Assembly: GCF_001913155.1 (NCBI RefSeq)
Contig: NZ_CP018760.1
Location: forward strand, 3,720,001-3,784,000
Direction: 5' to 3'
DNA length: 64,000 bases
Source: Maribacter hydrothermalis
GTDB taxonomy: Bacteria > Bacteroidota > Bacteroidia > Flavobacteriales > Flavobacteriaceae
Each line of letters begins with the position of its first letter. Position 1 is the first letter of the stretch. Of this stretch, positions 1 to 64,000 are shown one piece after another. Below the pieces are notes generated by a model. That model was not told the origin of the DNA. It searched no databases and worked only from the letters and a program-made list of their open reading frames with translations. The translations under genes were made by a program, and so were the position numbers.

Positions 1-16
1 TTAAACACTACAGAAA

Positions 17-688
17 ATGGCATTAACAAAAGACACAAAAGGCACCGGTGCGTATACATTAGTTACGTTTACCGTAGGAAAAAATGAAGCGCCAAGTACA
101 TCAAACGTATTGTTGTTAGGAGATTTTAATAATTGGAAATCGAATGATAGTGCGCATCAAATGGAAAAAAAGGATGGTTCTTATAGCAAGACTATTAAAC
201 TTAAAAATGGGAAACGATATGAGTTTCGCTATTTAAGTGAAGATAAGGGATGGTTTAATGATCATGCAGCGGATGATTATGTTCGCTCGCCTTATATTGG
301 TATTGATAATAGCGTGGTAGATTTAAGTGCGCTACCTGAAAAAAAGAAACCAGTTAAAAAAACAGCAGTTAAGAAACCCACAGTTAAAAAGGCAGCGGTA
401 AAAAAACCGGTCGCTAAGAAGCCTGAAACAAAACCAAAAAAAGATGATTTAAAGAAAATTGAAGGGGTAGGACCTAAAATTGCATCTATCTTAACTGAGA
501 AAGGGTATGGTACATTTGAAAAACTAAGTAAAGCATCTGTAAAGTCTCTTGAAGATATTCTAAAAGCTGCAGGGCCTCGTTATACCATGCACAAACCAGG
601 TACATGGCCTAAACAAGCTAAATTAGCTGCTGCTGGAGATTGGGATAAATTAAAAACACTACAAGAAAAACTAGATGGTGGAAAATAA
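17..688 (+). CDS. CBM48-like glycogen-binding domain protein with C-terminal helix-hairpin-helix
   Basis: Three parts are visible in 223 residues. Residues 1 to about 100 resemble the AMPK-beta/CBM48 carbohydrate-binding fold (VLLLGDFNNWK, then KNGKRYEFRYL and a WFND segment). Residues about 108 to 143 are a Lys/Pro/Ala-rich linker of repeated VKKPxVKK units. Residues 144 to 223 carry a helix-hairpin-helix (KKIEGVGPKIASIL) followed by a TWPKQAKLAAAGDW tail seen in such C-terminal domains. The ATG follows an AT-rich leader; no Shine-Dalgarno is seen, as usual in the phylum. The pairing of a sugar-binding-type fold with a nucleic-acid-type HhH is recurrent in Bacteroidota, but its role is unknown to me. 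A strong hairpin terminator follows. Confidence 0.8.
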   Translation: MALTKDTKGTGAYTLVTFTVGKNEAPSTSNVLLLGDFNNWKSNDSAHQMEKKDGSYSKTIKLKNGKRYEFRYLSEDKGWFNDHAADDYVRSPYIGIDNSVVDLSALPEKKKPVKKTAVKKPTVKKAAVKKPVAKKPETKPKKDDLKKIEGVGPKIASILTEKGYGTFEKLSKASVKSLEDILKAAGPRYTMHKPGTWPKQAKLAAAGDWDKLKTLQEKLDGGK

Positions 689-708
689 TAAGCCATCTTA
701 TCACTATC

Positions 709-740
709 AATAAGCCCTAAGAATTATCTTAGGGCTTATT
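709..740. terminator. bidirectional intrinsic terminator
   Basis: A 13-bp perfect stem (AATAAGCCCTAAG / CTTAGGGCTTATT) with a six-base loop lies between two convergent genes, with A/T-rich flanks on both sides. It probably ends both the CBM48/HhH transcript and the ABC-F transcript. Confidence 0.8.
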
Positions 741-795
741 TGGTTATTAAATAGCTGTTTTAAGAATAAAAAGTAAAAACAACTGTTTATGGTAC

Positions 796-2433
796 CTATT
801 TCATCAAATTAATTTCGGCTATACTTTTAATCCTGTTCCTTTCTAAGAAAGCATCTATGGTTTCAAAATGTTCTATAACGCGTTGTTCTTTAAATTCGAA
901 AACTTTTTGAGATAAACCTTGTAAAAAATCTCTATCGTGAGAAACTAAAATAAGAGTACCATCATACGTTGATAATGCTTCTTTTAATACATCTTTCGAT
1001 TTTAAATCTAAGTGGTTGGTAGGTTCATCCAGAATTAAAAGATTTACGGGCTCCAATAATAATTTTACCATGGCCAAACGGGTTTTTTCTCCTCCCGATA
1101 GCATGCTTACTTTTTTATCAATATCATCTCCACTGAACATAAACCTGCCTAGAATATTCTTTATCTGGTTGCGAATGTCGCCAAAAGCAACCTCATCTAC
1201 AGTCTGAAAAATTGTTAACTCTGGGTCTAACAATGATGCCTGGTTCTGTGCAAAATACCCCACTTTTACATTATGCCCTAATTGACATGTACCTTCTACT
1301 TGAATTTCGTTTAAAATTGCCTTAATCATGGTAGATTTACCTTCTCCGTTTCTACCCACAAAAGATACTTTTTCGCCGCGGGCAATAGACATATTGGCGT
1401 CCTTGAAAACAATATGGTTATCATAGGACTTTGAAACATCTTTAACGGTAACAGGATAATCTCCAGAACGTGGTGAGGGAGGAAAACGTAATTTTAGTGA
1501 AGAAGTGTCTATTTCATCAATCTCTATAATTTGCAATTTTTCGAGCATACGCTCCCTAGAGGTAACTTGGTTGGTTTTTGAATACGTGCCTTTAAAGCGC
1601 TCAATAAAGGCTATGTTATCAGCTATAAATTTTTGTTGCTCTTGGTAGGCTTTTATTTGGTGAGATCTACGGTCTTCCCGTAATTGTAAATAATGGGAGT
1701 AATTAGCTTTATAGTCGTAAATACGCCCCATGGTAACTTCAATGGTACGGTTGGTAATATTATCGATAAACGCCCTATCGTGAGAGATTACCATTACCGC
1801 ATTGGCTTTGTTCAATAAAAAATCTTCTAACCAAATAACCGATTCTATATCTATATGGTTGGTAGGCTCGTCTAAAAGAATTAAATCGGGTTTTTGTAAA
1901 AGAATTTTAGCCAATTCTATTCGCATACGCCAACCACCACTAAACTCATTGGTTTGCCTAATAAAATCTTCCTGCTTAAAACCTAAGCCTTTTAATGCCT
2001 TTTCTACTTCTGCATCATAGTTTACCTCATCTAAGGCATAATATTTTTCCCCTAAATCAGACACTTTTTCAATGATGCTCATATACGCATCACTTTCATA
2101 ATCTGTTCTGGTTTCCAGTTCTTTGTTCAGCTTATCCATTTCATCGCGCATTTCAAAAACATGTTTAAATGCTTTTGCAGCCTCTTCAAAAACGGTACAG
2201 TTATCTTCAGTTAGTAAGTGTTGTGGTAAATAGGCAATAACAGCATCTTTAGGTACACGAACATTACCACGGGTGCTTTTTTGTTCGCCAGCAATTATTT
2301 TCATCATGGTAGACTTACCCGCGCCATTTTTACCCATAAGTGCAATTTTATCGGTTGGGTTTATGACAAACGAAACGTCACTGAATAGGGTAGTGCCACT
2401 GAATTCTACGGCTAAATTATCTACTGAAATCAT
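796..2433 (-). CDS. ABC-F family ATP-binding protein (ribosome-associated type)
   Basis: Two ABC nucleotide-binding domains lie in tandem with no membrane segments, the ABC-F layout. Domain 1 has Walker A GKNGAGKST (residues 34-42), signature FSGGW and Walker B LILLDEPTNHID. Domain 2 has GRNGEGKST, LSGGEKTRLAM and LLILDEPTNHLD. A charged helical linker (about residues 235 to 300) separates them, as in the P-site tRNA-interacting linker of the family. Length 545 aa is typical. ABC-F proteins act on the ribosome (translation factors or antibiotic protection); which subgroup this is cannot be decided here. The gene stands alone, convergent with its left neighbour. Confidence 0.9.
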   Translation of the reverse strand: MISVDNLAVEFSGTTLFSDVSFVINPTDKIALMGKNGAGKSTMMKIIAGEQKSTRGNVRVPKDAVIAYLPQHLLTEDNCTVFEEAAKAFKHVFEMRDEMDKLNKELETRTDYESDAYMSIIEKVSDLGEKYYALDEVNYDAEVEKALKGLGFKQEDFIRQTNEFSGGWRMRIELAKILLQKPDLILLDEPTNHIDIESVIWLEDFLLNKANAVMVISHDRAFIDNITNRTIEVTMGRIYDYKANYSHYLQLREDRRSHQIKAYQEQQKFIADNIAFIERFKGTYSKTNQVTSRERMLEKLQIIEIDEIDTSSLKLRFPPSPRSGDYPVTVKDVSKSYDNHIVFKDANMSIARGEKVSFVGRNGEGKSTMIKAILNEIQVEGTCQLGHNVKVGYFAQNQASLLDPELTIFQTVDEVAFGDIRNQIKNILGRFMFSGDDIDKKVSMLSGGEKTRLAMVKLLLEPVNLLILDEPTNHLDLKSKDVLKEALSTYDGTLILVSHDRDFLQGLSQKVFEFKEQRVIEHFETIDAFLERNRIKSIAEINLMK

Positions 2434-2451
2434 GCTATTTATTTAAAAATG

Positions 2452-2459
2452 CAAAACTA
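2452..2459 (-). promoter_or_regulatory. possible -7 promoter box of the ABC-F gene
   Basis: On the minus strand TAGTTTTG fits the Bacteroidota -7 consensus TAnnTTTG, 18 bases before the ABC-F start codon. No clear -33 TTG accompanies it, so this is a weak call. Confidence 0.4.
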
Positions 2460-2511
2460 GTAATAAGTTGTGGTGCTTGTTACGAACTACAGTAAAAAGT
2501 TATGGGCGTTT

Positions 2512-2680
2512 AAATTAGTGAAATAGTGAAATAGTGAATTAGTTAAATAGTGAATTAGTGAATTAGTGAATTAGTGAAATAGTGAAATAGTGAATTAGTG
2601 AAATAGTGAATTAGTGAATTAGTGAAATAGTGAATTAGTGAATTAGTGAAATAGGGAATTAGTGTATTAGTGAAATAGTG
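2512..2680. repeat. 9-bp tandem repeat, about 19 copies
   Basis: The unit GAAWTAGTG (W = A or T) repeats head to tail for 169 bp, with only a few copies changed (TTAAATAGT, GGGAATTAG, GTGTATTAG). Copies alternate irregularly between GAAATAGTG and GAATTAGTG. Every frame of a 9-bp repeat contains the same three codons, and TAG/TGA occur in it, so it is non-coding. It lies directly downstream of the small membrane gene and upstream of the ABC-F promoter region. Confidence 0.95.
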
Positions 2681-2682
2681 CT

Positions 2683-2841
2683 CTAAATGCTTTTTTTATT
2701 AGTAAGCCAGTTGTAAACTAATAGAACCAGCGCTACAAGAAGAAGTAAATGTATTAGAACGCTTAATACTTTAAACACTACAAAACCTATAATCCAACTC
2801 ACTATAAGAGCAATAATGATAAAGTTTATAATATTTTTCAT
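2683..2841 (-). CDS. lmo0937-like small membrane protein (52 aa)
   Basis: The 52-residue frame begins MKNIINFIIIALIVSW and has two hydrophobic helices (about residues 4-24 and 26-44) with an HLLLLVALVLLVY segment near the end. This matches the short lmo0937 family membrane proteins that often sit beside general-stress genes. The start codon lies 3 bp after the stop of the upstream gene, so the two are very likely co-transcribed and translationally coupled. The stop falls just beyond the 9-bp tandem repeat. Confidence 0.7.
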   Translation of the reverse strand: MKNIINFIIIALIVSWIIGFVVFKVLSVLIHLLLLVALVLLVYNWLTNKKSI

Positions 2842-2843
2842 AC

Positions 2844-3188
2844 TTACCTTTTTTGCTTCCAATTCATTATTTCGTCGTGAATTTCTTGTGGCGATTTTTT
2901 TCTCTTTTTGGCAATATCAGAAATTAAGGCTTCTAAACTATTTTCTTCCTTAGTAGAATCATAATTTTCCGTTTCTGGAAAATTAGCGAGATATTCATCC
3001 TTTACCGCCAGCCATTGCTTCTCTAAATGAAGGTCATATTTAGCAGTTGCCACACCGCCATTGTTAACAGGTTTACCAATGTCTTTTTTAGGATTTTTTT
3101 GTTGTTTTACGGGCTGGTTTTGGAGAACATCATTTTTTAAAGCATTGGATGTGTTATTTTTATGGGTACTCTTGTCATCTGTAATCAT
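2844..3188 (-). CDS. small charged protein, possibly CsbD-like
   Basis: Starting at the internal Met (MITDDKSTHKNN) gives 114 residues; an upstream ATG would add 12 residues that look like non-coding sequence. Residues about 1-50 are low-complexity, rich in Asn, Lys and Gln. The second half has the spacing of the CsbD stress-protein fold: W at the start (LEKQWLAVKDEYLANF), an ENSLEALISDIAKKRKKSPQEI middle split over two helices, and a final MNWKQKR. The similarity is read by eye and is tentative. It is the first gene of a two-gene operon with the lmo0937-like protein, a context that fits a stress role. Confidence 0.55.
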   Translation of the reverse strand: MITDDKSTHKNNTSNALKNDVLQNQPVKQQKNPKKDIGKPVNNGGVATAKYDLHLEKQWLAVKDEYLANFPETENYDSTKEENSLEALISDIAKKRKKSPQEIHDEIMNWKQKR

Positions 3189-3321
3189 ATCAATTGTATT
3201 TAGTACTATTTTGTGTAAGTACAAGGTAGTAAAGGTTACAATTATAGTTTTGCTCTACTGTTATTTTAATTGACCTTATAAATTATGGATTGTATGATAA
3301 TAGCATTATAAAGATATTCGT

Positions 3322-4485
3322 TTAAGATACCTTAGCCTTTTTCTTTGCTTTAAACATTTTCGCGGCCGATGTGTACCCACCTTCGGTACCGTCTACAAAG
3401 TGGGAATGTGTAGTTCTTCTGTCTAATACATAACAAGACATAACAGATGCATGGGTAACATGTATGCCATAAATAAGCTTTTTGTCAATTTCTAACGCAT
3501 CTAGAAATTTAATGAAATCATCTATTTTGCTTTGCTCGCCTATAAAAACAGTATTAATCATCCCGTCTAGCATAAAGGTGTGCGATAGTTGCCCTACCTG
3601 TTTTAAGTATTGTTTTCCGCTTTTGGTGAAATTTAGGTATATGCTCCCAAATTTGGTTTTTAACCAATTTTTAAAAAAATAAATCCAGCTGGTGGATACG
3701 AGACTAATTTTCATCTCTTCCCATACTTTTTGTGGACGAGCATCTAACTTTAGATTGGTGTTTTTTATAGGCTGTCTCTTTTCAAAAGTTCCAAATTCCT
3801 TATCCATTTGTGCAAGAACTTCTTTATAAGTGGTCATTTGCGAGTCTTCATCGACGGCATCGAGTAATAAACATACTACTTTCGACTTACTTTGGTCTGG
3901 GTTTATTTCATCCCACCTGCATTCCATGCCTTCTAAATTCAAGAGCGTTTCGTCAAAGGTGGTAGTTTCTTTTTCTTTGAAAGATGATTTAATAATGTCT
4001 TCCGCAATTTTAAGGCCGTTACCCAAAACTATAGGGATGGTTAATTTTTCTGTGAGCTGGTGCTTGGCCATTTTTAACTGTACATTCTTTTTAATTAATG
4101 TTTTTACAGGAATTTCACCTACTCTTAATACTAAATTAATTTTACTTTTAATATGTATGCTGTAATTGTCAAGTACTTGGATAGTGCGCTTTAATAATAC
4201 CTCAGGAATAATAAACGTAGCACCGTCACCTCCAAAGAAATAAGGTATTTCACAATTCCGTTTCATTTTTCTAATCGTGTTCAATACGGAAATAATAGCT
4301 CCTGTTGCCGTTAGATTTACTTGATGATGATTGCCTTCTTTTACCGCATTGGTAGAGTTTTGAATGTCTACCACAACAACATGCCATGAAAGCGGTACGT
4401 CTATAAAGTTTCCTTCGTTTTCTAATAAATGTATAAGTGAGCTACTACTGTTTTTAAGTTCTGAATAGAAATTTATATTCTCCAT
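3322..4485 (-). CDS. DUF3095 family protein (class III cyclase-like domain)
   Basis: The N-terminal half matches DUF3095: FYSELK near residue 6, a WHVVVVDIQNSTNAV motif with the metal-binding-type Asp, a conserved VNLTATGAIISVLN helix, and IPYFFGGDGATFIIP. These correspond to the first Asp and the FGGDG loop of class III nucleotidyl cyclases. Whether it makes a cyclic nucleotide is unknown. The C-terminal third (about residues 250-387) carries the family-specific HVTHASVMSCYV and HFVDGTEGGYTSAA segments. Length 387 aa is usual. It stands alone, transcribed leftwards. Confidence 0.75.
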   Translation of the reverse strand: MENINFYSELKNSSSSLIHLLENEGNFIDVPLSWHVVVVDIQNSTNAVKEGNHHQVNLTATGAIISVLNTIRKMKRNCEIPYFFGGDGATFIIPEVLLKRTIQVLDNYSIHIKSKINLVLRVGEIPVKTLIKKNVQLKMAKHQLTEKLTIPIVLGNGLKIAEDIIKSSFKEKETTTFDETLLNLEGMECRWDEINPDQSKSKVVCLLLDAVDEDSQMTTYKEVLAQMDKEFGTFEKRQPIKNTNLKLDARPQKVWEEMKISLVSTSWIYFFKNWLKTKFGSIYLNFTKSGKQYLKQVGQLSHTFMLDGMINTVFIGEQSKIDDFIKFLDALEIDKKLIYGIHVTHASVMSCYVLDRRTTHSHFVDGTEGGYTSAAKMFKAKKKAKVS

Positions 4486-4931
4486 TACCTAGAAAGTTGA
4501 TTTCTGTTTAACAAATTGATAATTAGTACTTTATAATATTTGAAGATAAGTCGTTGTTTCAGATAATTTTATTTAAAAGCTTATATTATTTATGAAATAT
4601 AGACATAAAAAAACGGTTTAGTCAGCACATAATTATTTTTTAGAATAGAAGTTAATTTATTTGAAATAGCAAAAGAAAACTATTGGTATCTAAATTGTCA
4701 CGTATGGTGTTTACTCGATAATCGAGATTTAAATGCTCCGACGCTTGCGCCGAAATATTAATTATGTTTTCAATTCAATGCCTCGCGGGCTTGTCCCGAG
4801 GTTATTTACTACGCTTTAGTTGTCCTAGGAATTCTAGAAAATTCTTGATATTTTTTATTAGAAAAAATTTAGTAATAGTTTTGCAGTAATCTACTTATCA
4901 ACTTTCCTTTTAAATTTAGTGACTATTCTTT
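4486..4931. other. 446-bp intergenic region with two short palindromes
   Basis: No gene is apparent. A 13-base palindrome CTCGATAATCGAG lies at 4714-4726. A GC-richer hairpin CCTCGCGGGCTTGTCCCGAGG lies at 4781-4801, just after a CCGACGCTTGCGCCG stretch. It separates two divergently transcribed genes, so it should hold promoters for both, but I see no clean TAnnTTTG box. Confidence 0.6.
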
Positions 4932-5711
4932 ATGAAGTTCATTTCGAAAATTATTCAACCTCTTTTTTATATTTCAATATTTTTGCTAATCAATTCCTTA
5001 CAAGCTCAATTGGTAAATATTGAATCGAAACGAATGCATACGGATTCGTTGAGGTTTGTTTTAAATAGCGATTTGCTTTTTAACTATACGGATAACAACG
5101 GAGCGTATATTCTTCAAGTAGGGTCTAACCTAACTACGCAGCTAAAATCTAAAGATTTAAGGAGTATTTACTTCTTGGTTGGTAATGTAAACTTAATTCG
5201 GTCTAAAAATGAGGATTTCCAAAATTCCTATTTTTTACACGCACGGTTTAATCAGAAATTATCGGAAGTGGTACGATTCGAAGCCTTTTTGCAAAACCAG
5301 AACAACCAAAAACTAACCATATCTGAAAGAAACCTGGCAGGTGTTGGTTTACGATTAAAACTTCTTTCCAAAAGTGGAACGCTGGCCTATATAGGCAACT
5401 CTTATATATATGAAATAGAACTGGTGAAGGCAACAGAACAAAAATTTTATAACCACAGAAATAGCAGTTATATTTCTTTAAATCAAAATTTTAAAAAGTT
5501 GAATCTAGATATTACAGGTACACTTTATTTTCAGCCTTTATATACCAACATAAGTAATCATAGAATACTAAGTCAGTTTAAGGCAGAAATGCCGCTTACC
5601 AAAAAGATAAGTTTTTCAGCCCTTTACAATTCCTCTGTAATTACTTTTAATTCAGATTTGGAAGACAACCGTTCTTCGAATATTAGTTTTGGATTTACAT
5701 TAAATATTTAA
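4932..5711 (+). CDS. DUF481 outer-membrane barrel protein
   Basis: A signal peptide (residues 1-26, cleavage after LQAQ) precedes a beta-rich body of alternating strands, the DUF481 (YdiY-like) pattern: LVNIESKRMHTDSLRFVLNS at the start, YSFLVGN-type strands, and a terminal aromatic-aliphatic strand ending GFTLNI, as expected for outer-membrane insertion. Length 259 aa is normal. No substrate is known. Its stop codon overlaps by 4 bp the stop of the convergent ankyrin gene. Confidence 0.7.
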   Translation: MKFISKIIQPLFYISIFLLINSLQAQLVNIESKRMHTDSLRFVLNSDLLFNYTDNNGAYILQVGSNLTTQLKSKDLRSIYFLVGNVNLIRSKNEDFQNSYFLHARFNQKLSEVVRFEAFLQNQNNQKLTISERNLAGVGLRLKLLSKSGTLAYIGNSYIYEIELVKATEQKFYNHRNSSYISLNQNFKKLNLDITGTLYFQPLYTNISNHRILSQFKAEMPLTKKISFSALYNSSVITFNSDLEDNRSSNISFGFTLNI

Positions 5712-6904
5712 ATTTTATACAAAACTGGACCTAGCTTTTTAGGAGTAGGGTTATTTAACACCCATTTTACGGCTATCTCGCACATGATGGCAACATCATC
5801 ATTGTACCGCTTTATTTCTTTAATAAGTAGTGTTAGCTCTTCTAATTCGTTGGTAGAAACACTTTTTCCGCTTTCAACAAAACTTAAGAAAGCTTTGGTC
5901 ATTTTAGTATGATTAGTATTCCAATTTCCGCCGCCATTTCTGTTTATTTCATGGGCTATTTTTCCCGATATTCGGATAACTTCGCCTTGTACAGTTTCGG
6001 CGGGTCCACTTGAGGGGACTAGTAATTCCCATAATTCTTGATGTTGTTTTTGCCAAGTTTTTGTTGTGACAGTAATGGTGCTTTTGCCATCGTGTAGTAC
6101 TCTTTTTTGAACAGGAGCAACTTCGAATATTCGATATAGTTCATCTAATGCATTACTATATTCGGATACACTGTCTTTATTAAAACCCGCTCTATGAAAT
6201 TCAAAGGTTTCACCTATCTTTTCTACAGATGCCCGCATTTTTGATGTTTTCTTTGCTCCGGCGTCTAAGAGTATATTGGAGAGCGCTACCATTTTTACAA
6301 TTCCAATGTTGCTACACATACTTAGAGATAGCTCCAAGGCAGATAAACCACTTTCGCTAATAGCATCTACAGGGGTGCCGGCATCGAGTAAAATTTTGCA
6401 GTTTTCAACATTAAGGACAAAGGCCGCAGAATGTAGCGCATTTCCAATTTTACCATCACTTAAATGTATATCTGCGTCTAGTTCTAATAGGCTTGTAATA
6501 TTACCAAATATGCTGCCCGCTCTATTATGTAGCGGAGTTTTATCATACGTGTCAGTAGCATTGATGTCTGCTCCATTTTCAATTAACCATTTAGCTAACT
6601 CATGCGGACATTTATCAAAGGCTAGCGCTGTTTTTTTTGTATATCCACCACGAGCATTTACATCACATTTGTTAAAGACAGTAATAAGCTCTTCAATAGT
6701 GCTATTTTCTATAAGTTCTCCAAAGTTTTTAGGTAAAGTTTTTCTTTTAGGTGATGCTTGTTTTTTGGTACCAACTTCTTCGTTTACGGGTACTACCTCT
6801 TCTTTAAAATGTTCCTCAATATTCTTTTTGGCTTTATTACCATATTTTTTGACGTAGTAGAAACCTATGGCGAAAATTAGTAGGGTAAGTAGGGTGTAGG
6901 TCAT
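5708..6904 (-). CDS. membrane-anchored ankyrin-repeat protein
   Basis: A single N-terminal membrane helix (residues 1-18) is followed by a Lys/Glu-rich linker and about four ankyrin repeats between residues 60 and 215; key segments are LAKWLIENGADINATD, TPLHNRAG, LELDADIHLSDGK and CKILLDAGTPVDA. The C-terminal 180 residues have no repeat and no domain I recognise. Ankyrin repeats bind protein partners; none is suggested by the neighbours. The 3' end overlaps that of the DUF481 gene tail to tail by 4 bp. Confidence 0.8.
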   Translation of the reverse strand: MTYTLLTLLIFAIGFYYVKKYGNKAKKNIEEHFKEEVVPVNEEVGTKKQASPKRKTLPKNFGELIENSTIEELITVFNKCDVNARGGYTKKTALAFDKCPHELAKWLIENGADINATDTYDKTPLHNRAGSIFGNITSLLELDADIHLSDGKIGNALHSAAFVLNVENCKILLDAGTPVDAISESGLSALELSLSMCSNIGIVKMVALSNILLDAGAKKTSKMRASVEKIGETFEFHRAGFNKDSVSEYSNALDELYRIFEVAPVQKRVLHDGKSTITVTTKTWQKQHQELWELLVPSSGPAETVQGEVIRISGKIAHEINRNGGGNWNTNHTKMTKAFLSFVESGKSVSTNELEELTLLIKEIKRYNDDVAIMCEIAVKWVLNNPTPKKLGPVLYKI

Positions 6905-7048
6905 TTGTTATTTCCGTAAAAGAGATATTTTATATAGTACGTTATTGCTTTTTAATGGATACAAATAAAGTACATTAAATTTAATTTTGTTGCATGGATA
7001 TACTAACTCGTTTTGTCAATTAGTAAACTAATTATTAGTTGTTTTTTA

Positions 7049-7327
7049 CTTAAACCCTTAAATTAAGCTTATCGTTTCAAGATAAATGCTTGCCCCTGAT
7101 TTTTATATTAAATATATTTTAGACGTGATTAAATTAAAAAAGGATCTAACTTTCCCTAAACCATATATAATGTGCCAATTGTTATGTAGCGTGAGGATAG
7201 TGCGATCTCCCGACCTCGGCGTTATTAATTTTTCTTTTAAAATTTTAAATATTTATATACAGGCACTTTAGTGATACTAAATTAAAATTTCGTTTGCGAA
7301 AACGAGTTCAGTTTTATATTTACATAA
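7049..7327. repeat. 280-bp direct repeat, left degenerate copy
   Basis: This stretch aligns with 8579-8860 throughout: both share GATAAATGCTTGCCCCTGAT, a terminator-like hairpin, a tRNA 3' half and a GTTCAGTTTT end. This left copy is the more decayed one, with substitutions in the hairpin and in the tRNA part. The pair flanks a single gene. Confidence 0.8.
7186..7229 (-). pseudogene. decayed 3' half of a tRNA-Met (CAT)
   Basis: This aligns with the better-kept copy near 8.7 kb but has several changes in the T arm (GGAGATCGCACTATCC on the minus strand) and in the anticodon stem. No 5' half is present. It is a relic, not a functional tRNA. Confidence 0.6.
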
Positions 7328-7503
7328 TATGCTAAGTTTTTAAATTAGTTAAATAATCTTATTCAGGATTGTAGGTTTTAATTGTATTTGGATAAATGCA
7401 ATTTGAGTCTAATAATTAATTTTATTGTATTAATAGACTGTTTTTAATTGGTGTAACTTATCAATATATAGCCAATTATAAATTTTATTGTATACTTTAA
7501 AGG

Positions 7504-8571
7504 ATGTCAAATTTTAAAATCTTTCTCCGAGCTTTTGGGATACTTGCAATTATACTAACTATTTTCCCTTATATACCGGTAAATAGTTGGGTAGTAAGGA
7601 TATTTGATTTTCCACATCTTCAACTAACAGTACTCACGACACTAGCCTTTCTGATTTATTTTTTCAGGTTTGACATTAAGAATCGAGTAGATCAAATTTT
7701 TGTCCTTGTTTTAGTGGGGTGTATCATAGTCCAACTTCAAAAGATTTATACGTATACTGCTTTTGCGAAGTATGAAATATATATGGCAAGTGAGAACGCC
7801 GAGCAGAATCTTACCATTTATGCTGCAAATGTTTTGCAAGAGAATGAAAACAAAAGCTTGCTTATCGAGGATGCAAAGCGAAATGATGCGGATATTCTAT
7901 TATTTACTGAAACTAATAAAAATTGGATAGCAAAACTCAGTAAAAATTTTAAGAATAGTTACAAATTTAGGGTTGAAGCTCCTTTGGAGAATACGTATGG
8001 TATGAGTTTGTATTCGAAGTATGAACTATACGAACCCTCCATAAAATATTTGGTCGAAGATACGATACCATCAATTCATACCAAATTAATATTACCATCT
8101 AAAGATACGGTGCAATTATTTGCAATTCACCCTGCTCCTCCAACTCCACAACATAATCCTACCTCTGTGGATCGTGATGCAGAAATGATGAAAGTAGCAA
8201 TGCTTACGCGAGATTCACAATATCCGGTTGTTGTTATGGGAGATTTTAATGATGTTGCTTGGTCTGAAACTACAGAATTATTTCAAAAAGTCAGTGGTCT
8301 ACTTGATAGTAGAAAGGGTAGAGGTTTATATAATACCTACAATGCAGATAGTTACATTATGCGTTGGCCACTAGATCATGTTTTTTCTTCTGCCGAATTT
8401 CGGGTTGCTGACATCAAAATAGGAAGCGATATTGGTTCTGATCACTTTCCATTTTATACAGAATTTAGTTTTGAGCCCAATTTGGCTTCTGACCAAAAAT
8501 TACCAGAACCTTCAACGGAAGAAATTGAAACAGCTAAAAAACAAATGAAAATGGAGAATGAAAATCCATAA
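7504..8571 (+). CDS. membrane-anchored endonuclease/exonuclease/phosphatase family protein
   Basis: Three N-terminal membrane helices (about residues 5-25, 36-52 and 64-80) precede an extracytoplasmic EEP-type domain. Visible EEP motifs are YAANVL (first Asn), DADILLFTETN (metal-binding Glu), the substrate-side HPAPPTPQHN, VVMGDFNDV (Asp/Asn pair) and the terminal GSDIGSDHFPFYTEF with the catalytic Asp-His. The family cleaves phosphodiester or phosphate-ester bonds; the substrate here is unknown. The gene sits alone between two 280-bp direct repeats holding tRNA fragments, which suggests arrival or duplication through a tRNA-site integration event. Confidence 0.85.
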   Translation: MSNFKIFLRAFGILAIILTIFPYIPVNSWVVRIFDFPHLQLTVLTTLAFLIYFFRFDIKNRVDQIFVLVLVGCIIVQLQKIYTYTAFAKYEIYMASENAEQNLTIYAANVLQENENKSLLIEDAKRNDADILLFTETNKNWIAKLSKNFKNSYKFRVEAPLENTYGMSLYSKYELYEPSIKYLVEDTIPSIHTKLILPSKDTVQLFAIHPAPPTPQHNPTSVDRDAEMMKVAMLTRDSQYPVVVMGDFNDVAWSETTELFQKVSGLLDSRKGRGLYNTYNADSYIMRWPLDHVFSSAEFRVADIKIGSDIGSDHFPFYTEFSFEPNLASDQKLPEPSTEEIETAKKQMKMENENP

Positions 8572-8670
8572 TTTGTTTACTTAAAACATTAAATTAAACT
8601 TATTGTTATCAAGATAAATGCTTGCCCCTGATTTTTATATTAAATATAATTTAAACCTGATTAAATAAAA

Positions 8671-8698
8671 AAACGGTTTAACTTTCGCTAAACCGTTT
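8671..8698 (-). terminator. terminator-like hairpin beyond the tRNA relic
   Basis: A 10-bp stem AAACGGTTTA / TAAACCGTTT with an eight-base loop, followed on the minus strand by a T run. It lies directly beyond the 3' end of the tRNA-Met fragment, as a native tRNA terminator would. Confidence 0.65.
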
Positions 8699-8717
8699 AT
8701 AATGTGCCTATTATTAA

Positions 8718-8761
8718 GTAGCGAGAGGGGGGCACGATCCCCCGACCTCCGGGTTATGAAT
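8718..8761 (-). pseudogene. 3' half of a tRNA-Met (CAT), likely attachment-site remnant
   Basis: On the minus strand the sequence runs from an anticodon loop TTCATAACC (anticodon CAT) through GGAGGTC, a T-arm-like stem GGGGG/CCCCC and an acceptor 3' strand TCTCGCTAC. The 5' half is missing: beyond the anticodon loop the sequence changes to unrelated AT-rich DNA. Tyrosine integrases commonly use the 3' half of tRNA genes as attachment sites, so this is most simply an att remnant. The T loop is atypical. Confidence 0.65.
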
Positions 8762-8860
8762 TCGCCCTTAAATTTTGAAAATGCCTAAAAATGGGCCTTT
8801 ACAAAGTTCTATATTAGAAAATCGTGTTCCAAAACGTGTTCAGTTTTGTGTTCACAATTA

Positions 8861-9269
8861 ATTAGTAATAATTTGAAGAAATATACTAAAAAAAATGAAA
8901 TGTATATCTCGATATGCTTCATTGAATTTAAAATTTCAACGCAAAGTTAATTCTTGCAAGATTATTAAATGATTTTGGGTAGTGTTTTTACTTTCATATA
9001 TTTTATTTTTAATAAATAATTGAGAAAGGTTTGTAATTAATTATAAATCTACTCTCGAAAGGATAATGGGTAAGTAACAGGTTAAAGTAAATTAAAATTA
9101 GGAATTAAAAAAGACCCTAACGATTGGAGTAAAAAAGTAGAAATCCTATGCTAAATTCTAAATAATCATATTGAGTATTATTAATATAAGTTTTACACAG
9201 TCTATATAGTAAACGATTTTATCAAAATTAAAACTTGAATAATTTCAAAAACGAGTGCATTTAAAAAAG
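8861..9269. other. intergenic region, nothing recognised
   Basis: About 400 bp of very AT-rich DNA without an open frame, hairpin or repeat that I can support. It should contain the promoter of the following regulator gene. Confidence 0.5.
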
Positions 9270-11060
9270 ATGATAGAAAATAAATCCATAGCAGTTTTAC
9301 CCTTCGTCAATATGAGTAACAGTATTGAAAACGAATATTTCTGTGATGGATTAACCGAAGAAATCATTAATGCCCTTGCCAAAATAAAAGATCTCTCTGT
9401 AACCTCTCGTACCTCTTCATTTTTTTTTAAAAACAAGTCAGTAACAGCAAATGAAATAAGAGAAAAATTAAAGGTAGCTACCTTTATTGAAGGTAGTGTA
9501 AGAACTTCAAAGAAGAAAATGCGCATAACAGTGCAAATGATCGATACTGTAGATGATTTTCATTTCTGGTCAGAAACCTTTGATAGAAACCCAGAAGACA
9601 TTTTTGAAATTCAAGATGAAATTAGTCTGTTTATTGCTGAAAAACTACGTGAACACATAGGTCATATTGAAATCGAAGAGAAGCTTGTAGCACCTATTGA
9701 TGTTCATGTAGCTATTTATAGAGAATATTTGAAAGGAAGGTACTACATCATGAAACTAGATTATAAAAACTCTATAAAGGGTATCAACATTCTTCAAGAT
9801 CTCGTAAGAAAAGCACCCAATTTTCCAAATCCCTATCTAGATATTAATCTAGCCTATGTTAATATGGGAACCATGGGGCTTCTACCTGCATTTGAAGCAT
9901 ATGAAAAGGCCCAGCCTTATTTATTAAAGGCTTTAGAGCTAGACCCAAACTCATCAAGGTCACAATTGAATATGGCTTGGATAGAATGCTGGCAAAACTG
10001 GAATCTTAAGAAAGCTTACGAACATGCAAATAAGGCATTGGAGATGCAACAAGCAGACGATATTTACTTAACCATTTCTAATTTTTTGACAGTGGAAGGA
10101 AAATTGGATGCGGCACGTAATTATCTTGACAAAGCGTTACAGTTAGATCCTTATGCCGCCATAAATCATCATTATAAGGGTTTTCTATACTACTTGAAAG
10201 AAGAATACGAAACTGCGATACCTTTCTTAAAAAAGGCATTGAAGCTAGACCCAATGTTACCCTTTCCACCAATTTATATAGGAATATGTTTATTAATGTC
10301 GGGCAAACCAAATGAAGCTTTGACATATTTCGGTTCACTTAAAGGAGTTTCTGTGAAAGACCTCACCAAATTAGGAGGTGAAACTATGTGTTATGCAAAG
10401 CTCAATGAAACGGAAAAGTGCAATGATGGATTAAAAGAATTAGAGACCTATTTAACAACTACCCTTGTAGATAAAGCATTTACATTTTTGATATTAGTAA
10501 ATGCCTTGTTAGGTAATAGTGAGAAGGTAGTTGATTTAGTAGAGCAAGCATATAATAACCGTTTGCCATTAGTTTTATTATTAAATCCATCACCAATTCT
10601 TAAACCTATAAAAAATCACAAAAGGTTTAAAGACATTATGCTTAAAGCCATTCCGGATAACTTAAACTACAAACGGAAGAAAAAGTATAAACAGGCCTTA
10701 CTGGATTCCAACGAAATAAAAAAGTACAGCAAGGAATTGGAGCAAATAATGATGGACTACAAACTGTATTTAAATCCAGACCTATCCTTAAAAGATTTAG
10801 CTTCTTACTTGGAACTTCCTGCTAATTATGTCTCGCAATTATTAAACTTAGGGTTTCAAAAAAACTTCTCGGAATATGTTAATACCTATAGAATTAACGA
10901 GTTTAAAGAGCGGGTTCTTCTAGAGGAAAACAAAGGCTTAACTATTATGGCTATAGCTTATGATAGTGGTTTTAACTCTAAAACAGTGTTCAATACCTTT
11001 TTTAAAAAAATAGAAGGCACCACGCCTAACGCTTACCTAAAAAGTGTTCAAAAAAAGTAG
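9270..11060 (+). CDS. TPR regulator with TolB-like N-terminal domain and AraC-type DNA-binding domain
   Basis: I start at the ATG giving MIENKSIAVLPFVNMS; an upstream GTG would add five residues. Residues 1 to about 130 match the domain found in adenylate-cyclase/CadC-type TPR proteins (SIAVLPFVNMS, YFCDGLTEEIINAL, FIEGSVR). Residues about 150 to 440 form TPR repeats (for example AYEKAQPYLLKALELDPNSS, then HYKGFLYYLKEEYETAIPFL). The last 100 residues are an AraC-type HTH (LSLKDLASYLELPANYVSQL, then TIMAIAYDSGFNSKTVFNTF). Cytoplasmic transcription regulator; the ligand or partner is unknown. It heads a rightward gene run. Confidence 0.85.
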   Translation: MIENKSIAVLPFVNMSNSIENEYFCDGLTEEIINALAKIKDLSVTSRTSSFFFKNKSVTANEIREKLKVATFIEGSVRTSKKKMRITVQMIDTVDDFHFWSETFDRNPEDIFEIQDEISLFIAEKLREHIGHIEIEEKLVAPIDVHVAIYREYLKGRYYIMKLDYKNSIKGINILQDLVRKAPNFPNPYLDINLAYVNMGTMGLLPAFEAYEKAQPYLLKALELDPNSSRSQLNMAWIECWQNWNLKKAYEHANKALEMQQADDIYLTISNFLTVEGKLDAARNYLDKALQLDPYAAINHHYKGFLYYLKEEYETAIPFLKKALKLDPMLPFPPIYIGICLLMSGKPNEALTYFGSLKGVSVKDLTKLGGETMCYAKLNETEKCNDGLKELETYLTTTLVDKAFTFLILVNALLGNSEKVVDLVEQAYNNRLPLVLLLNPSPILKPIKNHKRFKDIMLKAIPDNLNYKRKKKYKQALLDSNEIKKYSKELEQIMMDYKLYLNPDLSLKDLASYLELPANYVSQLLNLGFQKNFSEYVNTYRINEFKERVLLEENKGLTIMAIAYDSGFNSKTVFNTFFKKIEGTTPNAYLKSVQKK

Positions 11061-11234
11061 TCTTATATTTCTTACCTTACTTTTATAAGCTCTCTATCGA
11101 TATAATTTTAGTTAGTTTTTTATAATATTATATGCTTGAAAAGCAATGTCTTACAGATATTTTATAAAATTAAAACCACATTTTTGTGATTTTTCAGCTA
11201 CTTCATAAACTAATAGAGTGTAATAATCTTTTCA

Positions 11235-11720
11235 ATGCATTCAAAAAAGAAGTTCATTCAGTATATAAAAGAGAACGAAGGTATTATTTATAAAACTTCT
11301 AGAATTTATTCAAATAACACCGAGGATCAAAAAGATGTATATCAAGAAATAGTATATCAACTTTGGAAATCTTACCCTTCTTTTAAATCCAATTCAAAAA
11401 TTAGTACTTGGATGTATCGCGTTGCATTAAATACTGCAATCAGTTATTTAAAAAAAGAAAAGAGAAAAGGAACTCGAGTATCTATAGACAATTTTCTTTT
11501 GAATAAAATCGATCAAGTTGATGCAGTTATGGAAGAGCGTATTACACTTTTATATGCGCATATAAAAAAACTTAGTATTGTGGAAAAAGGAATCATACTG
11601 CTTCATTTAGAAGGTAAAAACTATGATGAAATAGCAGCAATTACTGGATTTACTAATACCAATATTGGCACTCGTTTAGGAAGAATTAAACAAAAATTAA
11701 AATCTCAAATTAAAAAATAA
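11235..11720 (+). CDS. ECF RNA polymerase sigma factor
   Basis: This is a sigma-70 family protein of ECF size (161 aa). Region 2 includes DQKDVYQEIVYQLWKSYPSF and the STWMYRVALNTAISYLKKEK segment. Region 4 has LSIVEKGIILLHLEGKNYDE followed by the HTH EIAAITGFTNTNIGTRLGRI. It directs RNA polymerase to a small regulon. The next gene starts 8 bp later and encodes a membrane protein, the usual place for an anti-sigma or a target. Confidence 0.92.
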   Translation: MHSKKKFIQYIKENEGIIYKTSRIYSNNTEDQKDVYQEIVYQLWKSYPSFKSNSKISTWMYRVALNTAISYLKKEKRKGTRVSIDNFLLNKIDQVDAVMEERITLLYAHIKKLSIVEKGIILLHLEGKNYDEIAAITGFTNTNIGTRLGRIKQKLKSQIKK

Positions 11721-11727
11721 AATAAGT

Positions 11728-12324
11728 ATGGAACTTGAAGAAATGAAATCCCTTTGGGAAGATATGAGTCAAAAAGTCGACCAACAAAAAGTATTAACTG
11801 ATCAGTTAATTCTAGACATGACTAAAGAACGTTATGAAAACAGAATGCGCAGAATCTCTGTACCAGAAACCCTAAGTGCTTTTATCTGTTTTGCTGCGGT
11901 TATTTATCTCATAAGTAATTTTAACTTGCTAGATGTGTGGTATTTAAAACTTACAGGTGTACTCACAATAGTTGCCTGTATGTTATTGCCTATACTTTCG
12001 TTAAAGTCTATAAAAAAAATGAAAGCTATAAATATCTCTAAAAGCACTTACAAAGAGTCGTTAGTGAATTACGCAAAAGAAAAAACAAAGTTTATGCGAT
12101 TCCAAAAAATAAGCTTTTATACAAGTTTTCTAGTGTTGATACTTGCTTTGATATCCTTTGGTAAAATTATGAAGGGTATAGATGTTTTTACAATGACAGA
12201 AAAACTGAATTGGCTGGTGCCATCTGGTATTGGCGTCTTGTATATATTCTCACAATGGGTACTAAAAAAATACAGGAATGCAACAGAGTCAGCAAATACC
12301 ATATTGCAGGAACTAGAAGACTAG
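11728..12324 (+). CDS. four-helix membrane protein paired with the ECF sigma factor
   Basis: A short cytoplasmic N-terminus (LEEMKSLWEDMSQKVDQQKV) resembles the N-terminal helix found in several Bacteroidota proteins encoded after ECF sigma genes. Four membrane helices follow (about residues 48-64, 73-91, 128-146 and 160-176). It starts 8 bp after the sigma gene, so the two are an operon. A role as anti-sigma is an inference from position; no zinc motif or other anti-sigma signature is visible. Confidence 0.7.
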   Translation: MELEEMKSLWEDMSQKVDQQKVLTDQLILDMTKERYENRMRRISVPETLSAFICFAAVIYLISNFNLLDVWYLKLTGVLTIVACMLLPILSLKSIKKMKAINISKSTYKESLVNYAKEKTKFMRFQKISFYTSFLVLILALISFGKIMKGIDVFTMTEKLNWLVPSGIGVLYIFSQWVLKKYRNATESANTILQELED

Positions 12325-12433
12325 CCCTATCATAATCTAACAATCACAACTAGGTAACGTATTTATTTTAATTCTGAAAGTTATTCGGATAGGAGAAGTA
12401 CGTTCAAATTCTAACACATTTAAACATTATAAA

Positions 12434-13834
12434 ATGAAAAAAATACACATTACATTCGCTTTATTGTTATATTCTGTTTTGAGCTTTTCTCAAGACATTT
12501 CTGGAAAATGGAATGGAACAGTAAGACTAGGGGAAGACAAAGAAATCAGTTTTATTTTTAATATTGAGAATATTCAAAATGAATATGTCACTCATCTTTC
12601 CATACCATCACAACGTGTTGCCGGTCTAAAGCCTCAAAACACATCTTTTAACAATGGAATATTGCTAATTGATGGAGCAAACTTAGGCATAAAATACGAA
12701 GGAAAATTTAATAAAACATCCCAACGGTTTGAAGGCAAATTTACTGAAGGAGCGAATACACTTCCTTTAAATTTAAAACAAGGAGAGCTAAAATTGGAAG
12801 CTAAAAATAATAGACCTCAAGAACCTGTTAAACCTTATCCCTATAATGAAGAAAACGTAGTTTTTGAGAATAAACAAGCTGATATTTTACTTGCTGGTAC
12901 GTTAACTTTACCTACTTCTGATAAAAAATCTCCAGCTGTTATTTTAATAAGCGGTAGTGGTCCTCAAGATAGGGATGAAACATTTGCAAATCACAAACCT
13001 TTTTGGATAATTGCAGATCATTTAACTCGCCAAGGTATTGCAGTTTTGCGTTTTGATGATCGAGGTGTTGGAAAATCAACCGGTAATTTTAGCGAAGCAA
13101 CAACTGCGGATTTTTCAACAGATGTACTTAGCGCAGTGAAGTATTTAAAATCACGAGATGATATCGATTCAAATAATATTGGTCTGATAGGTCATAGTGA
13201 AGGAGGTATAATTGCCCCGTTGGCCGCAAACCAAACAAAAGACGTGTCTTTTGTCGTATTACTTGCAGCTACAGGAATTCCGGGCAGCGAAATATCCTTG
13301 ATGCAGTCAATTAGCATGAGACCATTCCCTGTGCCCAATGAAGTAGCCTATGAACAGGCTATACGAAAGGCGATTGCAATTGCGGCTTCCAATAAAGAGT
13401 TATCGGTTATTAAAAGTGAACTTTTGGAGCATTATAATGCCACAATTACGCCTATCCTAACGCCTATGGTTGGTTATGATGAGAAGGTATCTCAAGTCAT
13501 TAATGGATTAATTGAAACAAGAACCACCCCGTGGGTTCGCTATTTCTACAATTATAATCCTGCAACTGAAATTGAAAAACTTGATATTCCTGTCTTGTCC
13601 CTTAATGGAACCAAAGATACTCAAGTAGTAGCAGAGATAAATCAAAAAGGTATTGAGGATGCATTGGTCAAAGGTGAAAATAAGGACTTCAAAGTACTAA
13701 AACTAGAAGGTCTCAATCACTTTTTTCAAGAAAGTGAAACTGGTAAAATGGAAGAGTACAGTACAATAGAACAGACATTTTCACCAATTGCGTTAAAAGA
13801 AATTTCGGGTTGGGTTTTGGAACATATAAAGTAA
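12434..13834 (+). CDS. secreted alpha/beta hydrolase (dipeptidyl-peptidase/esterase-like)
   Basis: A signal peptide (residues 1-19, cleavage near SFSQ) is followed by a beta-rich N-terminal domain (about residues 22-115) and an alpha/beta hydrolase domain. Motifs: the oxyanion-region SGSGPQDRDE, the RFDDRGVGKSTG loop, nucleophile elbow GHSEGG (Ser), a C-terminal Asp in NGTKDTQV and His in GLNHFFQ. The family cleaves ester or peptide bonds; the substrate is unknown. The 3' end has a decayed relative at about 14.2 kb, so the gene was once duplicated. Confidence 0.85.
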   Translation: MKKIHITFALLLYSVLSFSQDISGKWNGTVRLGEDKEISFIFNIENIQNEYVTHLSIPSQRVAGLKPQNTSFNNGILLIDGANLGIKYEGKFNKTSQRFEGKFTEGANTLPLNLKQGELKLEAKNNRPQEPVKPYPYNEENVVFENKQADILLAGTLTLPTSDKKSPAVILISGSGPQDRDETFANHKPFWIIADHLTRQGIAVLRFDDRGVGKSTGNFSEATTADFSTDVLSAVKYLKSRDDIDSNNIGLIGHSEGGIIAPLAANQTKDVSFVVLLAATGIPGSEISLMQSISMRPFPVPNEVAYEQAIRKAIAIAASNKELSVIKSELLEHYNATITPILTPMVGYDEKVSQVINGLIETRTTPWVRYFYNYNPATEIEKLDIPVLSLNGTKDTQVVAEINQKGIEDALVKGENKDFKVLKLEGLNHFFQESETGKMEEYSTIEQTFSPIALKEISGWVLEHIK

Positions 13835-13940
13835 TTCGTTCTGATTTGTAATGTAGAACGATTACTATCAGGCTTTAAAATAAATTTGAATCAAAATTTG
13901 CAAAAATTAATCAACGCATAACTAAACAAAATTGGAAAAT

Positions 13941-14096
13941 ATGAATAACGAAAAAAAAATAGTCTTAGGTTCAGCCTTTGGTGCCGCAATCGGAAGTGTA
14001 ATAGGTGTTTTGACAGACAATTTAGCCCTATTTATTAGTCTTGGAGTTTCGTTTGGAGTTTTAGTTGGAATCATTCTAACTAAAAAACAGAAATAA
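13941..14096 (+). CDS. small glycine-rich membrane protein (51 aa)
   Basis: The frame MNNEKKIVLGSAFGAAIGSV continues into two short hydrophobic helices separated by TDNLAL and ends ILTKKQK. Gly spacing (GxAFGAAIGxVIG) is that of helix-packing glycine-zipper proteins. A sister gene of the same size and design lies at 17217-17381. Both sit between larger secreted hydrolase genes. Function unknown. Confidence 0.6.
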   Translation: MNNEKKIVLGSAFGAAIGSVIGVLTDNLALFISLGVSFGVLVGIILTKKQK

Positions 14097-14157
14097 GGTA
14101 TTAGCGATAATAGCTGATTATTTGAAAATTGTTAGGAATATTAGTTAAACTAAAAAC

Positions 14158-14227
14158 CATTCTGACTGCAATTGTCGAAACTGAAAGTGAGGGTTTTTCG
14201 AGTTGGATATTAGAGCATGTAAATTAA
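14158..14227 (+). pseudogene. remnant 3' end of an alpha/beta hydrolase gene
   Basis: The last codons read FSSWILEHVN then stop, matching ISGWVLEHIK at the end of the hydrolase gene upstream. The following bases (ATTCTGATTTATAATTAGAAC) also resemble its 3' flank. The rest of the gene is gone, so this is the tail of a lost tandem copy. Confidence 0.55.
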
Positions 14228-14446
14228 TATATTCTGATTTATAATTAGAACCTTCCTTTTATAAGCTACAATTAGTTTTATTTCATCAAATTATTAACAG
14301 TAAGAAATTACTTGATTTATTCTTTGGTAATATTTCAAAATGCATCATAATTTATGGTCTTGCGCTAAACTTATTAACTCTTGCTTCAAGGTTCATCGCA
14401 ACTTTGTAACATCAAATCAGAATAGTATTTCTAAAAACTCAAAATC

Positions 14447-15568
14447 ATGAAAAACTTTATAGTCTTATTGTTGTTGTCAATAACTGCATCAACTTTTTCC
14501 CAGTCAAATTCAAAAATTCAAAAGAAGGTTTTACTTGTTGTCAGTAGTTACGGAAAAGATGATGGCCTAACAAGACCAGGTTTTGAGTTTGAGGAATTTG
14601 TTGATGCCTACAATATATTTACTCAAAATAAGGTAAGGGTTACTGTAGCAAGTCCCAAAGGCGGCAGTGTTATTGCAGATAAATTCGACGCAACCAAAGA
14701 AAAGAATAAGGCGTTTTTAACAAATGAAAATACAGCTTCTCTCCTGAAGCAAACAGTAGCCACTTCACAAATTAATCCTAGTAATTTTCAAGCTATTTAT
14801 GTCATAGGTGGCAAGGGTGCAATGTTCGATATTCCTTACGATCCGTCATTACATGATATAATTTTAAATATATATAATCGTAAAGGTACAGTTTTGGCTG
14901 CTGTTTGTCATGGGGCATCAGCTTTTGTAAATGTGAAACAGCAAAACAAGTATATTCTAGATAAGGTAAACATTACAGGCTTTTCTAACGAAGAGGAACA
15001 TATTTTTAAGAGCAAATGGCTTAACGAATTTCCTTTTTTATTAGAAGACGCTCTAAACGCAAAAGGAGCAATCTATCAAAAAAGTAGTTTTATGTTAGAA
15101 AACGTGGTCATTTCTGGCAAGTTTATAACAGGGCAAAATCCAGCTTCTACAAAAGCTTCGGCAGAGGCTGTAGTGAACGCCTTAGGAGTGAAACCTATGC
15201 GAAAAGATACTGGTAAGCAAGAGGAAACACTTGCATTCATAAAAAAGTTTGTCAATGGTCAGTTTTATTTGAATGCGGTTAACAATGAAAGAAAAGCGGA
15301 CCAATATGATTATAAACTTATAGCAACTTACGGATTTATACTATTGCAAAACGCCAATGAAAATAATGATAAATTAGAAAAAGGGATGGAATTAATCACC
15401 TTTGCCAAACCTTATTTTTTTAATGAAAACTTTCAGTTGTTAGTAGCAAAATCTCAAATAAAAATTGGCTATTTGAAACAGGCTAAACAAACACTTGAAG
15501 AGCTAATTGAAAAAGATTTTTTAAAAAAGGAAGCTTTAGCCTTACTAAATGGAATAACAAAAAGCTAA
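14447..15568 (+). CDS. secreted DJ-1/PfpI-family protein with C-terminal helical domain
   Basis: A signal peptide (residues 1-19, STFSQ) precedes a DJ-1/PfpI (type 1 glutamine amidotransferase-like) domain of about 220 residues. Seen are the VLLVVSSYG strand, the EFVDAYNIF helix, VASPKGG, and the nucleophile elbow AAVCHGASAF with Cys154 followed by His155. The C-terminal 110 residues are helical and TPR-like (YDYKLIATYGFILLQNANEN and the tail). Members include chaperones, glyoxalases and proteases, so the reaction is open. It ends 3 bp before the amidohydrolase start, implying one operon. Confidence 0.8.
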   Translation: MKNFIVLLLLSITASTFSQSNSKIQKKVLLVVSSYGKDDGLTRPGFEFEEFVDAYNIFTQNKVRVTVASPKGGSVIADKFDATKEKNKAFLTNENTASLLKQTVATSQINPSNFQAIYVIGGKGAMFDIPYDPSLHDIILNIYNRKGTVLAAVCHGASAFVNVKQQNKYILDKVNITGFSNEEEHIFKSKWLNEFPFLLEDALNAKGAIYQKSSFMLENVVISGKFITGQNPASTKASAEAVVNALGVKPMRKDTGKQEETLAFIKKFVNGQFYLNAVNNERKADQYDYKLIATYGFILLQNANENNDKLEKGMELITFAKPYFFNENFQLLVAKSQIKIGYLKQAKQTLEELIEKDFLKKEALALLNGITKS

Positions 15569-15571
15569 ATC

Positions 15572-17131
15572 ATGAAGAAAAAAGTTTTGTTTTTTTTAAA
15601 AGCTAGTGGCGCATTCATTTGTGTAGTACTTATAGTTCTTACGACAGCTTATCTATGGCCAATGAGTACCTTACAGCCTCCAAAGCTATCAAAGAAGGCC
15701 ATCATAAAGAATGTTAATATCATTGATGTAGTTTCAGGTAAAGTATTGAAGAAGCAATCTGTTTTCATTGAGCGCTCTCGAATTACAAAAATTGATAGCA
15801 CAAATAAAATAGATTCTAATCAAGCTTTAATAATCGATGGCACTGGTAAATTCCTCATTCCAGGTTTATGGGATATGCATACTCATTCCAACCAACATTC
15901 AGAATGGTTGCATCATCCACTGTACATCGCAAATGGCATTACTGGCGTACGGGATATGTCTGGTCAATTGAATGAGAATGACAGTTATTGGGTGGGTAGT
16001 AAAGAACGATTACAGTGGAATAAAGACCTAGAGAATAACACTAGGGTCACACCGAGATACGCATTACAAAGCAGTTACCAAATGGATGGTGAAAAAGCCA
16101 TTCCTGAAGGTGCTCCAGACTTTTTTAAACTGCAAAATCCATCACAGGTTGATTCACTATTACAATTCTATAAAAAGAAAAAGGTAGATTTTATAAAGGT
16201 GTATCAGCAATTGCCAAAAAACACTTACAAAACATTAGCGTTAAGAGCACCTCAGTATGGGTTGCATCTGGCAGGTCATAAGCCCATGTTTCTAAGTTTG
16301 GAAGAAGCGGTTAATTTGGGGCAAAAAAGTTTTGAACACGGTCGCATATTCATGTACGAGTGTTTCCCAGAAACGGATAGTTTAAAGCATCCAACGAATT
16401 GGAAAGCCTATTTTTCTAAATCAAAAGCAAAGATTGTACAACAGTTTGACAGTGTCCATGCAAAAGCATTAATGCGTTTAATGGAGCAAAAAAAAGCCTA
16501 TTGGACACCAACCTTGCAGACCTTAAAGTTTGAAGCCAATGCATATAAGGAAGCCTTTACAAACAATGAAAATCTAAAGTATATCACCAAGATTAGAAAA
16601 CAACTATGGTGGAAGTACGATACAGATCATAATAAAAAGAAAAATCTCGAAAGAAAAGGTATTAGTTTAAGTGAACAATTTTATGAAGCTTCAAAAAAAC
16701 AAGTAAGAATGGCAAATAGCATGGGGGTGCCCATTATGGCAGGAACTGATGTTACCGACTCTTATGTGTTTGCCGGATTTAGTTTGCATGATGAATTGTA
16801 CGAATTAACTTCTTCCGGGATGACCAATCTTGAAGCTTTACAAAGTGCAACCGTAGTTCCGGCAACCTACTCAAATGCAATTGAGGATTATGGTACTATT
16901 GAAATAGGCAAAAAAGCAGACTTGGTTTTACTGGATAAAAATCCTTTGCTGGATATAAACAATACAAAAAGCATCAATGGGGTGTTGTTGAACGGAGTGT
17001 ATTATAATAGGGAAAAACTAAGAGAATTAAAACAGTTCACAGCATCAGCCGCTGGTAGCTTTCATATGAATGTAAAAACTTTGGTAAGCTTACTGAACAG
17101 TCCTTTAATACGCGTGCAGTTTGCAGACTAA
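15572..17131 (+). CDS. membrane-anchored amidohydrolase
   Basis: An N-terminal membrane helix (about residues 9-28) leads into an amidohydrolase superfamily TIM barrel. Metal-site motifs are GLWDMHTHS (HxH), the Lys in DFIKVYQQL, His in HLAGHKP and FEHGR, and the C-terminal Asp in GTDVTDSY. The barrel-flanking beta domain includes NVNIIDVVSG and the terminal KKADLVLLDKNPL. Best matches are the imidazolonepropionase/prolidase-like group; the substrate is unknown. A paralogue lies at 22959-24392. It is in an operon with the DJ-1-like gene just upstream. Confidence 0.85.
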   Translation: MKKKVLFFLKASGAFICVVLIVLTTAYLWPMSTLQPPKLSKKAIIKNVNIIDVVSGKVLKKQSVFIERSRITKIDSTNKIDSNQALIIDGTGKFLIPGLWDMHTHSNQHSEWLHHPLYIANGITGVRDMSGQLNENDSYWVGSKERLQWNKDLENNTRVTPRYALQSSYQMDGEKAIPEGAPDFFKLQNPSQVDSLLQFYKKKKVDFIKVYQQLPKNTYKTLALRAPQYGLHLAGHKPMFLSLEEAVNLGQKSFEHGRIFMYECFPETDSLKHPTNWKAYFSKSKAKIVQQFDSVHAKALMRLMEQKKAYWTPTLQTLKFEANAYKEAFTNNENLKYITKIRKQLWWKYDTDHNKKKNLERKGISLSEQFYEASKKQVRMANSMGVPIMAGTDVTDSYVFAGFSLHDELYELTSSGMTNLEALQSATVVPATYSNAIEDYGTIEIGKKADLVLLDKNPLLDINNTKSINGVLLNGVYYNREKLRELKQFTASAAGSFHMNVKTLVSLLNSPLIRVQFAD

Positions 17132-17216
17132 AAGAATTAGTTCCGGTTTTTAAAGTAGAACTCTTTTTTTCTCTAATCCATTTAGTTTTATCAAAAATTA
17201 AATAAACACTCAAAAA

Positions 17217-17381
17217 ATGGAAAAAATGGAAACTAAAAAGAGTAAGAAAGGTCTAAAACTTGGAATAGGGATCATACTTGGAACTGTAGTAGGGTATTTC
17301 ACCTCAAATATGCAGTTGTGGTTTGTTTTGGGCATTGCCATAGGTGCAGCTTTGGAATATGGTACGCAAAAAAAATTATAA
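17217..17381 (+). CDS. small glycine-rich membrane protein (54 aa)
   Basis: The frame starts MEKMETKKSKKGLKLG, then has two hydrophobic stretches with GIGIILGTVVGYF and GIAIGAALEYG and ends TQKKL. It shares design (charged N-terminus, two Gly-spaced helices, short basic tail) with the 51-aa gene at 13941-14096. An internal ATG at codon 4 is an equally possible start. Function unknown. Confidence 0.6.
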   Translation: MEKMETKKSKKGLKLGIGIILGTVVGYFTSNMQLWFVLGIAIGAALEYGTQKKL

Positions 17382-17440
17382 TTCAATCTACTTGGTATTG
17401 AAAATCCTTGGTACTAAACGTAAGAATGTATGGATGTCCT

Positions 17441-17803
17441 ATGGTAAACATTAATGATCAAGTTAAAAAATTACAATCCTATTATTCACCACGAATAATT
17501 GCGGAAGTAAATAATGAATATGTAAAAATTGCCAAAGTTAAAGGCGATAATGTTCCATGGCATACTCATGAAAATGAAGATGAGTTGTTCCTCATTCTAG
17601 AAGGTTCATTAGAAATGGAAATCGAGCAACAACAGTCTTTTACCATGCGACAGGGAGATCTTTTTGTAGTTCCCAAAGGTGTAAAACATAAAGTGTCTTC
17701 AGATAAAGAATGTACCATATTATTAATCGAAAGTAAAACAACGTTGCACACCGGAGATGTCATAACTGAGATTACAAAATCAATCAAAAATCAAAAAAAA
17801 TGA
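17441..17803 (+). CDS. cupin domain protein
   Basis: I start at the ATG giving MVNINDQVKKLQ; upstream in-frame starts would add residues unlike the family. Both cupin motifs are complete: motif 1 PWHTHENEDELFLILEGSLE (two His, one Glu) and motif 2 GDLFVVPKGVKHKV (last His). It is a single-domain metal-binding cupin of 120 residues; members range from mannose-6-phosphate-isomerase-like enzymes to small dioxygenases, so the activity is unknown. Its stop overlaps the start of the following broken lipoprotein gene (ATGA). Confidence 0.85.
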   Translation: MVNINDQVKKLQSYYSPRIIAEVNNEYVKIAKVKGDNVPWHTHENEDELFLILEGSLEMEIEQQQSFTMRQGDLFVVPKGVKHKVSSDKECTILLIESKTTLHTGDVITEITKSIKNQKK

Positions 17804-18668
17804 GAAACAATAGCTTGAAATTATTGATATCTATAGTAGTGATATTTCTAAATTCCTGCAACATTAAAAAACAGGATTTAAGAGATAGTAATGTATTGAC
17901 AAAGGACAACACGTATCTCGGTCAACAACCACCAGGCATAGAACCTGCACTATTTGCACCAGAGATCATCAAAACAGAATAAAGAGAAGCAGGAGCAGCT
18001 TTTTCGCCTGATTTAAAAGCGTTTTATTTTCGAAGAAGAGGTGGTGAGTATGCAAACAATGCTTTATTTGTTGTTGAGCTCAAAAAGGATAAGTGGGTTG
18101 AATCCGTTATAGCAACAAAATCAGGCGAGCCATTTATTGCACCGGATGGCAAAACGATGCATTTGGGGAGAAACTATAGAACAAAAGACTCCTCAGGCTG
18201 GTCGGATGTAAAACCACTTGGAGCCCCTTTTGATAAATTTCCGATTATGAGACTTACTGCTGCGTCAAATGGCACCTATTATTTTAATGAAGCAAGCGAA
18301 GATGGTCCGTTACGTTATTCGCGTTTTGTTGATGGGAAATATGAGGAACCAAAAACATTAAACGTAAATGTTGGTATATGGAATGCGCACCCATTTATTG
18401 CACCAGATGAGTCTTATATTATATGGGACGATCAGAGAGAAAGTGGATATGGGGATTCAGACGGGTACATCTCTTTTCGGCAACAAGATAATTCCTGGGA
18501 CCTGCAATTAATTTAGGTGACAAAATGAATACAGAGTTTGAGGATGCGTATGGAAGTATATCACCAGACGGTAAGTACTTTTTCTTTCATAGCTCCTATG
18601 GACGGGACAAAGCGGATATATTTTGGGTGGATGCAAAAATCATCTTTGACCTCAAAACGAAAGAGTGA
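17800..18668 (+). pseudogene. broken PD40-type lipoprotein gene
   Basis: This is a degraded paralogue of the intact gene at 20195-21115. The start keeps a lipoprotein signal (FLNSC) and the YLGQQPPG motif. An in-frame TAA ends the frame after codon 60, but the reading frame continues with the expected FSPDLKAFYFRRRG, PDGKTMHLG and YYFNEASED segments. Near the end a one-base shift (after DNSW) moves the rest, including DGKYFFF and DIFWVDAK, into another frame. The 3' flank is also similar to that of the intact copy, so a segment including the downstream region was duplicated. Confidence 0.85.
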
Positions 18669-18795
18669 TAAGGAAATGTTTGTTTCAATTTCAAAACACG
18701 AACGTTTACCCACCATACATTAATCAATTTTGCAGTAAATAATAGTAAACATCAATTTAAACAATCAAAAAACGAACAGTTAAACACTTACAAAA

Positions 18796-19440
18796 ATGAA
18801 AAAACTACTAATCATTGGCTTAACATTTTGTACACTCAATGTTTTTGCACAGAGTAAAACGGAATCAATAAAAGGTAATGATACAAATTACAAATACAGA
18901 GTTAGCTTTCCGGCAATTATCTTAGCTAACATTGGTGATGGAGGCAAAAGAACCAATACGGAGCATATTGAGTTACATCTAAAGCGTGAATTGGATTCTA
19001 AAAACATCATTGGGGTTAAACTCGCCACTTGGAGATTATTCCAGCCAATGGGTATTCAATGGTGGGATGGACTTTTAGACAAAATAGATTCTGAAAGCGA
19101 ATTCTATCCAGGTTATGTTAGAGAAACAGGTGTAGGAATTTCCTATCAGCGCATGCTTTGGAAAGGCTTATTCGCATCAGTAGAAGTATTACCACAATAC
19201 AAAACTTATTTAGACTTAAACAATGAAAAAATAGCCAACGGTTTTAAGCTGTACACCTCATATCACGTTGGTTATCATATTGCTTTTGGAAAAAAGAAAC
19301 GAATTTTTATCGAACCCCAAATTCATGCTCAAAACTGGATGTTCGACACTAACACACCAGATGGATTTAAGCAATTAGACAATAAATGGAAATCCTATTT
19401 CCTGTTTGAACCCAACCTTTACGTGGGAATAAAGTTTTAA
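18796..19440 (+). CDS. secreted outer-membrane barrel-like protein
   Basis: A signal peptide (residues 1-19, NVFAQ) precedes about 195 residues of alternating strands with many aromatic residues, ending in a terminal strand YVGIKF typical of outer-membrane proteins. I recognise no named family. It follows the broken lipoprotein gene and precedes a second barrel-like gene; both share the upstream AAACGAACA-type leader motif. Confidence 0.6.
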   Translation: MKKLLIIGLTFCTLNVFAQSKTESIKGNDTNYKYRVSFPAIILANIGDGGKRTNTEHIELHLKRELDSKNIIGVKLATWRLFQPMGIQWWDGLLDKIDSESEFYPGYVRETGVGISYQRMLWKGLFASVEVLPQYKTYLDLNNEKIANGFKLYTSYHVGYHIAFGKKKRIFIEPQIHAQNWMFDTNTPDGFKQLDNKWKSYFLFEPNLYVGIKF

Positions 19441-19551
19441 GTAAAATCCGTAACTATTAAAGTTCTGAATTATAAATCAAGTCGATATGTTAAGACACCT
19501 ATCGTAATTTTTAATCATCAAAATCAATCAATAATCAAAAGACGAACAATT

Positions 19552-20160
19552 ATGAAATCAATTAAAATCAAAAAACAAATGGTATTAAAAATGGCTTGTG
19601 TAGCCTTTGCATTAGTATCAAGTACAACATATGCGCAAAACACAAGTTCGGAAACAACAACACAGCGAGATGGTTTTATCTTCGAATTCGTAGTAGGTGG
19701 AGGCATAATCGGTATAGAAGATAGTGCTGGTATGCAAACTTTCGACAAAGCACAAGGAACCTTCGTTTTTCCAGATTTAAAGTTTGGTTATATGTTAAAC
19801 GAAAAACTCGCCATTACAGCCGCTATGCCAGGAAACATATACGCATTTCAAGATAATGACAGGAATTTTGGAGGTTTTATTCCATCGGTTCAGTATTGGG
19901 TAAAAGACCGTTGGTGGATTCATGGAGGAATTGGTTTAGCAATAGATTCGCCAGCACTATACGATATAAAAGACAATGTAAATGACGATTGGAACTTTGG
20001 TTGCGCTGTTATGGCAAGTACAGGTTACGAGATTTACAAAAAGAAAAATTTCGCGCTTAATGTGCAGTCTAAATTAGTTTTGGGTCGCGCGTCTTTAGAA
20101 GGTGATATGCATAAAGATGCATTACTCTTTAATGTAGGATTAGGCTTTAGCTGGTTATAA
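19552..20160 (+). CDS. secreted outer-membrane barrel-like protein
   Basis: A long signal region (about 29 residues, ending TTYAQ) is followed by a glycine- and aromatic-rich beta protein: FEFVVGGGIIGIEDS, LKFGYMLNEKLAITAAMPG, VQYWVKDRWWIHGGIGLAID, ending LFNVGLGFSWL. This is a small eight-strand-barrel pattern, similar in style to OmpW/opacity-type proteins. No function can be assigned. Intact lipoprotein gene 35 bp downstream, so the two may be co-transcribed. Confidence 0.65.
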   Translation: MKSIKIKKQMVLKMACVAFALVSSTTYAQNTSSETTTQRDGFIFEFVVGGGIIGIEDSAGMQTFDKAQGTFVFPDLKFGYMLNEKLAITAAMPGNIYAFQDNDRNFGGFIPSVQYWVKDRWWIHGGIGLAIDSPALYDIKDNVNDDWNFGCAVMASTGYEIYKKKNFALNVQSKLVLGRASLEGDMHKDALLFNVGLGFSWL

Positions 20161-20194
20161 GCTTTAATGTGAATAATAAACAAAGCGAAAGATT

Positions 20195-21115
20195 ATGAAA
20201 TCAAATAAAATGAAAATAGCATATTTTATATCGACATTAATATTGCTACTTTTAGTAAATGCATGTAAAACTAAAACCCAAGATTCAAAAGAAGGAGATT
20301 TACAAACTATTGAAAAACCTTACTTAGGTCAAACACCACCAGGTTTCATTCCAATTCCTTTTGCCCCTGGACTTGTTTCTACAGATTTGTATGAAGTCAA
20401 TAGTGCATTTACCCCAGATATGAAAGCATTTTATTTTATTAGAAGAGGAGAGGAAAATAAAACATCAGCTTTTTATGAATACAAATACAATGACACTAAT
20501 GGCGAATGGGATAAATCGGAAATAGCATCTCCATGGATAGGACGACCTGTAATATCTCCAGACGGTAAAACCATGCATTTAGGTGACCGTTATCTAGAAA
20601 AAACGGAATCTGGATGGTCTGAATTACAAAAACTGGAGCCTCCTACTGTAAGTAATGATTCTATGTATATTATGCGCCTTTCATCGTCTTCAAACGGGAC
20701 GTACTATTTTGACACCTATAAAGAGAATGATTCAACTTTTCCAATTCGCTATTCACGTTTAATCAATGGAAAGTATGAGGAACCTATAGCCTTGCCTAAA
20801 GCAATAAACACAGGAACTTTTTTAAGTCATCCTTTCATAGCCCCAGATGAAACGTATTTATTATTTGATGCTAAAAGAGAAGAAGGTTTTGGGGATTCTG
20901 ATATTTATATCAGTTTTAAACAAAAAGATGGTACTTGGGGTAATGCCATTAATTTGGGTGATAAAATAAATACGAACGCTTGGGAAGCTTCAGCAAGTAT
21001 AACACCAGACGGTAAATATCTTTTCTTTAGCAGAAATGTAGGGTCTGATGATTTTGAAAATGTGGACATTTTTTGGGTGGATGCAAAAGTTATCTATGCT
21101 CTTAAAAAGGAATAA
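20195..21115 (+). CDS. PD40/TolB-like beta-propeller lipoprotein
   Basis: A lipoprotein signal (ILLLLVNACKT, lipobox LVNAC) is followed by repeated PD40/WD40-like beta-propeller blades: VISPDGKTMHLGDRYLEKT, HPFIAPDETYLLFDAKRE, ITPDGKYLFFSRN, with a terminal DIFWVDAKVI. It probably sits on the periplasmic face as a binding or scaffold protein; the ligand is unknown. It is the intact relative of the pseudogene at 17800-18668. Confidence 0.8.
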   Translation: MKSNKMKIAYFISTLILLLLVNACKTKTQDSKEGDLQTIEKPYLGQTPPGFIPIPFAPGLVSTDLYEVNSAFTPDMKAFYFIRRGEENKTSAFYEYKYNDTNGEWDKSEIASPWIGRPVISPDGKTMHLGDRYLEKTESGWSELQKLEPPTVSNDSMYIMRLSSSSNGTYYFDTYKENDSTFPIRYSRLINGKYEEPIALPKAINTGTFLSHPFIAPDETYLLFDAKREEGFGDSDIYISFKQKDGTWGNAINLGDKINTNAWEASASITPDGKYLFFSRNVGSDDFENVDIFWVDAKVIYALKKE

Positions 21116-21200
21116 TGAAAAGCAAAGGTTTGTTCCAATTTCATAACACGAACTTTTGTACCCCACATTTTAACCAACTTTGCTGTTAACAAAAACAATT

Positions 21201-22133
21201 ATGAAAGCAATAGAATGTCTAAAATATGGTGGTGTAGAAAACCTGATGCTTAGTAATGTTGAAAAACCAACACCAAAAGATAATGAAGTACTTATAAAGA
21301 TATGTGCTACTTCAGTAACTACAAGTGATGTTCTTATTCGGAGAATGAATGAACCGATGATTCCCAGATTTATACTTCAACTCATATTTGGTTTTGGACG
21401 ACCAAGAAACCCTGTATTGGGAATGGTAACAGCTGGGATTGTTGAGGGTAAAGGTAAAGATGTGACATTATTTGAAATTGGAGATGAGGTTTTTGCTTAT
21501 GGTTCCATATCACCTACCAAACGTCGTTTTGGTTCTTATGCAGAATATATTAGTTTACCGGAAGATTGGAATCTGTCTCTAAAACCAGTAAATCTTAGTT
21601 TTGAGGAAGCTGCAGCAATACCTTATGGTGGTTTGCTTGCGTCTCATTTATTAAAAAAGACAAATATCAATAAAGGAGATAAAATCTTAATTTATGGCGC
21701 TTCTGGAAGTATAGGCACAATGGCCATTCAATTGGCAAAGCATATGGGAGCTCATGTTACGAGTGTATGCAGTCGTAGAAACTCTGAATTAGCAACCTCT
21801 TTAGGTAGTGATAAGATGATTGACTACACCTTAGAAAATGCTGAAAAACAATTGGAAACTTATAAATATGTAATTGATGCTGTAGGCAATTCGAAATCAT
21901 CAAAATTAAAAGATGAGAGCAAAAAAGCAGTGACTTCGAATGGAAAATATATATCCATCGATCATGGAACTCCATTAACGCCAAAAGAAGCCTTTTTCAA
22001 CTTAAAATCTTTAGCAGAACAAGGTAAGATTACCCCTGTTATTGATAGCATATATCCCTTAGAAAAAATGGCCGAAGCTCATACATATGTGGAGATGGGG
22101 CATAAAAGAGGAAATGTAGTTATCACTATTTAG
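21201..22133 (+). CDS. medium-chain NAD(P)-dependent alcohol dehydrogenase/quinone reductase
   Basis: The ATG start gives 310 residues; an upstream TTG is possible but unneeded. It has the MDR layout: N-terminal GroES-like domain (NEVLIKICATSVTTSDVLIR, NPVLGMVTAGIVEGKG) and a Rossmann domain with nucleotide motif IYGASGSIGTMAIQLAKHMG. Catalytic-zinc Cys/His ligands of classic alcohol dehydrogenases are absent, which fits the quinone-oxidoreductase-like branch. It probably reduces a small carbonyl or quinone using NADPH. Monocistronic as far as can be seen. Confidence 0.85.
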   Translation: MKAIECLKYGGVENLMLSNVEKPTPKDNEVLIKICATSVTTSDVLIRRMNEPMIPRFILQLIFGFGRPRNPVLGMVTAGIVEGKGKDVTLFEIGDEVFAYGSISPTKRRFGSYAEYISLPEDWNLSLKPVNLSFEEAAAIPYGGLLASHLLKKTNINKGDKILIYGASGSIGTMAIQLAKHMGAHVTSVCSRRNSELATSLGSDKMIDYTLENAEKQLETYKYVIDAVGNSKSSKLKDESKKAVTSNGKYISIDHGTPLTPKEAFFNLKSLAEQGKITPVIDSIYPLEKMAEAHTYVEMGHKRGNVVITI

Positions 22134-22286
22134 CTCGGCTTTAGATAGCTCATTTCTTAACTTGATTAGTTAAAAAAAGGTACTATTGTCAATCCATAAA
22201 TCATCAATCAAAAAACGAACAGCACATGTTTTTTAAATCACAACTACTACTTAATAAGACTTTTGTATACCATTAGAGAAAACAGA

Positions 22287-22962
22287 ATGAAAGAAGCTAA
22301 AGAAATTTGTCCAAGAAGTAGAGAAGAGTGGAGAGACTGGCTTGAATTGAATCATAAAGAAAAGGATGCCATTTGGTTGGTTTTTTATAAAAAAAGGCAC
22401 TCCTAATTTCAACCTAAGTTGGAGTGAATCTGTTGACGAATCACTTTGTTTTGGTTGGATTGATAGTACAAAAAAGACAATTGATAACGAACGATTCAAG
22501 CAGTATTTCAGTAAAAGAAAGCCGAAAAGTAATTGGTCAAAAGTAAATAAGCATAAAGTAAAAATGTTAATTGACCAGAGTCTTATGAAAGAGGCTGGCT
22601 ATAAAAGCATTGAAATCGCAAAAGAAAATGGTTCTTGGACAATTCTAGATACTGTTGAAAGACTAGAAATACCCGAAGACCTAGAACAAGAACTTAGAAG
22701 ACAGAAAGGAGCAATGAAATACTTTGAAAGTCTAAATAAGTCTTCTAAAAAGGGACTTCTATACTGGGTTGCTTCAGCTAAGAGAGATGAGACAAGAAAT
22801 AAACGAATTTCGGAAATCGTTGAAAACGCTAGTTTACAGATGAAACCAAAACAGTTTAGATATAACGGCATACAACAAGGTTTAGAAATCATAGCCACCT
22901 ATCGGCTAGCTAAGCTTCATATACTAACCGACATAATCGGTTGTTTAAACATATACAAATGA
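22287..22962 (+). pseudogene. YdeI/OmpD-associated family gene with a frameshift
   Basis: The frame begins MKEAKEICPRSREEWRDWLE and runs to DAIWLVFYKK, where a run of seven A shifts it into an early stop (KRHS). Removing one A restores the family sequence: KKGTPNFNLSW, DESLCFGWIDSTKKTID, WSKVNKHKVKMLID, and LYWVASAKRDETRNKRISEI. These are the YdeI/OmpD-associated motifs. Either the gene is broken, or the A run is slippery, or the base call is wrong. The 3' end overlaps the next ATG by 4 bp (ATGA), so the two genes were translationally coupled. Confidence 0.8.
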
Positions 22963-24392
22963 AAATTGTAAAACGAATCTTTAAAATCGTCTTCGCTCTC
23001 ATTAGCTTGCTTGTGCTAATAGGAATCATTACACTTTGGATTGATTCATCAGGAACAAATTATCTTAAGATTACTAAGAATGAATCAGTATCTAATAATA
23101 CTTATCTCATTAAGAACGTTAATGTGATCCCAATGAACCAAGACACTGTTTTGGTTGATAAAATGGTGTACATAAAAGAGGGGATTATTGAAAAGATTGA
23201 TGACACTATTGTGGTCAATGGAATTCAAATTTTTGACGGAGAGAACAAATATCTCACACCAGGACTTATTGATATGCACGTACATGTGTGGGATAGATAT
23301 GAACTCGGACTCTACCTATCCAATGGTGTAACAGCAGTTAGAAATCTTTGGGGCATGCCAATGCATTTAAGAATCAAGGAAGATGTAATTGAGGGCAATA
23401 TTATTTCACCTACGTTTTTTACGACAGGCCCAAAATTAACAGGTTCAGAATTTATTGGTGATGACAATTTGAATCTAAGTAATCCTATTGAAGCTAAAGG
23501 CAAGGTTATTTCATATAAAGACAGAGGTTACGATTTCATCAAAACGTATTACGGATTGGATAAAGCGATTTTTGATGCTGTTATTGAACAAGCCAAGATT
23601 TCTGAAATTGATATTGTTGCGCACCCTTCTCAAAAAGTACCATTTTCATACCATTTGAACACTCAAATTAAATCCATTGAGCATGCCGAAGAAATTGTAC
23701 AGCAACCTTTACAGTTTGATTTAGATACCATTAAGCTGCAAACGATAATTGATTCAATTTCGCAATCCAAACACACGAGTTATAGTCCTACAATTACGGT
23801 ATTTAATAATATTTATCAAATGATGATGGATGATTCAATTTTAGATTCAGAATCATTGGAGTTTATGAATCCGCTCATTAAAATGGATGATAGTAAAAGA
23901 CAATTTGAGCGTTGGTTTAATGCCAAGCAAGAAGATCCTTCGACAATTGATCGGATAAAAAACCAGCACGATTTTCACTTGACCATCGTTAAAAAGTTAC
24001 ATGAAGCGGGTGTTACTTTAATTTGTGGAACTGATGGTGGTATTGGAGTTACGCTTCCAGGTTTTTCAATTCATACAGAACTGGCCTTTTACAAAGAAGC
24101 TGGCCTTTCTAATTATGAGGTGTTGAAAACAGCTACTGTCAATGCTTCTCAAACGCATTCAATTATGAATCAATTTGGAACTATTGAAGATGGCAAGATT
24201 GCTAATTTGTTATTAATGGATGAAAACCCGCTGGTAACGCTGTCTTCGCTTAAAAAACCCACCTATGTTTTTGTGAATGGGCGAAAATTGGACAGAGAGA
24301 CTTTAGATTCTTTTAATGAAAAAGCAAAAAATCGAAAGAATCTAATAGCAACTGCTTTTAGGTATTTGGAAAACTTAATCATTGAAAAATAA
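22959..24392 (+). CDS. membrane-anchored amidohydrolase
   Basis: I start at the ATG that overlaps the previous stop (ATGA). One membrane helix (about residues 8-28) is followed by an amidohydrolase barrel: LTPGLIDMHVHVWDRYELG (HxH), DFIKTYYG (Lys), VAHPSQKVP and SIEHAEEIV (His), CGTDGGIGVTLPG (Asp) and terminal GKIANLLLMDENPL. It is a paralogue of 15572-17131 with the same membrane-anchor design, so both probably act on small amides or lactones in the periplasm; the substrate is unknown. Confidence 0.85.
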   Translation: MKIVKRIFKIVFALISLLVLIGIITLWIDSSGTNYLKITKNESVSNNTYLIKNVNVIPMNQDTVLVDKMVYIKEGIIEKIDDTIVVNGIQIFDGENKYLTPGLIDMHVHVWDRYELGLYLSNGVTAVRNLWGMPMHLRIKEDVIEGNIISPTFFTTGPKLTGSEFIGDDNLNLSNPIEAKGKVISYKDRGYDFIKTYYGLDKAIFDAVIEQAKISEIDIVAHPSQKVPFSYHLNTQIKSIEHAEEIVQQPLQFDLDTIKLQTIIDSISQSKHTSYSPTITVFNNIYQMMMDDSILDSESLEFMNPLIKMDDSKRQFERWFNAKQEDPSTIDRIKNQHDFHLTIVKKLHEAGVTLICGTDGGIGVTLPGFSIHTELAFYKEAGLSNYEVLKTATVNASQTHSIMNQFGTIEDGKIANLLLMDENPLVTLSSLKKPTYVFVNGRKLDRETLDSFNEKAKNRKNLIATAFRYLENLIIEK

Positions 24393-24680
24393 ACTACAGG
24401 TAAAAATGTATATGAAATCAGAAAAATTAAAATAAGATTTAATAGAAATGCTTGATTGCATCATAATTTATAGAACTGCGCCATAATTTTCAATCTATCA
24501 TCAAACTTTATACATAAGGCTTCATAAGAGGTTAGAAGCATATTGCTTCTTGATAGATATTTGTAGAAACAAAAATTGAGCTACTAACAATAAAAATTAA
24601 AGTGTAATAAGTACCAATCATCGCTCGTCATAACATTCAAAATACATCTATCATAATCATCAATCAAAAAACGAACAAAT

Positions 24681-25550
24681 ATGTTTTTTAAATCAAAAGA
24701 AGGAAAAGAAAAAATCTTATCCCTTTACAATCAAAAGTTAAAGGAACTGAATATTGCATATTCAGAAAAATTTATAGAAACAAAGTTTGGAGTCACTAAT
24801 GTTATCATTACTGGCGATACTAAAAATCAGCCTTTAGTGCTCATTCACGGCACAGGAGGTTGTGCACCTCAAATTTTAGAGTCCTTTCCTAATTTAGCGT
24901 CAAAATATTGTGTCTATGCAGTTGATGTCTTAGCGCAGCCCAATAAAAGTGCAGAGAATAGGTTAGATATGAAATCTTTAGATTATGGAAAATGGCTTAT
25001 TGAATTGATTATAAAACTAAGACTGAAAGACGTAACGTTATTAGGCTTTTCCTTTGGTGGTTTAATCAGTTTAAAAGCACTAGAGTTTAACGAGACTCCA
25101 ATTAGACGGGTTTTTTTAATCGCTCCAGTTTATATCGTTAATGGTAATCCTCTTGTAGGGTTATTCAAAATGTTCATACCATTAAAAAAGTTTATCAAAA
25201 CAAATAACCAAAAGCACATTAAAAAAGTAATGAGCGTACTCTTTTCTGAATACGATGATTTTGCGTTAAACTATATGTCAAATACATTCCAACACTGCAA
25301 TATGGATTTTTCTCCTTTACCAATATTATCTAAAATTGATGCAAATAGAATAAAAACACCGATTACAATTTTTGCCTGTGAAAAGGATATAATGTTTCCC
25401 GGAAAAAAAATGATAAGAAGGGCAAAAAGAATTTTCCCTTCATTGAAAGAAGTAGTGTTATTAAAAGATTCAGAGCACGTACCAAGTTCTAAAAACTTTA
25501 AAGTAATAGAAAGTAGTATCATAAATAATTTCAATATGATCAACTCTTAA
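24681..25550 (+). CDS. alpha/beta hydrolase
   Basis: An alpha/beta hydrolase fold of 289 residues without signal peptide. Visible elements are the oxyanion motif LVLIHGTGGCAPQIL, the strand YCVYAVDVLAQPNKSAE, nucleophile elbow LGFSFGGLIS (Ser), the acid-bearing FACEKDIMFP (Asp), and the terminal His in KDSEHVPSS. It resembles the lipase/haloperoxidase-like group; substrate unknown. A CAATCAAAAAACGAACAA leader just upstream of the ATG is shared with other genes of this region. Confidence 0.85.
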   Translation: MFFKSKEGKEKILSLYNQKLKELNIAYSEKFIETKFGVTNVIITGDTKNQPLVLIHGTGGCAPQILESFPNLASKYCVYAVDVLAQPNKSAENRLDMKSLDYGKWLIELIIKLRLKDVTLLGFSFGGLISLKALEFNETPIRRVFLIAPVYIVNGNPLVGLFKMFIPLKKFIKTNNQKHIKKVMSVLFSEYDDFALNYMSNTFQHCNMDFSPLPILSKIDANRIKTPITIFACEKDIMFPGKKMIRRAKRIFPSLKEVVLLKDSEHVPSSKNFKVIESSIINNFNMINS

Positions 25551-25634
25551 ATGTCCTTGATATTTTAATGCGTATGTGTAAAGTGCTTTTCGCGTTCTGC
25601 TTGGTTTTCCGATGTTTAATTCAGTTTCAATGTG

Positions 25635-25720
25635 TGCGTTGGCAAGACATAATCTTTTGCAATTTTTGGCGTAGCGTTGGCTGAAGCGAATTACAAATAT
25701 GTATGGCTTTGAGCGTTGGC
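25635..25720. repeat. GCGTTGGC-rich repeat, copy 1
   Basis: Three GCGTTGGC units are spaced through about 86 bp, with TTTTGCAATTTTTGGC and ATGTATGGCTTTGAGC between them. The same arrangement recurs at 51645-51731 and in reduced form at 55659-55710. Here it lies immediately past the stop of a broken copper-resistance-like gene. Confidence 0.75.
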
Positions 25721-25730
25721 ATTTCATTTA

Positions 25731-26073
25731 CTAATAGTTTAATGTTGCTCCAAATCCAATTCCCATATCGCTGTCATAATGTGTTGAAATTCCTAAATGA
25801 CGAGTAACAATATATTTAAAACCTGACATATATTCCTTGTCTGTATTTACCATAAATGCCCATCTCAATCTTGGCGAAATAGGAATGTCCTCTCGCATTA
25901 ACTGAAACCGAACATTTCCGTCCGTAAAAACCTCGCCTTGTAACTTCACGACGTATATTCCGCTCCCAAACTCAAAACTGCTCTTTGGTCCTTGGTATTA
26001 GTCTGTCCGAAAATGTTCTTTTCTACTTCGCCATTTTGTTCTCGGTAACGCCAATCAAATCCCACAAATGGCA
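25731..26073 (-). pseudogene. 3' fragment of a CopB/multicopper-oxidase-type gene
   Basis: On the minus strand the sequence encodes FVGFDWRYREQNGEVEKN, FGQTNTKDQRAVLSLGAEYT, then after a frame change TDGNVRFQLMREDIPISPRL and STHYDSDMGIGFGATLNY. This is the pattern of the C-terminal barrel of CopB-like copper-resistance proteins in Bacteroidota. The 5' part is lost where a truncated group II intron begins, and the join shows a short shared sequence (TAAAGGGGAG). The frame change near base 25948 also breaks it. Family assignment is moderate; the broken state is clear. Confidence 0.55.
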
Positions 26074-26596
26074 TAAAGGGGAGATATCAGTTAATAGTGA
26101 GTGAATCGGCTTGGCAAACACTCAAACGCAAGCTCAGGCTCCTTGCCAAGAAAACGTTGCCATTGTAATTAGCGGAAAGGCTACAGCGCTTAAAACTCAT
26201 CTAAGAGGATGGTTTAACAATTTCCGATTAGGAAATATAGGGGTCAAACTTAAAAAGCTGGATGAATGGTTACGGAACCGGTTACGCTTCTGCATATGGC
26301 ACGATTGGAAGAAACCAGAGCGCAAACGCAAGAATCTCATAGGTTTAGGTATAAAACAGGGACAAGCGTATGCTTGGAGCAGTACAAGAATGGGAGGATG
26401 GGCAGTAGCCCAAAGCCCAATACTTAGAACTACTATTACCGAAAAGCGCTTAAGAAAAAGAGGTTATCAAAGTATGCTGGCGTACTACCTTAGTGTAAAG
26501 TTCTGATATAACGAATCGCCGTGTACGAGACCCGTACGCACGGTGGTGTGAGAGGCGCAGTCCGTTCCTAACTAGGGGCGGATCCGTCTACTCGAT
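26074..26596 (+). mobile_element. 3' fragment of a group II intron
   Basis: This is about 90% similar to the last 520 bp of the full intron at 27869-29715: the maturase C-terminus (DWKKPERKRKNLIGLGIKQG), domain V (CCGTACGCACGGTGGTGTG) and domain VI ending CTACTCGAT. One base is missing relative to the full copy, which breaks the maturase frame, and everything upstream is deleted. The 3' edge falls inside the core of the recombination site of cassette C1: the next bases, TAGCTGC, complete GTTAGCTGC once the intron is removed. Confidence 0.85.
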
Positions 26597-27650
26597 TAGC
26601 TGCTACCTTTTTTTCAATTTTCAACTGGGTTAGGTCGGTCAACTTCTTGCCATCATATTTCCACAAATTTCCTTTTCTACCACCAAACCACATATTTCCA
26701 TCTTTATCTTCTATGATTGTTCTTATCGAAATTCCTGATAATTTGTCTAAAGATTTGAAACTCCCATTTTCAAAATAGCAAAGAGCTTCTCTGTCGCTAC
26801 CTACCCAAATTTTTCCGTCTGAACTCTGGAATATAACGGCAACATTATTATTACACAAACCATTACTTTCATTAAAGTTTCTAAAGTTTTTTCCGTCAAA
26901 CTTATCCAATCCACCGTTTCGATTTCCATTAGTTCCTATCCAAATGTTTCCTTCTTGGTCTTGATACAGATAGCGGACCATATTATCACTTAATCCACTT
27001 TCCGTTTTGTACTCTTGGAATGTTTCGCCATCGTATTTGGTTATTCCGCCATTACTCATTGAAGCAAACCAAATGTTTCCATTTTTGTCCTTTAAAATGC
27101 TTTGTATGACATTGTGATGAAGATTATCTTCATATTTTCTGCCTTTCTCAGCCAATATATTTTGAAATGTTGTTCCGTCATATTTATAAGCACCACCACC
27201 TGAAGTTCCAATCCAAAATATTCCATTTTTGTCTTGAATTATTGAATTTGCTTGGTTTGGGTTGATTGTTGGGTAAATGTTTTTGTACCATTCGCTACTT
27301 GTGTCAATATAGGGAAGTGAAATTTGAGTAAATTTTTTACCGTCATAATTGCACAAGCCTTTATTAGTTGCGAACCAAATTATTCCTTTGTCATCTTCAA
27401 TGATGTCCCATATTTGGTTGGTGCAAAGTCCATCATCTTCATTAAAATTTGTGAATTTTTCGCCATCAAATCTATAAAGTCCTTCGGTTGATGTCCCAAA
27501 CCAAAGGTCTCCATTTTTGTCTATTAAACTGCTTGTAACAATGTCAGCACTTGTATAAACTTTAGGTTCTTTTAATTCAACAGTTTTCTGTTTCTGTCCG
27601 TCACAAGAAAAAAATAGAAGTAAAGTTATTGTTGAAATCAGAAAGTTCAC
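26568..27650 (-). CDS. cassette C1: beta-propeller lipoprotein (two-component regulator propeller repeats)
   Basis: The likely start is GTG, giving VNFLISTITLLLFFSCDGQ, a lipoprotein signal with Cys acceptor, about 30 bases into the cassette. The body is a run of repeats with DKNGNIWFA/DKDGNMWFGG and YDGxxF motifs, the Reg_prop blades found in sensor histidine kinases of Bacteroidota, but here without a kinase. It is likely periplasmic. The end is unusual: the last nine codons and the stop come from the inserted intron fragment, because insertion in the site core removed the native stop. Confidence 0.75.
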   Translation of the reverse strand: MNFLISTITLLLFFSCDGQKQKTVELKEPKVYTSADIVTSSLIDKNGDLWFGTSTEGLYRFDGEKFTNFNEDDGLCTNQIWDIIEDDKGIIWFATNKGLCNYDGKKFTQISLPYIDTSSEWYKNIYPTINPNQANSIIQDKNGIFWIGTSGGGAYKYDGTTFQNILAEKGRKYEDNLHHNVIQSILKDKNGNIWFASMSNGGITKYDGETFQEYKTESGLSDNMVRYLYQDQEGNIWIGTNGNRNGGLDKFDGKNFRNFNESNGLCNNNVAVIFQSSDGKIWVGSDREALCYFENGSFKSLDKLSGISIRTIIEDKDGNMWFGGRKGNLWKYDGKKLTDLTQLKIEKKVAANRVDGSAPS

Positions 27651-27676
27651 TATTCTCTTTTGTTGTTTTAGGTTGC

Positions 27677-27868
27677 AGCTAACGGTTTTGTATATGGCTC
27701 GTAGCGTGCAAATAAGCTGTTTCCATTCGGTTGAGTACAAGCCAGATTTTTAAATTTTACTATTTATCTTTTTTTTGCGAAATCGTCAAATTTAAAAATT
27801 TGGCGGACTTCGCAAATATGCCAAAACTTCGTTTAAGCAACTGCCCAGCTATGAGCTATATACGGTGT
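27677..27868 (-). repeat. attC-like site S1 (split by a group II intron)
   Basis: The left core is GCAGCTAAC, and the outer arm GTTTTGTATATGGCTCG pairs with GAGCTATATACGGTG at the right. The centre has an AAATTT/AAATTT stem inside GCGAA/TTCGC. The right core continues after the intron at 29716 as TGTAAAC, giving GTTGTAAAC when spliced. Confidence 0.85.
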
Positions 27869-28356
27869 GTGTGCCCAGTATGGGCATCTTTACCTTATAG
27901 CAATATAAGGATTTATTTAGAGGGTGTAAGTCCCTTATGCGCTGGAGTAACGTCTGGAAGCATTAGTAAGTCGCAAGGTTGTTAACTGTGAAGTTAGGAC
28001 TGAAGAAAGCGAGACTACAAAACTCGGTACTGACGAACAGGAACCGTATACAGAGGCATATTTACTTGGGTAAGCAAGCACATCATTGTAACGCCCCAAG
28101 AACACCAAAAGGGTAGATATGTAGATACGGCAGGGATCGAGCGAAAGAAGATGTTCTTACCTGGGGAGGTCTCCAAAGCTACGTGTAGCTACATGGAGAA
28201 GTCAGCAGAGGTCATAGTACTTTACAGGAAATGAGCTAGGGCAGAACCCTAGAGGACTCACAAGTAAGGAAGGACTGAACGTTAGATCACGTCCGGATTC
28301 GTATAGGAATCTGTTAATTGGATAGCCTATACCTAGAAGGACAAGAACAGTACGAA

Positions 28357-29628
28357 ATGATAGCAAAAGTAGTAGCAGCTAGAAACTTGAGCGACGCCTG
28401 TAAAAAGGTAGTCCGCAATAAAGGTTCAGCAGGAATAGATGGTATGACCACCCAAGAGCTAAAGGCATTTATAGATGCTCACCGCTCGAAAGTGGTACAC
28501 CAACTTATTTCTAAAAGCTACAGGTCACAAGCTATCAAAGGGGTAGCGATACCTAAGGCGAATGGTAAGACCAGATTACTGGGAGTACCAACGGTAGTGG
28601 ATAGATGGCTTCAACAAGCGGTAAGCCAACAACTGGTGATTCATTTCGAACTTGATTTCGAATCAGAGAGTTACGGTTTCCGCCCAAGGAAGAACCTTCA
28701 ACAGGGAGTATTAAAAAGTCAAGAGTACATCAATGACGGCTACCAAGACTTAGTAGATATCGACCTTAAAAGTTTCTTTGATGAAGTCCAACACTATAAA
28801 CTACTTCAGCTTATTTATAACAAGGTTAAATGTCCGACCACCTTATGGTTGATCCGCAAATGGTTACGAGCGCCTATTTTAAAGAATGGGCAACTGTGTA
28901 AGCGCAGAAAAGGATTGCCACAAGGCAGCCCATTAAGTCCGTTATTGTCTAACATCATGTTAGACCAATTGGACAAACATCTAAAAGTACGAGGGTTCAG
29001 GTTCATTCGCTATGCCGATGATTTCAGTATTTACACAAAATCAAAAGCAGCGGCACGAGCGATAGGGAATGAGGTTTATCTGTTTTTAAAGGAGAAACTG
29101 GATTTACCTGTCAACCGAGCAAAGAGTGGTATTCGTAGACCCTCTACATTCAAGGTGTTGGGTTATAGGTTTACGCCAGTCTATAAGAAAGGCGTAAAGG
29201 GGAGGTATCAGTTAACAGTAAGTGAATCGGCTTGGCAAACACTCAAACGCAAGCTCAGGTACCTTACCAAGAAAACGCTACCATTGTCATTAGCAGAAAG
29301 GCTACAGCGCTTAAAACTCATCTATAGAGGATGGTTGAACAATTTCCGATTAGGAAATATAGAGACCAAACTTAAAAAGCTGGATGAATGGTTACGTAAC
29401 CGACTACGCTACTGCATATGGCACGATTGGAAGAAACCAGAGCGCAAGCGCAAGAATCTCATTGGCTTAGGCATAAAACAGGGACAAGCGTATGCTTGGA
29501 GTAGAACAAGAATGGGAGGATGGGCAGTAGCTCAAAGCCCTATACTTAGAACTACTATTACTGAAAAGCGCTTAAGAAAAAGAGGTTATGAAAGTATGCT
29601 AACGTACTACCACGTTGTAAAGTTCTGA
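28357..29628 (+). CDS. group II intron reverse transcriptase/maturase
   Basis: The ATG start gives MIAKVVAARNLSDACKKV; a TTG 39 bases upstream is possible. Reverse transcriptase motifs are present in order: KGSAGIDGMTTQEL, KTRLLGVPTVVDRWLQQAV, YGFRPRKN, VDIDLKSFFDEV, GLPQGSPLSPLLSNIMLDQL, RFIRYADDFSIYT (catalytic YADD) and the thumb/maturase domain X (WLNNFRLGN, RNRLRYCIWHDWKKPERKRK). No HNH endonuclease domain follows. It lies in intron domain IV and splices and mobilises its own intron by reverse transcription at the target. Confidence 0.93.
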   Translation: MIAKVVAARNLSDACKKVVRNKGSAGIDGMTTQELKAFIDAHRSKVVHQLISKSYRSQAIKGVAIPKANGKTRLLGVPTVVDRWLQQAVSQQLVIHFELDFESESYGFRPRKNLQQGVLKSQEYINDGYQDLVDIDLKSFFDEVQHYKLLQLIYNKVKCPTTLWLIRKWLRAPILKNGQLCKRRKGLPQGSPLSPLLSNIMLDQLDKHLKVRGFRFIRYADDFSIYTKSKAAARAIGNEVYLFLKEKLDLPVNRAKSGIRRPSTFKVLGYRFTPVYKKGVKGRYQLTVSESAWQTLKRKLRYLTKKTLPLSLAERLQRLKLIYRGWLNNFRLGNIETKLKKLDEWLRNRLRYCIWHDWKKPERKRKNLIGLGIKQGQAYAWSRTRMGGWAVAQSPILRTTITEKRLRKRGYESMLTYYHVVKF

Positions 29629-29634
29629 TATAAC

Positions 29635-29715
29635 GAACCGCCGTATACGAGACCCGTACGTACGGTGGTGTGAGGGGTGCACTCCGTCATTTGATGGCGG
29701 AGCCATCCACTCGAT
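29635..29715 (+). ncRNA. intron domains V and VI
   Basis: Domain V is the hairpin built from CCGCCGTATACGAGACCCGT and ACGTACGGTGGTG; domain VI is the CTCCGTCA/TGGCGGAG hairpin followed by an A-containing 3' tail to ACTCGAT. The same two hairpins close the truncated copy at 26.5 kb with compensating changes. Confidence 0.7.
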
Positions 29716-29727
29716 TGTAAACTGGCT

Positions 29728-30333
29728 TTATGCTATTTGTTCAATTCTTGCTCCTTTACATAATGGATAAGAATTTACAAATTCCTTAATCGATTCTTTC
29801 ATTTCAGTAAAAGAATCAGAGTAAAAATAAAGTGCAGTTTCATTTCCGCCTTCCCAATATTTTGTGATTTCTGAATTGTCATTGGTCATTTTTTTTATTT
29901 CTGAAATCACAAAATTAATGTCAGAGGTTTTATAAACTTCTGGGTCTAAATTAACTCCGTCTATATAAATTCCCAGCCCTTCTTTCTGTCCAAATTCTAT
30001 TTTTTGGTCGGTTTTTTCTATTGTCAATTTTGAGCCTTTAGGTGCTCCGAGTTCCTCCAGTTTTTTAATAATTAACTGAATATCGTTTTCGTTAATTTCG
30101 TTTGAATTTAGTTTGATTTCTAAATCGCAATATTCAAGTTCTCCTGATTTCAATTGCATAGTTCCTCCACCTGTTACTTCTCCGATTCCGTTTGCTTTTA
30201 ACAATTCCTCTAAAGGGTCTTCATAGATTTCTCCTCTGTCGAGAGGCATAATTTTGTCATTTAAAGTGGCTACGATAAAATTTCCGACATCGTTATTTTT
30301 TTGTTTTCCGAAGAGTTTTTTTATGAAGTTCAT
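29728..30333 (-). CDS. cassette C2: hypothetical protein (201 aa)
   Basis: I start at MNFIKKLFGKQKNND, which lies 24 bases inside the cassette; an upstream frame would run through the recombination site. The protein is acidic, with no signal peptide, in two alpha/beta segments: LEELLKANGIGEVTGGGTM and DIQLIIKKLEELGAPKGSKL suggest ferredoxin-like or ACT-like strands and helices. I recognise no family; such proteins often prove to be immunity-type or enzyme-associated orphans. Start bases TTGTAAAC match its end GTTTACAA. Confidence 0.65.
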   Translation of the reverse strand: MNFIKKLFGKQKNNDVGNFIVATLNDKIMPLDRGEIYEDPLEELLKANGIGEVTGGGTMQLKSGELEYCDLEIKLNSNEINENDIQLIIKKLEELGAPKGSKLTIEKTDQKIEFGQKEGLGIYIDGVNLDPEVYKTSDINFVISEIKKMTNDNSEITKYWEGGNETALYFYSDSFTEMKESIKEFVNSYPLCKGARIEQIA

Positions 30334-30350
30334 ATGTTTGTTTAGCTTGT

Positions 30351-30551
30351 TTACAACGGTCTTGGCTATGACAAGTAGGGCGGCGGACACGCACTAAACT
30401 TTCCGCCAAGCACTTAGCAAAACCTTTGGGTTTTGTTTTTTCTTTTTTTTCTGGACAAAGCAAAATCCCAAAGATTTTGCGGACTTTGCAAATACGCCCA
30501 AGCCCTTAAATATAGCACTTTCTGCCCTGTTTGTTATAGCCCGTGTTGGCA
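30351..30551 (-). repeat. attC-like site S2 (long type)
   Basis: Left core TTACAAC, right core GTTGGCA. Outer arms GGCTATGACAAGTAGGGC and GCCCTGTTTGTTATAGCC pair. The inner stem GCAAAATC/GATTTTGC belongs to the GCNAAATC series shared with S6, S7 and S9. Confidence 0.85.
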
Positions 30552-30574
30552 ACTGGCTTTTCCGTCCGAGTTAA

Positions 30575-31462
30575 TCAGTATTCATCGTCAGGATTTAGGT
30601 TTATAATATAATTGTAAACAGTAGGTTTAGTAATTAGCCAATAGTCCATTTCTCCTTTCAAGAAACTTTTTAGACCAATGATAATTTCTTTCGTTAATAA
30701 TTGAAATTTTTCCATCCACTCTGCTAAATCGTGTTCGTAAAGTTCATAATAGTTATCCTCAAACTTTTCTCTACTACGTTTTTTTATTTCGCTCAATTTT
30801 GGGATTGTATTATCAAGATTGAAATAAACGCTTAAAAATCGAAAATTTCTATGCATTGATTCGAAGAAAATTAAGTCAATGTCTTCTATTCCTAAATGGT
30901 AATCTCGGAAACTATGTTCGGATTGAAACTGCCTAAAATGTATAAGATTTGTTAAAAAAAATAATAGTTCATTTTCAAATTGGGGTCGGTCAGATTCGTA
31001 ATAATAATCGAATTTGAATGAGAAAACTCCGTCTTTACCTTCAAAAAGATTTCTTTTATTCAATTTGTAACCGAATTTATCTTGCTTAGCAAATTCTCTA
31101 AAATTTCTTTTAATCTGATAGCCTACAGACGAGAAATAGAGTTCTTTTAATTCTAAGTCAGCTACAAATATAAAAACTGGGACAGCAAATTTGAACCAAT
31201 AATTAGAAGTTGAAATATCAATTCCATTAATTTTATATGTATTGTCCTTAGTCCAAGGTATTTTCTGTCTCGATTTAAGTTGAACCAAGACTAATTCTCC
31301 AGTTAGTTCATTATCATCGTTAACTAGTTCAATATAACAGTCAATTCCGTAATCCCTTTCTGTTGCCTCTCGAATAATCCAACTACTTGGAATTTTAGAC
31401 TGAAATAATTTATAGGATTCCGATTCCGAAATATGTTGAATTGCTCGTTTTGGTAATTTCAA
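30575..31462 (-). CDS. cassette C3: DUF4365 domain protein
   Basis: The N-terminal half matches DUF4365: WIIREATERDYGIDCYIEL, then a strand with GELVLVQLKS and a lysine-rich turn, then YWFKFAVPVFIFVAD. The D...E...QxK spacing is that of PD-(D/E)XK-type nucleases, and the family is common next to defence genes. The C-terminal half is helical without known motif. Length 295 aa. Cassette start TTGGCAAC matches its end GTTGCCAA. A role in DNA cleavage is inferred from the family fold, not shown. Confidence 0.75.
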   Translation of the reverse strand: MKLPKRAIQHISESESYKLFQSKIPSSWIIREATERDYGIDCYIELVNDDNELTGELVLVQLKSRQKIPWTKDNTYKINGIDISTSNYWFKFAVPVFIFVADLELKELYFSSVGYQIKRNFREFAKQDKFGYKLNKRNLFEGKDGVFSFKFDYYYESDRPQFENELLFFLTNLIHFRQFQSEHSFRDYHLGIEDIDLIFFESMHRNFRFLSVYFNLDNTIPKLSEIKKRSREKFEDNYYELYEHDLAEWMEKFQLLTKEIIIGLKSFLKGEMDYWLITKPTVYNYIINLNPDDEY

Positions 31463-31492
31463 TGATATTTTTTTTAGCTTGTTGCCAACGTG

Positions 31493-31616
31493 TTTGTGTA
31501 TGGTTAGTTGCGTGGTTTAAGCGTTAAAGTTAGCAAATAAAAACCGAATAGAAAATCCGCGAGGATTTTCGTAAGTAGGCAAGAACCAAGCAATTAATTA
31601 TACACGGTGTTGTAAA
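31493..31616 (-). repeat. attC-like site S3 (common type)
   Basis: Left core TGCCAAC, right core GTTGTAA. Inner perfect hairpin GAAAATCCGCGAGGATTTTC with the preceding GCAAATAAAAACCGAATA. It supplies the stop codon and last residues of the C4 gene on its right. Confidence 0.88.
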
Positions 31617-32116
31617 ACGTTTTTTATTAATTTCGTTTCATAGGAAGTTCTAAATCCAACGTAACTTATTTCCTCAATTTTTATTTTTTCCTTATCAGTC
31701 CATTTTGAATCTTTATCAATCAATTTCAATTCAATAGAACTGTCATTAATCGATAATATTTTACCAACGAAATAAGAATCTTCATCATCGTAAGTATAAA
31801 TTGCTATCAGTTCAGGCATTAAGTGCTTTAAAGATGACTTTAAATCGCTGAAATTCTCAATATCGACTGATTTAAGTAGTTCAGCAGAATTGTCATTTTT
31901 TAATTCAGCGTAATCTTCTTTTTCCCAAACACGATATTTTTCAAAATCCCTGTTTTTGACTATTGTAAAACCGTCAAATTCGGCAGTTTCTTCGTTAAAA
32001 TTCAGAAGTAAAACTATTTCAGAATTCGCAACTAAACATATTCCACTATAAACTTTGTCCCAATTTGGTGCAGTATCAATGTCAATTACTAATTTCTGTT
32101 TAATTATGTCTTTCAA
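31598..32116 (-). CDS. cassette C4, second gene: hypothetical protein ending in the recombination site
   Basis: An acidic cytoplasmic protein of 172 residues: strands such as GICLVANSEIVLLLNFNEET and SSIELKLIDKDSKW suggest a beta-rich fold, but I recognise no family. Its last residues, LQHRV and the stop, are read from the arm of site S3, so recombination at that site leaves the C-terminus unchanged because the site travels with the cassette. It starts 11 bp after the upstream gene of the same cassette, so they form an operon. Confidence 0.65.
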   Translation of the reverse strand: MKDIIKQKLVIDIDTAPNWDKVYSGICLVANSEIVLLLNFNEETAEFDGFTIVKNRDFEKYRVWEKEDYAELKNDNSAELLKSVDIENFSDLKSSLKHLMPELIAIYTYDDEDSYFVGKILSINDSSIELKLIDKDSKWTDKEKIKIEEISYVGFRTSYETKLIKNVLQHRV

Positions 32117-32127
32117 AATTCAGGATT

Positions 32128-32409
32128 CTATTGATTTTTTTCTTTTATAAAATTCAATCCTTTTTCTGTAAGTGAATGATATCTTATGTTGTTTTCTCTT
32201 TTAGTGAATTCAATGTAACCAAAGTCTACTAAACACGTGACTAAAACTCCAGCTTCAACATGGTCTTTATATTTGAAATCTTTATTATTTCTAACATATT
32301 CATAAGCCATTGACGCAATGTCAAAAGGATAATCTTCGTTTAGATATTTCCAGTTTTTATTCCAAAAAACCAAAGCTTCTTCTTTAAATTCTTCGTCTGT
32401 CCAAATCAT
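32128..32409 (-). CDS. cassette C4, first gene: small winged-helix-like protein (93 aa)
   Basis: Starts about 30 bases inside the cassette. The sequence has helices FKEEALVFWNKNWKYL and FDIASMAYEYVRNN, then AGVLVTCLVDFGYIEF and RYHSLTEKGLNFIKE, which read like a recognition helix, beta wing and last helix of a winged-helix domain. It may be a small regulator or adaptor for the adjacent gene. The assignment rests on pattern only. Cassette ends TTGTAAAA/TTTTACAA match. Confidence 0.55.
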   Translation of the reverse strand: MIWTDEEFKEEALVFWNKNWKYLNEDYPFDIASMAYEYVRNNKDFKYKDHVEAGVLVTCLVDFGYIEFTKRENNIRYHSLTEKGLNFIKEKNQ

Positions 32410-32431
32410 TGATAATGTTTCCGTTAAATGT

Positions 32432-32564
32432 TTTACAACGTGTTTGTATATGATTAGTGGCGTGTGTAAGTAACTAATTTAGCAAATAAAAACCAAATAG
32501 AAAATTCGGAAGAATTTTCGTAAGAAAGCTCAAACTAGCCATTAATTATATACGGTGTTGTAAA
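32432..32564 (-). repeat. attC-like site S4 (common type)
   Basis: Left core TTACAAC, right core GTTGTAA. Inner hairpin GAAAATTCGGAAGAATTTTC: compared with S3, both strands of the stem changed together (CC/GG to TC/GA), preserving pairing. Confidence 0.88.
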
Positions 32565-32567
32565 ACG

Positions 32568-33293
32568 TTATTTTCTCCTATTTTCCACAAATTCGTAGGT
32601 GTTTTCTATTCCTTTGTTCGTTAATTCTATATGTCTTTTGAAAAATTCAGGCAAAGAGTATTTTTCATTCCAGATTTCCTCAACCTTTCCCATATCAGAC
32701 ATATTGTCAAGAATTGATTCCATATATTTTGTCTCGATTTGTTCATAATGAACAACCTTTTTTCTTCTTTCATTAAATTCTCTAAAATCAGAATCCTTAA
32801 ATTCAAATAACCAATTCAGGTTTTCGTTTTCCGAATTATTCGCACGAATTTTATCAATTACATTCGCAAACATTATAAATTTAGGATTTGGAAATTCAGA
32901 CGGAAATTCAGTCGCAATTTTATCTCCAATTCTGTCCCAAAAATTATAAAGTTTTTCATAACAAAAGCTAGCATACATTGAATATAAAGAATCATATAAA
33001 TTTTGAAAATATGTTGCTCTTTGTTTGCCCATAAAATGTTTAGATTCCGCAATTGGGTTATTTATCAATGGTCGCAAAGTGTATAAAATTCCAGTCGTGT
33101 AAATCAAGTCTGATTGGATAAAATCAATATCTCTAGTAATATTGAAATCTAATCTAGCATCTGTAGCTTTTTCTCCAATAAAAAACGGATTTCCTTTAAT
33201 TCCATCCGCATTTGTTTTTAATCCATTTACTTTTACATTTTCCGAAATTAGATTGTCAAAACCTGTTATTATTTCCTTTGTTTTTTCTTGCAT
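32568..33293 (-). CDS. cassette C5: HEPN-like hypothetical protein (241 aa)
   Basis: An all-helical protein without signal peptide. Near residues 180-190, NERRKKVVHYEQ carries an R-x4-H motif of the kind found in HEPN ribonucleases and related Cthe_2314-type proteins. A long helical middle (SLYSMYASFCYEKLYNFWDR) precedes it. HEPN proteins often act in defence or toxin-antitoxin pairs, but no partner is present in this single-gene cassette and the motif alone is weak evidence. Cassette ends TTGTAAAAC/GTTTTACAA match. Confidence 0.55.
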   Translation of the reverse strand: MQEKTKEIITGFDNLISENVKVNGLKTNADGIKGNPFFIGEKATDARLDFNITRDIDFIQSDLIYTTGILYTLRPLINNPIAESKHFMGKQRATYFQNLYDSLYSMYASFCYEKLYNFWDRIGDKIATEFPSEFPNPKFIMFANVIDKIRANNSENENLNWLFEFKDSDFREFNERRKKVVHYEQIETKYMESILDNMSDMGKVEEIWNEKYSLPEFFKRHIELTNKGIENTYEFVENRRK

Positions 33294-33324
33294 TTTGTCG
33301 TTTCGATGAGCTTTTTGGTAATGT

Positions 33325-33457
33325 TTTACAACGGTTTTGTGTATGATTAGTGGCGTGTTTAAGTAACTAATTTAGCAAATAAAAACCGAATAGAAAATCC
33401 GCGAGGATTTTCGTAAGCAAGCTCCAACTAGCCATTAATTATACACGTTGTTGCCAA
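33325..33457 (-). repeat. attC-like site S5 (common type)
   Basis: Left core TTACAAC, right core GTTGCCA. Inner hairpin GAAAATCCGCGAGGATTTTC. Between the cores it is identical to S21, because S5 and S21 are the own sites of the duplicated cassettes C6 and C22. Confidence 0.9.
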
Positions 33458-34073
33458 CTGGCTTTATTTCATTATTTCAGTCAGATAAACGATTCCGAAA
33501 ATCCAACCAACATAGAGTAGAGTGTAAGTCAGCGAGTAAACTGCTGAAATTCCAATATCTCCTTTTGTGTCTTTTGATTTATTAAAAACCAATTTTAATG
33601 CTCTGAAAAAAATCCAATACAACATTGCTAAAATTATAAAAATCGAAAACCAAAAGACAGCTTCTAAAACGATTAGTAAAATGATAATCAAAATTGTCAT
33701 TCCAATCCAGAGTAAAATGGATAAAATCAGTCCTCCAATTCCATCTCCAACTGAAACACTTGGCGTGTCAAAAGTCGGTGTTGCATTTGCCATTAAATCT
33801 CCACTTTTAAAATTCCGAAATTTTGGAAAGTTGTCAATCAGTCCGATTCCTTTATAAAGTCCGTAAGTCATAAACAGAAAAAGTGCTGTTGCAATAATTC
33901 CGAGAGACAAATAGAGATTTGAAGTCAGATTTCGGTTGTAATTAATTCCAGTCAGATAAACAGTCAGAATTGTAATTCCGATTACGAGTAATGAAACTAT
34001 GAAAACGGATTTTCCTTTTAAATAATTCTGTTTAATTTTCAATTCAGAGGTTTTTGGTCAGCTTGTTGGCAAC
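33330..34073 (-). repeat. duplicated cassette unit B, copy 1 (C6)
   Basis: Appears identical to 62074-62817 by eye. Identity begins at AACGG in the left site and ends at GGCAACG in the next; outside these cores the two flanks are unrelated. The unit is therefore one gene plus its own site. Confidence 0.92.
33464..34042 (-). CDS. cassette C6: five-helix membrane protein (copy 1)
   Basis: 192 residues with five predicted membrane helices (about 13-31, 42-62, 102-128, 129-150 and 167-188); the central pair is a continuous hydrophobic run (GMTILIIILLIVLEAVFWFS). The loop between helices 2 and 3 is Asp/Thr/Ser-rich. No named family. The protein encoded at 62208-62786 is identical. Start bases TTGCCAAC match end GTTGGCAA, a combination that differs by one base from neighbours and so tracks this cassette. 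Confidence 0.75.
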   Translation of the reverse strand: MKIKQNYLKGKSVFIVSLLVIGITILTVYLTGINYNRNLTSNLYLSLGIIATALFLFMTYGLYKGIGLIDNFPKFRNFKSGDLMANATPTFDTPSVSVGDGIGGLILSILLWIGMTILIIILLIVLEAVFWFSIFIILAMLYWIFFRALKLVFNKSKDTKGDIGISAVYSLTYTLLYVGWIFGIVYLTEIMK

Positions 34074-34263
34074 GCTCAGGCTATGGGCAGTGCGGAAGTA
34101 AACATACGATTAGTTTCCTCCACGCGAATAGCAAAATCTTTTTGTTTTGTTTTTTCTTTTTTTTGGCCAAAGCAAAATCCAAAAGATTTTGCGGTGTAGG
34201 TCGACAAGCCCAAGCCCTTGGTAAAGCACCGACGTCCGCATTGCCTATAGCCACTGTTGACAA
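34067..34263 (-). repeat. attC-like site S6 (long type)
   Basis: Left core TGGCAAC, right core GTTGACA. Inner stem GCAAAATC/GATTTTGC with loop CAAAA. Arms GGCTATGGGCAGTGCGGA and TCCGCATTGCCTATAGCC pair. Confidence 0.85.
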
Positions 34264-34612
34264 CTGTAGCGACACGCCCGAGTAAGCACGTCCGTTTACG
34301 TTCCGCTTAGGTCTCGTCCACTCATTTTTTATATTTTTTCCGCCCGAGTAAAGTCCCGCCGGTTATTTTATTCAGATCAAGACTCTCCGCCAACTTGTTT
34401 TTTTCTGGCCGATCAAAGTCCCGCGTAGTGTCAAAGTCCGAACGATCTCCTCACGTAAAGTTACTTTTTTTAAGTCCGCCGAGTGAAAAGTCCGGCGAGT
34501 ACCGTCCGGATTTTGTTGTCCGCTCCTCGTTTTTCATTAAAATCCGGTTTTCCATAAAGTCCTGCTTACGATCGATTCCGCCCAAATGATTTTTTTTCGA
34601 GCTATAGTTGTC
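34258..34612 (-). other. cassette C7: no convincing gene, repeated AAAGTCC motifs
   Basis: The unit is bounded by matching ends (TTGACAAC at its start, GTTGTCAA at its end), so it is a cassette, but the longest frame with a Met start inside it is only 34 codons (MENRILMKNEERTTKSG...). At least six AAAGTCC or AAGTCC motifs occur at intervals on the plus strand, several in the form GAGTAAAGTCC or GAGTGAAAAGTCCGGC. It may encode a structured RNA or be the remnant of a gene. Similar short motifs occur beside S7 and S9. Confidence 0.6.
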
Positions 34613-34795
34613 AACGGTCTCGTATATGGCTCGTTGCGTGCAGAAAGGCAATTGCCTTTCCGTCTGTCACGAGCCAAATCTTTTTGTTTTGTTTTTAATT
34701 TTTTTACGCTAAAAGCCAAATCCAAAAGATTTGGCGGTCTTAGCAAATATACGCAAGCCTTTGGTTAAGCAAATATCTAGCAATGAGCTATATAC
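34609..34795 (-). repeat. attC-like site S7 (long type, split by IS110 element)
   Basis: Left core GTCAAC, arm GTCTCGTATATGGCTCG pairs with GAGCTATATAC before the insertion. Inner stem GCCAAATC/GATTTGGC, a covaried version of the S2/S6 stem. The right core GTTGTAGCC lies beyond the insertion at 36094. Confidence 0.8.
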
Positions 34796-34842
34796 AACTT
34801 AAGTTTGATTCTCAGTAAATTGTTGATATAACTAGAAAGAAC

Positions 34843-34915
34843 AAAAGAGAGAATTAAGGTTACTATATACGGTGAAGCTTCAGACTTCGACAACATTGAT
34901 AATCCTTTCTCTTTT
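34843..34915 (+). ncRNA. candidate bridge-RNA target-binding hairpin of the IS110 element
   Basis: AAAAGAGA pairs with TCTCTTTT, then ATTA with TAAT, enclosing a loop. The 5' side of the loop contains CTATATACGGTG, identical to the right arm of attC-like sites here (for example S1). The 3' side contains GACAACA, whose inverse TGTTGTC fits the GTTGT core (TTGTTGTAGCC) of the interrupted site. A short GAAG/CTTC hairpin lies between. This is the layout of left and right target guides in IS110 bridge RNAs. By-eye inference. Confidence 0.5.
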
Positions 34916-35009
34916 ACTACTTAGATCACGTTCAGTTCTGTGAGACTTTAGATCTCGTTTTTAAGTTGTTGTGAGCAGAAGTAGCTGGTTCTTTCATAAA
35001 ACATTTCTT

Positions 35010-35978
35010 ATGATTAAATATAAAGAAACTTTTGGAGTTGACATCAGTAAAGATGTCTTTGATGTACATGGTAGTAGCAAAGGTCACGACCAGTATAAGA
35101 ACAATGAAACGGGGTTCAAGAAATACCTTAAGGAATTACCCAAAGGTTCATTGGTCGTTATGGAAGCTACCGGTTACTATCATTATAGGCTTGCACAGTT
35201 TCTTTACAAAAATAGTGTACTGGTATCCGTTGTAAATCCTTTATCGATAAAGCGATTTATACAAATGAAACTTGCCAAGGTAAAAACGGACAAGAGCGAT
35301 GCCAAGGCTATATGTGAATATGCCCTAATCAACGAGGTTCCTATTTACAATGCCTTGACGGATACCCAGAGCGAATGTTTACAGTTGTTCCGCTTATTGG
35401 ATACTTATTTAAAACAACGTACCGCGACCAAGAACAAGATACATGGGGAAGCTGTTTTGGGGATACCCTCAAAGTTTGTCTATCGTTCCTTGATACGTAA
35501 CAAGAAGCAGCTGAACAAAGAGGTAGCAGCTATCGAGTCAAAGATACTATCATTGGTAAAGGAGGACCAACAGGAGCAATTAACATTGTTAACGTCAATA
35601 CCAGGAATAGGACAAAAGACTGCATTGTTCTTAATTGTTGTCACTGACGGTTTCAACAAGTTCGAAACAGCAGCACAGCTTTGTAGTTATGTAGGTATAA
35701 CCCCCACGATACGAGAGTCGGGGAGCAGTGTAAGAGGTCGGGCGCGAATAAGTAAGGTCGGCAATAGAAAGCTTCGTAATCTATTGTTTCTATGTTCTTT
35801 CAATGCCTGTAAACACAACAAGGCATGCAGAGAAGTATATGAGCGAATCGTGAACAAGGGTAAGAGCAAGAAACTGGCACTGATAGCCGTTGCCAACAAA
35901 CTATTAAAACAGTCTTTTGCTATCGCAAAATCTGGCAGACCATATGATGAAACTTACGTTTCTATATTGCCTAGATAA
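35010..35978 (+). CDS. IS110-family transposase (DEDD recombinase)
   Basis: The ATG gives MIKYKETFGVDISKDVFDVH; a GTG 39 bases earlier is possible. N-terminal RuvC-like DEDD domain: FGVDISKDVFD (first Asp), VVMEATGYYH (Glu), and KTDKSDAKAICEYA (two Asp). C-terminal IS116/IS110/IS902 domain: LTSIPGIGQKTALFLIVVTD, SYVGITPTIRESGSSVRGR (catalytic-type Ser) and KLALIAVANKLLK. Length 323 aa fits. It makes seeker-type, RNA-guided insertions in characterised relatives (IS621). GC is higher than in neighbouring cassettes. Confidence 0.92.
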   Translation: MIKYKETFGVDISKDVFDVHGSSKGHDQYKNNETGFKKYLKELPKGSLVVMEATGYYHYRLAQFLYKNSVLVSVVNPLSIKRFIQMKLAKVKTDKSDAKAICEYALINEVPIYNALTDTQSECLQLFRLLDTYLKQRTATKNKIHGEAVLGIPSKFVYRSLIRNKKQLNKEVAAIESKILSLVKEDQQEQLTLLTSIPGIGQKTALFLIVVTDGFNKFETAAQLCSYVGITPTIRESGSSVRGRARISKVGNRKLRNLLFLCSFNACKHNKACREVYERIVNKGKSKKLALIAVANKLLKQSFAIAKSGRPYDETYVSILPR

Positions 35979-36090
35979 ATAGCATATAAATTGAATAAAA
36001 AAAGCTCAAGAATCTGTTTTTTGAATCTATGAGCCTAGATTAATATTGTCTCAGATTAAAGAAGAATTTGTTTGTTTTTTACCTCAGTTC

Positions 36091-36101
36091 TTTGTTGTAG
36101 C
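36091..36101 (-). repeat. attC-like site S7, right end
   Basis: TTTGTTGTAGC resumes the site after the IS110 element. The core GTTGTAGCCAG pairs with the start of cassette C8 (TTGTAGCCA), completing its cassette rule. Confidence 0.75.
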
Positions 36102-36187
36102 CAGTTTTTCTCCGCTCTGTTTCCGTTATTGATTCAATTCCGTCCGAGTAAAAAGTCCGACCGATTTTAATTCTCAGCATTTATCTC

Positions 36188-37393
36188 TCAATATCTATTT
36201 CTGTAATCATTTAGTTTCATTATTAAGGCTTCTTCATGACTCCAAAAAGGTTCTTTTGTAATGGTATGTTCGATATAGTTTTGTTTACCTTTTATAGCTT
36301 TCAGAGTATTTTGTATCAATTGGCAGCATTTTTTTGGTTCTGTAACAATTTGCTTTTCTGAAAATCTGATAACACCCCAATTAATTTCGTTAAAGAATAA
36401 GTTCCTTTTTGCGTCTTTTGTCCTATCGTGATGAATAGTATCTCCAGTATCAAATGAATATGGTTCATCAATTTCTATGTCAATATGAAAATCTATGTCG
36501 TCGTCATATACAATAAAGTCTGGTTGAAAGGGATTTTTGCCAATATTTGGAGAGTAATCGGTTAGTACGTTTTTGCCAAACTCATCGTACAAATATTTTA
36601 GGAACATTAATTCGCTTTTTCCTTTTTTTGAGTTTCTATTATCTACTAAATTGAGTGTGTCGTTGCCGTTGCGTTGTTTTAATAAATCCAATTCTCGAAC
36701 ACATCGCTCTTTTGAAAATTCTTGATTTTTTGTCTGGAAATCCTGTTCTTGTAGGTCAATTATTGCTTGTATTTTGGCATTATAATTCCTTAAAAGGTCG
36801 GTTCTTCTATACTTCTCCTTAAAAGTTAATTCCTCTCGTGTTTTTGAGACGTAAATCGAAAACTTATTGCGGACAAATAACAGAAACAAAAAAGCGAAGT
36901 AAATGCCAAATGAGGCAATTGATACAATTGCAAAAACAGATATGTTTCTTCTCTGCTCGAAATCAAAAAAGATTGGTAATAATACTGAGGATGCCAAGAA
37001 AATAATGAAGTGAAGAACCAGTATGATTATGAAACTATTTTTTAAAAACTCATCTGTTTTAAAGCCTAATGCTTTGTATTCTACTTCTGTGGTATAGTAA
37101 AATGAAGGTTTTCTTGGTAGTAAGTATTCGCCCAAATAAAAGTCATGGTTTTCTAAATCCTTGTGAATTGATTCGTCATTGAATACGAGTAAATCATGTA
37201 TTTTAAGTTGTAATGGTTTATAAAACGAATGATATTTTGGTTTTACAAAAGTTTCTTTTTTGGGTTTTTGAAATCCCAATCCTTCGCGTAGCTCGGTGTC
37301 GGTAAATCCATTCTCAATGAATTCCTTAATTCTTTTGGGTAAAAAAATTGATGGGTATTCTTTTTCTTGGCTATTGAAAATCAATTTGGGCAT
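36188..37393 (-). CDS. cassette C8: membrane protein with C-terminal PD-(D/E)XK-like domain
   Basis: Residues about 125-172 hold two membrane helices. The C-terminal third looks like a nuclease of the DUF559/Vsr-like PD-(D/E)XK group: FMFLKYLYDEFG-type helix, PFQPDFIVYDDDIDFHIDIE (PD...DIEID), HHDRTKDAKRNLFFNEINWG and VIRFSEKQIV. The N-terminal 120 residues are basic and unrecognised (ESIHKDLENHDFYLGEYLLP). Such fusions occur near defence loci; DNA cleavage is an inference from the motif. It starts about 25 bases inside its cassette. Confidence 0.65.
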   Translation of the reverse strand: MPKLIFNSQEKEYPSIFLPKRIKEFIENGFTDTELREGLGFQKPKKETFVKPKYHSFYKPLQLKIHDLLVFNDESIHKDLENHDFYLGEYLLPRKPSFYYTTEVEYKALGFKTDEFLKNSFIIILVLHFIIFLASSVLLPIFFDFEQRRNISVFAIVSIASFGIYFAFLFLLFVRNKFSIYVSKTREELTFKEKYRRTDLLRNYNAKIQAIIDLQEQDFQTKNQEFSKERCVRELDLLKQRNGNDTLNLVDNRNSKKGKSELMFLKYLYDEFGKNVLTDYSPNIGKNPFQPDFIVYDDDIDFHIDIEIDEPYSFDTGDTIHHDRTKDAKRNLFFNEINWGVIRFSEKQIVTEPKKCCQLIQNTLKAIKGKQNYIEHTITKEPFWSHEEALIMKLNDYRNRY

Positions 37394-37411
37394 TCGGTTT
37401 TTTTAAATTGG

Positions 37412-37480
37412 CTACAACGGTTGGTGTATGGTGCGTTTGCATCCCGAAGGGTGCATATGCACTATACATAGTGTTGTGCT
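37412..37480 (-). repeat. attC-like site S8 (short type, about 70 bp)
   Basis: Left core GCTACAAC, right core GTTGTGCTTA. This is the shortest site, close to the classical 59-base element size: arms GTTGGTGTATGGTGC and GCACTATACATAGTG with hairpin TGCATCC-CGAA-GGGTGCA. It is the own site of the ilv cassette. Confidence 0.85.
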
Positions 37481-37527
37481 TAGTTTTTACTTACAGTAAA
37501 TCTAATCATTTTTATAGTTTGCTTTTG

Positions 37528-38787
37528 CTAAATCAAAACTTGAAACAAATCTGGCTTATCATTCAAATATTCTCCAAAGAAATTTTTTGTTTTCATTTTT
37601 AGAATCAGTCCGTCTAAATCCCTTGGGTTACTTATTTCTAAACCAACAATGGCTGGACCTGAATTTCTGTTGTGTTTTTTGGAATATTCAAAATGGGTAA
37701 TATCATCATTTGGACCTAAAATATCATTTAAAAACTCAAGTAAAGCACCTGCTCTTTGCGGAAATTTTATGATGAAATAATGTTTGTGTCCAGAATGAAG
37801 CAAAGCACGCTCTTTTATTTCTTCTGTTCGAGTAATGTCATTATTTGAGCCACTAATTAAACAAACTACATTTTTGCCTTTTATTTCAGTAGAAAACTGG
37901 CCCAAAACTGCTGTGGTTAAAGCACCAGCAGGTTCCACCACAATGGCGTTTTTATTGTACAGATCTAAAATAGTTTGGCACACTTTTCCTTCGTGAACCG
38001 TTACCATTTCGTCTAAATTTTCTTTGCAAATTTCAAAGTTTAAATCGCCTACTTTTTGAACAGATGCACCATCAATAAATTTATCTATGTTATCTATTTT
38101 TGTGTTAAATCCATTAATTATAGAAACAGACATTGAAGGAGCGCCTTTTGGTTCAACACCTATAATTTTTGTGTTGGGAGAAAGTTCTTTAAATATACTG
38201 GAAACACCAGCAGCCAAACCACCACCACCAACAGGCAAAAACAAATAATCTACAGGTGTTTTGCTTTGTGCTAATATTTCTAAAGCAATGGTTGCTTGCC
38301 CTTCTATTACTTTTATATCGTGAAAAGGATGTACAAAAGACATCTTTTTTTCTTTGCAATAATCTGTGGCTGCATAAGAAGCATCATCATAAGTATCGCC
38401 ATTTAAAACCACTTCTACATAATCTCCGCCAAACATTTTTACTTGTTCTATTTTTTGATTGGGTGTAGTCGTTGGCATAAATATAACACCCTTTATTTTT
38501 TTTGCTTTACAAGAAAAAGCAACACCTTGAGCGTGATTTCCTGCACTGGCACAAACGACTCCTTGCTCTAATTCTTCGCCAGTTAATGATGAAATTTTAT
38601 GATAAGCTCCTCTTATTTTATAAGAACGAACTTCTTGTAAATCTTCTCGTTTAAAAACAATATTAGCCTCATATTTTTCAGATAAATACTGATTTTTTTG
38701 TAATGGCGTTTCCAAAACAACATCTCTTAAAAGAGATGCTGCTTTTTTCACGTTTTCTAAAGTAATATATTGAGTTTCTGTGGTCAT
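37528..38787 (-). CDS. ilvA: threonine deaminase (biosynthetic)
   Basis: Converts threonine to 2-oxobutanoate and ammonia, the first committed step of isoleucine synthesis. PLP-fold type II motifs: [19 protein letters not shown] (Schiff-base Lys in SYKIRGAY), [13 protein letters not shown], the glycine-rich [11 protein letters not shown] and SGSNNDITR. The last 90 residues form one ACT-like regulatory domain ([20 protein letters not shown]), so isoleucine feedback is likely. Length 419 aa fits the shorter biosynthetic type. Its ATG overlaps the ilvC stop by 4 bp. It is last in the operon. Confidence 0.95.
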
Positions 38788-40256
38788 TTTTTTAGTTTTT
38801 GCATTGCGCTCATAGAAGTTCTCAAAGTCGCACCTATTTTTTCTATTGGATGATTTCTCAAAGCTTGATTTACTGCTATTAATTTTTTATTATCCACTTT
38901 GTTGTCTGTTGAAAATGGCTTACCAATTAAGTTTGCATCCACATTTTTCATAAAATCAGCTAACAAAGGTTGGCAAGCGTGATCAAATAAATAACAGCCG
39001 TATTCTGCTGTGTCAGAAATAACTCGATTCATTTCATAGAGTTTTTTTCGTGCTATTGTATTGGCAATTAATGGCACTTCGTGCAGTGATTCGTAATAGG
39101 CAGATTCTGCTTTTATTCCAGAATTTACCATTGTTTCATAAGCCAATTCTACACCCGCTTTTAAAAATGCTGCCAATAAAGTTCCATTGTCAAAAAAATC
39201 TTGCTCACTAATTAATTCATCTGTTGCTTTTGTTTGCTCAAAAACGGTTTCGCCTGTTGCTTTTCTCCAGTTCAATAAATCTTTATCATCATTTGCCCAA
39301 TCTTTCATCATTCCTTTAGAAAATTCACCAGACATAATATTGTCCATATGTTTATGGAATAATGATCTCATAATTATTTTCAATTCCTCAGCCAATTCGT
39401 AGGCTTTCACTTTTGCTGGGTTAGATAGTCTGTCCATCATATTAGTTAAACCACCGTGTTTTAAGGCTTCAGTCAATGTTTCCCAACCGTATTGAACCAA
39501 TTTTGCAGCATAATTAGCGTCTATTCTTTTTTCGAGCATTTTATCGAAACACAAAATTGATGCAGATTGTAGCACGCCACAAAGTATGGTTTGTTCGCCC
39601 ATTAAATCTGATTTTACTTCGGCTACAAAAGAGGAATTTAACACACCAGCTTTATCGCCACCTGTGGCAACAGCATAAGCTTTTGCTAATTCCAAACCTT
39701 CATTTTCCGGGTCGTTTTCTGGATGAACAGCAATCAAAGTGGGTACACCAAAATCTCTTTTATATTCTTCTCTCAATTCCGAACCAGGCGATTTTGGAGC
39801 CATCATTATTACTGTTAAATCTTCCCTTATTTTCATTCCTTCTTCTACAATATTGAAACCGTGAGAATAAGATAAAGCTGCTCCTTTTTTCATTAAAGGC
39901 ATTACTTTACTTACCACATCTGTATGTTGTTTATCAGGCGTGAGGTTTATAACCAAATCTGCGGTTGGTATCATTTCTTTATAAGTTCCAACCTTAAATT
40001 TGTTTTCATTTGCATTTTTAAAAGATTGTCTTCGCTCTTTTATAGCACTTTCTCTTAAAGTGAAAGAAACATCTAAACCAGAATCTCGCATATTTAAACC
40101 TTGGTTTAAACCTTGTGCGCCACAACCTATAATGACAATCTTTTTCCCTTTTAAAGCACTTACGCCATTTGTAAATTCTGAGGCATCCATAAAATCACAT
40201 TTACCTAATTGTGCCAGTTGTTCTCTTAATGATAATGTATTGAAATAATTTTCCAT
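38784..40256 (-). CDS. ilvC: ketol-acid reductoisomerase, class II
   Basis: Isomerises and reduces acetolactate or acetohydroxybutyrate with NADPH and Mg2+. The nucleotide motif is [20 protein letters not shown], followed by [12 protein letters not shown] for NADPH selectivity. The duplicated C-terminal helical domain carries the metal-binding acidic residues ([17 protein letters not shown] and [13 protein letters not shown]). At 490 aa it is the long class II form, as in enterobacteria and Bacteroidota. It lies 8 bp after ilvN and overlaps ilvA. Confidence 0.96.
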
Positions 40257-40264
40257 TTTGTTTT

Positions 40265-40801
40265 TTAATTTTTTACTAATCCTTCTAATTGATCAACTAT
40301 TGATGATAATGTTTTCATTGGTTTGGTGATGGCAACTCTTCCGGAGCGTACAAATTCTAAAATTCCGAAAGGTTTTAAATCATCAAATAATTGTTGTGTT
40401 TCTTCTTTGTGTCCCGTTTTTTCTAAAACTGTAAATTCCGTTTCTACAGATAAAACTCTTGCATTATGTGAACGCACAATTTTTTCTGCATTTCCACCAG
40501 AGGCCAAAACACCTGTTTTCACTTTGTAAAGTGCTATTTCTTGGTGCACAGTTTCATCATCAGGATGAAAAACAGCTTTCACCACTTCTACTTGTTTTTC
40601 CAGTTGACCTACCACTTTTTTTACTTGGTCTTCTGTTTCTGTTATTACAATTGTATATCTGTAAATTCCCTTAATTTCGCTTTCAGACGCAGCAATACTT
40701 TCTACATTTATTTTCCTTCTTGTAAAAATTATTGACACTCTATTGAGTATTCCCACTACATCTTCTGTAAATACAGATATTGTAAATCTTTTCTTTTCCA
40801 T
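40265..40801 (-). CDS. ilvN: acetolactate synthase small (regulatory) subunit
   Basis: An N-terminal ACT domain ([35 protein letters not shown]) is followed by the ALS small-subunit C-terminal domain ([20 protein letters not shown] and [16 protein letters not shown]). It binds the catalytic subunit encoded just upstream and confers valine inhibition in the family. Length 178 aa is normal. The 4-bp spacing to ilvB suggests balanced expression. Also named ilvH in some species. Confidence 0.94.
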
Positions 40802-40805
40802 AGTT

Positions 40806-42527
40806 TTATTTTAATCTTATGTCTGAAACAGATGCACCAGTTGCTATCATTGGAAATACATTGTTTTCTTTCCCAACCATCACTTCAAGAAAATACGAAC
40901 CTTCGTGCGCCAACATTTCTTTTACTGCTGCTTCTAAATCTTCTCTTTTTTCTACCTTTTTAGTTTTAATTCCATAGCCATTTACTATGGTTTGAAAATC
41001 TGGATTGACCATAGTGGTTGAGGCATATCTTTTTTCAAAAAATAACTCTTGCCATTGTCTTACCATTCCTAAAAATTCATTGTTCAATACCACAATTTTC
41101 ACAGCAGTTTTAAACTGAAAAATGGTTCCTAATTCTTGAATGGTCATTTGAAAACCACCATCTCCTATAATTCCAATGATCTGCGCTTCTGGTCTTCCCA
41201 TTTTTGCACCAATGGCAGCAGGTAAACAAAATCCCATAGTTCCTAATCCACCAGAGGTTATTAGCGAACGTGTTTGTTTAAATTTAGCATAGCGACAAGC
41301 TATCATTTGGTGCTGCCCAACATCCGTTACAATGATATTTTTTTGGTCAGAATGAAGATTAATTTTGTCCATCACTTCTCCCATAGTCATTAATTCACTC
41401 TTCGGATTTAGTTCATCTTTAATCACCTCAGTAAGCTCTTCTTTTTCTAAATCTCTGAATTTCGCCAACCAATCTTTGTGTTCGTTTTCACTAATTAATT
41501 CTGTTAATGCACTTAAGCTTTCTTTGGCATTTCCCAAAACTGCAACATCTGTTTTTACATTTTTGTTTATTTCCGCAGGATCAATTTCCAAATGAATCAC
41601 TTTTGCTTGTTTGGCATATCTGCTTAAATCGCCTGTAACACGGTCGTCAAAACGCATTCCTACTGCTATCAACACATCACATTCATTGGTTAATTTATTG
41701 GGTGCATAATTACCGTGCATTCCCAACATTCCTACATTCAGATTATGGTCAGAATCTAAGGCCGACAAACCCATAATGGTCCAAGCCGAAGGCAAATCCG
41801 CCTTTTCTATAAATGCTTTAAACTCTTTTTCGGCTTCTGCCAAAAGCACACCTTGCCCAAACAAAACAAGTGGTTTTTTGGCAGCATTAATCAATACTGC
41901 GGCTTCTTTTACTTTTTCTAAATCTAATTGAGGAGTTGGCACATAACTTCTCATTCCTTTAAAAGGTTTATACTCAAAATCAAGCGTTTCAAATTGAGCA
42001 TCTTTAGTAATATCTACCAAAACGGGACCTGGTCTTCCTGTTCTTGCTATATAAAAAGCTTTTGCTAAAGCATAAGGAATTTCTTCTGCTCGAGTAACTT
42101 GAAAATTCCATTTGGTAACAGGCATAGAAATACCAATGATATCCGTTTCCTGAAAAGCATCTGTACCTAATAAATGACTTGCCACTTGCCCTGTAATACA
42201 TACGATTGGCGTAGAATCTATTTGTGCATCTGCTATTCCAGTAATTAAATTGGTAGCTCCAGGCCCTGAGGTAGCTAAGCAAACACCCACTTTTCCTGTT
42301 GCTCTGGCATAGCCTTGTGCTGCGTGTGTTGCGCCTTGTTCGTGTCTGATTAAAATATGTGTCAACTTATCTTCTACATCATAAAGTGCATCATAAACAG
42401 GCATAATTGCTCCGCCTGGATAGCCAAATATTAAATCAACTCCTTCTGCTATAAGTGAATGAACTACAGCTTGTGAGCCAGTCATTACTTGTTGTTTTGT
42501 TTTCGTTTTTATTGTTAAATCTTCCAT
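40806..42527 (-). CDS. ilvB: acetolactate synthase large (catalytic) subunit
   Basis: ThDP-dependent enzyme that joins two pyruvates, or pyruvate with 2-oxobutanoate. Motifs: DLIFGYPGGAIMPVYDAL, the catalytic Glu in RHEQGATHAAQGYARATG, LATSGPGATNLITGIADA, the FAD-domain region VLFGQGVLLAE, and the ThDP-Mg motif IGDGGFQMTIQELGT with LNNEFLGMVRQWQ. Length 573 aa fits. Paired with ilvN. Known alternatives such as glyoxylate carboligase lack the adjacent small subunit. Confidence 0.96.
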   Translation of the reverse strand: MEDLTIKTKTKQQVMTGSQAVVHSLIAEGVDLIFGYPGGAIMPVYDALYDVEDKLTHILIRHEQGATHAAQGYARATGKVGVCLATSGPGATNLITGIADAQIDSTPIVCITGQVASHLLGTDAFQETDIIGISMPVTKWNFQVTRAEEIPYALAKAFYIARTGRPGPVLVDITKDAQFETLDFEYKPFKGMRSYVPTPQLDLEKVKEAAVLINAAKKPLVLFGQGVLLAEAEKEFKAFIEKADLPSAWTIMGLSALDSDHNLNVGMLGMHGNYAPNKLTNECDVLIAVGMRFDDRVTGDLSRYAKQAKVIHLEIDPAEINKNVKTDVAVLGNAKESLSALTELISENEHKDWLAKFRDLEKEELTEVIKDELNPKSELMTMGEVMDKINLHSDQKNIIVTDVGQHQMIACRYAKFKQTRSLITSGGLGTMGFCLPAAIGAKMGRPEAQIIGIIGDGGFQMTIQELGTIFQFKTAVKIVVLNNEFLGMVRQWQELFFEKRYASTTMVNPDFQTIVNGYGIKTKKVEKREDLEAAVKEMLAHEGSYFLEVMVGKENNVFPMIATGASVSDIRLK

Positions 42528-42550
42528 TTTACTATGGTTTTATTTTTTAA

Positions 42551-44227
42551 TTAGAATTCATCTGTAACACAACCTTCAGATGCACAGGAAACGGTTCTTG
42601 CATATTTATACAACACGCCTTTTTTGTGTTTTAAATCGGGTTGTTTCCAATTGGTTTTTCGTTTTGATAATTCTTCTTCCGAAACATCAAAATCAATGGT
42701 GTTTTTTATAGCATCAATGGTTATTTTATCACCATTTCGTACAAAAGCAATTGGTCCACCAACTTGTGCTTCTGGTGAAATGTGGCCTACTACAAAGCCG
42801 TGTGTTCCACCTGAAAATCTACCGTCAGTTATTAAGGCAACGTCATTTCCCAAACCAGCACCAATAATTGCCGCAGTAGGTTTAAGCATTTCAGGCATCC
42901 CTGGACCACCTTTTGGCCCTTCATACCTTATAACGACAACGTCTCCTTTTTGAACCTTTCCATCTCTTATACCATCATTAGCGTCATATTCTGAATTAAA
43001 CACTTTTGCAGTTCCAGTAAATTGAAGACCTTCTTTTCCTGTAATTTTTGCAACAGCACCTTTTGGCGATAAATTTCCTCTCAGTATTCTTAAATGCCCC
43101 ATTTCTTTTATAGGATTTTCTAATGGTTTTATAATTTGTTGACCGGCTTTTAAGTCTGGAACGTTTTCAAGATTTTCGGCTAAAGTTTTTCCTGTAACGG
43201 TTAAACAATCTCCGTGTAATAAACCGTTTTTCAATAAATATTTTAAAACCGCAGGAATTCCACCAATTTCGTGAACGTCTTCCATCAAAAACTGTCCGCT
43301 TGGTTTCAAGTCTGCTAAAAAAGGAGTTGTATCTGCTATTCTTTGAAAATCATCTAAGGTAAATTCCACTTCAGCAGTTCTGGCAATTGCCAAAAAGTGT
43401 AATACGGCATTGGTAGAGCCGCCCATTATCATTACTAATCTTATGGCATTTTCTAATGCTTTTTTGGTAACAATGTCTTTTGGTTTAATGTCTTTTTCAA
43501 GCAATAAACGAACGGCTTCACCAGCCTTTATACTTTCTACTTTTTTCTCTTTTCCTAAGGCTGGGTTTGAAGAATTGTATGGCAAAGACATTCCCAAAGC
43601 TTCAATAGCAGATGCCATAGTGTTTGCTGTGTACATTCCGCCACAAGCACCAGCTCCAGGGCAGGCTTTTTCTATTACATTTTGGTATTCTACTTCATCC
43701 ATTTTGCCAGCCACTTTTTGTCCCCAAGCTTCAAAAGCGGAAACGACATCCAGTTTTTTACCCTTATGACAACCAGAAGCAATTGTGCCGCCATAAACCA
43801 AAACACCTGGTCGGTTTGTTCTGAGCATGGCCATTAATGCGCCAGGCATATTTTTGTCGCAACCAACAACTGTTACCAATGCGTCATAAGACATTCCTTC
43901 CACTACTGTTTCCATAGAATCTGCGATTACATCTCTTGATGGTAATGAATATCTCATTCCTGGAGTTCCCATAGAAATACCGTCACTTACACCAATAGTG
44001 TTGTATATTAAACCTACTAAATTGGCGTTTTTGGTACCGCGCTTAACTTCAAGTGCTAAATCGTTGAGGTGCATATTACAAGGGTTACCTTCATAACCCG
44101 TGCTAGCAATGCCCACAAAAGGTTTACTAAAATCTTCTTTTGTTAAGCCGATTGCGTGCAACATTGCTTTTGCAGCTGGTTGCGAATCGTCTTGAGTTAC
44201 GCGTTTGCTGTATTTATTTAATTCCAT
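42551..44227 (-). CDS. ilvD: dihydroxy-acid dehydratase
   Basis: Dehydrates 2,3-dihydroxy acids to 2-oxo acids in valine and isoleucine synthesis, using an iron-sulfur cluster. Cysteine motifs are [26 protein letters not shown] and [15 protein letters not shown]; other landmarks are [20 protein letters not shown] [35 protein letters not shown] and the tail [11 protein letters not shown]. Length 558 aa matches. It starts 6 bp after ilvE, so the two share a transcript. Confidence 0.96.
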
Positions 44228-44233
44228 TTTTAT

Positions 44234-45100
44234 TTATTTTATATGAACACATTTTTGATAAGCATCTTCCAATTGATAGCCTAAAGTTTTTTCCCAAGGC
44301 AAATTGAAACTGTGATTGTCCAAACTTCCAATTGCAGCAACTTCTGCTGCCGTTCCTGTGAAAAAGGCTCCATCTGCCTGATATACTTCTTCAACTTTAA
44401 AAAACTTTTCTACTACTTCAAAACCTAAATCTTCTGCTAATTCAAAAATAGTTTGTCGTGTTATACCAGAAAGGATATTTCCCAATGGTGCAGTAAATAA
44501 TTTTTCGTCTTTTTCAAAAAAGAAATTTGCTCCAGGTCCTTCGGCCACATTTTCGTTCATATCCAAAAGTAAAGCTTCATCAAAACCTTTTTGCTTCGCT
44601 TCGGTAGTTGCCAATAAAGAATTGGTGTAATGACCGCTTACTTTGGCTTCTACAAAACAAGATTTTGGATTGGGTCTCTGAAAAGATGAAGTCATTAATT
44701 TGAGCTGCGTATCGCCTAAATATCTTCCCCATTGCCAAGCGCAAAGCATTACGTGAACATCTTCTGTGGGTTGAAGAGACATATTTTCGCCTAAATAAAC
44801 CAAAGGACGGATATAAGCATCTTCCAATTGGTTTCTTTCTAGTAATTCATAACTTAAATCAATTAATTCCTGAACAGAATACTTCAGATTGATGTGCATT
44901 TTTTCTGCTGAATAATGCAACCTTTCATAATGTGCTTTAGCTTTAAAAATATTTGCGCCTTTATCTGTTTTGTAAGATCTAATCCCTTCAAAAACACCAG
45001 CTCCATAATGTAGCGTTTGACTATACAGATTCGTTTTTCCATTTTGGGCTTTTATCCATTGGCCATCCAAAAATATTTGGGTTTCTTTGTTGTAATACAT
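44234..45100 (-). CDS. ilvE: branched-chain amino acid aminotransferase
   Basis: Fold type IV PLP aminotransferase that carries out the last step for Ile, Val and Leu. Motifs: LHYGAGVFEGIRSYKT, IRPLVYLGE, the PLP-lysine segment EAKVSGHYTNSLLATTEAK, ALLLDMNENVAEGPGANFFF and GILSGITRQTIFELA, with FFTGTAAEVAAIGSLDNHSF near the end. Length 288 aa is usual. First gene of the operon, directly behind the second attenuator. D-amino-acid transaminase is a relative, but the operon decides the call. Confidence 0.95.
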   Translation of the reverse strand: MYYNKETQIFLDGQWIKAQNGKTNLYSQTLHYGAGVFEGIRSYKTDKGANIFKAKAHYERLHYSAEKMHINLKYSVQELIDLSYELLERNQLEDAYIRPLVYLGENMSLQPTEDVHVMLCAWQWGRYLGDTQLKLMTSSFQRPNPKSCFVEAKVSGHYTNSLLATTEAKQKGFDEALLLDMNENVAEGPGANFFFEKDEKLFTAPLGNILSGITRQTIFELAEDLGFEVVEKFFKVEEVYQADGAFFTGTAAEVAAIGSLDNHSFNLPWEKTLGYQLEDAYQKCVHIK

Positions 45101-45132
45101 TTTTTTATTTTGTGTTTATTAATTTTTTAGTC

Positions 45133-45173
45133 AAAAAAAAAAGCCCTTCTCATATTTTTTGAGAAGGGCTTTT
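45133..45173 (-). terminator. second ilv attenuator terminator
   Basis: A 14-bp stem AAAAGCCCTTCTCA / TGAGAAGGGCTTTT with a seven-base loop and a ten-T run on the minus strand, 26 bases after the second leader peptide and 33 before ilvE. It is a strong intrinsic terminator inside an operon leader, as expected for attenuation. Confidence 0.88.
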
Positions 45174-45198
45174 ATATTATATCAATACAATTACATTC

Positions 45199-45288
45199 TC
45201 ACCTGGGCGGTAAAATAATTATGCTAATAATAATTTTGCTTATTATAGTAGTCATCAAGTAGATTGAATTTAAATTTTGTGTTTTCAT
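45199..45288 (-). CDS. second ilv leader peptide (29 aa)
   Basis: The 29-codon frame MKTQNLNSIYLMTT continues as IISKIIISIIILPPR then stop. Ten of its codons are Ile and three are Leu, clustered just before the terminator. The PPR end is typical of flavobacterial ilv leaders, where stalling on Ile or on the prolines would change RNA folding. Too short for ordinary gene calling. Function by position: attenuation of ilvE-D-B-N-C-A by charged-tRNA supply. Confidence 0.85.
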   Translation of the reverse strand: MKTQNLNSIYLMTTIISKIIISIIILPPR

Positions 45289-45314
45289 TGTTTGTTTATT
45301 CTGAAATTTTAATC

Positions 45315-45345
45315 AAAAAAAAGCCATCCTAACTGGATGGCTTTT
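45315..45345 (-). terminator. first ilv attenuator terminator
   Basis: An 11-bp stem AAAAGCCATCC / GGATGGCTTTT with a five-base loop, followed on the minus strand by eight T. It lies between the two leader peptides, so transcription can be stopped at two successive checkpoints. Confidence 0.85.
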
Positions 45346-45373
45346 AATAAATATATTTCATTTATAGGCATCC

Positions 45374-45436
45374 TTATCTTTCGTGACTAATAATCACGAT
45401 TTCCAAAATAGATGCTATAATGTTTCTGTTTTTCAT
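45374..45436 (-). CDS. first ilv leader peptide (20 aa)
   Basis: A 20-codon frame beginning MKNRNIIASILEIVII and ending SHER, with six Ile, one Leu and one Val codons. The ATG is within about 8 bases of a TAnnTTTG promoter box, so its message is nearly leaderless. It precedes its own terminator. Two leader-terminator modules in series before one operon are unusual. Confidence 0.8.
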   Translation of the reverse strand: MKNRNIIASILEIVIISHER

Positions 45437-45443
45437 TTAGGTG

Positions 45444-45451
45444 CAAATATA
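45444..45451 (-). promoter_or_regulatory. ilv operon promoter (-7 box)
   Basis: TATATTTG on the minus strand is an exact match to the Bacteroidota -7 consensus TAnnTTTG, just upstream of the first leader peptide and inside the cassette, so the operon carries its own promoter. A -33 element is not obvious. Confidence 0.65.
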
Positions 45452-45554
45452 CACTTTATTTTTATAAAACCTAATGAGAAGTTTTATTTCTGTTGTATTT
45501 ACTTGACATCCATGAATATGGTTGTGCTGATTCTCTTCAGTTATTCTAAATTAA

Positions 45555-45751
45555 GCACAACGGTTGGGCTAAGCGTAGTGCGGTAGTAAGGAAACTTTTC
45601 GTTTCCGTCTGCGCACGAAGCTAAAGCTTTTGGTTTCGCTTTTTCTTTTCTTGTCCAAAGCTAAATCCTAAAGATTTAGCGACTTTATAAATATACACAG
45701 ACCTTTCGGTTCTGCCCTAAAGTCCGCATTACGTTTAGGTTTTGTTGTAAT
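45555..45751 (-). repeat. attC-like site S9 (long type)
   Basis: Left core GCACAAC, right core GTTGTAA. Arms GGTTGGGCTAAGCG and CGTTTAGGTTTTGTTG pair loosely; inner stem GCTAAATC/GATTTAGC is the third covarying version of the series seen in S2, S6 and S7. Confidence 0.83.
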
Positions 45752-45868
45752 CAGTAGCGACACGTTTGAGTAAGCACGAATCTTTGCGTTCTGGTTTTTA
45801 TTCCATCCGAGTGAAGTCCATCTGCGCAACGGTTACGTCAGAGTAAGGTCCATCTAGAGTATTTATTT

Positions 45869-46459
45869 TTATTCCAATTCTCTATCTAGAAAATTAAATT
45901 TCAAATCATCTGGTACACCAAGATTTTTTCTACCTTCTTTAAAGTCCGATTCAGTGGTGTATTTATATACTCTCTCTTTACTATTCCACGTGTTTTTGTT
46001 ACTATCGCTAATATCGATAATATAATAGTTTGTTTTTTTCTTATAAGGGAACAAACTGTCTGGTGGATTCCAGCCGTTACTTATGTGGTACCAATGTCCA
46101 TTTTTTCTAAAAATACTATCGCCACTCCAAATGTACACGGTGTCTGCGGGATTACTCAAACGATAATATCCAGTACTATCTCTATTAAAAAGTCGAGCCG
46201 AAATTTCTTCTTGCTTATTTGGATGTTGTTTTGCAATAATTATATTGTCATTAAAACCTACGGCAAAAACCGTTTCAGGTATTAGAACAGCACCTCCATA
46301 TTTAGTACTATCCGAATTTTTAAAAAGAGCTCTATATCTGGGCTCTGACCACCAACCTAAATTGAAATCCTTAGTCAAGTGTTTGGTTTGTGTTTCTTCG
46401 TCCCATAAACAACTTGACAAAAGAAACACGGTAAAAATGCCGACTACTATTTTCTTCAT
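45869..46459 (-). CDS. cassette C10: hypothetical lipoprotein (196 aa)
   Basis: A lipoprotein signal, MKKIVVGIFTVFLLSSCLWD (lipobox LSSC), is followed by an aromatic-rich body: YGGAVLIPETVFAVGFNDNI, IIAKQHP, and a terminal NYYIIDISDSN region. It has the look of small Bacteroidota lipoproteins of the DUF3997 kind, but I cannot confirm the family. Cassette ends TTGTAATCA/TGATTACAA match. About 117 bp separate the stop from the site, with GAGTGAAGTCC motifs shared with C7. Confidence 0.65.
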   Translation of the reverse strand: MKKIVVGIFTVFLLSSCLWDEETQTKHLTKDFNLGWWSEPRYRALFKNSDSTKYGGAVLIPETVFAVGFNDNIIIAKQHPNKQEEISARLFNRDSTGYYRLSNPADTVYIWSGDSIFRKNGHWYHISNGWNPPDSLFPYKKKTNYYIIDISDSNKNTWNSKERVYKYTTESDFKEGRKNLGVPDDLKFNFLDRELE

Positions 46460-46492
46460 TTAGATGTTTGTGCTTTTTTTTTGAGCTATTGA

Positions 46493-46618
46493 TTACAACG
46501 GTATCGGCTATGAGTAGTTGCGTGGTTTAGTACTTAATTTTGCAAGTACACACCAAGTTGGAAATTCCTGCGAAATTTCCAAAGTAGGCGAGAACAAGCA
46601 ATTACTTATAGCCATTGT
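46493..46618 (-). repeat. attC-like site S10 (split by IS1182 element)
   Basis: Left core TTACAAC, arm GGTATCGGCTATGAGTAG pairs with ATTACTTATAGCCATTG. Inner stem TTGGAAATT/AATTTCCAA. The right core GTTAGCCAC follows the IS at 48343. Confidence 0.82.
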
Positions 46619-48337
46619 GCCTGTTGCACAAGATATAAAAAATATCGAGCTCTGATCCTTGCCGATCGGACATTTGATCGTAACTTGTTGTATGCAGGGA
46701 AAAAAGGAGTACCAGGAGAAGCTTTTCGCTAGTTTCCAACTTAGTGAACGTATACCGAAGAACAATTTTTACAGGCGTTTGGGATCCGCCCTTGATCTTG
46801 GTTTCCTCTATAAGTTGACTCGGCCCTATTATGGGGAGAGCGGTCAAAAGAGCATAGACCCCGTGGTGTTCTTCAAGCTTTGTCTGGTGGGTTATCTGGA
46901 GAACCTTATCAGCGACCGTAAACTGATTGCGCATTGTTCGATGCGCTTGGACATTCTTTATTTCATAGGCTATGACATTGATGAGGAACTTCCATGGCAC
47001 AGTACCATAAGCCGTACACGCCAACTGTTTCCAGAGTCCGTTTTCGAGGAAGTGTTCACGAATATTTTACAGTTGTGTATAGAAAAGGGAATGGTAAGTG
47101 GTCATACCCAAGCGATAGATTCGGCACCGGTAAAGGCGAACGCGAGTATGGATACCTTGGAACTGAAAGTGCCCGAGGAAGAACTAAAGGAGCACTTGGT
47201 GCGGATACGGGCGATCAGCGCCATGGACAGGGAAGTGCCACACCGTAAGTCCAAGGATAATAAAGCGGATAAGGGCGATCGTAGTATTACCGCAAGTGGA
47301 AAGGAGCTGAATGCGATAAAGAGCCGTAACAAGAAGTGGGCGAAGGATCAGGATCAAAGACCCGGTGCAGGTAATAAAGGTGCGAAGTACACCAGTAACA
47401 AAACACATTATAGCCCAACGGACCCCGATGCCAGGATAAGTGTGAAACCCGGCAAGGCCAGAAAGCTGAACTATCTTTCTCAACTTAGTGTTGACACGGC
47501 GCATCATGTTATAACCGACATCAGGGCGTACCATGCAGATGGAAAGGATAACCAGCAATTACAGGATATCGTACAACGCTTGCAAAGAAGATTATGGCAA
47601 CAAGGTCTGGTATTTGAAAACTGCGTGGCCGATACGGGGTATAGTAGCGGGGAGAACTATGCATTTCTGGAAAACCAAGGGCTAAAAAGTTTCATTCCAC
47701 CGCATGGCACCTATAAAGGTGGTCCCGATGGGTTTACGTACATCAGGGAACACGACAATTATCTATGCCCACAGGGCAAGGTGATCCCTTTCAAAAAAGT
47801 GTTCCTTGACAGCCGGACCAAGACCAAAAAGAAGGCGTACCGCGCGTCGAGCAAGATCTGCAAGGGCTGCTCGATCATGGAAAGCTGCCTTGGAAAGGTC
47901 AACGAGAAACAGTTCTCGGTCACGTATTATCGGGCGGAATACGAACGGAACATCGCAAGGGTCGAGAGCCCACAGGGCAGGTATATGAAGGGTAAACGAC
48001 AAAGCACCGTAGAACCCGTTTTCGGTACCCTCACCCAGTTCATGGGCATGCGCAAGATAAATACGATAGGTCTGGAACAGGCCAACAAGGTGATGCACCT
48101 CTCCGCAATCGCCTATAACCTTAAGAAGTACCTGAAATTTGAACTGAAACGTTCAAATAGTGGGCTAGCAAAGCTTGCTTTTAAGGTCTTTATAAAAAGT
48201 ACTGTCCAAGATATGTTTTCAGTATTCCTAAGGCATCAAAAAGTGACATTCTAATACTGAACCGGTAATAATAAAACCTCTTAAAGAGGCTTTATTATGT
48301 TGATTTTATTCAGAATTTAAGCTTGTGCAACGGTTAC
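46619..48337 (+). mobile_element. IS1182-family insertion sequence in S10
   Basis: A 1.7-kb element carrying one DDE transposase. Its ends contain the inverted GTTGCACAAG / CTTGTGCAAC. The 7-base CCATTGT is present on both sides (46612-46618 and 48338-48344), a likely target duplication. Removing the element and one copy rebuilds GCCATTGTTAGCCAC, an intact site core. Its GC content is clearly above that of the cassettes, marking a recent arrival. Confidence 0.85.
46692..48254 (+). CDS. IS1182-family DDE transposase
   Basis: I start at MQGKKEYQEKLFASFQLSER; earlier in-frame ATG codons add 11 unlikely residues. N-terminal transposase domain: FYRRLGSALDLGFLYKLTRP, GQKSIDPVVFFKLCLVGYLE, YDIDEELPWHSTISRTRQLF. 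Catalytic core: AIDSAPVKANAS (Asp), VVADTGYSSGENY-like CVADTGYSSGENYAFLE (Asp), a Cys cluster YLCPQGK...CKGCSIMESC, and QSTVEPVFGTLTQFMGMRKI (Glu). Length and motif order are those of IS1182. Intact, so the element may be active. Confidence 0.93.
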   Translation: MQGKKEYQEKLFASFQLSERIPKNNFYRRLGSALDLGFLYKLTRPYYGESGQKSIDPVVFFKLCLVGYLENLISDRKLIAHCSMRLDILYFIGYDIDEELPWHSTISRTRQLFPESVFEEVFTNILQLCIEKGMVSGHTQAIDSAPVKANASMDTLELKVPEEELKEHLVRIRAISAMDREVPHRKSKDNKADKGDRSITASGKELNAIKSRNKKWAKDQDQRPGAGNKGAKYTSNKTHYSPTDPDARISVKPGKARKLNYLSQLSVDTAHHVITDIRAYHADGKDNQQLQDIVQRLQRRLWQQGLVFENCVADTGYSSGENYAFLENQGLKSFIPPHGTYKGGPDGFTYIREHDNYLCPQGKVIPFKKVFLDSRTKTKKKAYRASSKICKGCSIMESCLGKVNEKQFSVTYYRAEYERNIARVESPQGRYMKGKRQSTVEPVFGTLTQFMGMRKINTIGLEQANKVMHLSAIAYNLKKYLKFELKRSNSGLAKLAFKVFIKSTVQDMFSVFLRHQKVTF

Positions 48338-48342
48338 CATTG

Positions 48343-48993
48343 TTAGCCACTGGTTTTATTTAGTTCGTTATAATATTTTTCAGCTTTTTCTTTTCCATAT
48401 AATTGAATGTCTTTCTCTTTCCATTTCTCTATGTTTTCAGAGTAATATTCATTCAGTTTTTTAGAATTATAACTTTTAATATCCTCAACTATTTCATCTC
48501 CTAAATAGCTCCATACTTGGTATGAGTCGATTTCGGTTAGTCGTTCTAATAATTCTATTTCCTCCTTTTTAGATAATCTTTTATGCCAAATAAATTCAAA
48601 AAGTCCTTCCGCTAACTTTTGTTCAACATTAGCATTCTTTTCGATTCTTAATTGTTCGATTACTTTTTCAATTCCGAGTTTTAAGATGTTTAAATCAAAA
48701 TCTGCAATATCAAATTCAAGAAAGTCACAAAGAATTGCTGAAGCAAATTCCCTTGTTGCTTCGTCTGACACTCGTATATCTCTTATTAATCGATGAAAAA
48801 AATCAGTTTTAGAGACTTTTTCTCCGAAAGAAAGATGGTTCTCTGCAATTCGCTCAATAATATTTTCGTTGTCGAAACTGACAGAATATTTTTCCTCCAT
48901 ATTTTCGGAACTCCAACTATTCAATTCAAGAGTAATTCCTGTTTTTTCTGAATTCAGTATTTTAATTTTATGTCCGATGAATGTTTCTTTCAT
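48343..48993 (-). CDS. cassette C11: hypothetical helical protein (216 aa)
   Basis: Residues 1-50 are beta-rich (FIGHKIKILNSEKTGITLEL); the remainder is charged and helical (FHRLIRDIRVSDEATREFAS, YYSENIEKWKEKDIQLYGKE). The first part has the feel of immunity-type Imm30-like proteins, without a firm match. Its stop codon TAA is formed by the core of the recombination site (GGCTAAC), the end being restored across the IS1182 insertion. Cassette ends TTAGCCAC/GTGGCTAA match. Confidence 0.6.
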   Translation of the reverse strand: MKETFIGHKIKILNSEKTGITLELNSWSSENMEEKYSVSFDNENIIERIAENHLSFGEKVSKTDFFHRLIRDIRVSDEATREFASAILCDFLEFDIADFDLNILKLGIEKVIEQLRIEKNANVEQKLAEGLFEFIWHKRLSKKEEIELLERLTEIDSYQVWSYLGDEIVEDIKSYNSKKLNEYYSENIEKWKEKDIQLYGKEKAEKYYNELNKTSG

Positions 48994-49012
48994 TGCTGTC
49001 TTTTCAACTTGT

Positions 49013-49145
49013 GGCTAACGGTTTTGTGTATGATTTCGTTGCGTGTTTAAGCACTAAAGTTAGCAAATAAAACACAGATAGAAAGTCCGCGAGGACTTTC
49101 GTAAGAAAGCTATAACTAGCAATGAATTATACACGGTGTTGGCAA
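49013..49145 (-). repeat. attC-like site S11 (common type)
   Basis: Left core GGCTAAC, right core GTTGGCA. Inner hairpin GAAAGTCCGCGAGGACTTTC, a covaried form (A-T pair to G-C). Identical to S20 between the cores because both belong to copies of cassette unit A. Confidence 0.9.
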
Positions 49146-50001
49146 CTGTATTTATTTGTTTTTTAGCACCTTAGAATATTTCATGTTAAACTTAATTGTT
49201 TCTCCAATTTTCAATTTCTGACTAGGATAGTATGGTTCATTAATAACCATATTATCGTAATTGCAATCAGGATAATCAATAACTCTGTATACTAGATTAT
49301 ATCCGCCCTTACGTTTATTTTTCTTAGTAATTACTCCTTTGATAATACAATCAAAGTTTTCTCCATCATAAGTATATGAATATGGATTCAAAGTTGTAAT
49401 GTCTGTACCATTATGTCTTTGAATTACATTGTACGGAACTTTTATAATATCTCCTATTTTCAGTTCATTAAATTTTGTTTTAATCTGTTTCTTTCTCAAT
49501 TTATCTTGTCTTCGAATTTCGTCAAGATTTGGGAAGTCTAGTTCAAACTTTCTAATGACACAAGGTTTTTCGGTTTTGAAAATTCCTTTTTGAAAAGCTT
49601 GAGAGTGCAATTCCGTTAATTTTTCAAACTCTTTTTTGCGTAGTCTGTCAACTTTTCTTGGTGACATAAAATCATATGTAGAAGCCAAAAACAGAATTAT
49701 CTCTAGATTTTCACATTCTTTTGGAACTGAAATTGTTGCCCATTCATAGCCAACTCCAGCAAAAATTAATTTATCCGTTTCTTTGGGTAATTTAATTTTG
49801 AAATAACCATTCAAGTCTGACTGTCCGATTTTGATTGTATCCTTGTCGAATATTGTTATTCCAATTGCACTTTCCAAAAATTGGTCAATAGTTTTTCCAC
49901 TTAAAGTCCGTTGACCAAATGCCGAAAAAACGCATAAAAAGAATGATATGAAAAATGTTGTTTTAAATCTCAATGTTTTCGGTTTGGATATTGTTGCCAA
50001 C
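49017..50001 (-). repeat. duplicated cassette unit A, copy 1 (C12)
   Basis: Appears identical to 61092-62076 by eye. Identity starts at AACGG in S11 and stops at GTTGCCAACG in S12; beyond that the copies have different sites and neighbours. Confidence 0.92.
49152..49973 (-). CDS. cassette C12: secreted protein with carboxypeptidase-regulatory-like domain (copy 1)
   Basis: No ATG suits. I choose a TTG giving LRFKTTFFISFFLCVFSAFG, a clean signal peptide; a second TTG lies nine codons earlier, inside the site core itself. Residues about 22-100 resemble a CarboxypepD_reg-like beta sandwich (RTLSGKTIDQFLESAIGITI, SDLNGYFKIKLPKETDKLIF, GYEWATI). The rest has conserved-looking CVIRKFELDFPN and NPYSYTYDGENFDCIIKGVI segments, function unknown. 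The protein at 61227-62048 is identical. Confidence 0.7.
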   Translation of the reverse strand: MRFKTTFFISFFLCVFSAFGQRTLSGKTIDQFLESAIGITIFDKDTIKIGQSDLNGYFKIKLPKETDKLIFAGVGYEWATISVPKECENLEIILFLASTYDFMSPRKVDRLRKKEFEKLTELHSQAFQKGIFKTEKPCVIRKFELDFPNLDEIRRQDKLRKKQIKTKFNELKIGDIIKVPYNVIQRHNGTDITTLNPYSYTYDGENFDCIIKGVITKKNKRKGGYNLVYRVIDYPDCNYDNMVINEPYYPSQKLKIGETIKFNMKYSKVLKNK

Positions 50002-50126
50002 GTGTTTGTATATGATACGTTGCGTGTGTTAGCACGAAAGTTAGCAAATAAAAACCAGATAGAAAATCCGCGAGGATTTTCGTAAGTAAGCCAGCACTAG
50101 CTATGGATTATATACGGTGTTGTACG
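49995..50126 (-). repeat. attC-like site S12 (common type)
   Basis: Left core TGCCAAC, right core GTTGTAC. Inner hairpin GAAAATCCGCGAGGATTTTC preceded by GCAAATAAAAACCAGATA. Arms GTGTTTGTATATGAT and ATTATATACGGTGTTG. Confidence 0.88.
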
Positions 50127-50139
50127 CTGGCTTTTTTTA

Positions 50140-50643
50140 TTAATAATTCGCTTTATTTACACTAAAAACGTGTGTTTTTCCAATACTGTCCACATACACA
50201 TATTTATAATATTTGGTATTCATTAAGAGGTTTGAAAATTTATACCAAGTTCCGTTTTCAAGTTTTCCAATTGTCGGTTTTTCAATTCCGTTTACGTTCC
50301 AGTTCCAACCATTATTTTTGTCAAAATATATTTTGTCTTTTATATACGATTCATTTCCCCAATAACTGCAAGTAAAAGAATTGTCCTTTTCAAGTGAGTT
50401 TTCAAAATCCCAATAGTGAGAATTTTTTATAAAACCATTTGAGAAAACGTCCAAACGATTGTCCAATACAATCATTTTATCAATTAGGATTGCGTGGTTG
50501 TATTCGTCCCAATTATCGTTTATAATAAATTCGTTAGTTATTTCAATCCGATTTTTTTCAGGAACAAAATCTGTCCAAAACAAAGCGACAAATACAAGTC
50601 CAATTATAAGTCCGATTAATAATATCAGCGTGATTTTTTTCAA
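50140..50643 (-). CDS. cassette C13: membrane-anchored hypothetical protein (167 aa)
   Basis: One N-terminal membrane helix or uncleaved signal (KKITLILLIGLIIGLVFVAL) followed by an extracytoplasmic aromatic-rich domain (NSHYWDFENSL, FTCSYWGNES, NGWNWNVNGIEK) ending DSIGKTHVFSVNKANY. No known family. Cassette ends TTGTACGC/GCGTACAA match, a pair not used by either neighbour. Confidence 0.6.
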   Translation of the reverse strand: MKKITLILLIGLIIGLVFVALFWTDFVPEKNRIEITNEFIINDNWDEYNHAILIDKMIVLDNRLDVFSNGFIKNSHYWDFENSLEKDNSFTCSYWGNESYIKDKIYFDKNNGWNWNVNGIEKPTIGKLENGTWYKFSNLLMNTKYYKYVYVDSIGKTHVFSVNKANY

Positions 50644-50667
50644 TTCGAGTGAGTTTTTTCAGCTTGC

Positions 50668-50801
50668 GTACAACGTGTTTGTATATGGAAAGTTGCGTGT
50701 TTGCGTGCGAGGATTTTCCGAAGGAAAATCAGACGTAGCAAACATGCAACGACCTTTGATTTAGCACAAAACCAGCAATTTTTTATATACGGTGTTGGCA
50801 A
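50668..50801 (-). repeat. attC-like site S13 (GNA-loop type)
   Basis: Left core CGTACAAC, right core GTTGGCAAA. Inner hairpin GATTTTCC-GAA-GGAAAATC, with a different stem and a three-base loop, shared in style with S16 and S19. Confidence 0.85.
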
Positions 50802-50808
50802 ATCGTTT

Positions 50809-51315
50809 TTATATTTTCTCTTTTTTCAATTTCCGCTTTTCTTTCCGTCTTTCACTTTTTGATTTCCGGTCATAACTTGCGAGCCAATTGATATATTTTT
50901 CTTTAAATGATTTCCCGTCATCTTTCTCAATCCAAGGTAAATAATATTCAATTAAGTTCGGATTATTTTCACAAAATTCCATCGTACAGTTTTGAACTCC
51001 AGTAACTATAAAATATGGCATTCTCTCAATTCGGTCAGCGATAATAATTGCAATTTCTCCTTTCGTTAAATTCCGCTCTTGACATTCCGATTTAACTTTA
51101 GTCAGAGTTGAGTCAGTAAAAAATTCCGCAAGAGTTTTTAGCGAGTTTTCTCCAAAAGCAATAATCTTTTTAGCTTGTTCCGTTTTTATTATTTCTTTAG
51201 AGTTTTCCGTTTCCGAAATTCCGTTTAATAGTAAATCAATTTCAGATTCGGTTTGTGAGAAACTCAAATTGAGATTCAGCAGAATTGTCAAAAGTATTAG
51301 TCCAATTTTTTTCAT
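50809..51315 (-). CDS. cassette C14: secreted hypothetical protein (168 aa)
   Basis: A signal peptide (MKKIGLILLTILLNLNLSFS) leads into a short helical protein with ETEQAKKIIAFGENSLKTLA-type segments and conserved-looking Cys residues (NCTMEFCENN). The tail is strongly basic (KSKSERRKEKRKLKKEK). No family recognised. Cassette ends TTGGCAAA/TTTGCCAA match. Confidence 0.6.
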   Translation of the reverse strand: MKKIGLILLTILLNLNLSFSQTESEIDLLLNGISETENSKEIIKTEQAKKIIAFGENSLKTLAEFFTDSTLTKVKSECQERNLTKGEIAIIIADRIERMPYFIVTGVQNCTMEFCENNPNLIEYYLPWIEKDDGKSFKEKYINWLASYDRKSKSERRKEKRKLKKEKI

Positions 51316-51416
51316 TCAGTTTAGATTATTTTCAAATCTATTCTTTGTTTAGTAATTCCGAAACTCTAGATGAGTGAACGATGATTTTCAATTAGTTAAC
51401 GATTCTCTTAAATGTT

Positions 51417-51613
51417 TGCCAACGGTATTGTGTATGAAACGTAGCGTATAAATAAACGCTAACTTTTCGGATTTAGCACAAGCCGAATTTTTTATTTTTA
51501 TGTTTTATTTTCTTTTATAAATATAACCAAATAAAAAATTTGGCGACTTTGTAAATATACAAAAACCTCTCGGAAAGCCTATAATAGCTATGTTTTATAC
51601 ACGTTGTTGTAAG
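51417..51613 (-). repeat. attC-like site S14 (long type)
   Basis: Left core TGCCAAC, right core GTTGTAAG. Inner stem CCAAAT/ATTTGG within an A-rich segment; outer arms GTATTGTGTATGAAACG and ATGTTTTATACACGTTG. Confidence 0.82.
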
Positions 51614-51644
51614 TAGTGCTTTTTTTCTTTCCGCAAACTTGCTA

Positions 51645-51731
51645 GCGTTGGCAGAAGACATACTCTTTTGCAATTTTTGGCTTAGCGTTGGCTGTAGCGA
51701 ATTGCGAATGTGTATGGCTTTGAGCGTTGGC
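51645..51731. repeat. GCGTTGGC-rich repeat, copy 2
   Basis: About 85% like 25635-25720: three GCGTTGGC units with TTTTGCAATTTTTGGC and ATGTGTATGGCTTTGAGC between them. It begins right after the restriction endonuclease stop, at the same distance as copy 1 lies from the copper-resistance-like stop. Confidence 0.8.
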
Positions 51732-53264
51732 TTAATTCAGATTATTTCTAAAACTCTCAAAAACATCCTTTGTGTAGTTAGTCATATCTTCAAAGTTTTC
51801 GTTAACCTGTGTGACTTCTATAAATTCAGGTAATGTATAAGGTTTTATATTTACATCATAATCACTCGACTTGCTTTTTACAATTGAGTAATCAAAAAAT
51901 TCCCTCACATCTTGATGAATTGTGGGTGCAATAAATGATAAATATTTAATTAATCTATCATCAAACTCTTCATTCGAGTATAAATGCCTTATGACATTAG
52001 CTGTTTCGTGATTTAATTGTTGAGTTTTATTGCGAATTAAAGTTACTTCTATCAACCAATAAATATCGTTTGAAAAGATTTCTATATCTCCTTTATTTCC
52101 TGGTGCGTGAGAATATGGTTTTCCAATATGGTCTGCTTTATAGTTTGGTCTTATGGCAAACTCTTTACCATATTTTATGGCTATTAAAATTGAAACATAA
52201 AACTCTAACTTTAAAGGGTCTGGAATCTCCATAAATTCGTCAATTACAGAACTCCTTGAACCAATTTTGTTTATACTCTCAATAATTATTTCTTCGTCAA
52301 TATTATATTCATCTATTATGCTGAAAATCTTGTTTAAATAAAGGTTACCATCTATTCTATCTTCATCACGATATTTATAAACTATTTCTAAATATTCGTC
52401 ATTTTTAGAGTTTAAAGCATCAAAATACTCTTTTGGATTCTTTTTTTGTTCTTCTGATAAATGGAAGTCAACTGATAATAGTTCATTAACATATTCTCTT
52501 TTGTTTTCATTTAATTCTATCATTCTCTTGCCAATATATCTAATAGAAATAAAGCCAGAAATTATTAAAACTCTCCTTAAAACATCAGGATATGTTTTAG
52601 TTACAGTATCAAATTTTGTAACATTATATCCATTTGCTTCTAAAAAATCATAAGCTTCATCAGGACTATTAAAGCTATTTTCTTCTGTAATTTTGATAAA
52701 CTCCTCTACATCTCCATTTCTACTGAAAGTAGCCACAATAAACTGTTCGTAACTTATTCGGGACTTTTTTAATAATACACCAATAATAAATTTGAAAAAA
52801 TTAAAATCATTATCGTTTTTTCTGAAAGGCGATTTACTGTTGTACTTCATAGCTTGAACTGAAAAAGCTTCTTGTTCGGCTAATTCTTTATCTACAAACA
52901 TTCTACCGATTTGAGAAAATAAAAATGGCTCATCATATCTTGCGTAAACAAATCCTAATTCCTTTGGAAGCCAAGTATAATGATGAAATCGAGAAGCATA
53001 ACCAGCAGGAAAACCGCCTATTGCTTTTTTTGACCCATTAACCTCAATAACTAAATCTTGAATATCTTCAATTGTAGTATTATCTTCAATTGTAATCTTG
53101 TCGCTTGATACAATACCTTCGAGGTATAATTTTGATACAATTTTTAAAAGATTTACATCATTTAAAACCAATCCCTCAAACTCTTTTATACATTCTAAAA
53201 TACCAATATATCTTTCAGGGTTTCTTACAGCTGAATCGAATGTAATTTGTTTATATCTTGCCAT
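51732..53264 (-). CDS. type II restriction endonuclease, AlwI-like
   Basis: 510 residues encoded beside two adenine methyltransferases. A C-terminal nuclease segment reads APGNKGDIEIFSNDIYWLIE followed by VTLIRNKTQQLNHETANVIR, an arrangement (D...ExT...Q..HE) like that of AlwI-family enzymes that cut beside GGATC. The large helical N-terminal part would recognise DNA. Two separate methylases suit an asymmetric target. Specificity is an inference. It starts 4 bp after the first methylase and ends beside the GCGTTGGC repeat. Confidence 0.72.
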   Translation of the reverse strand: MARYKQITFDSAVRNPERYIGILECIKEFEGLVLNDVNLLKIVSKLYLEGIVSSDKITIEDNTTIEDIQDLVIEVNGSKKAIGGFPAGYASRFHHYTWLPKELGFVYARYDEPFLFSQIGRMFVDKELAEQEAFSVQAMKYNSKSPFRKNDNDFNFFKFIIGVLLKKSRISYEQFIVATFSRNGDVEEFIKITEENSFNSPDEAYDFLEANGYNVTKFDTVTKTYPDVLRRVLIISGFISIRYIGKRMIELNENKREYVNELLSVDFHLSEEQKKNPKEYFDALNSKNDEYLEIVYKYRDEDRIDGNLYLNKIFSIIDEYNIDEEIIIESINKIGSRSSVIDEFMEIPDPLKLEFYVSILIAIKYGKEFAIRPNYKADHIGKPYSHAPGNKGDIEIFSNDIYWLIEVTLIRNKTQQLNHETANVIRHLYSNEEFDDRLIKYLSFIAPTIHQDVREFFDYSIVKSKSSDYDVNIKPYTLPEFIEVTQVNENFEDMTNYTKDVFESFRNNLN

Positions 53265-53267
53265 TTA

Positions 53268-54239
53268 CTAATTATATATTTCAACTTCTTTTGAAGTTTT
53301 AGTTTTTAATGAAGAGATTTTATTTGCTTTATAATTTGTTATCAAAACCTCCTTAAACTCTTTATTAGAATTGTCGTGATAGCTAATGTAATTGCTTTTA
53401 ATATCTATAGAATAATGATTTTCACTCCATTTTAAAAACTGTTCGTTTATTTTTCCTTTATAGTGAGTTACATTAGATATCGCAAAGTTGATATTTTGTT
53501 CATCTAAATATTCAAGAAATTTGAGTAATCTTTCTTCTGTTTCTTGATTCCATAATTTGTTATACTCGCTAAACGTAATCAAATATGGTGGGTCAAGATA
53601 TACGAAATCATCATCTTGAAAATTTATGTTTTCAAAAAAGTCAAGAAAATCTAAATTGTGAAAAGTTGTATTCTTTTTTTTAATTAAATCAAAATAATTA
53701 TTTAATGCAGTTAAAGTGTTTTTGTTAAAATCAACATTTCCAACAGGTAGATTATATTCTCCTTTTGAGTTAAATCTTAACATACGATTAAAGCCATAAA
53801 TCAAAAGAACATACAAATGAAGAGTTGAATTAGCCTTACCAGAATTATAATCTTTTTTAAGTTTATTAAATCCTTCTTTGTTGAATTTTGCGTAATAAGT
53901 TTTTTTCCATTTTTCTCTCAATTCTTGAGGAACAATGTCTTTTATGTATGAATGTGATAATTTGTATTCTTGAATTATTTCAAAAACATTTTTGAAAAAC
54001 AAATCAGGGTTTTTAGATTGTCTTTCCAAAAAGTTGTGAATTTCAATAACATTTGAGTCAATATCGTTTAGTAAATATTCGTTTGCATTTACATTAAGGA
54101 AAACAGAACCTCCACCAGTAAATGGCTCGATAAAACGATTTATCGTTTTAGGAAAATATTTACTAATTTTTGGATAGAGTTTGTATTTATCTCCAACATA
54201 AAATAAAGGTGAACGAAATGCTTTGTTTTTATTTGTCAT
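53268..54239 (-). CDS. D12-class DNA adenine-N6 methyltransferase
   Basis: Dam-type layout: SPLFYVGDKYKLYPKISKYF at the start, AdoMet motif FIEPFTGGGSVFLNVNANEY, and catalytic DPPY in VYLDPPYLITFSEYNKLW. The middle (FNKEGFNKLKKDYNSGKANS) is the target-recognition region. It methylates adenine and would protect one strand of the partner enzyme's site. It overlaps the next gene (the HTH-methylase) by 11 bp, so translation is coupled. Confidence 0.9.
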   Translation of the reverse strand: MTNKNKAFRSPLFYVGDKYKLYPKISKYFPKTINRFIEPFTGGGSVFLNVNANEYLLNDIDSNVIEIHNFLERQSKNPDLFFKNVFEIIQEYKLSHSYIKDIVPQELREKWKKTYYAKFNKEGFNKLKKDYNSGKANSTLHLYVLLIYGFNRMLRFNSKGEYNLPVGNVDFNKNTLTALNNYFDLIKKKNTTFHNLDFLDFFENINFQDDDFVYLDPPYLITFSEYNKLWNQETEERLLKFLEYLDEQNINFAISNVTHYKGKINEQFLKWSENHYSIDIKSNYISYHDNSNKEFKEVLITNYKANKISSLKTKTSKEVEIYN

Positions 54240-55572
54240 ATTTTTTTGTTAGAAATAAAAATTCTTTATGGTCGTTAAAATCGGTTTTTCCTGTGTTGAA
54301 ATATGTATGTGATTGCTCAAAAGTTTTAGTTTCTCCAACATTATTAAGTATTTCCGTTATTTCTTCGAGCGTAATTTTGTTTTTGGAAGATTTACTTTTT
54401 GATTTATATGTGTTATTGTAAGAAACAGCTAAATATTTTACATCCAAATTTTCTACTAAATCCTTAAAAGTGTCTTTTGCTTGAACAGTACAATATTTGC
54501 TCATATTCTCTGGTTCAGGTTTTAATGCAACTCCGTATAATTTTGGCTTTTTCCATTGTATAAGATTTTCGTAAATATGATAAAATCTACTGTATTGTCT
54601 TGAATTATATGGTGGGTCGATATAGGCTATATCTCCTTTGATATTCCTAACTAATTCATTCGCATCTTCTTGATATATTTTTGCTCCTTTAAAATCAGAA
54701 GTTTGAATTAATTTAAAATTCAAAGGTCTTTTTGTAATTGGTTTTTTAATATATGCGTCAAAGTGACCAACAGTATTTGCAAGTTTGTCAATTGTATAAA
54801 TTAATGAAGTGAGTAAAATTGCGTATTCTCTCGAATTTAGGTCATTATTTTTTTTCTTTTTCTCAATATCTTGTCTTATGTATCCAATTTGTTTTGAAAC
54901 TTCCTTTTCATAAAATTTACCTCCGAAGTTTTTTGAAAAATAGTTTTCTCTTATAGATTTTGAGTTTAAAGTATTGTATTCATTTGCTAACTCAACAAGT
55001 TTGTTAGAATTCCATTTTAATGTACCGTAAAATGCTTGATAAGTTACATTGTTAGAGTAGAGTATGTCGTTTAGAATAACGGTTTTATATTTTTCCATTG
55101 CAGATTTTGCTACAATTGAAGTTCCAGAAAAAATGTCAATAAATGTTCCATTACCTTCTGTTTCAGATTCAATAATTTCCATTATCCAATCTGTCAATTT
55201 TGCTTTATTTCCAATATATCTGCGACTTTGTAGTTGGAACTTATCTTGATTCTTATAGTCATTGAAAAGATTTAATCCATATTTTAATTTTTGTTCTGCC
55301 AGATGAAAACCTTCAAGACCTAAATCCTCATTTTGAACTTCATAGATTATTTTGTCACTAATTAGTTGTCTAATCAAGTCATTTTCACTGTAACTATAAA
55401 ATTGAGCTAAACTTTGTACTTGTGGTTTTGTTGGAAGTCTTTTCCCTGTTTCAATTCGGCTTAATGAGGTGTAGTTAATTGAAGTTTTATCAGCAACTTC
55501 TTGTAGATGAAAACCTTTTGTTTCGCGTATTTCTTTTAAGGTATCTCCAATTGAAACTATTGTGTCCAACAT
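54229..55572 (-). CDS. HTH-controller fused to an adenine-N6 methyltransferase
   Basis: Residues about 7-65 form an XRE helix-turn-helix (GDTLKEIRETKGFHLQEVAD, KTSINYTSLSRIETGKRLPT). From residue 115 a D12-type methylase follows: FIDIFSGTSIVAKSAMEKYK (AdoMet), NDILYSNNVTYQAF and AYIDPPYNSRQYSRF (DPPY). The HTH part resembles the separate controller proteins of restriction-modification systems; here it is fused, so the enzyme may repress its own operon through the palindrome just before its start codon. First gene of the three. Confidence 0.88.
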   Translation of the reverse strand: MLDTIVSIGDTLKEIRETKGFHLQEVADKTSINYTSLSRIETGKRLPTKPQVQSLAQFYSYSENDLIRQLISDKIIYEVQNEDLGLEGFHLAEQKLKYGLNLFNDYKNQDKFQLQSRRYIGNKAKLTDWIMEIIESETEGNGTFIDIFSGTSIVAKSAMEKYKTVILNDILYSNNVTYQAFYGTLKWNSNKLVELANEYNTLNSKSIRENYFSKNFGGKFYEKEVSKQIGYIRQDIEKKKKNNDLNSREYAILLTSLIYTIDKLANTVGHFDAYIKKPITKRPLNFKLIQTSDFKGAKIYQEDANELVRNIKGDIAYIDPPYNSRQYSRFYHIYENLIQWKKPKLYGVALKPEPENMSKYCTVQAKDTFKDLVENLDVKYLAVSYNNTYKSKSKSSKNKITLEEITEILNNVGETKTFEQSHTYFNTGKTDFNDHKEFLFLTKKYDK

Positions 55573-55574
55573 AA

Positions 55575-55593
55575 TTTGACTTTTTTTGTCAAA
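55575..55593 (-). promoter_or_regulatory. palindromic operator and overlapping promoter of the R-M operon
   Basis: TTTGAC and GTCAAA are perfectly inverted around seven A/T bases, 3 bp before the ATG. A TATATTTG box (TAnnTTTG) overlaps its upstream half on the minus strand. This placement fits autorepression by the N-terminal HTH of the first gene. Confidence 0.6.
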
Positions 55594-55658
55594 TATAAAA
55601 ATATTCTTGAGAATTCAGATGTGTGCGAGGGAAAAAAGCAGCTCTTTTATTTTTTTCT

Positions 55659-55710
55659 GCGTTGGCTTTTCGCGTTGGTAAAAAAATAAATGTGCTGTTT
55701 GAGCGTTGGC
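55659..55710. repeat. GCGTTGGC repeat, copy 3 (reduced)
   Basis: GCGTTGGC, GCGTTGG and GCGTTGGC over about 50 bp, ending TGCTGTTTGAGCGTTGGC. It lies upstream of the restriction-modification operon, so the operon is flanked on both sides by this repeat inside its cassette. Confidence 0.65.
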
Positions 55711-55754
55711 GTTTTTATTTCAAATGTTCAAGTTTAGCTCGATTTCCGCATTAC

Positions 55755-55849
55755 TTACAACGGTTGGGTATATATGCAGTACCCAAAGCACGGATATTAA
55801 AATTTAACACAAACCTTAATAGGGTATTGTATATATACCTTGTTAGCAA
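55755..55849 (-). repeat. attC-like site S15 (short type)
   Basis: Left core CTTACAAC, right core GTTAGCAAC. Outer arms GGGTATATATGCAG and GGGTATTGTATATATACC pair; there is no long inner stem, and the site is about 95 bp. Confidence 0.78.
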
Positions 55850-55860
55850 CAGTTTTAATT

Positions 55861-56085
55861 ATGAAATTTGATTTAACAAAAGTAGAATTTGACCAAGACG
55901 ATTTAAACACTTTACACGATGTGATTTTTAACGCATTAGATAAGGAAGATTTAACAAACGAACAGATTATGGAATACTGGAATATGTTTCCAGAACATAT
56001 AAAGTTAGATGCGTTAAAATGGGGTGTGAGTGATACACCTACAAGAGATAAAATCTATGTTTGGCTTCAAGAAAATTGTTGCTAA
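55861..56085 (+). CDS. cassette C16: small acidic protein on the opposite strand (74 aa)
   Basis: The ATG gives MKFDLTKVEFDQDDLNTLHD, 17 bases after the core GTT; the stop TAA is formed by the other core (TGCTAAC). The frame thus fills the cassette exactly, but reads against all other cassette genes. The protein is acidic and helical (LTNEQIMEYWNMFPEHIKLD, ALKWGVSDTPTRDKIYVWLQ) and ends in two Cys. No family known. Cassette ends TTAGCAAC/GTTGCTAA match. Confidence 0.7.
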   Translation: MKFDLTKVEFDQDDLNTLHDVIFNALDKEDLTNEQIMEYWNMFPEHIKLDALKWGVSDTPTRDKIYVWLQENCC

Positions 56086-56217
56086 CGTTTTGCTGCTTTG
56101 CATCAGTGGCTTGTGATTTAAGACTGACCATAACAAATATAGACAAAATTTCGATTCGTAGAGGTTTTTCCGAAGGAAAAACCAAGCCCAAGCCATTGTG
56201 CAAAACAGTTGTTAGGC
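56082..56217 (-). repeat. attC-like site S16 (GNA-loop type)
   Basis: Left core GCTAAC, right core GTTAGGC, which is the classical GTTRRRY integron core. Arms GTTTTGCTGCTTTGCATCAG and GCCATTGTGCAAAACAGTTG; inner hairpin GGTTTTTCC-GAA-GGAAAAACC. Confidence 0.87.
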
Positions 56218-56226
56218 GACGTTTTT

Positions 56227-56916
56227 TTATTCATACATTATATTTTCTAATTCGCTTTTTTGTCCTTTGTAAATTTTAAAGAAATCATTCGGATTGTTAG
56301 CGATAAGTTTAACCATTCTTTCGTGGTCGTGGTTTAATCTATATACTTTTCCTTTTTTGTCTATTGCAATATAATTTCCGTCTTCCATATCTAAAATAGT
56401 ATAGTAAAGATTTTCTTGGAATTCAATTTCAAACGTGTAGTCTAATTCTAAAAGTTCAATTTGTTCCTTAGTCAACGATTTTAATATTTTTTCCGCTGTC
56501 TTTTGGTCAGGGTTTTCAATTTCGAGATGTTCAAGTTCTATTTTGCCTTTTTGGATTTTGTCTAAGTTAAATGTAATATGAAAATACTCTGGATTGTCAA
56601 TTTCAATTTTCGTTAATCCGTCAGATTGATAGTATAATTTAATAGGTTGATAAATGTTTTCTTTTTTGTTCCAAACAGAAATTCCAATTAGATTAAAGCA
56701 GGTTTTATGGTTTCTGTGAATAATTTCAAATTGTTTTGGATTGTAACCGCGAGAAATATAAATTCCATTCGGTTTGTGCATAAAACTAATTCCGTAAATT
56801 TTAGAAAGTTCAATTGCTGTCTTAATTTGGGGCATTACAGTTTCTAACAATTCAGCCACTTTTAGTCCGAATTGTTCGATATGTTTCTTTTTTGTTTTTC
56901 TTTTGAAGATGTTCAT
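56227..56916 (-). CDS. cassette C17: hypothetical protein (229 aa)
   Basis: A cytoplasmic protein with basic N-terminus (MNIFKRKTKKKHIEQFGLKV), a beta-rich middle (GISVWNKKENIYQPIKLYYQ) and a C-terminal segment DMEDGNYIAIDKKGKVYRLN that resembles SMI1/KNR4-type immunity domains in flow (DGN.IAID..G.VY), followed by HDHERMVKLIANNPNDFFKI. The family is not confirmed. Cassette start TTAGGC and end GCCTAA match over six bases. Confidence 0.6.
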   Translation of the reverse strand: MNIFKRKTKKKHIEQFGLKVAELLETVMPQIKTAIELSKIYGISFMHKPNGIYISRGYNPKQFEIIHRNHKTCFNLIGISVWNKKENIYQPIKLYYQSDGLTKIEIDNPEYFHITFNLDKIQKGKIELEHLEIENPDQKTAEKILKSLTKEQIELLELDYTFEIEFQENLYYTILDMEDGNYIAIDKKGKVYRLNHDHERMVKLIANNPNDFFKIYKGQKSELENIMYE

Positions 56917-56926
56917 TTAAAATGTT

Positions 56927-57058
56927 GCCTAACGGTTAGTATATGAAAAGTAGGCGATTTTGAAGCACTAAACTTTCAGTTAAGTACAAAGCTTGATAAG
57001 AGCTAAAAGCCTTGAATTTATTACTGTTTCGCCTATTTTTTATATACATTGTTACCTG
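56927..57058 (-). repeat. attC-like site S17
   Basis: Left core TGCCTAAC (classical RYYYAAC), right core GTTACCTGC. Arms GGTTAGTATATGAAAAGTAG and CTATTTTTTATATACATTG; no clear inner perfect stem. Confidence 0.8.
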
Positions 57059-59313
57059 CTTTTTATTTCTAAATATTTTCGTAGATATTCTGCTGTCGCT
57101 GAATTTTTATGATTCAATAGCTTTTCTACAGTTCCCTCAAAAATAATTTCTCCTCCATATTTTCCTGCTCCCTCTCCAACATCAATAATCCAATCCGCTT
57201 TTGAAATAATATCTAAATTATGCTCAATGACAATAATCGTATTATTTTGGTTTACAAGTTTGTTCAAAATCGACATTAGCTTTTTAGTATCGAATGGATG
57301 CAGTCCTGTACTCGGCTCGTCCAAAACAATTAGATTATCTTCATTGTCAATCTCCTTTGTTAGTTTTAGTCGCTGTCTTTCTCCACCCGAAAAACCGCTT
57401 AATCGTTGACCTAATTTTAAATAGTCCAACCCTAAGTCGATTAATAAATCAAAATCGGTCGCAAAATCATTTTGGTCAAAAAACGACCTTGCCTCCAAAG
57501 TGGTTAAATCTAATACCTCTACAATATTCTTATTTCGGTAGGTATATTTTAAAACCTGTGGTTTAAATCCACTTCCGCCACATACTTCGCAAGGTGCCTC
57601 TATATCGTCCATAAAAGCTAAATCTATCTTTTCTACTCCAAGACCTTTGCAATTTTCGCAACCTCCCTCACTATTACTGCTAAAAAGTTTAATACTAACA
57701 TCATTTGCTTTTGAAAACAAGCGCCTTATTTTGTCCGAGACACCTAAATAGGTCAATAAATTAGACTTTGAACTACCTCTAATCTGCGACTGGTCAATTA
57801 TCTTCGCTTTAGGAAATTGTTTTGGCAACACTTTACTAATAAGGGTGCTTTTGCCTGAACCTGCAACGCCTGTAACTACGGTCAGAACATTTTTTGGAAT
57901 TTCTACTGAAACATTTTTAAGATTATATAAATCGGCATCGGTAATTTTTATCGTAGCACTAAACTCTCTTGGATTTTTGTTGATTTGTCTTGAAAGGGAA
58001 AAATATTGTCCTGTTTTTCCTTTGGATTTTTTCAAATTTTCAAAATTGCCTTGGTAAACAATTTCGCCACCGTTTACACCTGAAAGTGGACCTAAATCCA
58101 CAACATGGTCAGCCAATTTAATCAAGTCTGGGTCGTGTTCTACGATTAAGACTGTGTTGCCTTTTGCCTTTATTTGTTTTATGATTTTTGAGATATTGTC
58201 CAAATCTTTTGGATGAAGTCCAATACTCGGTTCATCGAATATGTACAGTAAATCTTCCAAGCTGTTCCCAAGATGTTTTACCATCTTAATCCGTTGCGAT
58301 TCGCCACCTGAAAGGGTAGTGGTAACTCTATCTAATGTAAGGTACTGAAGACCAATGGTAACTAAATTTTGAAGTTTTTTTGTCAGTTCGTTGATAACGG
58401 TTTCATACGTGTCGGATGAAATTGTTTGGATAAACGACAATAGGTCATCAATCGAAAGTGAAGTACAATCAGCAATGGCCTTGCCATTGATTTTACAGGA
58501 CAGAATTTTGCCGTTCAGCCTTTTGCCTGAACATTCAGGACAAACTTCTGTCGAAATAATTTTGCGTAACTCCTTTTTTCGTAGTTTTTCTTCTTTTGAG
58601 TTCTTATTTAGGAAATCCCTTTGAATTCGAGGTAAAACGCCTAAATATTGCATCGTCTTTCCCCAATCTTTTGAAGGGTTCTTTGGTTTATGTTCTTCCG
58701 AGTGAAGCAACAAGTTCCATTCTTCTTCTGTATAGTCTTTCAACTTTTTATCGTTGTCAAAATAACCTGAATTTACATATCTTAACCAACGATAACCATT
58801 GGGTTGAAAGGTTGGAAACTGTATCGCTCCCTCATTCAATGATTTGGTTCTGTCGAACAATGTGTTCGTGTCGATACTGGTAACATAACCCAAACCATTG
58901 CAAGTCGAACACATTCCTTGTGGATGGTTGAAAGAGAATACATTTGAATAACCAACAAAAGGTTTGCCTACTCTCGAAAAAAGTAGTCGTAATGTAGCAT
59001 AAATGTCTGTCGATGTGCCAACTGTAGAACGAGCGTTTCCACCCAAACGTTTTTGGTTGATGATGACTGGTACGTTGAGATGTTCGATTTTATCAACGTC
59101 AGCTACTCCAAAACGCATTAAGCGATTTCTTACAAAGCTGTTTTGGGTTTCGTTGATTTGGCGTTGAGCCTCTGCTCCAATGGTTTCAAAAACCAAGGAA
59201 GATTTTCCTGAACCTGAAACGCCTGTAAAGACGGTTATTTTGTTCTTTGGTATTTCTAAAGATAGGTTCTTTAGGTTGTTTTGTCTTGCTCCGTATATTT
59301 TTATTTTCTTCAT
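57052..59313 (-). CDS. cassette C18: short UvrA-like ABC ATPase
   Basis: A UvrA-family protein of 753 aa, about 200 shorter than housekeeping UvrA. First ATPase: Walker A FTGVSGSGKSSLVFETIG, signature LSGGESQRIKMVKHLG, with Cys pairs CSTCNGLGYV and CPECSGKRL. Second: VVTGVAGSGKSTLISKVL, CENCKGLGVEKID and CEVCGGSGFKP, then FSGGERQRLKLTKEID and LIVLDEPSTGLHP. This is the UvrA2/drug-resistance-like branch. Its stop TAA lies in the site core (AGGTAAC). Role may be repair or tolerance of a DNA-binding drug. Confidence 0.9.
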   Translation of the reverse strand: MKKIKIYGARQNNLKNLSLEIPKNKITVFTGVSGSGKSSLVFETIGAEAQRQINETQNSFVRNRLMRFGVADVDKIEHLNVPVIINQKRLGGNARSTVGTSTDIYATLRLLFSRVGKPFVGYSNVFSFNHPQGMCSTCNGLGYVTSIDTNTLFDRTKSLNEGAIQFPTFQPNGYRWLRYVNSGYFDNDKKLKDYTEEEWNLLLHSEEHKPKNPSKDWGKTMQYLGVLPRIQRDFLNKNSKEEKLRKKELRKIISTEVCPECSGKRLNGKILSCKINGKAIADCTSLSIDDLLSFIQTISSDTYETVINELTKKLQNLVTIGLQYLTLDRVTTTLSGGESQRIKMVKHLGNSLEDLLYIFDEPSIGLHPKDLDNISKIIKQIKAKGNTVLIVEHDPDLIKLADHVVDLGPLSGVNGGEIVYQGNFENLKKSKGKTGQYFSLSRQINKNPREFSATIKITDADLYNLKNVSVEIPKNVLTVVTGVAGSGKSTLISKVLPKQFPKAKIIDQSQIRGSSKSNLLTYLGVSDKIRRLFSKANDVSIKLFSSNSEGGCENCKGLGVEKIDLAFMDDIEAPCEVCGGSGFKPQVLKYTYRNKNIVEVLDLTTLEARSFFDQNDFATDFDLLIDLGLDYLKLGQRLSGFSGGERQRLKLTKEIDNEDNLIVLDEPSTGLHPFDTKKLMSILNKLVNQNNTIIVIEHNLDIISKADWIIDVGEGAGKYGGEIIFEGTVEKLLNHKNSATAEYLRKYLEIKSR

Positions 59314-59361
59314 TAAATTCCCTATGGTTGAATGGAAGCAATGTCGTTTGTTTTAAATTGC

Positions 59362-59494
59362 AGGTAACGTGTTCGTGTATGATTAGTTGCGTGGTTAAGC
59401 ACTAAATTTAGCAAATAAAAACCGAATAGAAAATCCGCAAGGATTTTCGTAAGCAAGCCAGAATCAAGCAATTAATTATACACGGTGTTAGCGG
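59362..59494 (-). repeat. attC-like site S18 (common type)
   Basis: Left core AGGTAAC, right core GTTAGCGG. Inner hairpin GAAAATCCGCAAGGATTTTC with the standard GCAAATAAAAACCGAATA before it. Confidence 0.88.
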
Positions 59495-59515
59495 TTCGGG
59501 CTTTCTCTGTTCATA

Positions 59516-60235
59516 TTATTTGCTTATTTTTTGTCCGTTTAAACCTGTCGCACAACCATAAAAATAAGAAACATACTTTGTTTTTAATCCTTGGTTAGCA
59601 AATATTTCAGTCGCATCTTTTGCATTTTCAAATTTGTCAGTGTATTTCCAAAGCATTTTATATTCTTCTGGATTTCCAAGTAAAATTTTTCCTAAAATTG
59701 GAATAATCTTTCCTAAATAAAAGCCGTAAAAAAATTTTAAAACATTATTGTTCGGTTTTGAGACCTCTATAAATGAAAATTGTCCGCCTATTTTTAAAAT
59801 TCGTTTTGTTTCTAATGCCAAAATATTCAATTGCTCAAGGTTAAAAGTTTTAAGACCAAACGCACAAGTTACAAAGTCAAAATGATTGCTTGGAAGTTCG
59901 TTTTGTAATATATCCTGCTGCAAAACTGTTATTTGTTCCTTGAACTTCTCTTTATTTTTCTGTTTGGCATATTTCAACATACCTTCAGAGAAATCAAGAA
60001 CTGTCAAATTTGAATTTGGAAACTTATGTTTAGTTGCTTGCCACGTTTCGCCCATTCCTGTCAGCAAGTCTATTATTTTAACATTTTGATTTGTAGGTTT
60101 AAATGAATTTAAAAATTGTGTTCGCCAACGAATCGAAAAACCAAATGAAGTTATATAATTCATTCGTTCATACGAACTGCTCATTCTGTTGAAAAGCCCT
60201 TTTACATATTCCGGACTATAAATATTACTTTCCAT
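59516..60235 (-). CDS. cassette C19, second gene: UbiE-like class I methyltransferase
   Basis: A SAM-dependent methyltransferase of 239 residues close in style to UbiE/Coq5: YVKGLFNRMSSSYERMNYIT at the start, AdoMet motif IIDLLTGMGETWQATKHKFP, LTVLDFSEGMLKYAKQKNKE, and DFVTCAFGLKTFNLEQLNIL. Some family positions are altered, so it may act on a substrate other than the quinone ring. It overlaps the upstream SRPBCC gene by 11 bp; the pair is one operon within the cassette. Confidence 0.85.
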   Translation of the reverse strand: MESNIYSPEYVKGLFNRMSSSYERMNYITSFGFSIRWRTQFLNSFKPTNQNVKIIDLLTGMGETWQATKHKFPNSNLTVLDFSEGMLKYAKQKNKEKFKEQITVLQQDILQNELPSNHFDFVTCAFGLKTFNLEQLNILALETKRILKIGGQFSFIEVSKPNNNVLKFFYGFYLGKIIPILGKILLGNPEEYKMLWKYTDKFENAKDATEIFANQGLKTKYVSYFYGCATGLNGQKISK

Positions 60236-60704
60236 TCAGAACTAATTTCCATTTGTCTGTTTCAGCGAATTCTTTAATTACATTATTTCTATCAATGAGT
60301 AATTTCTGCAAGTAGTTTGTCAATATTAATTTGTCAAGTAATTTTCCAAGTAATCCAAATGGTGAATAAAATTCAAAAATATCTGTCATAATTACTCTCT
60401 CTTCAAATTGCTCAAATTTATGTTCGTGACGAATTGATTTGAATATTCCTTTTAATTGTTCATCAACAAAATAATATGGTCTTTCATAGACTGTGATTTT
60501 TGAAGTTAATTTTTGTTTGATGCCAAAATGAGTTGCTTGCCAAGTTACATATTCGTTCAATCCTATAAGTCCTGAAACTTTACCTTCAATTGCTTCTTCG
60601 TTCGTCTTTTCTGTTGAAATTTTGTGAAGGTCAATGCTTCTTGCCAAGTCAAAACAAATGTCAATTTTTGAATTAATTTCAGTTATAAGTTCGATTTTTG
60701 GCAT
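60225..60704 (-). CDS. cassette C19, first gene: SRPBCC-family protein
   Basis: Starting at MPKIELITEINSKIDICFDL gives 159 residues; the longer upstream frame runs through the cassette boundary. The fold pattern is SRPBCC (START-like): IELITEINSKIDICFDLARS, the long strand region HFGIKQKLTSKITVYERPYY and the final helix ending NYLQKLLIDRNNVIKEFAET. Such proteins bind small hydrophobic ligands. Together with the overlapping methyltransferase it may modify a lipid or quinone-like compound. Confidence 0.78.
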   Translation of the reverse strand: MPKIELITEINSKIDICFDLARSIDLHKISTEKTNEEAIEGKVSGLIGLNEYVTWQATHFGIKQKLTSKITVYERPYYFVDEQLKGIFKSIRHEHKFEQFEERVIMTDIFEFYSPFGLLGKLLDKLILTNYLQKLLIDRNNVIKEFAETDKWKLVLNGK

Positions 60705-60754
60705 TAATTTTTTTCGTCTTTTAAATGTTTGTCGGAGGTCGTTTTTTGCCTGAC

Positions 60755-60887
60755 CGCTAACGGTAAGTGTATGAAATGGGCGAGTTTGCGTCCGAGGATT
60801 TTCCGCAGGAAAATCGGAAGGTGGCAAACGCACATTTACACTTGATTAGGGACTAAAGTAAGCATTTTTTATACACTATGTTGGCAA
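60755..60887 (-). repeat. attC-like site S19 (GNA-loop type)
   Basis: Left core CCGCTAAC, right core GTTGGCAAC. Inner hairpin GATTTTCC-GCA-GGAAAATC; arms AAGTGTATGAAATGGGC and GCATTTTTTATACACTATG. Confidence 0.85.
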
Positions 60888-61091
60888 CCGTTTATTTTTT
60901 AAAAACCAGACGGTTGGATTGGGTATGAAGCCAGTCGGTAGTTTAAAATCGATTTTTTAGTTTTATTAAAGCGACAGAATTGAGCGCAACAGTGGTAAAT
61001 CGGAAGTGCGTTATGTTCCGTAACAGTGATAAATCGGAAGAATAGAGTGAGATCTTTTTTTAGAAATTTTTGCGGTACAGCAATGGTTGCC
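60888..61091 (-). other. cassette C20: about 200 bp, no convincing gene
   Basis: Bounded by matching ends (TTGGCAACC at the start, GGTTGCCAA at the end). On the minus strand one frame is open from the core TTG to near the other end (ending SYPIQPSGF) but it has no ATG or GTG start, so I do not call it a gene. The element TTCCGATTTAYCACTGTTRC occurs twice in direct orientation, about 30 bases apart. Confidence 0.55.
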
Positions 61092-61220
61092 AACGGTTTT
61101 GTGTATGATTTCGTTGCGTGTTTAAGCACTAAAGTTAGCAAATAAAACACAGATAGAAAGTCCGCGAGGACTTTCGTAAGAAAGCTATAACTAGCAATGA
61201 ATTATACACGGTGTTGGCAA
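61088..61220 (-). repeat. attC-like site S20 (common type)
   Basis: Left core TGCCAAC, right core GTTGGCA; inner hairpin GAAAGTCCGCGAGGACTTTC. Between the cores identical to S11, the own site of the duplicated cassette. Confidence 0.9.
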
Positions 61221-62076
61221 CTGTATTTATTTGTTTTTTAGCACCTTAGAATATTTCATGTTAAACTTAATTGTTTCTCCAATTTTCAATTTCTGACTAG
61301 GATAGTATGGTTCATTAATAACCATATTATCGTAATTGCAATCAGGATAATCAATAACTCTGTATACTAGATTATATCCGCCCTTACGTTTATTTTTCTT
61401 AGTAATTACTCCTTTGATAATACAATCAAAGTTTTCTCCATCATAAGTATATGAATATGGATTCAAAGTTGTAATGTCTGTACCATTATGTCTTTGAATT
61501 ACATTGTACGGAACTTTTATAATATCTCCTATTTTCAGTTCATTAAATTTTGTTTTAATCTGTTTCTTTCTCAATTTATCTTGTCTTCGAATTTCGTCAA
61601 GATTTGGGAAGTCTAGTTCAAACTTTCTAATGACACAAGGTTTTTCGGTTTTGAAAATTCCTTTTTGAAAAGCTTGAGAGTGCAATTCCGTTAATTTTTC
61701 AAACTCTTTTTTGCGTAGTCTGTCAACTTTTCTTGGTGACATAAAATCATATGTAGAAGCCAAAAACAGAATTATCTCTAGATTTTCACATTCTTTTGGA
61801 ACTGAAATTGTTGCCCATTCATAGCCAACTCCAGCAAAAATTAATTTATCCGTTTCTTTGGGTAATTTAATTTTGAAATAACCATTCAAGTCTGACTGTC
61901 CGATTTTGATTGTATCCTTGTCGAATATTGTTATTCCAATTGCACTTTCCAAAAATTGGTCAATAGTTTTTCCACTTAAAGTCCGTTGACCAAATGCCGA
62001 AAAAACGCATAAAAAGAATGATATGAAAAATGTTGTTTTAAATCTCAATGTTTTCGGTTTGGATATTGTTGCCAAC
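61092..62076 (-). repeat. duplicated cassette unit A, copy 2 (C21)
   Basis: Second copy of 49017-50001, moved to lie directly beside unit B. Identity covers gene and site, and nothing outside the cores. Confidence 0.92.
61227..62048 (-). CDS. cassette C21: secreted protein with carboxypeptidase-regulatory-like domain (copy 2)
   Basis: The encoded protein is identical to that of C12, including the TTG-start signal peptide FKTTFFISFFLCVFSAFG and the SDLNGYFKIKLPKE domain. As the DNA also appears identical, the copies are recent, or both are kept by recombination. In this place it lies directly beside the second copy of the five-helix membrane protein, though the first copies are 15 kb apart. 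Confidence 0.7.
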   Translation of the reverse strand: MRFKTTFFISFFLCVFSAFGQRTLSGKTIDQFLESAIGITIFDKDTIKIGQSDLNGYFKIKLPKETDKLIFAGVGYEWATISVPKECENLEIILFLASTYDFMSPRKVDRLRKKEFEKLTELHSQAFQKGIFKTEKPCVIRKFELDFPNLDEIRRQDKLRKKQIKTKFNELKIGDIIKVPYNVIQRHNGTDITTLNPYSYTYDGENFDCIIKGVITKKNKRKGGYNLVYRVIDYPDCNYDNMVINEPYYPSQKLKIGETIKFNMKYSKVLKNK

Positions 62077-62201
62077 GGTTTTGTGTATGATTAGTGGCGT
62101 GTTTAAGTAACTAATTTAGCAAATAAAAACCGAATAGAAAATCCGCGAGGATTTTCGTAAGCAAGCTCCAACTAGCCATTAATTATACACGTTGTTGCCA
62201 A
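62070..62201 (-). repeat. attC-like site S21 (common type)
   Basis: Left core TGCCAAC, right core GTTGCCAAC; inner hairpin GAAAATCCGCGAGGATTTTC. Between the cores identical to S5. Confidence 0.9.
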
Positions 62202-62817
62202 CTGGCTTTATTTCATTATTTCAGTCAGATAAACGATTCCGAAAATCCAACCAACATAGAGTAGAGTGTAAGTCAGCGAGTAAACTGCTGAAATTCCAAT
62301 ATCTCCTTTTGTGTCTTTTGATTTATTAAAAACCAATTTTAATGCTCTGAAAAAAATCCAATACAACATTGCTAAAATTATAAAAATCGAAAACCAAAAG
62401 ACAGCTTCTAAAACGATTAGTAAAATGATAATCAAAATTGTCATTCCAATCCAGAGTAAAATGGATAAAATCAGTCCTCCAATTCCATCTCCAACTGAAA
62501 CACTTGGCGTGTCAAAAGTCGGTGTTGCATTTGCCATTAAATCTCCACTTTTAAAATTCCGAAATTTTGGAAAGTTGTCAATCAGTCCGATTCCTTTATA
62601 AAGTCCGTAAGTCATAAACAGAAAAAGTGCTGTTGCAATAATTCCGAGAGACAAATAGAGATTTGAAGTCAGATTTCGGTTGTAATTAATTCCAGTCAGA
62701 TAAACAGTCAGAATTGTAATTCCGATTACGAGTAATGAAACTATGAAAACGGATTTTCCTTTTAAATAATTCTGTTTAATTTTCAATTCAGAGGTTTTTG
62801 GTCAGCTTGTTGGCAAC
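62074..62817 (-). repeat. duplicated cassette unit B, copy 2 (C22)
   Basis: Second copy of 33330-34073, with flanks that differ immediately outside the AACGG and GGCAACG cores. Confidence 0.92.
62208..62786 (-). CDS. cassette C22: five-helix membrane protein (copy 2)
   Basis: Identical to the C6 protein: five membrane helices with the hydrophobic GMTILIIILLIVLEAVFWFS run and a polar loop after helix 2. It is expressed, if at all, in a new neighbourhood: upstream lies site S22 rather than S6. No family recognised. Confidence 0.75.
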   Translation of the reverse strand: MKIKQNYLKGKSVFIVSLLVIGITILTVYLTGINYNRNLTSNLYLSLGIIATALFLFMTYGLYKGIGLIDNFPKFRNFKSGDLMANATPTFDTPSVSVGDGIGGLILSILLWIGMTILIIILLIVLEAVFWFSIFIILAMLYWIFFRALKLVFNKSKDTKGDIGISAVYSLTYTLLYVGWIFGIVYLTEIMK

Positions 62818-62943
62818 GTGTTTGTGTATGATTAGTGGCGTGTTTTAAGCACCTAATTTAGCAAATACAAACCGAATAGAAAATCCACAAGGATTTTCGT
62901 AAGTAAGCTCGAAATAGCTATTAATTATACACGGTGTTGTGCG
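62811..62943 (-). repeat. attC-like site S22 (common type)
   Basis: Left core TGGCAAC, right core GTTGTGCGC. Inner hairpin GAAAATCCACAAGGATTTTC. Its right arm gives the UPF0158 gene its last residues and stop codon. Confidence 0.88.
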
Positions 62944-63371
62944 CTGGCTTTTCCTTTGTTTAATTGATTTTCTACTATTTTTTCCAATTCACTTTGCTTA
63001 AATTCAAACCAATTTTTTCTAAATTCTGAATGGTCGATTTTATGCTTAAAATTTTGAAAAGGTTTTTTGTTTGTCAAAATATCCTCTAATTGCTCTTTAA
63101 GTTTTTGGTCAGGTATTTGCTCAACAAATCGTTCTATAATTTTAAACGATTCAAAACTTTCTAAAACCTCAATTGTTATAAATTCCGATTTATGTTTTTC
63201 TATTTTTTCTAAACTTTCTTGAAAAGATTCTTTAAACTCTTCTTCGTCGAATACTTGCGAGAAATTCGGAATTGCTAAAATTTCGTTGGTCTTAAAATTA
63301 TAATAACAATCATTTCCGCAATCCAATTCTTGCGCAATTTCTCTGATTATATTCGATTGAGAGCTGTTCAT
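62925..63371 (-). CDS. cassette C23, second gene: UPF0158 family protein
   Basis: A 148-residue protein matching UPF0158: DCGNDCYYNFKTNEILAIPN, ESFESFKIIERFVEQIPDQK, and NKKPFQNFKHKIDHSEFRKN followed by WFEFKQSELEKIV. Function of the family is unknown. The last codons AQHRV and the stop come from site S22, the same tail as in C4. Its ATG overlaps the previous stop (TAATG), so the pair is translated together. Cassette ends TTGTGCGC/GCGCACAA match. Confidence 0.75.
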   Translation of the reverse strand: MNSSQSNIIREIAQELDCGNDCYYNFKTNEILAIPNFSQVFDEEEFKESFQESLEKIEKHKSEFITIEVLESFESFKIIERFVEQIPDQKLKEQLEDILTNKKPFQNFKHKIDHSEFRKNWFEFKQSELEKIVENQLNKGKASAQHRV

Positions 63372-63763
63372 TATTTAATCAAATCATTATGTAGATAAAC
63401 CACTTCCGATTTTTTCCAAAAAGCCAAGTTAATTAATCCAGTCGTACTTCCGTCAATCCAATTCCCATTTTCATTAGATTGTACAGTCCATTTTATTGGT
63501 CTACCACTTTTTTTGACTGTTTTTAATCGGCAATCTTTGGAAAGTCCGAACGCAAAACAATTCAAAGCATCGATTTCGTTATCAAATTCCTCGTGCCATA
63601 TATCAAATGCAACAGTATAATTTCTGTTTCCATTTGAAGTTAACGATACTGAAAATCCGTTGTCGTTATTTTTCTTTACGATAACTGAATTTTCGTCCAG
63701 TTTATAATCGGCATTCGGATACTTTTTCAGTCTTTCAATTATTTCGCTTATTGCTTTGTCCAT
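63371..63763 (-). CDS. cassette C23, first gene: hypothetical protein (130 aa)
   Basis: The ATG gives MDKAISEIIERLKKYPNADY, 22 bases inside the cassette; a GTG in the core itself would add seven residues. The rest is a beta-rich small domain (VIVKKNNDNGFSVSLTSNGN, VAFDIWHEEFDNEIDALNCF, GRPIKWTVQSNENGNWIDGS) without a family I can name; the WHEEF and DALNCF pattern recalls small immunity proteins. It is coupled to the UPF0158 gene by a TAATG overlap. Confidence 0.6.
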   Translation of the reverse strand: MDKAISEIIERLKKYPNADYKLDENSVIVKKNNDNGFSVSLTSNGNRNYTVAFDIWHEEFDNEIDALNCFAFGLSKDCRLKTVKKSGRPIKWTVQSNENGNWIDGSTTGLINLAFWKKSEVVYLHNDLIK

Positions 63764-63780
63764 CGGTTTTGTCAGCTTGC

Positions 63781-63912
63781 GCACAACGGTCTCGGCTATG
63801 AGCAGTTGGGGATTTTATGCCCTAACTTTTCGGTTTAGCACTGACCTTTGTTTTATGTTTATACTTTCGTTTTATCACTTTAGTCCCAATTGCTTATAGC
63901 CATTGTTGTGCG
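63781..63912 (-). repeat. attC-like site S23
   Basis: Left core GCGCACAAC, right core GTTGTGCG. Arms GGTCTCGGCTATGAGCAG and CAATTGCTTATAGCCATTG pair; inner TTGGGG/TCCCAA pairing instead of a compact hairpin. Last site in the window. Confidence 0.82.
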
Positions 63913-63921
63913 TTCGTATTT

Positions 63922-64000
63922 TTAGTTCTTTATAGGTGTACAAATTTCAATTAAAAATCCATTATTATCTAAAACATACCCCACTTTCTGTCCCCAGGGT
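63922..64000 (-). CDS. cassette C24 (partial): C-terminus of a VOC/glyoxalase-family protein
   Basis: Only the last 25 codons lie in the window: PWGQKVGYVLDNNGFLIEIC followed by TPIKN. The PWGQ...YVxDNNGxLIEI pattern is the C-terminal end of vicinal-oxygen-chelate proteins (glyoxalase, bleomycin/fosfomycin resistance type), with the metal-ligand Glu in LIEIC. The gene continues to the right. Too little is visible to choose an activity. Confidence 0.75.
   Translation of the reverse strand, partial: PWGQKVGYVLDNNGFLIEICTPIKN

Follow-up and report, generated by a model that had tools for sequence, protein, structure and literature searches.

The window, a 64,000-nucleotide stretch of the Maribacter hydrothermalis genome, holds most of an array of 25 cassettes, which is probably (at a chance of roughly 0.83) built and shuffled by an adjacent tyrosine recombinase without the IntI-specific insertion, acting on folded bottom strands with crossover at G^TT. 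That the array is integron-like, as the first-pass annotation had read it, is an interpretation from sequence supported by the boundary rule, by blocks of gene plus palindrome, by the greater stability of the bottom-strand fold in 19 of the 21 uninterrupted sites (a set with two pairs of identical copies), and by the recombinase and attI-like site at one end. Read directly from the DNA are the boundary rule, the interval holding the crossover, the asymmetry between the strands, an attI-like site at the 3' end of the recombinase gene and the recurrence of this arrangement; what connects the recombinase with the sites is solely its position.

The cassette array and its boundary rule

Each cassette consists of a gene with an attC-like site on its 3' side. 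The 23 palindromes (S1-S23) proposed as unit dividers between positions 26568 and 64000 were all located; S24 and an attI-like site lie beyond the window edge. Of the 25 units, 23 are complete within the window, one lies partly and one wholly outside it, and the array terminates 1.8 kb past the window at the attI-like site and a tyrosine recombinase. The features are given below in window numbering, with the strand where one applies.

26070..26596 (start approximate), +: 5'-truncated group II intron of which the 3' part remains, at the array left end in the split site S0; RF00029 at 35.3 bits, below gathering
27681..27868: attC-like site S1, its GTT split at GT/T by a group II intron
27869..29715, +: group II intron in S1; RF02001 at 121 bits, RF00029 to 29715; in the folded (+) strand and oriented against the cassette genes; 5' junction placed by reading the sequence
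28318-29628, +: reverse transcriptase/maturase of the S1 intron (RVT_1, GIIM)
30355..30547: attC-like site S2, one of two with a better top-strand fold
31487..31611: attC-like site S3
32437..32559: attC-like site S4
33330..33452: attC-like site S5
33329..34074, -: block of cassette C6 and S5, with an identical 746 nt copy at 62073-62818
34071..34258: attC-like site S6
34613..36096: attC-like site S7, split by an IS110-family element
34971..35978, +: IS110-family transposase within S7
37416..37475: attC-like site S8, just 60 nt long, bordering cassette C9 at its 3' side
37476..45558, -: cassette C9 (8.1 kb) with ilvE-ilvD-ilvB-ilvN-ilvC-ilvA-like genes; ends TTGTGCTTA/TAAGCACAA
45559..45746: attC-like site S9
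46497..48344: attC-like site S10, split by a DDE-transposase IS (46659-48254) with CCATTGT at each side
49017..49140: attC-like site S11
49017..50002, -: block of cassette C12 and S11, with an identical 986 nt copy at 61092-62077
49999..50121: attC-like site S12
50672..50796: attC-like site S13
51421..51608: attC-like site S14
51609..55758, -: cassette C15, an AlwI-type restriction enzyme and two D12-class adenine methyltransferases
55759..55844: attC-like site S15
56084..56213: attC-like site S16, the second with a better top-strand fold
56931..57053: attC-like site S17
59366..59489: attC-like site S18
60759..60882: attC-like site S19
61092..61215: attC-like site S20, identical to S11
62074..62196: attC-like site S21, identical to S5
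62815..62938: attC-like site S22
63785..63907: attC-like site S23, the final site of the window
64858-64984: attC-like site S24, beyond the window edge
65774: attI-like site, beyond the window edge
65821-66948, -: tyrosine recombinase (375 aa), beyond the window edge

The cassette contents include restriction-modification genes and the ilv operon; the gene of C16 is reversed, and C7 contains no open reading frame of at least 80 aa.

The first-pass annotation held that the start of every complete unit is the inverse of its own end over 6 to 10 bases and unlike that of its neighbours. The match stands for all complete units, with measured runs of 6-9 nt (24 of 24 units, C1-C24), and with the 8 nt end complementarity of C25 the rule is satisfied by 25 of 25 units; the dissimilarity holds at 21 of the 24 palindromes, while at three both flanking neighbours have 7-9 nt in common. 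Summed over the array, the end runs amount to 199 (C25 scored as 0) against a maximum of 118 in 20000 permutations of the unit ends; a chance origin of the matching ends was rejected. Of 50000 random GTT/AAC pairs outside the array, 359 reached a run of 6. Ends taken from different units reached 6 in 49 of 600 pairs, because certain arms recur (19 distinct 8-mers among 25). The remark that most cores fall outside the GTTRRRY consensus proved correct, a single one of the 25 matching it. In a naive scan for AAC/GTT palindromes the signal was drowned by chance matches, and Rfam returned no attC-type match, its credible matches being group II intron parts only.

Of 56 units from other species, 47 obeyed the end rule, where permutations gave at most 12, and 169 of 3080 pairs of different units did so; the 56 units derive from 58 downstream model hits, the single upstream hit (L033) being left out. 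Some of the nine units violating the rule are long and may conceal missed sites, cf. the Zobellia locus L017, where 7 of 7 units obey it with sites taken from a structure-only scan. At L035 the one unit tested violates the rule. In the second array of the Maribacter genome, one of four tested units matched; the attI anchor there is misplaced, and IS sequence ends two of the units. Few cassettes are common to species: C12 recurs in L034, C4a in the second array of the same genome and C19b in L077.

Predicted fold, strand polarity and probable crossover point

A structure-only scan of 81 kb returned 17 bottom-strand sites, all inside the array, and two top-strand sites; its scorer, also used for the spacer counts and the main chaining runs, favours the bottom strand and permits no bulge. 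Separating the outer stem from the inner one, the unpaired central spacer measures 6/3 nt in 49 of 79 sites and 5/3 nt in 16. Position 9 of the outer stem is paired in 10 of 22 units and forms G.T in a further three, the duplicates C21 and C22 as well as C25 having been left out of the 25. Bulged (extrahelical) bases are absent from 75 of the 79 sites; for comparison, a similar script found a bulge in 7 of 8 chained sites at canonical IntI loci, where each chain was the best of many trial starts with 5-7 nt arms, so that single units may be chance.

Strand asymmetry is seen in the inner stem as well, whose non-Watson-Crick pairs under strand-neutral scoring comprise 173 G.T and 2 A.C in 77 distinct sites, two fixed G.T wobbles, at positions 7 and 12 of this stem, marking one strand. 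In the wider arrays this wobble code is weaker (44 G.T and 17 A.C, likewise strand-neutral, at 16 loci picked for known sites or long flanks, such that 16 of 16 is no rate).

Two cassette duplications, of 986 and 746 nt and with identical copies, provide information about the moving unit. All four breakpoints of the duplicated blocks fall at AAC, within one base, which suggests that the gene and its 3' palindrome form one moving block with crossover at G^TT. Palindromes moving without their genes, which the first-pass annotation had named as contrary to an integron-like array, were seen in neither block.

Recombinase family, attI-like site and recurrence

Judged by its sequence, the 375-aa protein next to the array is not an IntI. 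The annotation had suggested looking for a tyrosine recombinase bearing an extra helix of the integron type; the recombinase is present but the insertion is missing, and the system thereby departs further from the ordinary than the annotation had supposed. Measured between the catalytic Lys and HxLRH, this region has a length of 48-62 aa in all 60 family members compared and of 103 aa in all 20 IntIs; L039, L042 and L045-L047, which are disrupted or truncated, were not included. The recombinase scores 218.7 bits with TIGR02249 (cut-off 265), the match being in two pieces, and the whole complete genome contains no match above the IntI cut-off: its strong matches to the profile skip positions ~180-236, and a single weak match (21.5 bits) spans 195-297. 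By family and by structure, the core is best matched by XerA (archaeal) / NF040815, "site-specific tyrosine recombinase/integron integrase"; the structural comparison concerns the core, and the enzyme is set apart by an extra N-terminal part of ~100 aa and by its location at cassette arrays. In an unrooted tree the insertion-less recombinases branch between XerC/D and IntI, although the group is not resolved as a single clade (79/75). By virtue of this placement they may show integrons before IntI acquired its extra domain, and the system is perhaps close to such a state.

The attI-like insertion point, e.g. ATTG^TT or ACG^TT, follows the recombinase stop codon and represents a putative attI. 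The site is a dyad of variable sequence, the observed symmetry being inflated by the choice of the anchor for best symmetry. At 33 orthologue loci, model R1 gave 58 hits on the 3' side (113 kb) and one upstream (305 kb), the 59 sharing a single orientation; L035 and L040 gave none despite more than 1 kb after the recombinase. In the Maribacter genome itself, model hits lie 3' of each of the three full-length family recombinases, the closest at 0.8, 2.1 and 9.5 kb.

Starting from the attI-like GTT, one or more units could be chained at 18 of 28 loci in the close set and at 14 of 26 in the wider set, and at none of the 21 XerC/D-like loci (17 of 26 and 12 of 23 with duplicate loci removed). These counts refer to loci with a flank of at least 400 nt, and six of the wider loci are also among the long stretches scored separately, where L137 failed to chain. 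Of 420 random GTT starts, 10 chained one or more units, and at each locus several starts had been tried; a looser, strand-neutral scorer chained 1 of 19 XerC/D-like loci. With a bulge-tolerant scorer, units were chained at canonical IntI loci on the 3' side in 3 of 8 and on the 5' side in 3 of 8; the 3'-side layout is thus not unique to the insertion-less family. The value of 0 of 16 chained IntI 3' sides came from a scorer blind to bulged stems and is no control.

The geometry of recombinase, attI-like site and array recurs in Flavobacteriaceae and in more distant Bacteroidota. In the phylum, 113 of the 395 genomes sampled contain a recombinase of the wider group, a count that includes short relatives, of which only 1 of 5 chained to an array. 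This frequency contrasts with the single complete Bacteroidetes integron, that of Salinibacter ruber M1, mentioned besides those of Chlorobi and Ignavibacteriae in the accessible text of a 2022 survey of complete genomes (PMC9024848).

Proposed mechanism, rival readings and known systems

In the reading preferred here, the cassette would form a circle whose joined ends pair over up to 13 positions to make an outer stem. The single bottom strand would fold so that an asymmetric unpaired spacer (mostly 6/3 nt) sets an inner stem off from the outer one, giving a hairpin to be bound by the recombinase. The two fixed G.T wobbles, which are A.C mismatches on the opposite strand, may signal strand choice in place of extrahelical bases. 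Recombination of the cassette with the attI-like site would insert it beside the recombinase gene, and cassettes would therefore share the reading direction of that gene. The nearer relatives also encode, in divergent orientation, a treble-clef-like zinc protein of 131 aa with a possible assisting or regulatory role.

The adjacent recombinase might instead use double-stranded sites in the manner of Xer or Cre, the palindromes being paired binding sites or terminators that need no folding. This is unlikely, because double-stranded binding requires neither outer arms that differ among cassettes yet stay complementary within each, nor inner stems whose non-Watson-Crick pairs are nearly all strand-polar G.T. 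The array might also be a CALIN, i.e. belong to a canonical integron with IntI lost or supplied in trans and the recombinase incidental. Canonical IntI is indeed common in the phylum (105 of 395 genomes above the cut-off), and integrase-less arrays are known (PMC9024848, accessible text), but the complete genome has no match above that cut-off and the 107 IntI-matching genomes fall under "same phylum" in 106 cases and "same class" in one, with the family itself unrepresented. Taken with bulge-free sites so unlike those at canonical IntI loci and with a recombinase-array co-location repeated across many loci, this makes a CALIN very improbable. Stand-alone mobile or regulatory repeats of the MITE or REP type, scattered between genes, could account for the model hits off the arrays in the Maribacter genome (141240, 1425728, 2113147 and 3604245), and the array does hold other transposable elements; the joint duplication of gene and palindrome with exact ends, and the matching of both ends of each gene unit, leave this reading hardly any credence.

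The folded-strand, insertion-less system favoured here resembles a sedentary chromosomal integron in its cassettes of a gene with a 3' imperfect palindrome, its G^TT crossover and boundary rule, its attI-like site beside a tyrosine recombinase and its bottom-strand-favoured hairpin with unpaired central spacer. It differs in a recombinase without the IntI additional domain, in sites mostly free of bulges that bear two fixed G.T wobbles instead, in cores rarely fitting GTTRRRY and in an attI-like site that is a variable dyad. Whether these features amount to a second integron class in Bacteroidota, whose recombinases never had the IntI domain and whose strand is chosen by G.T wobbles, we regard as an even bet. 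Messier and Roy in 2001 reportedly found the IntI additional domain necessary for activity. The same is stated in the consulted part of a paper on archaeal integrons (PMC9668308), and extrahelical bases are reported, in the text available, to direct strand choice (PMC2727003). A cassette system apparently working without either would make both the minimal needs of folded-single-strand recombination and the origin of integrons testable. One survey, according to its accessible part, selects proteins by the IntI domain (PMC2426708) and would therefore miss such arrays. Literature searches turned up no title or abstract opening describing such arrays in Flavobacteriaceae; bioRxiv and most subscription journals lay outside this scope, and an earlier description is possible.

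A recombinase gene reading towards the array is shared with the Treponema integrons, which do have IntI (PMC3607928, part of the text), and an array on the 3' side with some canonical IntI loci of the phylum (3 of 8), from which the present system differs by the missing insertion.

The sites are also targets of other elements. A group II intron sits at GT/T on the folded strand in S1 and in Formosa L041, the placement published for group IIC-attC introns (PMC7923331, in part), which likewise enter the GTT of the site in bottom-strand orientation, against the direction of the cassette genes; the target is GTGT/T here and TTGT/T in that source, and the present intron is known by its Rfam and Pfam matches. 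The intron remnant at 26070..26596 ends in ACTCGAT like the full intron, and unit C1 then begins with (T)TAGCTGC. The end of the IS110 element has five matches in the genome, located at four sites, all of them attC-like.

Cassette array, boundary rule and attI-like site

Gene units split by 23 imperfect, attC-like palindromes (S1-S23) extend from 26.6 kb to the end of the window, and the array continues 1.8 kb beyond its edge, through a further palindrome (S24), to an attI-like site at 65774 (extended coordinates, which run past that edge). The cassette-assigned ORFs lie on the minus strand, C16 excepted, and C7 holds no ORF of at least 80 aa. As the palindrome is located on the 3' side of the gene, the minus strand is the "top" and the plus strand the "bottom" strand in integron terms.

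65821-66948 (extended), minus strand: tyrosine recombinase, 375 aa, where the array stops
37476-45558: cassette C9, 8.1 kb, genes resembling a complete ilvE-D-B-N-C-A operon
51609-55758: cassette C15, AlwI-type restriction enzyme and two adenine methyltransferases

The recombinase faces the array with its stop codon, and the cassettes are read in the direction of its gene, as described for Treponema integrons in PMC3607928; at 3 of 8 loci of canonical integron integrases (IntI) in the same phylum (L172, L175 and L178), the cassettes likewise seem to be placed on the integrase 3' side.

Complementarity between the two ends of a unit holds throughout: in all 24 units C1-C24 it spans 6-9 nt, and in C25 8 nt. 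The summed complementary run of 199, against a maximum of 118 in 20000 trials with permuted ends, bears out the first-pass annotation, which had claimed complementarity of each unit's own ends, though over 6-10 nt rather than the length measured here. Among random GTT/AAC pairs taken outside the array, 359 of 50000 reached a run of 6. Outer-stem pairing beyond the run, followed in 22 of the 25 units, has a weak spot at position 9 (paired in 10 of 22; T.T in 9, G.T in 3), G.T at position 10 in 17 of 22, and pairs at positions 11-13 in 19-21 of 22. Just 1 of 25 cores fits the GTTRRRY consensus, in line with the earlier claim that most would fall outside it.

Two cassettes are duplicated: the C12 block (49017-50002) is identical to the C21 block (61092-62077) over 986 nt, and the C6 block (33329-34074) to the C22 block (62073-62818) over 746 nt. 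Each block comprises a gene with its own 3' palindrome, and all four breakpoints of both duplications are found at AAC (GTT on the top strand), with at most one extra shared base per side, which maps the inferred crossover to this triplet. The first copies are 15.7 kb apart and the second copies adjacent, side by side as successive insertions would leave them.

Besides the restriction-modification genes of C15, the cassette products include HEPN, glyoxalase, UvrA-like and DUF proteins. The ends of the ilv cassette obey the boundary rule. It is unusually large and concerns core metabolism; a second ilvC is located ≈ 93 kb away (G000:C1:3664875, own genome), so that at least the cassette ilvC is an extra copy.

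Here and in the related loci, the recombinase stop is followed by an attI-like site, a dyad that varies in sequence but keeps its arms paired, with its center ≈ 17 nt from a G^TT (e.g., ATTG^TT or ACG^TT). In 47 distinct dyads, the arms pair at 0.66 of positions versus a shuffled maximum of 0.50, the observed value being raised by choosing the anchor by symmetry. Between close relatives the symmetry is kept while the sequence changes (e.g., extended 65774-65820), as though the shape were maintained and not the sequence.

Site structure, strand asymmetry and inserted elements

Of the 21 uninterrupted sites, among which are two pairs of identical copies, 19 had the more stable structure on the bottom strand when folded with DNA parameters, the exceptions being S2 and S16. 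In a survey of 79 sites, 21 own and 58 from other species, an unpaired spacer separates the 14-position inner stem from the outer stem, with 6/3 nt in 49 and 5/3 nt in 16 sites, and the stem lacks any bulge in 75. Applied to eight loci with a canonical IntI from the same phylum, a similar script returned a bulge in 7 of 8 chainable sites, and no chain at two loci. According to PMC2727003 (see also PMC3053210), every known attC site that serves as a single-stranded substrate has extrahelical bases. When 77 distinct sites were scored strand-neutrally, the non-Watson-Crick pairs of the bottom strand are 173 G.T versus 2 A.C, with 19 others; the G.T wobbles, A.C mismatches on the top strand, cluster at inner-stem positions 7 (62 of 77 sites) and 12 (65 of 77). 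They may mark the strand, in place of extrahelical bases. In the wider arrays the bias is weaker (44 G.T versus 17 A.C).

Three mobile elements interrupt the sites:

27869-29715, + (bottom) strand: group II intron in S1 (RF02001, maturase)
34971-35978: IS110-family element; end matches at G000:C1:3830036, 3833286, 3833361 and 1180308
46659-48254: DDE-transposase IS in S10, CCATTGT flanking both sides

The intron is inserted at GT|T, opposite to the cassette genes, and a truncated group II intron precedes C1. At a Formosa locus (L041), a 71% identical intron (12436-14313) occupies the same GT|T position of an attC-like site, and near 18443 an IS 67% related to that in S10 also lies within such a site. 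The placement is the one reported for group IIC-attC introns (PMC7923331). The five IS110 end matches in the genome occur at four sites (two in tandem at one), all attC-like, near the unpaired spacer and at about the same spot in each. Introns and IS110 are termed here independent readers of the attC-like sites.

On the sequence evidence available, the array appears to work like an integron. Two defining features were looked for and found missing, namely extrahelical bases and the IntI additional domain; the tyrosine recombinase that the first-pass annotation proposed to look for is present, without the integron-type extra helix named there. With both features lacking, the system with its insertion-less recombinase is called a new, putative integron-like variant.

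Occurrence and neighboring genes

Three full-length recombinases of the insertion-less family are encoded in the genome, the other two sharing 81 and 63% identity with the first. Of 27 matches to the model of attC-like sites, 18 fall in the first array, and the remaining two recombinases have 3 and 2 on their 3' side, the nearest at 9.5 and 2.1 kb. Four lie outside the three arrays (G000:C1:141240, 1425728, 2113147 and 3604245).

A scan of reference genomes returned 35 loci, 33 at 51-83% identity and two weak ones without sites; of the 33 titles, one reads "Bacteroidetes bacterium" and the rest mention Flavobacteriaceae or Flavobacteriales. In these 33 the model has 59 matches, all in one orientation; 58 of them lie 3' of the recombinase (113 kb) and one lies upstream (305 kb). 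Among 21 loci with a 3' flank longer than 1 kb, 19 have a match, L035 and L040 having none. The boundary rule is obeyed by 47 of 56 units of the relatives' loci. Within the window's family, 51 of 299 genomes contain the recombinase, and no genome labeled as this family is among the 107 with IntI matches; across the phylum, canonical IntI exceeds the cut-off in 105 of 395 genomes, and a profile for the wider insertion-less group (A4), which also picks up short relatives, matches 113 of 395.

Of seven long stretches chosen among search hits, five have arrays that chain from the attI-like site, with 12 units in all; L137 has sites and no chain, and the stretch at L140 has no sites, its recombinase frame of 302 aa leaving no room for the N-terminal part. 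As a control, 10 of 420 random GTT starts chained. When the flanks were 1.5 kb long, one or more units chained at 18 of 28 close loci (17 of 26 once duplicate loci are dropped), at 14 of 26 wider loci (12 of 23 likewise), at 1 of 5 short relatives, and at 0 of 21 XerC/D-like loci. The 0 of 16 for IntI 3' sides says little, because the scorer allows no bulge and 3 of 8 canonical loci did yield units on that side.

In 34 of 35 loci, L025 being the exception, the recombinase gene has a head-to-head neighbor for a 131-aa protein with a Cys4 treble-clef-like motif. Of 29 further close loci (L071-L099), 28 also have this protein, L096 lacking it. It was found in none of the wider loci L135-L141, which restricts this putative partner to the nearer family. 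Each of the three recombinases of the genome (L009, L012, L013) has upstream of it a module encoding a second tyrosine recombinase (≈ 440 aa) and proteins of ≈ 230 and ≈ 140 aa, the latter zinc-finger-like.

L009:4992-5390, divergent from the recombinase: example of the 131-aa treble-clef-like zinc protein
L009:5410-7954, L012:5351-7896, L013:3778-6287: module of the second tyrosine recombinase

The module, present in few other loci, is perhaps a carrier element.
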